Virus record (IMG/VR): IMGVR_UViG_3300025102_004859
Location: 1-29,673 of that record
Strand: one strand, 5' to 3'
DNA length: 29,673 nucleotides
Source of the DNA: a virus
In this document: piece after piece, positions 1-29,673 of the stretch
Position numbering within the stretch: the stretch's first letter is position 1
Layout of the letters: each line of letters starts with the position of its first letter
Position numbers and translations under genes: made by a program
Notes under the pieces: model-generated
Database searches by the model: none
What the model was told of the DNA's origin: nothing
The model's input: the letters and a program-made list of their open reading frames with translations, nothing else

Positions 1-44
1 GAATAGGTGGGCGTAGCGATTCGATTCGGATTCACCAATCTCAC
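1..44 (-). CDS. possible 5' end of a gene running off the left edge
   Basis: A reading frame opens with GTG at 44 and stays open to the window edge (about 14 codons). The GTG overlaps the TGA of the preceding 21-codon ORF as GTGA, the junction style used throughout the window. A second in-frame GTG lies a few codons on. No function can be assigned from so few residues, and the frame could be chance. Confidence 0.2.
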   Translation of the reverse strand, partial: MRLVNPNRIATPTY

Positions 45-106
45 AACTTATCGATTAACCATATCAGAACTCCACATACGATAGTCAATTTAATGAATTC
101 TATCAC
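41..106 (-). CDS. possible 21-aa single-span membrane microprotein
   Basis: This 21-codon ORF starts with GTG at 106, overlapping the TGA of the upstream ORF as GTGA. The peptide is almost wholly a hydrophobic helix (core IKLTIVCGVLIWLI) flanked by charged residues, so it would be a tiny membrane protein if made. It resembles the other 25- to 47-codon membrane ORFs of this region in size and coupling. No ribosome binding site stands out, the start is not ATG, and the length is short enough for chance, so confidence is low. Confidence 0.3.
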   Translation of the reverse strand: MIEFIKLTIVCGVLIWLIDKL

Positions 107-243
107 TTTTTATCTTTCGTAGTATCGTCCACTACGCTATATGACTTCAGAGCTAACCTTTTAAGTTTTTTCTCTCTAACTATGGTTCTTGCACTGATTA
201 TATTTCCAGTCATATGTCTACTACAATACTTCTGTATTAACAT
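103..243 (-). CDS. small basic hypothetical protein (46 aa)
   Basis: The ATG at 243 overlaps the last codons of the ASCH-like gene. A strong AGGAGG sits about 12 bases upstream, rather distant but the best candidate site nearby. The product is 46 residues, rich in Lys and Arg in its second half, with no membrane segment. I do not recognise it. The support is the gap-free layout, the Shine-Dalgarno sequence and the overlap with both neighbours. Confidence 0.5.
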   Translation of the reverse strand: MLIQKYCSRHMTGNIISARTIVREKKLKRLALKSYSVVDDTTKDKK

Positions 244-557
244 TGTTGTATTTTACCTCCTATTTGTTGTCTCCACTCACACCATAAATCTCTTGTTATT
301 GGTATGGCGTAGTGTGGTTTACCATTATACTGAACTTTCTCATATCCTTTATACTCCATTACGATATATGGTCTCGTATCATTTCCGTATCCGTTTGTAA
401 TTCTAATCAAATCATATGGTTTATCCACGATACGCTTTTCCCAATATTCCGTACACTCTCTATATTCTATGACTTTATCTCCTCGGAATATACTATTCAT
501 TATATCTTTATAAACGATTAGGTATAATGTCGTTGGGCTACCCGCATTATCGGACAT
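237..557 (-). CDS. ASCH/PUA-like domain protein
   Basis: A 106-residue protein with the core pattern of ASCH domains: SIFRGDKVIEYRE, then EYWEKRI, a central strand region and RPYIVMEYKG. ASCH is a PUA-like beta-barrel fold linked to RNA or modified-nucleotide binding. The 'G-x-K-x-x-E-x-R' segment forms the usual signature near the start of the domain. Phages often carry stand-alone ASCH or EVE proteins of this size, and their roles are mostly unknown. I chose ATG 557 because it overlaps the upstream microORF by only 11 bases and gives a natural MSDNAG start. ATG 563 and 575 are also possible. No clear Shine-Dalgarno precedes any of them, so translational coupling is likely. The domain call is fairly secure, the function unknown. 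Confidence 0.72.
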   Translation of the reverse strand: MSDNAGSPTTLYLIVYKDIMNSIFRGDKVIEYRECTEYWEKRIVDKPYDLIRITNGYGNDTRPYIVMEYKGYEKVQYNGKPHYAIPITRDLWCEWRQQIGGKIQQC

Positions 558-690
558 TATCATTATCCATTTCATCTAAGTCGATTTCATCTATTCGGTA
601 GTCTTCCAAGGTCTTGAATACATATCCCAACATACCCAACACAACAAACCCGCACCAAATCATAAATAATATCATTGCTGCTAAGTTCAT
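547..690 (-). CDS. small membrane protein (47 aa)
   Basis: This microORF has a clear GAGGAA ribosome binding site upstream of ATG 690, and its ATG overlaps the TGA of the upstream gene as ATGA. The first half is one hydrophobic span (AMILFMIWCGFVVLGMLGYVF). The second half is very acidic (DYRIDEIDLDEMDNDN), so it would be a single-pass membrane protein with an acidic soluble tail. By the positive-inside rule the acidic tail could face outward, but the Lys after the helix makes this uncertain. No family recognised. The coupling and ribosome binding site make it a credible gene. Confidence 0.6.
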   Translation of the reverse strand: MNLAAMILFMIWCGFVVLGMLGYVFKTLEDYRIDEIDLDEMDNDNVR

Positions 691-977
691 TTTGAATTCC
701 TCGATTTCATCGCTTCAACCGGTCCACCTTTACCGCCCATACCGGTTATTTTGGTTGGTTTATCCATATCTTTATTGATTTTTCTTTCACCATTTGATAA
801 TGAATACTTGGACTGGATTTTTTGATATTTTGCTTCTTCTCTCATTAATTTTTCTCTCTCGACTAAATCTTCTCTAAATTCTACCTCACTATCTATTGTG
901 TCGTAGTAATCCTCACTATCTCTAATCATTTCATTATATTGATTTGTTTTCCCACCATTCCATATTTTTTCCGACAT
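687..977 (-). CDS. charged hypothetical protein (96 aa)
   Basis: A 96-residue hydrophilic protein with a highly charged central segment (REDLVEREKLMREEAKYQKIQ) that probably forms a helix or short coiled coil, and a Gly/Lys/Pro-rich C-terminal tail (KPTKITGMGGKGGP) that looks unstructured. There is no signal peptide or membrane span. ATG 977 is preceded by AAAGGATAA, a good ribosome binding site. I do not recognise a family. Its stop overlaps the start of the next membrane microORF, so the two are probably co-translated. Confidence 0.65.
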   Translation of the reverse strand: MSEKIWNGGKTNQYNEMIRDSEDYYDTIDSEVEFREDLVEREKLMREEAKYQKIQSKYSLSNGERKINKDMDKPTKITGMGGKGGPVEAMKSRNSK

Positions 978-980
978 TAT

Positions 981-1061
981 TTATCCTTTGTAATTTTGAT
1001 TTATTATTGAGTAAATTACCCAACTCGTTATCATTACTACAAAGAATAAATGCCAAGTCAT
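981..1061 (-). CDS. membrane microprotein (26 aa)
   Basis: This 26-codon ORF starts at ATG 1061, overlapping the TGA of the upstream membrane-protein gene as ATGA. Its last codons (AAAGGATAA) double as the ribosome binding site of the next gene. The peptide is MTWHLFFVVMITSWVIYSII followed by a short polar tail, so a single membrane helix. It exactly fills the space between two genes and fits the coupled chain of microORFs. No family recognised. Confidence 0.5.
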   Translation of the reverse strand: MTWHLFFVVMITSWVIYSIINQNYKG

Positions 1062-1315
1062 CTTATTGGATATCCGTTCTTATCTCTTAAATACGGATGC
1101 CCGAACTCGTCGCGTTTGGTCGTGTTTTTCGGGTCAATCTTTGATTGGACCGAAGTCCCACGCGTATTTGCGTCGACTTTGCTTTCCGTAAACTTTGTGA
1201 TTAATATGTTCAATATTCCGGTCATTACCGATATTGTGAACACCACTCCCATTACCAAATATTTGGTTATCTTGAGCGTAAACTTTGTGATATTATGTTG
1301 TTGGGGAAACTTCAT
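1058..1315 (-). CDS. single-pass membrane hypothetical protein (85 aa)
   Basis: An 85-residue protein with one membrane helix at about residues 18 to 38 (YLVMGVVFTISVMTGILNIL). A basic N-terminal segment precedes it and a polar tail ending FGHPYLRDKNGYPIR follows. The basic N-terminus suggests the start lies in the cytoplasm. The peptide ITKFT occurs on both sides of the helix, encoded by an exact 15-base repeat (1187-1201 and 1277-1291). An AGAGAG element sits just upstream of ATG 1315. The about 60 bases before it are very AT-rich, with no promoter I can defend. Function unknown. Confidence 0.6.
   Translation of the reverse strand: MKFPQQHNITKFTLKITKYLVMGVVFTISVMTGILNILITKFTESKVDANTRGTSVQSKIDPKNTTKRDEFGHPYLRDKNGYPIR
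1187..1291. repeat. pair of 15-base direct repeats inside the 85-aa membrane gene
   Basis: CGTAAACTTTGTGAT (plus-strand reading) occurs at 1187-1201 and again at 1277-1291, exactly 90 bases (30 codons) apart. Both encode ITKFT, once before and once after the membrane helix. The repeat is exact at the DNA level. It may reflect a short internal duplication. Confidence 0.85.
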
Positions 1316-1377
1316 CTCTCTATTAATATATATGTATATACCTAAGAAAAATAAAAAATTTCTTTAACTTTGTTGAA

Positions 1378-1584
1378 TTATTTTGGGTTCGACTGAACTT
1401 CTTTGATGTGCTTACAAGGTTTTCCTCTACCGAACTTGTAAGCCGGACAACTACACTCCCACTCTAAAGTCAATGGGTGAAATCTTATGTCATAGGTTTT
1501 ACCTTGAACTCTGTAATGTCTCCAACCTCTTTCGGTTTCATAGTATCCACCGAATATATTCATTGCTGTTGATAACATATCCAT
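1378..1584 (-). CDS. SWIM-type zinc-finger protein
   Basis: A 68-residue protein whose C-terminal half is a SWIM zinc finger: C44-x-C46-x10-C57-x-H59 (WECSCPAYKFGRGKPCKHI). SWIM fingers bind zinc and serve in DNA or protein contacts in SWI2/SNF2, MuDR and phage proteins. Here the finger is almost the whole protein, with a short preceding beta region (GKTYDIRFHPLTLEWEC) typical of stand-alone phage versions. ATG 1584 overlaps the upstream stop as TAATG. The motif call is strong. The partner, DNA or protein, is not known. Confidence 0.82.
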   Translation of the reverse strand: MDMLSTAMNIFGGYYETERGWRHYRVQGKTYDIRFHPLTLEWECSCPAYKFGRGKPCKHIKEVQSNPK

Positions 1585-1991
1585 TAGAACGGTAATTCTC
1601 CTGGGTCGTCTTGTGGTTCTTTATTATACCACAAATACATTTCCACATATCTTTTTGCTTGTGGTCTTGATGGTGAATTCTTGATAAAGTTTTCTGATTG
1701 TAATACTCTCAACATTTTTTTCATATGATTGATTAGACCGAAATCGTGGTCGTGGATATATGGTTCACCTTGTTCATTAAATGCTATATACATATCGAAC
1801 TCATTTGACTTTGCCAAATACTCTAAAATATCTTCTTTATGACCACTACTTGATAAGAACTCCAAGAACTTTTCGTCCTCTAGCATTCTTTTCAATTGTT
1901 TAATTCTTTTTCCGTAATGTTGTTTATTATACTCGGTTGCGGCATGATAAGTATTGTATCTATCTAACCAAGATTGTTTTTCAGTTGGCAT
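1584..1991 (-). CDS. hypothetical protein with SSB-like acidic tail (135 aa)
   Basis: A 135-residue, mostly helical, soluble protein. I do not recognise the fold. The N-terminal part is Lys/Tyr-rich (ATEYNKQHYGKRIKQLKRML), followed by helices rich in Leu/Glu. The last residues, PQDDPGELPF, look like the acidic tip of bacterial and phage single-strand binding proteins (for example DDDIPF), which docks partner proteins. This is a resemblance in a few residues only. ATG 1991 overlaps the stop of the 28-codon microORF upstream as TAATG. The downstream gene is the SWIM zinc-finger protein, also a potential nucleic-acid binder. Confidence 0.65.
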   Translation of the reverse strand: MPTEKQSWLDRYNTYHAATEYNKQHYGKRIKQLKRMLEDEKFLEFLSSSGHKEDILEYLAKSNEFDMYIAFNEQGEPYIHDHDFGLINHMKKMLRVLQSENFIKNSPSRPQAKRYVEMYLWYNKEPQDDPGELPF

Positions 1992-2077
1992 TAATTACTC
2001 ATGCTCCTAATAAACCAAAACATAGCTATTACACCACATATTGTAGTTAATCCTACTGATACTAAATTTTCTAACAT
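1991..2077 (-). CDS. membrane microprotein (28 aa)
   Basis: A 28-codon ORF beginning at ATG 2077, just after the previous microORF's TAA, with GAGG upstream as ribosome binding site. The product has a single hydrophobic helix (LVSVGLTTICGVIAMFWFI) and the tail RSMSN. Its TAA overlaps the ATG of the next gene as TAATG. Good translation signals and seamless packing support it. Function unknown. Confidence 0.55.
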   Translation of the reverse strand: MLENLVSVGLTTICGVIAMFWFIRSMSN

Positions 2078-2078
2078 A

Positions 2079-2156
2079 TTACCTCATATTATTTGTTGGT
2101 TGTGATATGACCCAAGCCATACCAATTAAAATTAAAATCGTAATAAATTCACTCAT
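2079..2156 (-). CDS. membrane microprotein (25 aa)
   Basis: A 25-codon ORF whose ATG at 2156 overlaps the preceding TAA as TAATG. The peptide MSEFITILILIGMAWVIS plus a short polar tail forms one membrane helix. Its 3' end (ATGAGGTAA) carries the ribosome binding site of the next microORF. No family recognised. It is supported by coupling on both sides. Confidence 0.5.
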   Translation of the reverse strand: MSEFITILILIGMAWVISQPTNNMR

Positions 2157-2260
2157 TATGCTATCCCCCACTCATAGAGAAATGCCTCTATTTCTGTTGG
2201 TGTTAAATCTGTTGATAGAATTTCTACCAAATCCCCTAATGTTATCATTGGTTCCGTCAT
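2156..2260 (-). CDS. small acidic hypothetical protein (34 aa)
   Basis: This 34-codon ORF starts at ATG 2260 with GAGAGAGGA immediately upstream, an excellent ribosome binding site. The peptide is acidic and soluble, ending DLTPTEIEAFLYEWGIA. That ending resembles the C-terminus of the 74-residue gene at 3566 (MTPQEIEEWLDSLEM). Both look like an N-capped amphipathic helix ('TPxEIE'). Its stop overlaps the next microORF start. Function unknown. Confidence 0.55.
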   Translation of the reverse strand: MTEPMITLGDLVEILSTDLTPTEIEAFLYEWGIA

Positions 2261-2261
2261 A

Positions 2262-2558
2262 TTATCCTCTCTCTTTCATAATTTTTTCAACAAGAGCATC
2301 GTGCCACTCCATATAAGTATTCCACTCTTGACTGACAAACTCTCTGAATTCTTTCAATACTGATTCATTATTAATTAAGTTTTCAAATTCTTCCGGTGAA
2401 TCATCTCCATCAGCCATATAACCCTCAATAGGTTCATAACAACCTCTACAAACTACACCATATTCAGTTCCCTTATCAGAAGCGCCACAACAATTTGTAA
2501 ATTGTCTAACGACTTTCTCGTTTGGGTCTGTAAAATTCTTTTCATAAATAATTGCCAT
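2262..2558 (-). CDS. small putative zinc-binding protein (98 aa)
   Basis: A 98-residue protein with two cysteine pairs, C23-C24 and C37-x2-C40 (NCCGASDKGTEYGVVCRGCYEP), spaced as a small zinc ribbon. The rest is an acidic, mostly helical region (DGDDSPEEFENLI, then LKEFREFVSQEWN). I chose ATG 2558 over the in-frame ATG at 2594 because AGGAGG lies just upstream of 2558 and the longer form would run back into the preceding gene. The zinc-binding call is inference from cysteine spacing. The biological role is unknown. Confidence 0.65.
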   Translation of the reverse strand: MAIIYEKNFTDPNEKVVRQFTNCCGASDKGTEYGVVCRGCYEPIEGYMADGDDSPEEFENLINNESVLKEFREFVSQEWNTYMEWHDALVEKIMKERG

Positions 2559-2562
2559 ATAT

Positions 2563-2568
2563 CCTCCT
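2563..2568 (-). promoter_or_regulatory. ribosome binding site AGGAGG deciding start at 2558
   Basis: A perfect AGGAGG (cctcct on the plus strand) lies four bases before ATG 2558. The spacing is short, but the element is the strongest in this region and selects 2558 over the upstream in-frame ATG at 2594. Confidence 0.65.
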
Positions 2569-2779
2569 AATTTTCTAAATAATTTACTGAACAATCGTTT
2601 ACTGAATATTCTCTTTCAGACAACCTAAATTCTTTATTGACCATTTTTGGAACTTTTGAAGCGATAGTATCGGCGAACCACCTCGCATCCCCATTTTCAT
2701 TTATAGTTGACCTTGGTCCACAACCTTGTTCATCTACATATATTTCCATAGTCATATTTACCCAATATCTTTTAGCCAT
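2567..2779 (-). CDS. hypothetical protein (70 aa)
   Basis: A 70-residue protein beginning MAKRYWVNMTMEIYVDEQG, probably a small alpha/beta fold with an N-terminal strand pair. It has isolated cysteines but no metal-binding spacing, and neither membrane span nor signal peptide. ATG 2779 overlaps the upstream stop by 8 bases, so translation is likely coupled. No family recognised. Small proteins opening with 'a strand like YWVNMTMEI' are common in T4-like marine phages, but I cannot name this one. Confidence 0.6.
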   Translation of the reverse strand: MAKRYWVNMTMEIYVDEQGCGPRSTINENGDARWFADTIASKVPKMVNKEFRLSEREYSVNDCSVNYLEN

Positions 2780-2984
2780 TATAACCTTCCTCTCTAATAA
2801 AATTTATAAAATCTTTTTCGAAGTAATACATCGCAGTTTTTCTACAAAATAACCACTTCACTCCGTCTGATACTCTTGTAGTCCACATAAAATCACCAAC
2901 ACCAGTTTCATTGGCCCATTGAATTTCATTGGCTAACTTATTTCCATTTGTTAAATCTACTTCCCACTCTAATCTAGCTTCCAT
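2772..2984 (-). CDS. hypothetical protein (70 aa)
   Basis: A 70-residue soluble protein rich in Trp and aromatic residues (LEWEVDLTNGNKLANEIQWANETG, later MWTTRVSDGVKWLFCRKTAMYYFEK). It looks like a compact beta-rich domain followed by a C-terminal helix (KDFINFIREEG). An AGGAGA element lies 12 to 13 bases before ATG 2984, inside the end of the upstream gene. No family recognised. Confidence 0.6.
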   Translation of the reverse strand: MEARLEWEVDLTNGNKLANEIQWANETGVGDFMWTTRVSDGVKWLFCRKTAMYYFEKDFINFIREEGYNG

Positions 2985-2986
2985 AA

Positions 2987-3229
2987 TTATTTATTCTCCT
3001 TTTGAATAAAACCTACATAGAGTTGACCTGCCACTAATCCTTGTTCTAATTCTGTAATTTGTTTTTGTAATTCATTTAAAGTGCATTGAGCACCATTTAT
3101 AAAAGTCCTACCTTCACTAATTTGTAAATCTGAACTATCCAAAGTTCCTTGATACTCTGGTAAGTTGTTTAATCCATTAGCCAATTCTTGTTCTAATGTA
3201 TTTATTAATTCTTTAATTCTATCTATCAT
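2987..3229 (-). CDS. helical coiled-coil hypothetical protein (80 aa)
   Basis: An 80-residue protein with helical segments at both ends (MIDRIKELINTLEQELANGL and LNELQKQITELEQGLVAGQ) and a polar middle, suggesting a helical hairpin or coiled-coil oligomer. ATG 3229 has GGAGGATT upstream and overlaps the previous TGA as ATGA. No membrane span, no recognised family. It is the second gene behind the promoter at 3507-3535. Confidence 0.62.
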   Translation of the reverse strand: MIDRIKELINTLEQELANGLNNLPEYQGTLDSSDLQISEGRTFINGAQCTLNELQKQITELEQGLVAGQLYVGFIQKENK

Positions 3230-3474
3230 AATAATCCTCCATTTTCACACATTGCGATAACTTGTTCATCTGTAAAACCTTTGACATTGTAAGTATCTGT
3301 AAAGTCCTCTGGTGTGAAGAAGTCAGTATCATCTAATAAGTCCTCATAACCTTGTTTACAACCACCCTCATTGAAAGCGAGAGTTTCTCTTTTCATCTCA
3401 TACAAATCATAAACTGCTTGATTTGTGTTTTCTGTGTTTTCATTAATCTCTAATGTTTCTCCATATAAAACCAT
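3226..3474 (-). CDS. acidic hypothetical protein (82 aa)
   Basis: An 82-residue, strongly acidic protein (GYEDLLDDTDFFTPEDFTDTYN) with an N-terminal Asn/Glu-rich stretch. It has no membrane span and no metal motif. It is the first gene behind a consensus sigma70-type promoter (3507-3535) and has a good GGAGAAAA ribosome binding site before ATG 3474. That suggests early, strong expression by host polymerase. Small acidic phage early proteins often act by binding host proteins or mimicking DNA, but nothing in this sequence proves such a role. Confidence 0.68.
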   Translation of the reverse strand: MVLYGETLEINENTENTNQAVYDLYEMKRETLAFNEGGCKQGYEDLLDDTDFFTPEDFTDTYNVKGFTDEQVIAMCENGGLL

Positions 3475-3506
3475 AATTTTTCTCCTTTTCCTTTAATTCT
3501 TTATAC

Positions 3507-3535
3507 AATATAATCATAATAAATGACAATGTCAA
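3507..3535 (-). promoter_or_regulatory. sigma70-type promoter P1
   Basis: On the minus strand the -35 element is a perfect TTGACA (3530-3535). After a 17-base spacer comes TATATT as -10 (3507-3512), five of six matches to consensus. The sequence upstream of the -35 is a run of A/T tracts, like an UP element. Transcription would begin near 3500, about 25 bases before ATG 3474. It closely matches P2 at 3827-3855, including most of the spacer. It reads into the small-gene cluster below 3474. Confidence 0.82.
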
Positions 3536-3565
3536 GTAAAATATTGTAAATTTGTAAAATAATCA

Positions 3566-3790
3566 TTACATTTCCAAAGAATCTAACCACTCCTCTATTT
3601 CTTGTGGTGTCATTCTTCCGTCCTCCTCAAGAGCCTCTCTTTGTTCTTGTCTTGTTTGTGGTCTACCATTATTGTAGACTGGCCCAATGCCAGTTTCGGC
3701 TTGGAACTCAATGTCGTCTTGTGGTAATTTACCAGCATCCCTTGCTAGCTCATAATTTAAACAACCTATTGCAAATGTTCCCATATCCAT
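3566..3790 (-). CDS. acidic hypothetical protein (74 aa)
   Basis: A 74-residue soluble, acidic protein. The N-terminus (FAIGCLNYELARDAGKLPQ) is helical, the middle contains ETGIGPVYNNGRPQ, and the end is an acidic helix (MTPQEIEEWLDSLEM). It sits directly behind promoter P2 and is followed by promoter P1, so it may be a one-gene transcription unit or share transcripts with the genes beyond. Two ATGs lie close together (3790 and 3784). The first is taken, with AAGGAA upstream. No family recognised. Confidence 0.66.
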   Translation of the reverse strand: MDMGTFAIGCLNYELARDAGKLPQDDIEFQAETGIGPVYNNGRPQTRQEQREALEEDGRMTPQEIEEWLDSLEM

Positions 3791-3826
3791 ATTAATTTTT
3801 CCTTATCATCATTATCATTACAATAC

Positions 3827-3855
3827 AATATATTAATAATAAATGAGAAAGTCAA
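3827..3855 (-). promoter_or_regulatory. sigma70-type promoter P2
   Basis: The -35 element is TTGACT (3850-3855), the spacer is 17 bases, and the -10 is TATATT (3827-3832). An A-rich stretch just upstream (AAAAAAAACAACGAAAAAG) fits an UP element. Over about 35 bases around the elements it differs from P1 at only five positions, and the match includes the spacer core TCATTTATTAT and GTAT after the -10. It lies in the gap before ATG 3790. Confidence 0.8.
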
Positions 3856-3878
3856 GCTTTTTCGTTGTTTTTTTTGAT

Positions 3879-4163
3879 TTAGTTTGTGAACATACCCCAG
3901 AAACTTTCTACGAGAGCTGCGATTAAACCACCACCAATAATACCTCTCCACATTGTAGTATTCTTTCTAAATGCTGAGTTTTGTTTGGTTTCTGCCCATA
4001 GACCAGTTTCGGGATTGAATAGATTTTCTTTGATAAATTTGATATCTGTGTGAATATCACCGAGCTTTGAGTCAAACTCTTGATGTAATAGGTCAACTCG
4101 CTTGTCTTGTTCGTCCAAACGATATTCTATTAGTTTTAAATTCTCTTTGTCGGTCTTATTCAT
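3879..4163 (-). CDS. coiled-coil protein with C-terminal membrane anchor (XhlA-like layout)
   Basis: A 94-residue protein with a charged helical N-terminal two-thirds (KENLKLIEYRLDEQDKRVDL continuing to IKFIKENL) and one hydrophobic span near the C-terminus (GIIGGGLIAALVESFWGMF). This layout is that of XhlA-type holin-associated proteins and other small tail-anchored coiled-coil phage proteins. It is a topological resemblance, not a sequence match I can prove. I chose ATG 4163. A GTG at 4181 in the same frame would add six residues. Neither has a clear ribosome binding site. Its neighbour at 4198 also has a single span and a coiled coil, so the pair may act together at the membrane. Confidence 0.62.
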   Translation of the reverse strand: MNKTDKENLKLIEYRLDEQDKRVDLLHQEFDSKLGDIHTDIKFIKENLFNPETGLWAETKQNSAFRKNTTMWRGIIGGGLIAALVESFWGMFTN

Positions 4164-4197
4164 ATCAGTAATAAATATCACTAATTATAAAATCCGT

Positions 4198-4434
4198 TTA
4201 TTTTTTGAAAGGTTTTTTCTTCCAATTTCTTCTTTTTCTGGGTTGTGGTTTACCTCTTTTGTAGGATTTGTCCAATTGAGCTTTCAAAAGTCTTTTCTCT
4301 TCTTCTAATTCATCAATATCTACCGTATATTGTTTTATCTTTGGTCCTACGAATAATGATAATGCCATAACTCCAAATATTGAACCTAACATTATTCCTA
4401 AATATACCCAACCTAAAATTTGTAATGTTTCCAT
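4198..4434 (-). CDS. membrane-anchored coiled-coil protein with basic tail
   Basis: A 78-residue protein with an N-terminal membrane helix (about residues 9 to 30, GWVYLGIMLGSIFGVMALSL), a short coiled coil (IDELEEEKRLLKAQLDKSYK) and a very basic tail (RKRRNWKKKPFKK). The positive tail suggests an N-out, C-in orientation with the tail touching nucleic acid or acidic lipids. An AAGGAG ribosome binding site stands before ATG 4434. It resembles small spanin- or exclusion-type proteins in layout only. No family recognised. Confidence 0.62.
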   Translation of the reverse strand: METLQILGWVYLGIMLGSIFGVMALSLFVGPKIKQYTVDIDELEEEKRLLKAQLDKSYKRGKPQPRKRRNWKKKPFKK

Positions 4435-4435
4435 T

Positions 4436-4657
4436 TTAACTCCTTAATATAATGGCTCCTGGATTATCATTCCAGAAGTCATCTATCGTGAATCCTTGCA
4501 CTTCACAAGTTTCACGAACTATTTGTTTCATCTTTTCACTCTTACCAGTTATAATTTTAACTGGAAAGTTGTTCATATTGTAATGTAGAATCAATAAGTT
4601 TGCTAACTTATCCTCTACTTCATCGTGTTTAAATCCGTGTAAATCAATTTCCGTCAT
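4436..4657 (-). CDS. Smr-domain protein
   Basis: A 73-residue stand-alone Smr (small MutS-related) domain. The opening IDLHG (residues 4 to 8), the helix VEDKLANLL, and KIITGKSEKMKQIVRETC with the TGxG-like loop at residues 37 to 40 match the family, as does the closing NPGAIIL strand. Smr domains nick branched DNA or cleave RNA in some proteins. The LDLHG and TGxG motifs are the conserved parts. Here the loop reads TGKS rather than TGKG, so nuclease activity is uncertain. ATG 4657 overlaps the previous gene by 14 bases. Stand-alone Smr genes are known from marine T4-like phages. Confidence 0.82.
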   Translation of the reverse strand: MTEIDLHGFKHDEVEDKLANLLILHYNMNNFPVKIITGKSEKMKQIVRETCEVQGFTIDDFWNDNPGAIILRS

Positions 4658-4808
4658 ATTCCTTTACCTCATACAATCTGTCAAAGGTTTCTTTGTCCAT
4701 TTGTTTCTTATTTTGAAAAACCTCTTTTGCTACTTGTTCTGATGTTTTTATCACTTCGATTGTGTCTACCACTTCTTTTGTTCTTTTATTCACTAATTTG
4801 AATCGCAT
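4644..4808 (-). CDS. small hypothetical protein (54 aa)
   Basis: A 54-residue protein beginning MRFKLVNKRTKEVVDTIEVI, a likely beta-hairpin followed by a charged helix (KEVFQNKKQMDKETFDRLYEV). I use ATG 4808, which has AGAGGAC upstream and only a short overlap with the end of the glycosyltransferase gene. The in-frame ATG at 4850 would overlap by almost 60 bases without a ribosome binding site. No family recognised. Confidence 0.55.
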   Translation of the reverse strand: MRFKLVNKRTKEVVDTIEVIKTSEQVAKEVFQNKKQMDKETFDRLYEVKEYDGN

Positions 4809-6013
4809 ACTATATTGTCCTCTTGATGTTCTACCATTTGTTCTATCCATATATCAAATATGTCTAATTGAAATCTTGCTCCTTCTTCACCACTATCTTT
4901 TATAATTTTATGTAAGTTGATGAGTATTTGATAACTTTGTGCAGTTAGTTCCCAGGGATTAAACACAACCTTAATATCATATATCGGATTATTTGGAATG
5001 TCCGTATGCAATTTTTTATCCAATTGATAATCTGTGTTTGGTTGTTCTTTCTCGATATATTGTAATATCTCCTCTCTGGCAGGAACCACCATATATTGAC
5101 AATAAGGTTCTAATTGTCTAATGGTTTCTACATCTGCAGCTTCTGTTAATTCAAATCCAATACTATAATGTGGTGTAATGATTGGTTTTAGATATGGGTC
5201 GTGTTCAACCATAGTTCCCCATTTTCTTATGAAGTTTCTCGTGCTTCTTTCATTTTGTGCTAACCACTCATCAGTTTCTCTATTTTTCATAAACACTTGT
5301 CCGTCAGGATTTCGTTTTGCTCCGTCTGCAAATCGTGAACCACGACAAGTCATATGATAAACACAACCTTTTCTTGTCTGAACTACTTTATATCCTGCTA
5401 AAATAAATCTATTGAATATATCACTATCCTCTTTTGATTGTGGTGCGAACAATGGGTCGTGTCCACCAATCTTTTGGAAGTCCTCTTTATAGATAGCCCA
5501 AGGAGCGAATATACCCTCAGTAGTTTCTTGTTCTGGCTTGTAATCATTACTGAACCAATTTAATAACTCTTGCTCTTTGAACTCCTCTGGTTCTATACCG
5601 AAGTCTATTAATACCTTTTCCGGTCCTGGTGGGTGTAGTGGTGGTTCTATTCTTGTTCCACTCACAACCACACCTGGTTTGATATGTCTTAGTATCTCCT
5701 TATCAAATCCTGGTAAAGAATACATATCGGCGTGATATATCATCACAATATCATTTGTAGCATAATCATTAATTAATGTATCGTATAGAATAGTGTGTCC
5801 TAATCTTTTTGGTCCCTCGTTTCTGTGTATTTTTACATTAGCATCTTTTTCTGCTATCTCTTTCATCCACTCCCAAGTTCCGTCATCTGAAAAATCATCT
5901 GCCATACAAATCTCGTGTCTGTATCCAAGGTTTTTTCTAATACTATCATATGACCATTTGAGATATTTTAGATTTGACCTTGAAGGTTGTATAAATGATA
6001 TTGTTTTATCCAT
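4793..6013 (-). CDS. GT2-type (GT-A) glycosyltransferase with C-terminal extension
   Basis: A 406-residue enzyme. The first about 250 residues are a GT-A domain of family 2: SFIQPSRSN at the start, ADDFSDDGT (residues 38 to 46) binding the nucleotide, and HAD (94 to 96) in the place of the metal-binding DxD. A region with KEDSDIFNRFILAGYKV matches the acceptor-side ED motif. The last 150 residues form a separate domain beginning around ITPHYSIGFEL, which I do not recognise. It would transfer a sugar from a nucleotide donor. The acceptor is unknown. ATG 6013 overlaps the upstream stop by 8 bases. This is the last gene of the glycan block. Confidence 0.85.
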   Translation of the reverse strand: MDKTISFIQPSRSNLKYLKWSYDSIRKNLGYRHEICMADDFSDDGTWEWMKEIAEKDANVKIHRNEGPKRLGHTILYDTLINDYATNDIVMIYHADMYSLPGFDKEILRHIKPGVVVSGTRIEPPLHPPGPEKVLIDFGIEPEEFKEQELLNWFSNDYKPEQETTEGIFAPWAIYKEDFQKIGGHDPLFAPQSKEDSDIFNRFILAGYKVVQTRKGCVYHMTCRGSRFADGAKRNPDGQVFMKNRETDEWLAQNERSTRNFIRKWGTMVEHDPYLKPIITPHYSIGFELTEAADVETIRQLEPYCQYMVVPAREEILQYIEKEQPNTDYQLDKKLHTDIPNNPIYDIKVVFNPWELTAQSYQILINLHKIIKDSGEEGARFQLDIFDIWIEQMVEHQEDNIVCDSN

Positions 6014-6938
6014 TTTTAAATTCCTTGTTTACTTTTTGGAAATCTTTTAACCAAGCTTCCTCTGAATAATGTTTATCAAATAATTCTCTCGTTTGTTCTG
6101 AACACTCATTGTAGAAGAATTTATCCTCATATAGTTTTTTTAATATTCTTTGAGCACCCTGTATATCTCCTACCTCAACCGTAGTTTGTGGGTGTAATAA
6201 ATCTTGTGTATCTAATCCACCATATCCTAAACAAGGTGTTCCGTGCCAACTTAGATTCATACTAAATGTTCCAGCTGCATGTGTTCTCATCATATGAATT
6301 CCAACTTTGTATTTACCACACTCTTTTATCCACTCTCTCCAACTTAGATAAGGTAGATAAGTGATATCTGGAATCATATCTTCCTCTTGTTGTTTTCTAC
6401 CCATTGATACATTTGTGATTGGTTGATTTACTGCGTGAGCTATCAAATAACTATCCAACCCACTATACCAACTCGTAAAATTACCACCCAATATAATTCC
6501 CTCTTTATCATTTGAATATTGAGCACTTTCTAATCCCTCTGGCAACATAAGAGTTCTCATCACTCTTACATCTTTACAACCTAATCCTTTATAATATTTG
6601 ATGTCTGATTCATTATGACACCAAACCCAATCTGCTTTTCTTAGATTTTCAACAAATTGAAATTGTTGTTCAACTGAGTAATCTTGGAAATACCAATGTG
6701 GTCCCTCTTGCATTATCGCAATCTTATCACAATGTTGTTTGAACCAATCAACATCTAAGTTTGGTTTTGTTTTTGGTATCGTGACCACCCCTAAATCATA
6801 TTTCTCTGTCGGTGTTTTTCCGTAAGGACACCAATCTGCGTCCATCATTATTGACCAAGCTATATCATTTCTTGCATTTGGAAATGTTCTCTCTACTTTT
6901 CCTACGATACCACTTTCTGAAAAGAATACTACTTTCAT
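6006..6938 (-). CDS. GT-B-like glycosyltransferase
   Basis: A 310-residue protein with Rossmann-like halves typical of GT-B enzymes. The N-terminal half begins MKVVFFSESGIVGKVERTFP. The C-terminal half opens with ILGGNFTSWYSGLDSY and contains WIKECGKYKVGIHMMRTHAAGT followed by SWHGTPCLGYGG, the kind of glycine-rich donor-binding segment seen in GT4-type enzymes, without a clean E-x7-E. The ATG overlaps the previous stop as ATGA. The family is assigned by fold-like pattern only, so the sugar specificity is open. It is flanked by a GT2 and a deacetylase in the glycan operon. Confidence 0.7.
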   Translation of the reverse strand: MKVVFFSESGIVGKVERTFPNARNDIAWSIMMDADWCPYGKTPTEKYDLGVVTIPKTKPNLDVDWFKQHCDKIAIMQEGPHWYFQDYSVEQQFQFVENLRKADWVWCHNESDIKYYKGLGCKDVRVMRTLMLPEGLESAQYSNDKEGIILGGNFTSWYSGLDSYLIAHAVNQPITNVSMGRKQQEEDMIPDITYLPYLSWREWIKECGKYKVGIHMMRTHAAGTFSMNLSWHGTPCLGYGGLDTQDLLHPQTTVEVGDIQGAQRILKKLYEDKFFYNECSEQTRELFDKHYSEEAWLKDFQKVNKEFKNG

Positions 6939-7606
6939 TTTATTTCCGATATTGTTTTGAATTGTAACTCATTGTATTGTGATAATAAATATTTGACAAC
7001 TTGTTGAAAATGTAAATAATTTTTCTCACTCCAAACATTGTCGTTCCAATCCCCCTGGATATGTGATTGAAACATAAAAGTCTCCCCGTACAAATTGATA
7101 TTATCTGTTTCGTGTATCCCGTCTGCTCCCACAAAATGTTGAGTGTCAAATTGAATACCCTGGTTTATTTGTTCGTGTTGTGCCACCCAATCAAAATAAC
7201 TTGATATAGCAGTGGCTGCTTCTTGTTGAATACCCCAACCTGGCGCTCTAAATCCTTTTGGTTTGTGTCCACATTGTTCCCATAAGTCTAATGACTCCTG
7301 AATTCTTTCGGTTGCCTCTACGAAGTTCAATTCTAAGAACTCCTGGTCTCCTATCTGTTCAAATGTATATTTCTGAACATCGTGATAATGTCCGTGGTTT
7401 GCCAGTTCAACCCAGTCAAATTGTTTCCAATATGATACCCAGTCTTTTGTCAACTTATACTTATGATGATAATAACTTGGGCAGAATAGGGTAAATTTGA
7501 CCCCAAATTCGTCATTTAACGAACGCAAATAATCAACTTGGACATCACCCTCGCATCCCCAACCTTGTTCTGGGTGCAAATCATCAATCGCTACAACTAA
7601 GTTCAT
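6935..7606 (-). CDS. polysaccharide deacetylase (NodB-like)
   Basis: A 223-residue NodB-homology protein. Motif 1 is AIDDLHPE (Asp8, Asp9), motif 2 HGHYH (His71, His75), motif 3 FRAPGWG (Arg120), with a late SHIQ segment for the C-terminal histidine. These residues bind the metal and catalyse removal of N- or O-acetyl groups in carbohydrate esterase family 4 and related DUF2334-type proteins. No signal peptide is present, so it would act inside the cell on a nucleotide sugar or lipid-linked intermediate. ATG 7606 overlaps the previous stop as ATGA. It is the second putative deacetylase of the block (see the PIG-L domain at 9489). Confidence 0.82.
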   Translation of the reverse strand: MNLVVAIDDLHPEQGWGCEGDVQVDYLRSLNDEFGVKFTLFCPSYYHHKYKLTKDWVSYWKQFDWVELANHGHYHDVQKYTFEQIGDQEFLELNFVEATERIQESLDLWEQCGHKPKGFRAPGWGIQQEAATAISSYFDWVAQHEQINQGIQFDTQHFVGADGIHETDNINLYGETFMFQSHIQGDWNDNVWSEKNYLHFQQVVKYLLSQYNELQFKTISEIK

Positions 7607-8583
7607 TTTTTCAATTCTTTCTTGTTAAATGGTTCTTGTGAGTAGAATAACTTATTTAAATTACCCTTTGATATTTCATTATATTCTTTATACCAACCTC
7701 TTGTTGACCTTTTGAAGTGTGTGTTTTTAGATTGGTCCTCATCTTTGACATAATTTCTTTTTCTGGTATGATTTCTATTATGAACTTTCAATATATTTTT
7801 GATGACATATTGTTTGTAGTTTTCTCCCATATGTAATCTACAACTTTCTAAAAATGCACTATCGTCTCCGTTCATAAATACTGCCGGTGGAATATTTGCA
7901 CCTGTTCTCAATAAGTCTGATGATATTATTAGTCCACTTCCGTCAAACTTTGGATAGGTTATCATTTGAACATCTAATTCTGTTGTCTTAGAATTAACTT
8001 CGTCCATTTCCTCTTGGCTCATAGTATATCTGATACTCCAAGGTGATGATTCTGCTAATTTTGTATCCTCTGGGGTATCCATTGAATAGTATGGTTTATC
8101 TGTAAACTCCGGGTGTTCTAATACTTTCCAACTATCGTCCCACATTTTTCTAATACCAAATGTTGCTATAAATCTGTTGATATTGTTAGACTTAGAGTGT
8201 TCCATAAGTTGTTCTAATATTCCGAACATTTGTCTTGGCATTAAACAATCTGATTCACCCCATATAATATAATCACACTCATTACATTGGTTATTTAGTT
8301 CTCTACGATAGTCTGCCATTGTGTATGGTTTATCATTATCCTCATAGAATAAACTTACGAAATCATATTTCTTTTCAAGTTTTTCAATCTTGGCATAAAT
8401 AGATTGTAGAGCTGTGCTCTCCTCAAAATACTCTGACATATTCCACATCATCTCTACCTTGACATTTTCTTTGTTCTCAATATCTTGTAATGCCAGATGA
8501 ACTGATTTTAGATACTCTTCCACCATTTCTATTTCATAGAACATAACGTGGCACCCTATGATATATTTGTTATTTAATTTCAT
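7603..8583 (-). CDS. GT-A-like glycosyltransferase
   Basis: A 326-residue protein with an N-terminal region that reads as a divergent GT-A fold: start IIGCHVMFYEIEMVEEYLKS, a strand with a DxD-like motif at YIIWGESDCLMP (Glu110-Ser-Asp112), and later YPKFDGSGLIISSDLLR and FMNGDDSAFLESCRLHMG. The last resembles the acceptor or catalytic 'ED' region of family 2. The C-terminus is basic and polar (RNHTRKRNYVKDEDQ). The substrate is unknown. The ATG overlaps the upstream stop by 14 bases. Confidence in GT-A is good, the exact family is not certain. Confidence 0.72.
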   Translation of the reverse strand: MKLNNKYIIGCHVMFYEIEMVEEYLKSVHLALQDIENKENVKVEMMWNMSEYFEESTALQSIYAKIEKLEKKYDFVSLFYEDNDKPYTMADYRRELNNQCNECDYIIWGESDCLMPRQMFGILEQLMEHSKSNNINRFIATFGIRKMWDDSWKVLEHPEFTDKPYYSMDTPEDTKLAESSPWSIRYTMSQEEMDEVNSKTTELDVQMITYPKFDGSGLIISSDLLRTGANIPPAVFMNGDDSAFLESCRLHMGENYKQYVIKNILKVHNRNHTRKRNYVKDEDQSKNTHFKRSTRGWYKEYNEISKGNLNKLFYSQEPFNKKELKK

Positions 8584-9499
8584 TTTTAATTACCTCTAAT
8601 AATTCTGTGTAGTCATTATCACCAGTTTCATTTACTTTGTGTTCATATGTCTTTTCATTTATCTTACCAATGATATCAAATACTGGAATACATTTATTAT
8701 TTGATAGTCTTTGAAAATATGAGTTCTCTCCAAAATAGTTTGGTCTTAGTTCTTTTCCTTGAGTTACATAAGATATTACTGGTCTGTCCCACAAACAACT
8801 TAAAACCGTACTACCACCACAAGGTGCTATAAAATAATCCGTGTTTGCCATTAACATTAGTTGTGTTGTGTTGTAATCATATTTATCCACTAAGTCATCA
8901 AATAAATGAACATTATCAAAATACTTTGGTAAATCTCTATCCGATATGTTCCCAACTTCCTCAACATCTGCCCTAATGTCCAGTCCCGATTGCATAGTGC
9001 TTACTTCATTTTGGTCCATTGGAAACTCTCCACCAAAAGTTCCTGAATTGACTGGTCTTTTGTAAATCACATTATAACCCTTTTCTGTTAGATATGAAAA
9101 CATATCATATAAAGACTGAATATCAAAATAACCAAATGGTTCGTGTGCGTGTTCTAAATTGTATTTGTTTGATATGAAAACCATTTTACCCATATTGAAC
9201 TCATCATTTTTGTAATGTTCCCTATATTGTGGAACTTCCCACTCATCATAATTCAAAACACCTGGTTCCTCTATTGGATTAACTCCGTGTATCCAGTTAT
9301 TTGGTAGAGTATCTAATCCTGCTATTCTATTATCTATTGTTCTTTCGTCAAACGCTTCTCTTACATCATTACACCAGAAATAGAATGGTCTCATACCCTT
9401 TGATGTTATGATTGTTTTTACTTTATCACGATTATAATAAGCATAAGGTATGGTTAATGCTAATTCTATTCCGAACTCAGGATTAGTTTTAATAATCAT
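8570..9499 (-). CDS. GT-B-like glycosyltransferase
   Basis: A 309-residue protein. Its second half carries MANTDYFIAPCGGSTVLSC and then WDRPVISYVTQGKELR, a pattern shared with GT-B enzymes and heptosyl/fucosyltransferase-like proteins, where a Gly-Gly-Ser loop holds the nucleotide sugar. The N-terminal half begins TNPEFGIELALTIPYAYYN and has MGKMVFISNKYNLEH. I selected ATG 9499 because AAAAGG lies at the right distance. The codon at 9505 is TTG. No signal peptide or membrane segment. Substrate unknown. The call rests on pattern, so other nucleotide-binding folds remain possible. Confidence 0.62.
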   Translation of the reverse strand: MIIKTNPEFGIELALTIPYAYYNRDKVKTIITSKGMRPFYFWCNDVREAFDERTIDNRIAGLDTLPNNWIHGVNPIEEPGVLNYDEWEVPQYREHYKNDEFNMGKMVFISNKYNLEHAHEPFGYFDIQSLYDMFSYLTEKGYNVIYKRPVNSGTFGGEFPMDQNEVSTMQSGLDIRADVEEVGNISDRDLPKYFDNVHLFDDLVDKYDYNTTQLMLMANTDYFIAPCGGSTVLSCLWDRPVISYVTQGKELRPNYFGENSYFQRLSNNKCIPVFDIIGKINEKTYEHKVNETGDNDYTELLEVIKNEIK

Positions 9500-10424
9500 T
9501 TTCAACCTTTTTAATTATATGAAATCCCTCTGCATATTTACAATTTGCTTGGATACCACGATATTGTGCCATTAGTTTTAGATTTTTTGTTACATCAAAA
9601 CCAACCTTTTTATACTTTTCAAATTGACTTTTATGACACTCAGCTGATACTATCTTTTGGTCAAATGTCGTATCGATATCCACGAAGTAATTTATGTTCA
9701 TAGGATTTTCTGATTGTCTTGGTATTGGTATTTGTTCATAACAATATACATTTGGAACATATCTTGCAGCAGCCATTGTTGTTCTGAAAGTTGCTATATG
9801 GTCTTGATTACTATCTCCTGCCCAATGAGTATAGATAGTATCTATTTCGTATTCTTTGATTAGTTTCTCTAACTCTGATACACTTTCTAAATTGAATGGA
9901 ACATTTAAATCTGTAAATGGTAAATAATGTATTTCATCAACACCTAATGCTTCTGCCGCACATTGTGTTTCCTTTTTTAATTGTTCGTGAGAACGAATAA
10001 CTTTACCAGTTGTTTTATCAACTGATTGAGTATCAGTCATACAAACATAAATAACTTTATCTCCTCGTTGTTTATGTTTTATCAATGTTCCACCACAACC
10101 AAACTCTATATCGTCCGGGTGTGCTCCGATAGCCATTATATGTTTAATTTTTGGAATAGACTTATCATCAACGAACACATCAACACCTGGTTTTTTACCA
10201 ACCTCTATTTTGTGATACTTTACACCCCACTCGTCTAGTTGTTGTTTAGTAAACTCTAACCAATTCTCACCTGACCAATGACCTCTTGAAGTGGAAATAA
10301 TAATGTGATGACCCTCATCATACAACTCATTTATTCTTTTTACAACTTTTGAAAATGGTTTTGCTTCTTCATATGGAACTCCACCACTACATATCGTATT
10401 ATCTATGTCGAAACAATATTTCAC
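9489..10424 (-). CDS. fusion of HAD-type phosphatase and PIG-L (LmbE) deacetylase
   Basis: A 311-residue two-domain enzyme. Residues 1 to about 92 are a minimal HAD phosphatase: FDIDNTIC (Asp6, Asp8), IISTSRGH, and GKKPGVDVFVDD (Lys and Asp86-Asp87). From about residue 95 follows a PIG-L/LmbE N-deacetylase: AIGAHPDDIEFGCGGTL (AHPDD at 101 to 105) and, later, SNQDHIATFR for the second metal-binding cluster. Almost no linker separates them. The pair would remove a phosphate and an N-acetyl (or similar) group, perhaps on one sugar. The start is GTG 10424, overlapping the upstream TGA as GTGA. The TTG at 10442 is a weaker choice. Confidence 0.87.
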   Translation of the reverse strand: MKYCFDIDNTICSGGVPYEEAKPFSKVVKRINELYDEGHHIIISTSRGHWSGENWLEFTKQQLDEWGVKYHKIEVGKKPGVDVFVDDKSIPKIKHIMAIGAHPDDIEFGCGGTLIKHKQRGDKVIYVCMTDTQSVDKTTGKVIRSHEQLKKETQCAAEALGVDEIHYLPFTDLNVPFNLESVSELEKLIKEYEIDTIYTHWAGDSNQDHIATFRTTMAAARYVPNVYCYEQIPIPRQSENPMNINYFVDIDTTFDQKIVSAECHKSQFEKYKKVGFDVTKNLKLMAQYRGIQANCKYAEGFHIIKKVENDY

Positions 10425-11368
10425 AATACTATCTCGTCCCAATATCTCGTAATGGTTATCTCGTCTGGTTCTTCAAGTTCAAGTTTATCACCAAACTTTT
10501 CTGCTAATATCACATCAACAAAATTAATACCTGCTATTGTTGTGAATATTGAACCACCACCAAATCTTGGATTGATTTCAGTTAGTTTTGGCTTTCCATC
10601 TTTGTCCTCTTTCATCTGAACACATAATGGTCCACGAAAACTTTGGTCTTGAAAAAACATCTCTAAGAACATAATCATATCTCTATTCAACTCAATCTTA
10701 CCACAAGTAGAATTACCACCCTTAACATTTACTCTTTTTCTTGGAACGATTACTTTTGTTTTATCTGTTAGTAAAACATCAATGGTCCACTCCTGTCCTG
10801 GTAAGTATTCTTGATATATCCTCATTGGTCTATTTTCAACTGCTGCTATATGTCCCGCATTTTCAAGTAATTCAAATCCACGACTACCTCGTCCCGTGAT
10901 TGGCTTTTGAACCATTGGCAAATCTAAATTTTCCCAACTCATTTCTGTTTGTGGCATATGACTACCATAAAATGTTTTGTAGTGTTTGTAGAAATCATAT
11001 TTGTCTTGACATAACTTTATTAGTTTTTCATTACACATATAAGAGTTTTCATATTTTGATAAATAAGCTAAATCCTCTTCACCTGTTGGTAAAATTAAGT
11101 CTGGTTGTTCTCGTTTGATTATTTCATCATATTGATTAAAACAATCTGGAACTTGGTCAACCACAATACCTTTATCTACCCATTGTAGTCCTACTGCATT
11201 TTCATCACTATCAACTCCTATGACATATAATTGTTCTCTATATTTAGAACGATTAATCATCTTGATAACTGATTGTCCAGCTATACCACCGACATAAGTC
11301 AACATTATTTTGAACTTGTCTTTTTTCTTTTCAAGTTCTTGTATTCCCATTACTTCTTCCAAATCCAT
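10421..11368 (-). CDS. ATP-grasp ligase (carbamoyl-phosphate synthase-like)
   Basis: A 315-residue ATP-grasp enzyme. An N-terminal Rossmann pre-domain (KIMLTYVGGIAGQSVIK, then YVIGVDSD) is followed by the ATP-grasp fold: MVQKPITGRGSRGFE (Lys155 and the flexible glycine loop), IYQEYLPGQEWTIDV, and the metal-binding strand EINPRFGGGS (264 to 273). Enzymes of this group activate a carboxylate as acyl-phosphate and join it to an amine. In a sugar operon beside a deacetylase, a plausible job is attaching an amino acid or other acid to a freed amino group. That is inference. ATG 11368 overlaps the stop before it as TAATG. A second in-frame ATG follows six codons later. Confidence 0.85.
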   Translation of the reverse strand: MDLEEVMGIQELEKKKDKFKIMLTYVGGIAGQSVIKMINRSKYREQLYVIGVDSDENAVGLQWVDKGIVVDQVPDCFNQYDEIIKREQPDLILPTGEEDLAYLSKYENSYMCNEKLIKLCQDKYDFYKHYKTFYGSHMPQTEMSWENLDLPMVQKPITGRGSRGFELLENAGHIAAVENRPMRIYQEYLPGQEWTIDVLLTDKTKVIVPRKRVNVKGGNSTCGKIELNRDMIMFLEMFFQDQSFRGPLCVQMKEDKDGKPKLTEINPRFGGGSIFTTIAGINFVDVILAEKFGDKLELEEPDEITITRYWDEIVL

Positions 11369-12234
11369 TAGATTAACTCCTTGATTTCCTCAATAGTGAA
11401 TTGTTCTGCCTCATTAGAATATAACCCGTCTTCTGATATCTTCTCGTGTAGGTTTTCTCCAATTTGTAGTCCAATAGTTTTTACTTTTAATTCCTGACCC
11501 TCTGGTAAATACTTTTCTGCCATAGCATCAAGTAGATTACCCATACTCATAGACTTCATACTTGGAAAGTGGAAATGACTTGTCGTAGCATTTTCCATAC
11601 AATCAAATATTAAATCAACTGCTTGATTAAGTGTCCAGAAATATCTTGTTGCTTCTGGGTCTGTCACGATAATCTCTTCACCATTTTGTAGTTTGTCTTT
11701 CCAAATACATAATACTGAACCAGTTGAATATAACACATTACCATAACGAACTATTCTGAATTTAGTTTGTGGATAATCTTGTTCAAATTGTGTGAACATT
11801 CTTTCCATAAGATATTTGGTTGCTCCATAAGTTCCACTAACTTGAGCTGCTTTATCTGTTGAAATACCAATCACGAACTCCACATCATTTTTCACTGCTT
11901 GTTCCAATACATTCATACTACCAATTACATTAGACTTGATACACTCTCTACCTTGTGTTTCTGCTAATCCCACATGCTTGAATGCAGCCAAATGAAATAC
12001 ACCTGTGATACCTCTCATTAATCGTGGTAGTGTAAACTCATCACAAATATCTCCGGTATGGATTTCTAGTTTGCTATCTTTATATTTAGATTTTAATTCT
12101 ATTAGTTTACCCTCGTTTCTTGATACGGTAATTACTTCTCCACCTTGTTGTAGAATTCTCTCAATCAGTTCTCCACCAAGGAATCCTGCTCCTCCGGTTA
12201 TTAAGTATTTTTTTCCTTGTTCGATTTTAATCAC
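11368..12234 (-). CDS. PseB/CapD-like UDP-sugar 4,6-dehydratase (extended SDR)
   Basis: A 288-residue NAD(P)-dependent sugar dehydratase. The Rossmann loop TGGAGFLG (13 to 20), FHLAAFKHV (80 to 88), ISTDKAA (STDK at 125 to 128) and YGATK (136 to 140) follow the order seen in UDP-GlcNAc 4,6-dehydratases such as PseB, FlaA1 and CapD. RYGNVLYSTGSV and TDPEATRYFWTL are also diagnostic. Such enzymes make a 4-keto-6-deoxy sugar, with C5 inversion in PseB. It lacks the membrane domain of large CapD proteins. I chose GTG 12234 because AGGAGA lies six bases upstream. A longer frame from 12297 would run back into the radical SAM gene. Confidence 0.86.
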   Translation of the reverse strand: MIKIEQGKKYLITGGAGFLGGELIERILQQGGEVITVSRNEGKLIELKSKYKDSKLEIHTGDICDEFTLPRLMRGITGVFHLAAFKHVGLAETQGRECIKSNVIGSMNVLEQAVKNDVEFVIGISTDKAAQVSGTYGATKYLMERMFTQFEQDYPQTKFRIVRYGNVLYSTGSVLCIWKDKLQNGEEIIVTDPEATRYFWTLNQAVDLIFDCMENATTSHFHFPSMKSMSMGNLLDAMAEKYLPEGQELKVKTIGLQIGENLHEKISEDGLYSNEAEQFTIEEIKELI

Positions 12235-12240
12235 TTTATT

Positions 12241-12246
12241 TCTCCT
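12241..12246 (-). promoter_or_regulatory. ribosome binding site AGGAGA deciding GTG start at 12234
   Basis: AGGAGA lies six bases before GTG 12234 and just before the stop region of the radical SAM gene. Spacing and strength select this GTG over an in-frame upstream start at 12297 that has no such signal. Confidence 0.7.
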
Positions 12247-13750
12247 AATCTTTATACCAATTATTACTAATTTGGTTTTTTTGTTCTTCTCTCTCAATAC
12301 GAACCGGTGAACCTACACCAAAATTCATATCACTTTCCGTTTGATTTACTAACAATGTCATTAAGTGGTCATAGGAATCCATAAACCTACAATCACTATC
12401 AGTTCTATCTACTTCAACTTTATTATCAATAAAATCTTTTAATGTGTCTTCCAAAGACTTTTCTCCCACTCTACCTGCTACGAACTTTTGATTTCCTGGT
12501 CTGTCTAAGAAACCTGCTTCCCTATAAAGGAATATATCCCCTAAACTATCAATAGCAACTGACATTTGTGGATATCCTGATTTTCTCATCTCTTTACCTG
12601 AAACCCTTGCTAATGGTTTACCAAGAACTCCGTCTCCAAGTGCGACCATAGCATATCCAAAATCCACATGCATATCTGGACATTCTTTGTCTTTTCTTTC
12701 ATTAAATTCTTTGAACACATCTATCAATTGTGTTCTTTGTTCGTCTGTCATCAGACCCTCTAAATGATATTTTCTACCCTCAACTTGTTTATCTACATCA
12801 TCATTTATTTCTGTAACACTTCCAAAGTCCTCTCGTAATGTTATGAAATCAACTCCTCTACCATTATCCACCTGTGAGTTAACCTCATTAACATAATCTA
12901 GTAGTTCTAAGATTGTATCGATATTCTCTGGTAGAATAATATAATTTAGTCCAAACTTTAAGTTTGGGTTTTTTTCATTTCTCATTTTTAAAAACTCTAT
13001 CATATTTTTCTTAACTAACTGATATGCTTTCTTGTGTCTTGTTACAAAATATGTCGATTCCTCATTGGTTCCATATAATGAAATACGAAGTGAGTCTAAA
13101 TCCCAAAAACCTGGATTTCTTTCCAAGAACTTCTTGGTTAACATATGTCCATTTGTAATTAATGGAACTCTTACACCCTCAGACTTTGCATGTGATATGA
13201 TATCACTTAAACCCGAATTAGTTAGTGGTTCTAGTCCACCTGATATTGATAGTGTTGAGTGTTTTGGCATATTTGAAATGATGTCTTTAAATCTTTGGTT
13301 CCCCTCTTTCATAACACTACCTCTATACTTAGCGTTCTGATTTCTACCACAAAATCCACAATAATACATACACGATAAACCTGGAAACAATGCTAATCTA
13401 AATGGATATTGATATTCGTAATTAACGACCTTTTCATTTACCCCATTTTTGATATAAGGTATCATTGTGTTCCAATACTTTCTACCTAATCCCTCTTTCA
13501 CTATTAATTGTTGAAAGAAATCATTATTGTAAATCACTTTATTTAAATCTCTGAGTTCGTCTTTACTGATATTCAACTCGTCTAATAAATCTTTTTGTGT
13601 TGTCCAGGGCATTTCTGATAGTCTATGTATAATAAGAGCTATTTCCTCAACCATAGAATTATCTACCTCATCACCTATGATAGTGTGAACTTTATCTGAC
13701 ATATGATATTCACTTTGAAGCCAGTTTCTCATTATTTCGACTTTATTCAT
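12245..13750 (-). CDS. radical SAM enzyme, possibly DesII-like
   Basis: A 501-residue radical SAM protein. The Fe-S motif is C127-x3-C131-x2-C134 (LSCMYYCGFCGRN), followed by SISGGLEPLT (the GGE-like motif) and LITNGHMLTKKFLE, all in the usual order. About 115 residues of helical sequence precede the core, and a late segment reads GDIFLYREAGFLDRPGNQKF. Length and motif placement recall dTDP-4-amino-sugar ammonia-lyases such as DesII and EryCV, which act on amino-deoxy sugars. I base this on general resemblance, so other radical SAM roles are possible. The next gene makes a 4-keto-6-deoxy sugar, which fits a deoxysugar pathway. Confidence 0.75.
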   Translation of the reverse strand: MNKVEIMRNWLQSEYHMSDKVHTIIGDEVDNSMVEEIALIIHRLSEMPWTTQKDLLDELNISKDELRDLNKVIYNNDFFQQLIVKEGLGRKYWNTMIPYIKNGVNEKVVNYEYQYPFRLALFPGLSCMYYCGFCGRNQNAKYRGSVMKEGNQRFKDIISNMPKHSTLSISGGLEPLTNSGLSDIISHAKSEGVRVPLITNGHMLTKKFLERNPGFWDLDSLRISLYGTNEESTYFVTRHKKAYQLVKKNMIEFLKMRNEKNPNLKFGLNYIILPENIDTILELLDYVNEVNSQVDNGRGVDFITLREDFGSVTEINDDVDKQVEGRKYHLEGLMTDEQRTQLIDVFKEFNERKDKECPDMHVDFGYAMVALGDGVLGKPLARVSGKEMRKSGYPQMSVAIDSLGDIFLYREAGFLDRPGNQKFVAGRVGEKSLEDTLKDFIDNKVEVDRTDSDCRFMDSYDHLMTLLVNQTESDMNFGVGSPVRIEREEQKNQISNNWYKD

Positions 13751-15470
13751 TTATCTTCCTAATCAATTCTCTTCCTGCATTTACACAAGTATCTATTTTA
13801 CCACTAAATAAACTATATACATTATCTCCCTCGTGATTAACTAGTGTTGGTCTCGCGTCATCGTGGTCTCGATTTGAAAGAACTGCTCTAAATGTATACA
13901 TAGAACCTATGTGTTCTAAGTCTGCAAACTCATCTCCAAAATACTTTACTCCACTTTCTATAAACTTATCTATTTTTGTAAGTTTTGGGTCTGGGTTTGT
14001 AATTAATCCTTTGTTCAAGTATTTCGTATATTCACTATCCCAAAATGGTTCAGTTCCCTCGTTCCAAGTATGGATTGCGTGTTTCACATTACCTAAAACG
14101 TGATACTCATCTCCATATGGGTCCAAACACATAAATGGTCCGTCCATTACCACTATACTCGTATCTTCAAAAATCTTTGGTAGTTTCACAACTGGTTTTT
14201 CACACAACTCATATTGATACCATTTCTTATCATCTAATAACTGATTGATATTTGAGTATGTTGCTATTACCACCACATCATAATCTTTTTTACATTGTTC
14301 TAAATCTGTTATCTCTGTGTTTAAATACACATCTATATTAGAACCCCATAACTTTTTGTCTAGGTTTTGTCTGAGTAAAGTTGGATTGAACAATTCTTCC
14401 TCTGCTACGATTGTCAAATCACAATTAGGCATTGGTTCTCTTTCTGTGTAGGGTAAGTTCATATCATTTAAAAACTCTTTATATTCATCTGCATTTACCA
14501 AACTATCCTCAGATGCTATTGAATACATATGAGTTATACCACCATTAATCACACAATCTTGATACTTTCTTTTAAATGAATATAATCCGTCTAAACACTC
14601 TTGAGCAGTTTCTTTACTTCGTGGATAATGATAACCCTTGTGTAATCTATATTGATTGATTGAAGAAGCTCCTCTCATAATACCATCAGACTTTTCCTTG
14701 ACATCAACTTTAAAACCATAATTCATTAATGCCATAGCACTTGATAATCCAAATACTCCTGCTCCTACGACTAATGCCTTTGGATAGACTACCTCTTTTA
14801 CCTTTTCAGATAGTCTGATTGCATTTAATGACATCTTTCTATTCAATTCATAATCACCTGCATTTGAAAACAAGAAACTAAATAATGTTTTCAATGGTTC
14901 TCCACCATAATTTACCAAGTCAGTTTCATTTACGAAATGCATTGGTTCATCAGAGAAACCATATTTAAACATTGCTGTTCTTCCGTCCTCTAACTCAACT
15001 TTAAAGTCATCAGACACACCCTCAATAGATTTAATATCAAAGTCTGTATCTCCAACCCACATATAGAAATGATGATATGCTAGTCTATCTACAAAATTTA
15101 CATCTGTTTGGTTTGGTTTGGTCCAAACAAAGTAATTCATATCGTCATAAATTGGATAGTCATCTCTCCAACTAAACACATCATCAACATATAATTTACA
15201 ATTCATAACATCTGCAAACTCAAACAACTGAATAGCACTTTCATAACTTAATGTTAATGGTTTTTCACAAAATACATTTTTACCTTGTCCTAACCAATAC
15301 ATTGCTTGTTCATAGTGTAAATCGTTAGGTGTTGAAATAATAACCCAATCTGCTTGTTCTGGTTCAACGAAGTTAATGTTGAAAAAATCATCGGATAATG
15401 ACAATTCATTGATAGTCTTATCAATGACTTTCCCCCACTTACCTTTTCCTATTAGTCCTACTTTAACCAT
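13743..15470 (-). CDS. fusion of Gfo/Idh/MocA oxidoreductase and FAD-dependent (DAO-type) oxidoreductase
   Basis: A 575-residue two-enzyme fusion. Residues 1 to about 110 are the NAD(P)-binding half of a Gfo/Idh/MocA dehydrogenase: VGLIGKGKWGK, IISTPNDLH and the catalytic-region EKP at 69 to 71. A reduced C-terminal part follows to about 225. From about 230 a FAD-binding DAO-type domain begins with LVVGAGVFGLSSAMAL (GAGVFG at 236 to 241) and SINQYRLHKGYHYPRS, running to the end with a late SGKIDTCVNAG segment. The two would pair NAD-linked and FAD-linked oxidation of a sugar or amino sugar. ATG 15470 overlaps the upstream stop by 8 bases. No frameshift is visible across the junction. Confidence 0.86.
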   Translation of the reverse strand: MVKVGLIGKGKWGKVIDKTINELSLSDDFFNINFVEPEQADWVIISTPNDLHYEQAMYWLGQGKNVFCEKPLTLSYESAIQLFEFADVMNCKLYVDDVFSWRDDYPIYDDMNYFVWTKPNQTDVNFVDRLAYHHFYMWVGDTDFDIKSIEGVSDDFKVELEDGRTAMFKYGFSDEPMHFVNETDLVNYGGEPLKTLFSFLFSNAGDYELNRKMSLNAIRLSEKVKEVVYPKALVVGAGVFGLSSAMALMNYGFKVDVKEKSDGIMRGASSINQYRLHKGYHYPRSKETAQECLDGLYSFKRKYQDCVINGGITHMYSIASEDSLVNADEYKEFLNDMNLPYTEREPMPNCDLTIVAEEELFNPTLLRQNLDKKLWGSNIDVYLNTEITDLEQCKKDYDVVVIATYSNINQLLDDKKWYQYELCEKPVVKLPKIFEDTSIVVMDGPFMCLDPYGDEYHVLGNVKHAIHTWNEGTEPFWDSEYTKYLNKGLITNPDPKLTKIDKFIESGVKYFGDEFADLEHIGSMYTFRAVLSNRDHDDARPTLVNHEGDNVYSLFSGKIDTCVNAGRELIRKINE

Positions 15471-16203
15471 ACAAATAATCAAATGTTTTTTTCATCCAAT
15501 ATGGAACCGTCTTATCTTTATTTGGTAGTCCGTTAAAATGATATATCCAACCTATATCAGTAAATAACATATCCTCTGCCAGAACTTCTTTTTTCAACAT
15601 ACAACCCATATTATATTTGTAAGGTAATAATTTGACATCAACATTTTGTAATTTTAAATTAAAATTCAATGGTGTTTGGTCTGTTCCAATACCATACTTT
15701 TGTTGGATTGTGTTGATTTGTTCTATGTTTTCAAAATAAAAATCTCTCATATGTTGAAAGAACTCTCTGTGTGAATCATTGACGATTTGGAAACCACTAT
15801 TCCCGTAAGTCCAATAGTCAATCCAAGCTCCATTATATACATATTTTGAGTAGTGTTCCATACCTCTTAATACCCAGTCATAACTCCCGTCATCGTGTAT
15901 CATACAATACTTGTTGTCTGTTTCATCAAAAAAGTTTGGACAATCTGGGTGAATAATCGTATCAGCATCAACCATTAGAGTTTGATTTGCTTTGATTTCG
16001 TTAGCGTCATAGATGTCAAATAAGAAGTATCTTTGCCAAATGATATGCATATCGTCCATTGATAATACTGGTTCCTCTAATAAAAATAACTCTACATCAT
16101 TTTTATCACACCACCTTCTCCAACTTTCGATACCGATTTCGTATTCTGGTTTTAGTTGTCCGTCTTTTTTGACTGCAATAATAAACACTACATTTTTATT
16201 CAT
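15463..16203 (-). CDS. GT8-like glycosyltransferase
   Basis: A 246-residue transferase with the GT8-like pattern: start VVFIIAVKKDGQLKP, ESWRRWCDKNDVELFLLEE, then MVDADTII with the metal-binding DAD at 79 to 81, GNSGFQIVNDSHREFF and the acceptor-region GTDQTPLN. The end carries IYHFNGLPNKDKT, in the place where GT8 enzymes have HFNG. The enzyme resembles the next upstream gene in architecture and shares the ending 'W-hydrophobic-FxG', so the two are probable paralogues. The acceptor is unknown. The ATG at 16203 overlaps the upstream stop by 8 bases. Confidence 0.78.
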   Translation of the reverse strand: MNKNVVFIIAVKKDGQLKPEYEIGIESWRRWCDKNDVELFLLEEPVLSMDDMHIIWQRYFLFDIYDANEIKANQTLMVDADTIIHPDCPNFFDETDNKYCMIHDDGSYDWVLRGMEHYSKYVYNGAWIDYWTYGNSGFQIVNDSHREFFQHMRDFYFENIEQINTIQQKYGIGTDQTPLNFNLKLQNVDVKLLPYKYNMGCMLKKEVLAEDMLFTDIGWIYHFNGLPNKDKTVPYWMKKTFDYLYG

Positions 16204-16951
16204 AATTTTTCTCCACTAACTCCCAAGTATCTTTCATTAATCTTGTTCTATCCTCAATTGGAAATCCTGTGAAATGCCAGATATAACTATACTTGATAAA
16301 AAATGGTGTTTTATCATCTCCGTCTTGCCAGTTATGACTAAACATTTCTCTTTTGTGCATTGGAAACATATTCCACCTAATATCAAACTCTTTCGTTTTA
16401 ATACCTTGTTTTTGAACTTCATAATTACAAATCGTTTGAACTTTTCCACCACCCATTTTAGCTGTTTCATCAAGTTGTTCTGAGTTTTCTTCATATAACT
16501 TTATCAATCCGTCAAATATTGGTTTGTGTTCTTTGGTAAAAAACTTTATCGCAGAACTATAATAATTGTAAATATCTAATGTTTGGTCTGGATAATATTT
16601 CTGGTAAAACCCTGCGCTTTTATGGTTCCACCTTAAATTAGAATAGTCTTTGGACCAACACCACTCATCTGTATATAAGTCAAATGGATTAGGTGCGTCC
16701 CACTTCATCATACTATCACTATCGACATAACCTATTTTATCATAAGTATCTCCGACTTTCTCGAAAATCGTATCTTTATTCCAAACTGGAAATTTATATC
16801 TTGGATTGTGTTCATCAATCAACAAGAAGTCAACATTATTTCTTTCACACCAATATTTCCAAGACTTTATTGCATATTGAGCGTAATCGTAGTTTCTGTA
16901 TGTTGAAGTGTCGTGGTCAATAGCCACCATATAAATTAAATTTTTACTCAC
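16196..16951 (-). CDS. GT8-like glycosyltransferase (paralogue of the next gene)
   Basis: A 251-residue transferase. It opens NLIYMVAIDHDTSTYRNYDY, has SWKYWCERNNVDFLLID (close to the SWRRWCDKNDVELFLLE of its neighbour) and a metal-binding DSD in YVDSDSMM (77 to 79). A late YIWHFTGFP matches the neighbour's IYHFNGLP. The start is GTG 16951, with GGAGAG four bases upstream. The codon at 16954 is TTG. The preceding epimerase gene ends just inside this start. Substrate unknown. Divergence from the neighbour suggests an old duplication with different acceptors or sugars. Confidence 0.77.
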   Translation of the reverse strand: MSKNLIYMVAIDHDTSTYRNYDYAQYAIKSWKYWCERNNVDFLLIDEHNPRYKFPVWNKDTIFEKVGDTYDKIGYVDSDSMMKWDAPNPFDLYTDEWCWSKDYSNLRWNHKSAGFYQKYYPDQTLDIYNYYSSAIKFFTKEHKPIFDGLIKLYEENSEQLDETAKMGGGKVQTICNYEVQKQGIKTKEFDIRWNMFPMHKREMFSHNWQDGDDKTPFFIKYSYIWHFTGFPIEDRTRLMKDTWELVEKNYE

Positions 16952-17792
16952 CAATCTCTCCTTTGATGTATTTTCTTAAGTCTTCCTTTGGTTCATATCC
17001 AATCAGTCTTTTAGCTATTTGAGTATCACAAAGAGTTTCTCTTGCTTCTCCTGGTCTTTCGTCAATATATGTGGTTTCACACTTAAACATAGATGCTAAT
17101 TCATTAATGGAATGATTTACACCACTTCCTAATTCAACTATATCCCAAGAAAAATTGTTTTCTGCTGTTAAAACCATACCCTCAACTATGTCATTAACGT
17201 GTGTAAAATCTCTTCTTTGAAATCCATCACCCGTTATTGTTAATGGTTCCCCGTTTTTATATTGTTCTAAGAATATACCAACGACTGCTGCATATTCACC
17301 TGATAGTGGTTGATGGTCTCCATAAACATTGTAAAATCTACATATTGATACTTCAACTTGATACAATGTATTATACATTTCACACAATTGTTCTGATAAA
17401 TCTTTCGTGAATGTGTAAGGGTTTTTGTATTTACCCCCGTGAACTGATGAAGAACCTGCATAAATCATTCTACATTTTCTTTCCCTTACCCACTCTAATA
17501 TATTGAGTGTTCCCATTGTGTTGATTTCAAATGTATTGGCTGGGTTTTCAAATGATGGTTGTATTCTTGGAAATGCTGCTAGATGAAATACGATATCTGG
17601 TTGTTCCATATAATAACCAAAATCAACTACATCTCTAACATCAGCTGTAAAATATTCACACCCCTCTTGATGATTTTCTTCTGTTCCTGTTGAATAGTTA
17701 TCAAGACTAACTACATTATGTCCGTCTTTTAATAACCTTTTGATTAGGTTTGTTCCGATAAAACCTGCTCCACCTGTAACCATTATATTCAT
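16944..17792 (-). CDS. NAD-dependent sugar epimerase/dehydratase (GalE-like)
   Basis: A 282-residue extended SDR. TGGAGFIG (6 to 13) binds NAD, followed by LDNYSTG, FHLAAFPRIQPSFENP, YAGSSSVHG with the catalytic serine, and Y126-x3-K130 (YTFTK). Later CRFYNVYGDHQP and DGFQRRDFTHVNDI are typical of UDP-sugar 4-epimerases and the related dTDP- and GDP-sugar enzymes. At 282 residues it is somewhat shorter than the usual 310 to 340. It would supply a nucleotide sugar for the transferases around it. AGGAGT stands before ATG 17792. The exact sugar cannot be read from the sequence. Confidence 0.87.
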   Translation of the reverse strand: MNIMVTGGAGFIGTNLIKRLLKDGHNVVSLDNYSTGTEENHQEGCEYFTADVRDVVDFGYYMEQPDIVFHLAAFPRIQPSFENPANTFEINTMGTLNILEWVRERKCRMIYAGSSSVHGGKYKNPYTFTKDLSEQLCEMYNTLYQVEVSICRFYNVYGDHQPLSGEYAAVVGIFLEQYKNGEPLTITGDGFQRRDFTHVNDIVEGMVLTAENNFSWDIVELGSGVNHSINELASMFKCETTYIDERPGEARETLCDTQIAKRLIGYEPKEDLRKYIKGEIGE

Positions 17793-17800
17793 TTTTACTC

Positions 17801-18466
17801 CTATATTATATCTTCATATAACTTGTTTTGAACTTCTTGTCTTACGATATCTTTTTCGTGTTTTAAAGTCAATTCTTCGTGTGGTGGTAAATGTGAATAA
17901 GTTTTTGCTCCGTCTATTACCTCGTGAACTGGCTTGACCCATTTGATGTGGTCCGCATTTCTAAATATTCTTGCCTGATAGTCAGGAAAATTAATCCACC
18001 CCTTTTCTGTTGTTCTCCATTTCCAAAGGTTTAAATGAAAGTCTGTAATACCATTGACGATATTAACTCTTGGAACCCACACTAAATCGGTGTCATTAAT
18101 CTCTAATATCGTTGGTAATTGTTGTAGAAGTATTTCATTTGGTATTTCATCTGCGTCAATGTGAAATATAAAATCACCTGAACAATGTTCTTTTGTATAG
18201 TTTTTTAATGCTGAAAAATCTTTTCTAAAATGAAATGTATTTACTTTTAATTGTCTTGGTTGAAACCAATTATGATACTCGTATTTTTCTAATACTTTAT
18301 CAAGGGCATAAAATTCATCTTGCATAATACTTTTATCACCGACTTTAGATATATCTCGTGTGACTACCACTTCATCTTCTTTTCTAATGTGTTTAGATAA
18401 GTGGTCTAATAAGTTATCTAATTCTTTATATTCATTATAAACCGTTATTCCATAACTAATTTTCAT
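17801..18466 (-). CDS. GT2-type glycosyltransferase (WaaE/LgtF-like)
   Basis: A 221-residue GT-A enzyme. It starts ISYGITVYNEYKELDNLLDH, the strand and loop that hold the nucleotide, and has FIFHIDADEIPN with DADE at 104 to 107. The wide 'DxDE' form is typical of the WaaE/LgtF group of beta-glucosyltransferases that act on lipopolysaccharide inner core. It ends with PVHEVIDG, another feature of that group. If the relation holds, the acceptor may be a lipid-linked or lipopolysaccharide-type sugar. ATG 18466 overlaps the upstream stop by 11 bases. Confidence 0.8.
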   Translation of the reverse strand: MKISYGITVYNEYKELDNLLDHLSKHIRKEDEVVVTRDISKVGDKSIMQDEFYALDKVLEKYEYHNWFQPRQLKVNTFHFRKDFSALKNYTKEHCSGDFIFHIDADEIPNEILLQQLPTILEINDTDLVWVPRVNIVNGITDFHLNLWKWRTTEKGWINFPDYQARIFRNADHIKWVKPVHEVIDGAKTYSHLPPHEELTLKHEKDIVRQEVQNKLYEDII

Positions 18467-18947
18467 CTGGCAATGCCCTTTCTAATGCGTCCTTTTTGTC
18501 TTCCAAAATCAAGTCAACAACTCTACCAAGTGTTTGACCTATCAAATCTTTACTATCTTCAACTAAAAACACTCTTCTCTTTCTACACTCTCGTAAAAAA
18601 TATGTTCTGAATATAGGTGTCTTGTCTAAAAACTTTTGTAAATTTTCATATATTCTTTGTATTGCTCTTTCATCTGTGTAGTCTGCATTTTTGTCTGTTG
18701 CTTCAAAGTAATCATTAATTTGTTCAAACATTTGTTTCAATACCAATGGATTGATAGATTGTTTTTTTGTGTTTTCTATTTCTAATCCTATGAAAAACTC
18801 TACAATTCTATTAGTGGATTTCTTTCTATAACGATATCTTGGTGCTAATACATAAGCAGTTCTATTTGAACTCTCACCTTTCATATTTTTGTATCTAAAT
18901 CTTACGATTTGTCCAGCTTGTATTATTTGCCAATTGGTATTCTTCAT
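18456..18947 (-). CDS. conserved-type phage hypothetical protein (163 aa)
   Basis: A 163-residue soluble protein. The N-terminal 50 residues look beta-rich and basic (IIQAGQIVRFRYKNMKGESS then YVLAPRYRYRKK), like a small SH3-type barrel. The rest is helical with many charged residues and ends in LERALPDEN. I do not recognise a family with confidence. It reads as a T4-type phage structural or nucleic-acid-related protein placed inside the glycan block beside a zinc-ribbon protein. ATG 18947 overlaps the upstream TGA as ATGA, with AAGGAC before it. Confidence 0.6.
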   Translation of the reverse strand: MKNTNWQIIQAGQIVRFRYKNMKGESSNRTAYVLAPRYRYRKKSTNRIVEFFIGLEIENTKKQSINPLVLKQMFEQINDYFEATDKNADYTDERAIQRIYENLQKFLDKTPIFRTYFLRECRKRRVFLVEDSKDLIGQTLGRVVDLILEDKKDALERALPDEN

Positions 18948-19396
18948 AAGTCCTTAACGATACCCATTTTCTTACAAGCATCTAAAAATTCGTGTTGTCC
19001 GTATTCGGTTGCGTTTTCAACATCCAAAGTGTGTTCGTGTCCCTGATATTGTGGGTCTTTTTGTTCTTCCTTTGATAGTTTACGAACCTCTGCTAACTTC
19101 CAATTCCAGTTATTTTTTGTTCCCTCGGGATAAATCATACCAAACTTACCCATATTTAAAATCGTTGGAAACCAAAAGATTTCTCTTTCATAATCAAAGA
19201 ATTTTATATCTCTCATTAGTTCTGTTGAAGAATCTTCCATTTTCTTAACTGCGTCTGAATCTCTCGTGTATGTTGAATTACTCATAAATCCACAATTGAA
19301 ACAAATATATGAACTGAATTTCTCTAAATCTATTTTCTCTTCAAAACAATTATTATCATTTAAACAATGTGGACAAGTTATTTTTATCTCTGCCAT
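18944..19396 (-). CDS. zinc-ribbon protein (150 aa)
   Basis: A 150-residue protein with an N-terminal zinc ribbon: C8-x2-C11 (TCPHC) and C32-x2-C35 (CFNC). The remainder is an alpha/beta domain (FFDYEREIFWFPTILNMG, later GTKNNWNWKLAEVRKLS). An AAAGGATAA ribosome binding site precedes ATG 19396. Together with the next gene it looks like an insertion of ordinary phage genes between glycosyltransferases. I cannot give it a function beyond zinc binding, which is inferred from the cysteine pattern. Confidence 0.68.
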   Translation of the reverse strand: MAEIKITCPHCLNDNNCFEEKIDLEKFSSYICFNCGFMSNSTYTRDSDAVKKMEDSSTELMRDIKFFDYEREIFWFPTILNMGKFGMIYPEGTKNNWNWKLAEVRKLSKEEQKDPQYQGHEHTLDVENATEYGQHEFLDACKKMGIVKDL

Positions 19397-19397
19397 A

Positions 19398-20735
19398 TTA
19401 TCCTTTTTTTAATTTTGGTAATTTAAGTTTTTTAGGTTCTTTCTTCAATGTTGGTAATTTTAACTCAACTTGTTGTGGAATACCCTCTAACATAGTATCT
19501 GTGATAATGATTAGTTTTTCTTTCATCGCCTCATATGAGAAGTTTTCACGATTAACTATCATTTGTTTCTTACCACGAACCTTATATTTGTTGTAGTTTT
19601 TAAATACATCTAACATTAATCTACTAGAAATTCCATAATTTACCGTACTCCATTCTGATTCCGGTGTTGTATATCCTTTTGGAAATGCATTTGTAGGAAC
19701 TTTTGTCATCGTGTGTGGTAATTCAACAGTATATTGAGAATCTAAGAAATCTGCTTGACCTGTTGAAATTGGTGCCAAGATTGGTTTACCACTAAATGAT
19801 GCTTCTAACAATGGTCTTCCAAATCCCTCTCCGTGTGTAAATGTAATGTGTGCTTTTACTTTCGGGTGATTATACATTTGGTTCATTTCTTTATCTGATA
19901 AATCCCCGTGTAATAAATAAACATTAGGTAATTTTGCTGAACCAAAAGTAGTTTTTATATCGTTTATTTTTTTCTTTAGAGCTGTTCTATCGATGATTGA
20001 GAAATTAGCACCACTTGTTTTAAGAATTAGTGCCGGTGAATTTTTTGTATCTTTGAATGTGGTAAAGAATGTTTTTAACATCATACCGATATCTTTTCTG
20101 TCCTCTCCGAGATTACCTTGCAACCAATGTCCTACGAATAGAAAACAAAAGTCCTCATCAATCTTAGAAAATTGTTTTTTCAAGTCATCTGAAATTTCTT
20201 TTGTTTCCTTGTATAGATTAGCATCTGCTCCCTCAAATAAGACTTCACTTGGTTTTTGTAATGTAACTTCTCCAATCTTTTGCATTTTACCAGTTTGTTT
20301 AGACATATTATTATCAAACTTATCAAAGATTGTTTCTGAAAAACCTTTCTTTGAAAACTCAGATGTAAATATAACTTTATCCATACGATTACAACCCTCT
20401 ATCCAATCTGCTGGTGGTATTGTAGTTTCAATCCCCGCAGTCATACCTACATTTTTCTTTGCTATGGATGCGAATTCACTAGGTATTACAATGTGATAAT
20501 GAAGTTCTGGTTGTCTTGCCAGATTTGGTTGTCTTAAAATTCTTTTTTGTATCTCTTTATGACTTTCGTTATTTTTATCTAATGCAGTCATTGGTGTTGA
20601 ACCCCAAGGAACTGATTGGATTACAACATCATACTTATCACTTTCAATCAATGCTCTACAAATATCTCTCGCGTGGTTTCCATATCCACTACGAGTTTCA
20701 ACTGGAGCCGTTACTAATATTATTGGTTTCATCAT
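19398..20735 (-). CDS. GT-B glycosyltransferase (GT4-like) with LPxL tail repeats
   Basis: A 445-residue GT-B transferase. It begins ILVTAPVETRSGYGNHARDI, with a donor-binding C-terminal half that includes FVGHWLQGNLGEDRKD and HGEGFGRPLLEASFSGKPI. The E-x7-E motif lies at Glu303 and Glu311, as in family 4 enzymes. The last about 20 residues carry two copies of KLP-x-LKK (KLPTLKK and KLPKLKK), a basic tail that is not part of the catalytic fold. The neighbour upstream begins MQLPKLTK. ATG 20735 overlaps the upstream TGA as ATGA. A second ATG follows at 20732. Confidence 0.86.
   Translation of the reverse strand: MMKPIILVTAPVETRSGYGNHARDICRALIESDKYDVVIQSVPWGSTPMTALDKNNESHKEIQKRILRQPNLARQPELHYHIVIPSEFASIAKKNVGMTAGIETTIPPADWIEGCNRMDKVIFTSEFSKKGFSETIFDKFDNNMSKQTGKMQKIGEVTLQKPSEVLFEGADANLYKETKEISDDLKKQFSKIDEDFCFLFVGHWLQGNLGEDRKDIGMMLKTFFTTFKDTKNSPALILKTSGANFSIIDRTALKKKINDIKTTFGSAKLPNVYLLHGDLSDKEMNQMYNHPKVKAHITFTHGEGFGRPLLEASFSGKPILAPISTGQADFLDSQYTVELPHTMTKVPTNAFPKGYTTPESEWSTVNYGISSRLMLDVFKNYNKYKVRGKKQMIVNRENFSYEAMKEKLIIITDTMLEGIPQQVELKLPTLKKEPKKLKLPKLKKG
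19409..19423. repeat. copy 1 of a 15-base repeat shared by two glycosyltransferase genes
   Basis: TTAATTTTGGTAATT (plus-strand reading) encodes the KLPKL core of the C-terminal tail of the 445-residue transferase. The identical 15 bases occur at 22135-22149, in the same reading frame, encoding LPKL at the N-terminus of the neighbouring transferase. A third, inexact copy lies at about 19451-19460 (KLPTL). Confidence 0.8.
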
Positions 20736-22153
20736 ACTTTGTATACCTCATATCTTTCTCTTGGTGTCCATTTTTCAAAAGCAGTGTTCATATGGTCTTT
20801 AAATAATTGACACATATGTCTTGCTGACATCATTGCGTCATCACTACAAACCCACTCGTGTCCTTTAAATCCACACTCTTTTCTTTGTTCTTTTGTCATA
20901 TTATACCAGAACTCAATAGCATCAGCTGCTTCATACCAATCACATCTGTCATCAAAAATATATGGTGTTGGTGGTGAACCTTGTAATGAACGACTCTTAG
21001 GCCATACTGGTTTCGCCCACTCTCCGTGAGTTAGAGCTTTGTTGTCTTCCCATAGTCTCCAATCGTGTAGAGAACCAATCTTTCCGTAATCTTTATAAGT
21101 TAGATATTCTCCATTTACTTTAAATCCACATTGGTCTTGTAGTCCACCCGTAACATTAACCACGATTGGTGTTCCACACATTAGACTTTCACAAGTTCCT
21201 AATCCAAAACCCTCGTTGGATGCTAAATTGATTGTTACATCTGCTATGTTGTATAAATAATTTAAGTGTTTATTTTCTAACTTTTGTGTTGAAAATATAA
21301 TGTTTAAATCTGGACACATTTCCTGGACCACTGCTGGTAGGTCGGTTCCATTATTATCAGAAGGTTGAGTATGTAGAACAAATGCAGTCTTATCTCTTTT
21401 TTCTTTTGGTAGTTTATCTGCAAATGTTTTGAAAGCCAAAATAGTATCGGAAGTCATCTTTCTTCTGATGTTTCTATTATTGTAAAATAAACAAAATTCT
21501 ATATCTTTCCCCTGGAACAATTCTGACTTCATCTTGTTCATCTCTAATTTTTCTTTTTCGTTTTCAACCGGATAAAAGTATTTTTCATTTATTCCGTGTG
21601 GTATGTAGGTTGAGTCCCAATCTGTTCTTGGTTTATTCTGACATACATTTTGAACTATGTTGTGTGTTTGTTTTGAAATGTTTAACATTAAATCACAACT
21701 CTCATAATAAGGTTCGTTCCACCTTGGATAAGGTAAGTCGTCCCATATGTTGTAATAAAATATAGGAATATGTTGTCTGATTTCGTGTTCCATATTGTAT
21801 AACCACCCCCAAAATCTTGGGTCTGTATAAATCATAATCGCATCTGGTTTTTCTAATTTAATCAAATGTCTTAATAAGTTTGGATTACCATACCCGTCAA
21901 TTGGATAAATTTTTAATGATGCGTTTTCGACACCAGTTTCTTTTCTAACTGAGTCGTTCATATCGATAATTTTACCATTGTCTGGGTGTTTGATTGCTCC
22001 ACCAACCTGGACCCAATCATACTCATCAAGAGTTCCCATTACAATTTCTCTTGACATTGTTCCGACACCACTTGACATACGCAAATCGTCTGATAGTAAA
22101 ATTATTTTTTTCTTTTTATTTTCTGAAACCTTTGTTAATTTTGGTAATTGCAT
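20732..22153 (-). CDS. GT-B glycosyltransferase (GT4-like) with LPKL head
   Basis: A 473-residue GT-B transferase. It opens MQLPKLTKVSENKKKKI, then IILLSDDLRMSSGVGTMSRE. The donor half includes YNIADVTINLASNEGFGLGT with E-x7-E at Glu314 and Glu322, CGTPIVVNVTGG, and a late GFKGHEWV. These features match family 4 transferases. The basic N-terminal peptide resembles the C-terminal tail of the downstream transferase. AAGAGG lies just before ATG 22153. It is the first gene of the glycan block in transcription order, after a small ribbon-helix-helix gene. Confidence 0.87.
   Translation of the reverse strand: MQLPKLTKVSENKKKKIILLSDDLRMSSGVGTMSREIVMGTLDEYDWVQVGGAIKHPDNGKIIDMNDSVRKETGVENASLKIYPIDGYGNPNLLRHLIKLEKPDAIMIYTDPRFWGWLYNMEHEIRQHIPIFYYNIWDDLPYPRWNEPYYESCDLMLNISKQTHNIVQNVCQNKPRTDWDSTYIPHGINEKYFYPVENEKEKLEMNKMKSELFQGKDIEFCLFYNNRNIRRKMTSDTILAFKTFADKLPKEKRDKTAFVLHTQPSDNNGTDLPAVVQEMCPDLNIIFSTQKLENKHLNYLYNIADVTINLASNEGFGLGTCESLMCGTPIVVNVTGGLQDQCGFKVNGEYLTYKDYGKIGSLHDWRLWEDNKALTHGEWAKPVWPKSRSLQGSPPTPYIFDDRCDWYEAADAIEFWYNMTKEQRKECGFKGHEWVCSDDAMMSARHMCQLFKDHMNTAFEKWTPRERYEVYKV
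22135..22149. repeat. copy 2 of the 15-base repeat shared by two glycosyltransferase genes
   Basis: Exact partner of 19409-19423. It encodes QLPKL near the start of the 473-residue transferase. Same orientation and same reading frame as copy 1. Confidence 0.8.
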
Positions 22154-22162
22154 TACAACCTC

Positions 22163-22357
22163 TTAATATTTTGAACCACTTTTTTCTAAATTATCATACT
22201 CCAAAACTTTCTTTTGGAAGTCCTCATCATAAACAAACATATCTAATGTCCTGTTTACTAATTTTTGTAATGAAAAGTCATCTCGGATAGATTTTTCTCT
22301 AAATTTCTTGTAGAGTTCGTCAATGACTTTTACTGATGTTAGTTTTTCTTCTTTCAT
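22163..22357 (-). CDS. small ribbon-helix-helix-like protein (64 aa)
   Basis: A 64-residue protein in which a short strand (LTSVKVI) is followed by two helices (DELYKKFREKSI and SLQKLVNRTLDMFV). This is the layout of Arc/MetJ/CopG-type ribbon-helix-helix DNA-binding dimers. The helix-to-helix 'turn' RDDFSLQ and the strand sequence TSVKV are typical. The C-terminal tail is charged. It lies directly before the glycan block, so it could control transcription of that block or of a distant phage gene. No operator is identified here. Similar small proteins are common in T4-like phages. Confidence 0.65.
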   Translation of the reverse strand: MKEEKLTSVKVIDELYKKFREKSIRDDFSLQKLVNRTLDMFVYDEDFQKKVLEYDNLEKSGSKY

Positions 22358-22382
22358 AATTCTATATATATAAATATATACT

Positions 22383-22781
22383 CTAATCCAAAATCACATA
22401 CTTTTTTTTAATTTTCTCACAATATTCTAGTGCTGACCTTGTTCCCTTGGTAATCTCTCCGTCTTTAACAAATGCCACCACTTTGTCTGAATATTTAACC
22501 AAGTCTTTATTTCTTTTGTGATAATAACCAACATTGTAAGGTTTTCCATAATTATAAGCCTCCATTACACAATACATATTATGTGGTTCGTGTTGTGGTG
22601 GAAACTCACTATAAGGTATTTTGAACTCTAATGCGAACTTCTTTGCGTATTTATCTGCTCCGTCTTTCGCACCACCACCCACAACTTCTACTTCTGGGTG
22701 TTCCATTCTTAATCGAAACATAAAACTTTTCATTTTTGTTTTATTACTATAAGTTCTACTACCAATGATTGCTACTTTCAC
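22383..22781 (-). CDS. SLOG-superfamily (DUF2493/YspA-like) protein
   Basis: A 132-residue Rossmann-like protein. The start VAIIGSRTYSN, the glycine loop VVGGGAKDGADKYAKKFA (34 to 51), the middle YYHKRNKDLVKYSDKVVAFV and the end DGEITKGTRSALEYCEK are the order of motifs in DUF2493 proteins. The SLOG fold binds nucleotides or related ligands. Some SLOG proteins occur in defence systems and others in phages, and the role here is unknown. The start is GTG 22781, overlapping the upstream stop as TAGTG. Confidence 0.84.
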   Translation of the reverse strand: MKVAIIGSRTYSNKTKMKSFMFRLRMEHPEVEVVGGGAKDGADKYAKKFALEFKIPYSEFPPQHEPHNMYCVMEAYNYGKPYNVGYYHKRNKDLVKYSDKVVAFVKDGEITKGTRSALEYCEKIKKKYVILD

Positions 22782-23239
22782 TAGTCGTTTCTTTTTTGTT
22801 TTCTAATTGGTTCCGGGCTTAGTTCGTCTTTGTTAACGAACTCATATGTTTTTACGAAATGTTTTAATCCATTTATAATGTCTCTTGGATTATCATATTC
22901 ATATGCAAATCTAAAGTTTTCCATATAATCTTTATTTGCTGGTTTCACTCCCTTTGGTCTGATATCATAAGTGATAAAGTGATTTTGGTCATCTGTTAAC
23001 TCTGGAATAATAATTATTTTAGTATTAAACTGAGCCTCAGTTTTCCAATACTTAATAAATGGTTCTAATGTATTTAAGTCTACCATTTCAGTCTCTCTAT
23101 CATACCAAAGGTATAATGGAAATGGAACACCACTTAAATAATCTAATTGTTTGATTTTCATCAACTCTTGAAATACTTCTTGCTCAAAATCTGTTGCTAA
23201 AAAGTCCGTTACCTTTAATCTTAAACTTGGTTCTGTCAT
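22781..23239 (-). CDS. hypothetical protein (152 aa)
   Basis: A 152-residue soluble alpha/beta protein. The N-terminal part is helical (FEQEVFQELMKIKQLDYLSG), the middle has strands around PLYLWYDRETEMVDL and NTKIIIIPELTDD, and the end is helical and basic (PEPIRKQKRND). No motif I recognise. It shares a coupled start with the nuclease gene (ATGA at 23236-23239). An AAGGAC sits before the ATG. The location among replication-type genes suggests a DNA or nucleotide role, but that is location only. Confidence 0.6.
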   Translation of the reverse strand: MTEPSLRLKVTDFLATDFEQEVFQELMKIKQLDYLSGVPFPLYLWYDRETEMVDLNTLEPFIKYWKTEAQFNTKIIIIPELTDDQNHFITYDIRPKGVKPANKDYMENFRFAYEYDNPRDIINGLKHFVKTYEFVNKDELSPEPIRKQKRND

Positions 23240-24072
23240 TCTAAGTCCTTACAACTTCTGCACTTCTTGTGCTTTTCACATTTTTCATAGTCGTGTGAAA
23301 TGATTTTACCTTTGTCATCATAACACTCGTCCATAAACTCTTGTAACCTATTCATAACCTTATTGATACTTGGTTTTCCACTTGCTGGTGAAAATGCCTG
23401 TAATCGTCTTTGTGGATACATCATATTTTCATATAATCTTCTCTTTAATATTAAATATTCGACATCTATTTTATCCTCTGATATCTCTAATTGTTTTGCC
23501 ATAAAGTGTTTGTATAATAACAACTGATTAGTTTTGTTCTTGTCGGCTTTCATATATTTGTTCCAACCCATAGTAGATGATTTGATATCAATAACTTTCA
23601 TACGACCAGTTTTCTTATCGTGTAGAACAACATCCATAAATCCTACAAATCTCATATTCTTTGGTAGTTTGTAATTTAGGTTCATCTCGATACCGACTAA
23701 CTCAGTATCTTTCTTTTTGAAATGATTACCTTTTCTTTTTAAGAATTCATCAATGATATTGAATCCGTCATTAGTGAACTCAACCATTTCTTTCTGGTCT
23801 ACTTCAAATCCGTCACCATATCTATCTTTGGATTCTTTATATAGTTCTTTCATACGATATACTAAGATATCGTGAAGTGGTAATTCATCAGCTTCTTTGA
23901 TTGTTCGTTCATAATAACATACTAAATATGCTTGAATAGTTTCGTGAATAGCACTACCGAACAAGGTATAGATATTACCTTTGAAAGTTTCTGCTTTGTC
24001 CACATAATTTGCTTTCCAAGTATAAGGACATTTGTCCCACATTGCGAACTGACTATAACTTATTTTGCCCAT
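23236..24072 (-). CDS. PD-(D/E)XK nuclease, RecB/Cas4-like, with Fe-S cysteines
   Basis: A 278-residue nuclease. Early SQFAMWDKCPYTWK holds Cys15, GSAIHE gives the conserved His43, FVGFMDVVL gives Asp147, and VIDIKSST gives Asp162 and Lys164, the PD-(D/E)XK active site. The C-terminus has a C265-x5-C271-x2-C274 cluster (KCEKHKKCRSCKDL). One distant Cys plus a C-terminal trio is the pattern of the 4Fe-4S cluster in AddB, Cas4 and RecB-family nucleases. It lacks a helicase domain. Likely a DNA end-processing or recombination enzyme of the phage. AGAGG precedes ATG 24072. Confidence 0.88.
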   Translation of the reverse strand: MGKISYSQFAMWDKCPYTWKANYVDKAETFKGNIYTLFGSAIHETIQAYLVCYYERTIKEADELPLHDILVYRMKELYKESKDRYGDGFEVDQKEMVEFTNDGFNIIDEFLKRKGNHFKKKDTELVGIEMNLNYKLPKNMRFVGFMDVVLHDKKTGRMKVIDIKSSTMGWNKYMKADKNKTNQLLLYKHFMAKQLEISEDKIDVEYLILKRRLYENMMYPQRRLQAFSPASGKPSINKVMNRLQEFMDECYDDKGKIISHDYEKCEKHKKCRSCKDLE

Positions 24073-24446
24073 TTACCTCTCGCTACTACTTGCGCCATAA
24101 CCCCATAATTTGATACATCTGAAAAACTATCCGTTACGGGTTCTCCCTCAACTGAGTTCTCTCCGTTTCTCAATAATAATGTTTTCATTCTTTCTATCTT
24201 GTCGTTCATTCTGAACCACAATCCTAATAATGATAATTTAATATCCTCTGGTGTTTTTAATATTGTTCCCACTGCGATATTTTGTGGGCCGTAATCATAT
24301 TGTTTTCTACAAAACAATTCATATTGTTCTGATTGTATTTTTAGAAACTCACCTGTCATTTCAGGGTAAGTTCTCTCCATATATTTTACGACATCTTGTG
24401 TGTCTACTGCCTCTACTTGTTCTTTTGTAGGTGAATCTTTAATCAT
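24060..24446 (-). CDS. Nmad1/DUF1599-like protein
   Basis: A 128-residue protein with the order of motifs I associate with Nmad1 (DUF1599, 'nucleotide modification associated domain 1'): FCRKQYDYGPQNIAVG, then LSLLGLWFRMNDKIERM, then EPVTDSFSDVSNYGVMAQ. Family members occur in phages and are linked by context to nucleotide modification. Biochemistry is not settled. ATG 24446 overlaps the previous stop as TAATG, with GGAG upstream. It may mark modified or protected nucleotides, though nothing else in this window is a clear base-modifying enzyme. Confidence 0.78.
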   Translation of the reverse strand: MIKDSPTKEQVEAVDTQDVVKYMERTYPEMTGEFLKIQSEQYELFCRKQYDYGPQNIAVGTILKTPEDIKLSLLGLWFRMNDKIERMKTLLLRNGENSVEGEPVTDSFSDVSNYGVMAQVVARGKWAK

Positions 24447-24877
24447 TACTTACTCCATATTTTTTTTAGTTGCTTTTCATCTACACCATATTTGGATACG
24501 ATAGAATATACAACATCTTTACCCATAATGTCAAGTGTTTTTTCAACATTTTCTGAACTATCTTCAAAATACTCACACAATATATCCATAGCCCAACTCT
24601 CTATCTTTGATTTTTTCTTGGATTTTGTGTATCTTAGAAATGTTCTGCTTTTTGGAATTACATTGGTGTAGAATTGATAAACTGATTTAGGTTCTAACTC
24701 CCAATATCTTTGGATTTCATTTACAACTTCAATCCACTCTGGCTTCATTGATAGAAATCTATGCACCATATAATTTGACCAAGTCTTTTTATCAGCATCA
24801 GAAATGTCGTCCCAATAATTTGGGTTCTGTGAATTTGTAATTTCTTTTATGTGGTCAAATAGTGTTTTTGTTTTCAT
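24446..24877 (-). CDS. clamp-loader small subunit (gp62-like)
   Basis: A 143-residue protein resembling the small clamp-loader subunit of marine T4-like phages: opening TLFDHIKEITNSQNPNYWDD, then NYMVHRFLSMKPEWIEVVNEIQ, then VYQFYTNVIPKSRTFLRYTK and a Lys-rich patch. It works with gp44 to load the gp45 sliding clamp on DNA. The genes for gp44 and gp45 are not in the window. The match is by pattern from memory of marine phage versions, not a run alignment. An AAGG stands before ATG 24877. It is the first gene after the short gap at 24878-24934. Confidence 0.75.
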   Translation of the reverse strand: MKTKTLFDHIKEITNSQNPNYWDDISDADKKTWSNYMVHRFLSMKPEWIEVVNEIQRYWELEPKSVYQFYTNVIPKSRTFLRYTKSKKKSKIESWAMDILCEYFEDSSENVEKTLDIMGKDVVYSIVSKYGVDEKQLKKIWSK

Positions 24878-24934
24878 TGTGAATAACCTTAGATATAAAT
24901 AAGTATCTTACTTAAATCTCAAAATGTATTTTTT
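24878..24934 (-). other. short intergenic gap before the gp62-like gene
   Basis: A 57-base gap, one of the few true gaps in the window. On the minus strand it reads A-rich, then TTGAGA, then TAAGTAAGATACTTA (a weak 6-base-pair hairpin), then TTATATC. TTGAGA with TTTATA about 17 bases on could be a weak promoter for the gp62-like gene. The hairpin has no strong T-run, so I do not call a terminator. It probably separates two expression units. Confidence 0.3.
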
Positions 24935-26881
24935 TTAATATGTTCCTGTTAAACTTGTTCTTGGTAATGATATATTATATTTTTCATAATTTAAACTATT
25001 TAAGTATAGTGTTTGATTAACTTCGTCCTTACCGCATTTGTTGATATCAATTGATGACTCAAATTTTTCATTTAAAATTATATCGTTATCATTTTTCATT
25101 AGGCCGTTATCTTTCTTATCTAATCTAACTTTGTAATCAACAACAAGATTTAATTTATTGTTTTTAGTTTTCAAATCTATATTACACAAAAAATGAGAAT
25201 CTTCTAAATCATATGTTTTGAAATAATCATTGATACTTAGTGAAATGTCTGACTGCCTTGATACATTTGCAATCAACCAAGCGAATGTTTTTATGTTTAA
25301 TTCTATTTCATTTTTTATAATTTGTTTTGTATCATCTGAATATGATTGACTTAAAAAACTTGTGTCGAAAAAGTTTGACTTTTTATATCGTTTAAAATCT
25401 ACATCACATTTTTTTACTTCAAGTGCATTTCTTAATATCCTACTTTGTAATCTGATGTTAGAACTTCTCAATAATACCTCTGTTAAATAAGACCTTAAAT
25501 GTCTAACCAATAAAAAATTCTTCAAATCATTACTAACCCAACTTTTGAATACTTTTTTATCATCTGAGACATCAAACTTTTCTTTGTATATATCGAGTGG
25601 TGTATTGTCTATGATGTCGGTAGATTGCATTAAAAATATCCCACCATTTCTACCAAAATATTTTTTGTTATCATATAAAAACTTCAGACCAGTCATAAAG
25701 TCTATGTGATTTTCTTTTGGAAAACCTGGTATCCAATTAGCATTAAAATGCACATTGTTTTTATACGCCGATTTCAAAAACATACTTATTGTTTCTGTTT
25801 CTTGTCTTTTCTCCATTAAATTTAAAATCTTTGGTACACCGTTTTCCATACCAACATTCATATAATCTAAACCTGACTTTACTGCTTTCTTTAATAATCT
25901 GTGATTAAGTTTTTTATGTATTCTAAAATATCCACCCCATTTTATATTATCGATATTCTCATCTGACAACACATTTACAAAATCCTCGAACCTTGACATT
26001 GAACCATTGATTAATGAATCTGTAAACCAGAAGTTTTTTATTTCAGTATCATTGATTAAATGTTTTATATCATTTAGTAGTTTGTCATTGTTCTTATATC
26101 TATACAATCTGGTTTCACTACAAAAAGTACATTTAAAAGTGCACCCCCTTGAACTTTGTATCGGAAGTGTTGTGTCTTGATTTAGTTTATCATAGTGTTG
26201 TATGACCTCTTTATCCCAACTCGGTCTTTCTAAAGTATTTAGTATTATTGGTCTGGCATTTCCGTTAAATACTGGTGTTCTACCACTACGACCCTTTGGT
26301 AAAACCGTAGGGAAACTTGGTGTGATTTTGTCCCAACGATATATTCCGTTTATATTTTCATAATTTTTATTTTTTTCATATGAGTTTACTAAATCTGCTA
26401 TTATCGTTTCTCCCTCGTTTGAACCACAAGCGACATCAACAAACTCTCTATACTTTCCGTCTTCAACTAACCCACCACAATCAGAATACCAAGAGTGTGG
26501 TCCACCATACCAAATCTGTATCTTTTTATTTCTTTCTTTTAAGTATCTGGCAATATAATCAGTCGCCATAATGTTTGAAGTGTAAGTGGTAAAACAAACC
26601 ACATCATATTTAACTAACTCCTCAATGCGAGAGTCCCAAAAATCTTTCAGTATAGGTAATACATTATTTACAAATGTTCTTTTGGAATTCCAAGGTTTAT
26701 CATTTCCCCAATCATAAAACAAGTCTTTATCTATTTCTTTTACATACAACGAGCTTTCGACATTTAAATCAAATTGTTTTACAAATGTATTTTTATTTTT
26801 GATGTGTGATTTTAAACTACCTATTGCGAATGAAGGTGTTTCAATAGACCATTGTGGACATATTACGAGCGCTAATCTCAT
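24935..26881 (-). CDS. B12-binding-type radical SAM protein
   Basis: A 648-residue radical SAM enzyme. The N-terminal 190 residues have the Rossmann layout of a cobalamin-binding domain (LALVICPQWSIETPSFAIG, DVVCFTTYTSN, IWYGGPHSW, CGSNEGE), but I see no DxHxxG motif to ligate cobalt. The Fe-S motif is C247-x3-C251-x2-C254 (RGCTFKCTFC). Later IKNFWFTDSLINGSMSRFED and DYMNVGMENG are typical of the class. The C-terminal 200 residues are unfamiliar. These enzymes methylate or rearrange unreactive carbons. The substrate is unknown. ATG 26881 overlaps the TGA of the dioxygenase gene as ATGA. The codon at 26890 is TTG, not used. Confidence 0.83.
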   Translation of the reverse strand: MRLALVICPQWSIETPSFAIGSLKSHIKNKNTFVKQFDLNVESSLYVKEIDKDLFYDWGNDKPWNSKRTFVNNVLPILKDFWDSRIEELVKYDVVCFTTYTSNIMATDYIARYLKERNKKIQIWYGGPHSWYSDCGGLVEDGKYREFVDVACGSNEGETIIADLVNSYEKNKNYENINGIYRWDKITPSFPTVLPKGRSGRTPVFNGNARPIILNTLERPSWDKEVIQHYDKLNQDTTLPIQSSRGCTFKCTFCSETRLYRYKNNDKLLNDIKHLINDTEIKNFWFTDSLINGSMSRFEDFVNVLSDENIDNIKWGGYFRIHKKLNHRLLKKAVKSGLDYMNVGMENGVPKILNLMEKRQETETISMFLKSAYKNNVHFNANWIPGFPKENHIDFMTGLKFLYDNKKYFGRNGGIFLMQSTDIIDNTPLDIYKEKFDVSDDKKVFKSWVSNDLKNFLLVRHLRSYLTEVLLRSSNIRLQSRILRNALEVKKCDVDFKRYKKSNFFDTSFLSQSYSDDTKQIIKNEIELNIKTFAWLIANVSRQSDISLSINDYFKTYDLEDSHFLCNIDLKTKNNKLNLVVDYKVRLDKKDNGLMKNDNDIILNEKFESSIDINKCGKDEVNQTLYLNSLNYEKYNISLPRTSLTGTY

Positions 26882-27447
26882 ACGAAACAATCACCAAGCA
26901 TCCAAGTTATCAATGAAAATCTCCTACCTTTTGTTATAGGTGTAATTCTGTGTGATAAGAAAGCTGGAAATATTGTAATACTACCTCTGGTTCTAGGTGC
27001 GGTGTAATTATTTTTACCTGATTTATCCGTGATACCAAATTCCAAATTACCACCCTCATATTTTGTCTCGTCTGACAACTGAACAATTGCGGTTAGTTTT
27101 CTCAATGAAGTTTCTCTCGCACCACAATCAGTATGCCATTTGTATTTACCACCATTTTCATATCTTAGTATTTTTACCTTTTCCATCTCTTTAATATTAA
27201 ACTTCCAAATGGATTGATTAGATAATTCGAAAACCATTTTTAGTTTGTTATTGAGTTTCTCATTATTGATTGTAACTTCTTTGTTATCACGAACCTCTTT
27301 GTTCAGAATATTCTCATTGTAATTACCTGCGAGTTCTGATTCAGTTGGTTCACCTGTTTCTAAGTATCTCATTAGTTTCTGGCATTGACTAATAGATAAA
27401 AAGTCTTCCCTATGAACCACAAACTTAAAATTATCACTTTGTATCAT
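26878..27447 (-). CDS. 2OG-Fe(II) dioxygenase (third of three)
   Basis: A 189-residue 2-oxoglutarate and iron-dependent oxygenase of the prolyl 4-hydroxylase type. WHTD provides His105 and Asp107, and SHRITPITKGRRFSL provides His166 and Arg176, the classic HxD...H...R set. VQLSDETKYEGGNLEFGI and GSITIFPAFLSH match the strand pattern of the fold. It would hydroxylate a protein or small molecule with 2-oxoglutarate and O2. I use ATG 27447, overlapping the TGA before it as ATGA. The in-frame upstream start lies inside the neighbour. It adjoins two paralogues. Confidence 0.9.
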   Translation of the reverse strand: MIQSDNFKFVVHREDFLSISQCQKLMRYLETGEPTESELAGNYNENILNKEVRDNKEVTINNEKLNNKLKMVFELSNQSIWKFNIKEMEKVKILRYENGGKYKWHTDCGARETSLRKLTAIVQLSDETKYEGGNLEFGITDKSGKNNYTAPRTRGSITIFPAFLSHRITPITKGRRFSLITWMLGDCFV

Positions 27448-28022
27448 ACGAAAGTATCTCCCACTCCCCAACAAACACAAGAATATCTTTCTCCCTTTGT
27501 TATCGGTGTGACTCCGTGTCCTGCAAATGATGGGTGTATAATTAATTTACCTACTTCTGGCTCTATTTTTGTTCCGTCAAATATTGAAAACTCTCCACCC
27601 TCATAATCTGTATTTAAAAATACGATACAAGTTAATTTAACTGAACTAAATTGTTGTATCGGGTGAAAATCTGAATGTGGATTATACCAATCTCCTACAT
27701 TGTATCTATGTGCTTGTAATCTGTTTTTATATATTCCTTTGATATTATATTTGTATGTGGTTAGGTCTGCAATTTGAAGTGCACTCCAAAACTTATCAAG
27801 ATACTTTTGATTGTAAGCTTCACTAATGTTTAACATACAAACACTCTCGTCCATAACCTCCGCTTCTCCACCTGTGTAGTGTCCTTTTTTTCTCGTAGAT
27901 TGTTTGTTAATATAGTCTATCATATAATCGCAATCTTCTTGAGAGAAAAAGTTTTTCTTTTCCACCACCCATTTGAAGTCTTGGTTTAACTTCAAACTAT
28001 CCATATCAATTGGTTTATACAT
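27444..28022 (-). CDS. 2OG-Fe(II) dioxygenase (second of three)
   Basis: A 192-residue dioxygenase. PHSD gives His116 and Asp118, GHGVTPITKGERYS gives His169 and Arg179, and FLNTDYEGGEFSIFDG lies between. The active-site set is complete. Its N-terminus and mid-region differ from the two neighbours more than they differ from each other, so substrates may differ. I chose ATG 28022, with TAGGAGT just upstream. The longer frame from 28052 overlaps the previous gene and lacks a ribosome binding site. No signal peptide. Confidence 0.9.
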   Translation of the reverse strand: MYKPIDMDSLKLNQDFKWVVEKKNFFSQEDCDYMIDYINKQSTRKKGHYTGGEAEVMDESVCMLNISEAYNQKYLDKFWSALQIADLTTYKYNIKGIYKNRLQAHRYNVGDWYNPHSDFHPIQQFSSVKLTCIVFLNTDYEGGEFSIFDGTKIEPEVGKLIIHPSFAGHGVTPITKGERYSCVCWGVGDTFV

Positions 28023-28025
28023 TTT

Positions 28026-28031
28026 ACTCCT
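28026..28031 (-). promoter_or_regulatory. ribosome binding site AGGAGT deciding start at 28022
   Basis: AGGAGT lies directly before ATG 28022 and overlaps the last bases of the preceding gene's stop region. It selects this ATG over the non-ATG start at 28052. Spacing to the ATG is short (three to four bases). Confidence 0.55.
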
Positions 28032-28653
28032 ATCTGAAATGGTCTCCGACAAATAATTCTTGAATTACATATCGTTTACCTTTTGTTACTGGCGTTACAT
28101 TATGGCATAGAAATGCCGGAAATAATGTTAATGAACCTTTTAGTTTGTTCATCGTATACCACTCTTTTGTATCTTTATCTTGGATACCGAATTGAACATC
28201 TCCACCCTCATATTCACTCGGGTCTGTAAGTTGGACAATTCCTACAATCTTTCTGTTGGAACAACTACCTGCGTTAAAGTCTGTGTGCCAACCATAAAAA
28301 CCACCTTTTGTGTATTCTATTAATTTTAATTCATCATCACATCCGTCAACATCAAAGTGAAAAACACTATCATTAACTATGTTTACCATTTGAAACATTT
28401 TGTCTTGTAGCCATTTCCAATCTTTATTGGTTTTGTCTGGTCTGAATTCATTGTGTGGTTGGTCAAATAAATACCACTCATTAGTTTTTCTAATTTCTGG
28501 CAATATCGCTGTTCCGTTTTCATCTCCGACACAACCAATCACATCTTGTTCTGATTCCATAATGTCTTTTAATAACTCATCACACTTTTCTGGTGAGAAG
28601 AAGTTAGGTATTTGAATTGAAAATTTAAAATTGTCGTTATATGTCTGACTCAT
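28030..28653 (-). CDS. 2OG-Fe(II) dioxygenase (first of three)
   Basis: A 207-residue dioxygenase with a complete active site: WHTD at 122 to 125 (His123, Asp125) and CHNVTPVTKGKRY (His184, Arg194). QLTDPSEYEGGDVQFGIQD and GSLTLFPAFLCH match the third paralogue closely (QLSDETKYEGG, GSITIFPAFLSH). Fold and size are those of phage prolyl-hydroxylase-like enzymes. It follows the Hint-domain protein, with which it overlaps by 17 bases. The target could be a phage structural protein or a host protein. Neither is shown here. Confidence 0.9.
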   Translation of the reverse strand: MSQTYNDNFKFSIQIPNFFSPEKCDELLKDIMESEQDVIGCVGDENGTAILPEIRKTNEWYLFDQPHNEFRPDKTNKDWKWLQDKMFQMVNIVNDSVFHFDVDGCDDELKLIEYTKGGFYGWHTDFNAGSCSNRKIVGIVQLTDPSEYEGGDVQFGIQDKDTKEWYTMNKLKGSLTLFPAFLCHNVTPVTKGKRYVIQELFVGDHFR

Positions 28654-29668
28654 CTGATACTAAAACCCTATTCGCAAAATAATTCTTGCCGTTATTTGTT
28701 CTGTTAATGTTGTATGTTTCTATAAGTCCGTCAATTTTTTCAACACTAACTACTTTAATTTTGTTTAACCCATCATTTAAAACTTCATCACCGACCTCTA
28801 ATGGTCTGTAATCTGAATCTATGTGTGAATCACTCGCAACATAAAACGGGTGGTCATCTGTGGCTGTAATTTCAGTATTATCATCAAACTTATATTTAAT
28901 TAAATTGTCGTGTAATACTTTTACAACTTCTAAAACTATTGAGTCTTGTAATTTACCACTCTCCACATCATAGGTTTTTATTTTTGAACCTAATTCAATG
29001 TGTTTGATTTTGTGATAAGTTCCGTCTGATAATGTAATCATCGTATCGCCTGTGAAACATTTTCTCGGTGGAATATTATGAACTAAAATTTCTGATGTAA
29101 AGTATGTATCAATATCCTCTACATCTAATGAATAATATGGATTATCCTCTCCGACTTCTGAAACTGATGTAACTTCAACTTCATTTCCGTCTTTATCAAA
29201 TAAATAATCTCCAACTGATATTTCATTTGGTTTCGCAAATGTCCAAGTGTCTCCTTGTTTCAAAAAGTATCTGGCACCTTTCATCATTGATTGGTTCATA
29301 ACTGGTATTTTTATCGAACCATTGACCAAATAGTGTCCATAGTGATTATGTTCAAAAGTTCTAACCACCACCGAACCTGATGCTACTGAACCACTTAAAT
29401 CATCAGTAGAGTATGATAACCAATCTTGGTAAAAGAATTCATCTGGCAATCCAACTGGCTTGTATGATTTAACCACATCTCCCACTTGGACATCTTGAAC
29501 TTGTTTCGTAGAGCCGTCAAACATTTGTATTTCACTACCACTTACACTTGAATATAATAGAGCATTACTTAAATGATATCTATCACCCGATAATGTAAAC
29601 TTAGGTGCTTCTGATAAAGGTAATTCATCTTTATCTTCAAGTAATACTTGCTTTGTAGGTGTCATCAT
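28637..29668 (-). CDS. protein with two tandem Hint (intein-like) domains, possibly 5'-truncated
   Basis: At least 343 residues. The first Hint domain (about 40 to 198) has a Ser in place of the first Cys (SSVSGSEIQMFDGS), VQVGDVV, and ends EILVHN with the His-Asn pair used for C-terminal cleavage, followed by Ile. Five residues later the second begins at Cys204 (CFTGDTMITLSDG), with IELGSKI, TATDDHPFYV (block B Thr and His) and YFANRVLVSD at the end, lacking His-Asn. The N-terminal KFTLSGDRYHLSNALLYSS suggests a repeat or structural protein. ATG 29668 is only five bases from the window edge and the frame stays open beyond it, so the gene may start further upstream. Confidence 0.82.
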   Translation of the reverse strand: MMTPTKQVLLEDKDELPLSEAPKFTLSGDRYHLSNALLYSSVSGSEIQMFDGSTKQVQDVQVGDVVKSYKPVGLPDEFFYQDWLSYSTDDLSGSVASGSVVVRTFEHNHYGHYLVNGSIKIPVMNQSMMKGARYFLKQGDTWTFAKPNEISVGDYLFDKDGNEVEVTSVSEVGEDNPYYSLDVEDIDTYFTSEILVHNIPPRKCFTGDTMITLSDGTYHKIKHIELGSKIKTYDVESGKLQDSIVLEVVKVLHDNLIKYKFDDNTEITATDDHPFYVASDSHIDSDYRPLEVGDEVLNDGLNKIKVVSVEKIDGLIETYNINRTNNGKNYFANRVLVSDESDI

Positions 29669-29673
29669 ATAGT

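Follow-up and report, generated by a model that had tools for sequence, protein, structure and literature searches.

What would an aquatic phage build with 18 consecutive genes given over almost entirely to sugar chemistry, and onto what would it build it? The window that raises this question, 29,673 bases long, covers an IMG/VR virus record in full; it is a virus fragment without end repeats, in which an ORF scan placed the 18 genes in one block on the minus strand (4793-22153, Table 1). Neighbouring genes mostly overlap (by 1-53 nt), the remainder being separated by gaps of 1-8 nt. An earlier note on this DNA had counted about nine transferases and seven sugar-modifying enzymes here, all in one direction, and both the count and the coordinates proved right on ORF, family and fold evidence, with seven of the transferases or likely transferases supported by family or fold and two (g17 and g20) weakly. 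The two small non-sugar genes that were said to interrupt the run at 18456-19396 (g30 and g31) are indeed present, but one of them, g31, belongs to the conserved part of the locus, as described below.

Table 1 Features of the sugar-gene block and of its conserved left context in the window.
Gene	Product	Coordinates	Strand	Evidence
g34-g39	Conserved left context, including Cas4-like exonuclease g37 and clamp-loader small subunit g39	22163..24877	-	PHROGs 69 and 225; synteny
g33	GT4-type glycosyltransferase, frame gene	20732..22153	-	Pfam PF00534 (Glycos_transf_1), phrog_2170
g32	GT4-type glycosyltransferase, frame gene	19398..20735	-	PF00534 weak; phrog_2170 E=1e-16
g31	Small zinc-ribbon protein	18944..19396	-	Zn_ribbon_10 E=0.0017, below cut-off; homologues including immuto, 30%
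g30	Small non-sugar protein, conserved in near clade only	18456..18947	-	
g29	GT2 glycosyltransferase, proximal bookend	17801..18466	-	PF00535 E=3e-9
g28	NAD-dependent sugar epimerase/dehydratase	16944..17792	-	PF01370 E=1e-47
g27	GT-A (GT8-like) transferase, g26 paralogue	16196..16954	-	27% identity to g26; aligned family
g26	GT-A (GT8-like) transferase	15463..16203	-	Predicted model pLDDT 94, fold matches
g25	Gfo/Idh/MocA oxidoreductase + FAD-dependent (DAO-type) oxidoreductase fusion	13743..15482	-	PF01408, PF01266
g24	DesII-type radical SAM sugar deaminase	12245..13750	-	TIGR04426 E=5.5e-105, below cut-off; PDB DesII E=1e-85
g23	PseB/CapD-like NDP-sugar 4,6-dehydratase	11368..12297	-	PF02719 E=1.6e-64; PseB match below cut-off
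g22	ATP-grasp ligase (PRK12767-like)	10421..11368	-	PF15632 E=2.9e-20
g21	HAD phosphatase + PIG-L de-N-acetylase fusion	9489..10442	-	PF02585 E=1.1e-26; HAD weak
g20	Putative GT-B transferase (weak)	8570..9505	-	TIGR04372 E=0.003 alone, below cut-off
g19	GT-A transferase	7603..8583	-	Predicted model pLDDT 72; no family match
g18	DUF2334 polysaccharide-deacetylase-like protein	6935..7606	-	PF10096 E=3e-11
g17	Putative GT-B transferase (weak)	6006..6938	-	Profile match to GT4 C-terminal region, best E=0.0065
g16	GT2 glycosyltransferase, distal bookend	4793..6013	-	PF00535 E=5.9e-11

PHROGs were uninformative for most genes lying between g29 and g16 (hereafter the cassette). For g26 and g27 there was no Pfam match and a sequence search against solved structures stayed at chance level, and the corresponding search with g19 gave nothing useful. 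The predicted g19 model gave 107 fold matches at E ≤ 0.001, the best 50 of the 107 all being GT-A enzymes, and the best fold matches of the g26 model were the capsid-glycosylation transferase of chlorovirus PBCV-1 (2p6w/2p72/2p73) and glycogenin. By these predicted folds g19 and the g26/g27 pair are assigned to GT-A. The likeness of g26 to the PBCV-1 transferase is a fold similarity at 10-12% identity and not homology of function. Since the g23 homologues of related loci are 288 aa long, the true start of this gene is probably near 12234 rather than 12297.

The block adjoins replication genes of T4 type, namely the clamp-loader small subunit g39 (E=2e-17) and the exonuclease g37 (E=2e-22; PHROGs 225 and 69, respectively). 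The T4-type major capsid protein gp23 is not encoded in the 29.7-kb window fragment, and was found in 11 of 17 long relatives that carry the locus, including the DesII-bearing contig G016 and the phages immuto, Mel-JY01 and RM378. Judged from these similarities, the window comes from a lineage of T4-like phages to which Flavobacterium phage immuto and Microcystis phage Mel-JY01 are related. A more distant relative is Rhodothermus phage RM378, the reference phage for Far-T4, whose version of the locus is likewise distant and has two adjacent transferase-like genes. A DNA-level search of phage records gave no match to the window. A host contig is ruled out by the virus record, the phage flanks and the recurrence of the same locus in isolates and in contigs with gp23, which agrees with the original reading of this DNA as phage.

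Comparison across relatives revealed a conserved frame. The first gene, g33, was found in 79 viral loci plus the phages of Flavobacterium, Microcystis and Rhodothermus, and the order clamp loader, exonuclease, g33, g32, (g31), g29 is kept in about 80 viral contigs, with g32 after g33 in nearly all relatives and g31 conserved in many of them between the GT4 pair and the GT2 gene. The case named beforehand as refuting the note's reading, that relatives would have these genes scattered and unrelated, did not occur. Pairwise identities of g33, g32 and g29 track those of g37 and g38 on the replication side (45 taxa; r 0.80-0.92, Mantel p = 0.001), and these three transferases are thus passed on with the phage; between immuto and Mel-JY01, for instance, they are 40-46% identical, close to the exonuclease (40%) but below gp23 (61%). 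The frame also has a distal end, as a GT2 gene homologous to g16 ends the sugar run in most loci with a visible end. It is the last or near-last sugar gene in the window, L010, L109, L097, L098 (where one further sugar gene follows), L069, immuto and G023, and its identity to the window copy increases with that of g33 (Spearman 0.75, 9 loci).

Enclosed by this frame is a filling that differs from phage to phage. The g29-g16 distance ranges from 2.7 kb (Mel-JY01) through 3.7 kb (L010) and 13 kb (window) to 31 kb (G023), and the 219 cassette proteins of 37 loci fall into 105 families. Among the 24 loci with both sides long enough, mean gene sharing between pairs was 51% over the 5.5 kb on the upstream side of g33 but 6% over the first 5.5 kb of the cassette. 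The loci of immuto and Mel-JY01 resemble the window in running from exonuclease through GT4, GT4, small protein and GT2 to a cassette and a distal GT2-type gene, but their cassettes differ: at 7.0 and 2.7 kb they are smaller, and they have aminotransferases or methyltransferases but lack DesII. Near relatives also lose or replace individual cassette genes (g24 in L006 and L103, g18-g27 in L010). At the DNA level, the window is 99.1% identical to contig 3300030060_005671 across 18.5 kb (4456-22985), and identity then drops to 95, 92, 77 and 71% toward the right end; that contig ends at 4456, and the comparison thus shows the fall on the right side only. A recent recombination replacing the whole locus would give this pattern, and by this alignment the block is one that is exchanged. 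The proposal of one exchangeable cassette therefore stands as far as exchange goes, while a single uniform cassette is ruled out by the frame-plus-filling structure seen in synteny and gene sharing.

The window cassette contains the DesII-type gene g24. Its profile matches just the two DesII structures in the PDB (8hzv and 8hzy), and it scores 351.8 bits against TIGR04426, below the equivalog cut-off of 450, so that by sequence it is a DesII-type relative whose status as the same enzyme is uncertified. Taking the named catalytic and SAM-binding residues of DesII from PMC11434129, g24 retains the cluster cysteines (C127, C131, C134), GGLE (171-174) and the counterparts of R238, S240, Y242, D323, E408 and the essential D456 (R222, S224, Y226, D308, E411 and D458 in g24), the sole exception being Y324, which is F. 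DesII-type genes occur in nine viral contigs, window included, and all nine also have g25 and, upstream, g33/g32, at a distance of 16-17 kb in G023 and G024. One copy, in G005, is broken into two frames. The partner g25 is also found without DesII; it is fused in some contigs, and in L097 its halves are separate genes on either side of DesII, which argues for one pathway. In desosamine synthesis a DegT-type aminotransferase makes the DesII substrate, dTDP-4-amino-4,6-dideoxyglucose. Such a gene lies upstream in G023 and G024, whereas the window has no aminotransferase beside g24, so that the host, or a part of the phage genome outside the window, would have to supply this step. In a genome collection scanned by short exact motifs, a method that misses distant relatives, DesII relatives turned up in three SAR11 genomes, one Prochlorococcus and one archaeon; the bacterial copies have a Gfo/Idh gene close by. 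Beyond this pairing, no direct bacterial donor of the whole cassette was found. Nor did the literature searched (one library only) contain an earlier report of DesII in a phage.

How might the sugars be assembled? That the phage directs glycan synthesis is supported, but the set is not complete as had been supposed: family profiles found no nucleotide-sugar pyrophosphorylase, aminotransferase, priming transferase or flippase in the window, and host precursors would thus be needed. A priming polyprenyl-phosphate sugar transferase (PF02397 or PF00953) was found neither among the block genes nor in the 17 long relatives, with controls matching in 9 and 12 of 14 genomes, and a flippase (PF13440) was likewise absent from those 17, with controls matching in 14 of 14. 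These three Pfam families were what the search for lipid-linked genes covered. Synthesis of O-antigen or capsule on a lipid carrier, whose defining genes these are, is therefore rejected for these relatives. No clear membrane helix is evident in the proteins of the block; g25 peaks at 1.66 at residue 236, which lies in its FAD-binding fold. Taken together, these results point most simply to assembly in the cytosol, sugar by sugar, probably on an acceptor that the phage provides.

The explanation we favour, held at roughly even confidence, is a polymorphic glycan locus in which the frame encloses a swappable cassette and cytosolic transferases build a glycan, most likely on a virion protein. 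For this explanation we infer the order of the sugar steps, the division into stem and outer part, and the acceptor. Cassette enzymes would alter host NDP-sugars through dehydration (g23), epimerisation (g28), DesII-type radical deamination (g24), reduction/oxidation (g25), deacetylation (g21 and g18) and ligation (g22), after which soluble transferases would add the sugars singly to a single conserved acceptor; an invariant stem would come from the frame transferases and a variable outer part from those of the cassette. That the frame stays with the phage across host phyla while the cassette does not would fit an acceptor supplied by the phage, carrying a glycan whose stem is fixed and whose outer part varies. 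An acceptor of this kind is also favoured by the envelopes of Flavobacterium and Microcystis, which differ although phages of both have the frame. A virion protein would fit best, and each phage would then have its own particle "serotype". As an analogy only, the fold nearest to g26 is that of the PBCV-1 transferase, for which glycosylation of the major capsid protein has been described. Two points may speak against a virion acceptor, namely that the frame adjoins replication genes and not virion genes, and that cytosolic transferases could equally extend the host LPS core.

The second point leads to the strongest alternative, which we nevertheless regard as unlikely: the transferases would extend or cap the LPS core or another cytosol-facing glycolipid of the host, blocking competing phages or released progeny. 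LPS-core transferases work in the cytosol without a lipid carrier, and the missing flippase and priming enzyme are compatible with this reading for that reason; relatives of the DesII and Gfo/Idh genes do sit in Prochlorococcus and SAR11 chromosomes, and the sugar genes of pelagimyophages have been interpreted in this way (PMC7029224). On the other hand, inheritance of the frame transferases follows the phage across host phyla whose LPS cores differ, and the 17 long relatives gave no match for lipid-linked glycan assembly genes, so that remodelling of the O-antigen or capsule type is less likely than the earlier note implied.

Decoration of modified bases in the phage DNA with a glycan that blocks nucleases, which the same note had listed, appears distinctly improbable, its support being patchy. 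Phage DNA glycosylation is well known, the locus adjoins replication genes, and some relatives have a divergent thymidylate-synthase-like protein (PF00303 in G016, G010 and G013, weakly in G008; immuto has a true thymidylate synthase and is also annotated with 7-deazaguanine genes) that, by sequence, might make a hydroxymethyl base and whose gene adjoins a DNA methyltransferase gene in one case, its resemblance to CMP hydroxymethylase being at chance level. Three records of 130-190 kb, however, have no PF00303 match and yet carry the frame transferases, distantly in RM378 (Mel-JY01, RM378 and the 168-kb G009). A search for TET/JBP gave no match; it was run without a positive control and so is uncounted. 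A hypervariable multi-sugar cassette would also exceed what protection from nucleases needs. Least probable of all is that the site makes no single product and gathers unrelated host sugar genes, mostly transient or of little use, as the many cassette families and the broken DesII copy might suggest, since the DesII contigs without exception also carry g25 and the upstream frame genes, g25 is fused or split around DesII, g24 keeps its catalytic residues, and the genes overlap tightly in one direction.

Variable sugar islands with glycosyltransferases and sugar-synthesis genes are known in T4-like aquatic phages, the pelagimyophages and cyanomyophages, where the island is located between VrlC and gp14 in the structural gene region, together with tail fibres (PMC7029224). 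The window locus differs in lying beside the clamp loader and exonuclease and in having conserved transferase bookends, and a tblastn search with g33 against the cyanophage and pelagiphage records of the phage collection gave no match except Microcystis phage Mel-JY01. Bacterial O-antigen and capsule loci also exchange, by recombination, a hypervariable stock of genes for sugar enzymes and transferases that lies between fixed flanks; the phage locus is like these in its working, and differs in lacking a priming transferase and flippase and in being carried by a phage. In mycobacteriophages, for which virion glycosylation has been reported (Freeman et al. 2023, as cited in PMC12619734), and in PBCV-1, virus-encoded cytosolic transferases act as proposed here, on acceptors that are known there and only inferred for our phage. 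We did not find described a bookended, replication-side locus of so wide a lineage, its size range, or its DesII module.

The sugar genes of aquatic phages are usually read singly, as auxiliary genes that modify LPS. A fixed transferase frame around an exchangeable cassette argues instead for one glycan system on one acceptor, and the sharing of this frame by the cultured phages immuto and Mel-JY01 makes the system directly testable. The DesII-type radical SAM sugar deaminase adds unusual chemistry to the known viral repertoire. More tentatively, this may be a lineage-wide serotype locus, in which a conserved stem on the virion is topped by the products of a cassette that recombines and reaches 31 kb (in the window it includes a radical SAM DesII pathway), so that particles diversify much as bacterial capsules do. 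If the acceptor is the virion, a changing sugar coat on the particle would affect adsorption, phage-phage competition and recognition.

The radical SAM gene to the right of the sugar block (g40) has a GC content of 0.26-0.27, below the ~0.33 of the surrounding window DNA, and is patchily distributed among close relatives, some of which carry it and others not. Close relatives have two to three copies of the g41-g43-type oxygenases, and the counterpart of the window Hint protein in the related contig L010 (3759-6023) is 754 aa long.

Coordinates of the features discussed in the window and in related viral contigs.
Feature	Location	Description
g40	window 24935-26890	B12-binding radical SAM protein
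g41-g43	window 26878-28653	three 2OG-Fe(II) oxygenases in tandem, prolyl-hydroxylase type
Hint-domain protein	window 28637-29668	two Hint (intein-like) domains at its end
Cytidylyltransferase-HMGL-like aldolase domain fusion	L098:4137-5774; L109:5663-7285	inside the cassette of two relatives
Thymidylate-synthase-like protein	L124:1225-1911	divergent, 228 aa

A relative of DesII, the sugar deaminase type of window gene g24, is flanked by two TPR-GT41 genes on a Prochlorococcus single-cell contig (L117:7673-17407), in a stretch that also encodes a sugar C-methyltransferase and a Gfo/Idh protein. Two reading frames make up the DesII copy of the close relative G005 (contig 1748-3219), a split attributable to either a frameshift or an assembly error. 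The homologue of g33, a conserved GT4 of the frame, lies in two ORFs in the related record G023 (11107-12416) and carries a two-gene annotation in the cultured Microcystis phage Mel-JY01 (PP395634.1 83441-84932), with the break point differing between them.

Nothing in the annotated phage collection matched the divergent thymidylate-synthase-like protein; homologues are encoded by the compared records G010 and G013, and in record G016 a DNA methyltransferase-like gene adjoins the thymidylate-synthase-like gene. Within the cassettes of L098 and L109, the cytidylyltransferase fusion is followed by an MptE-like (DUF115) protein.
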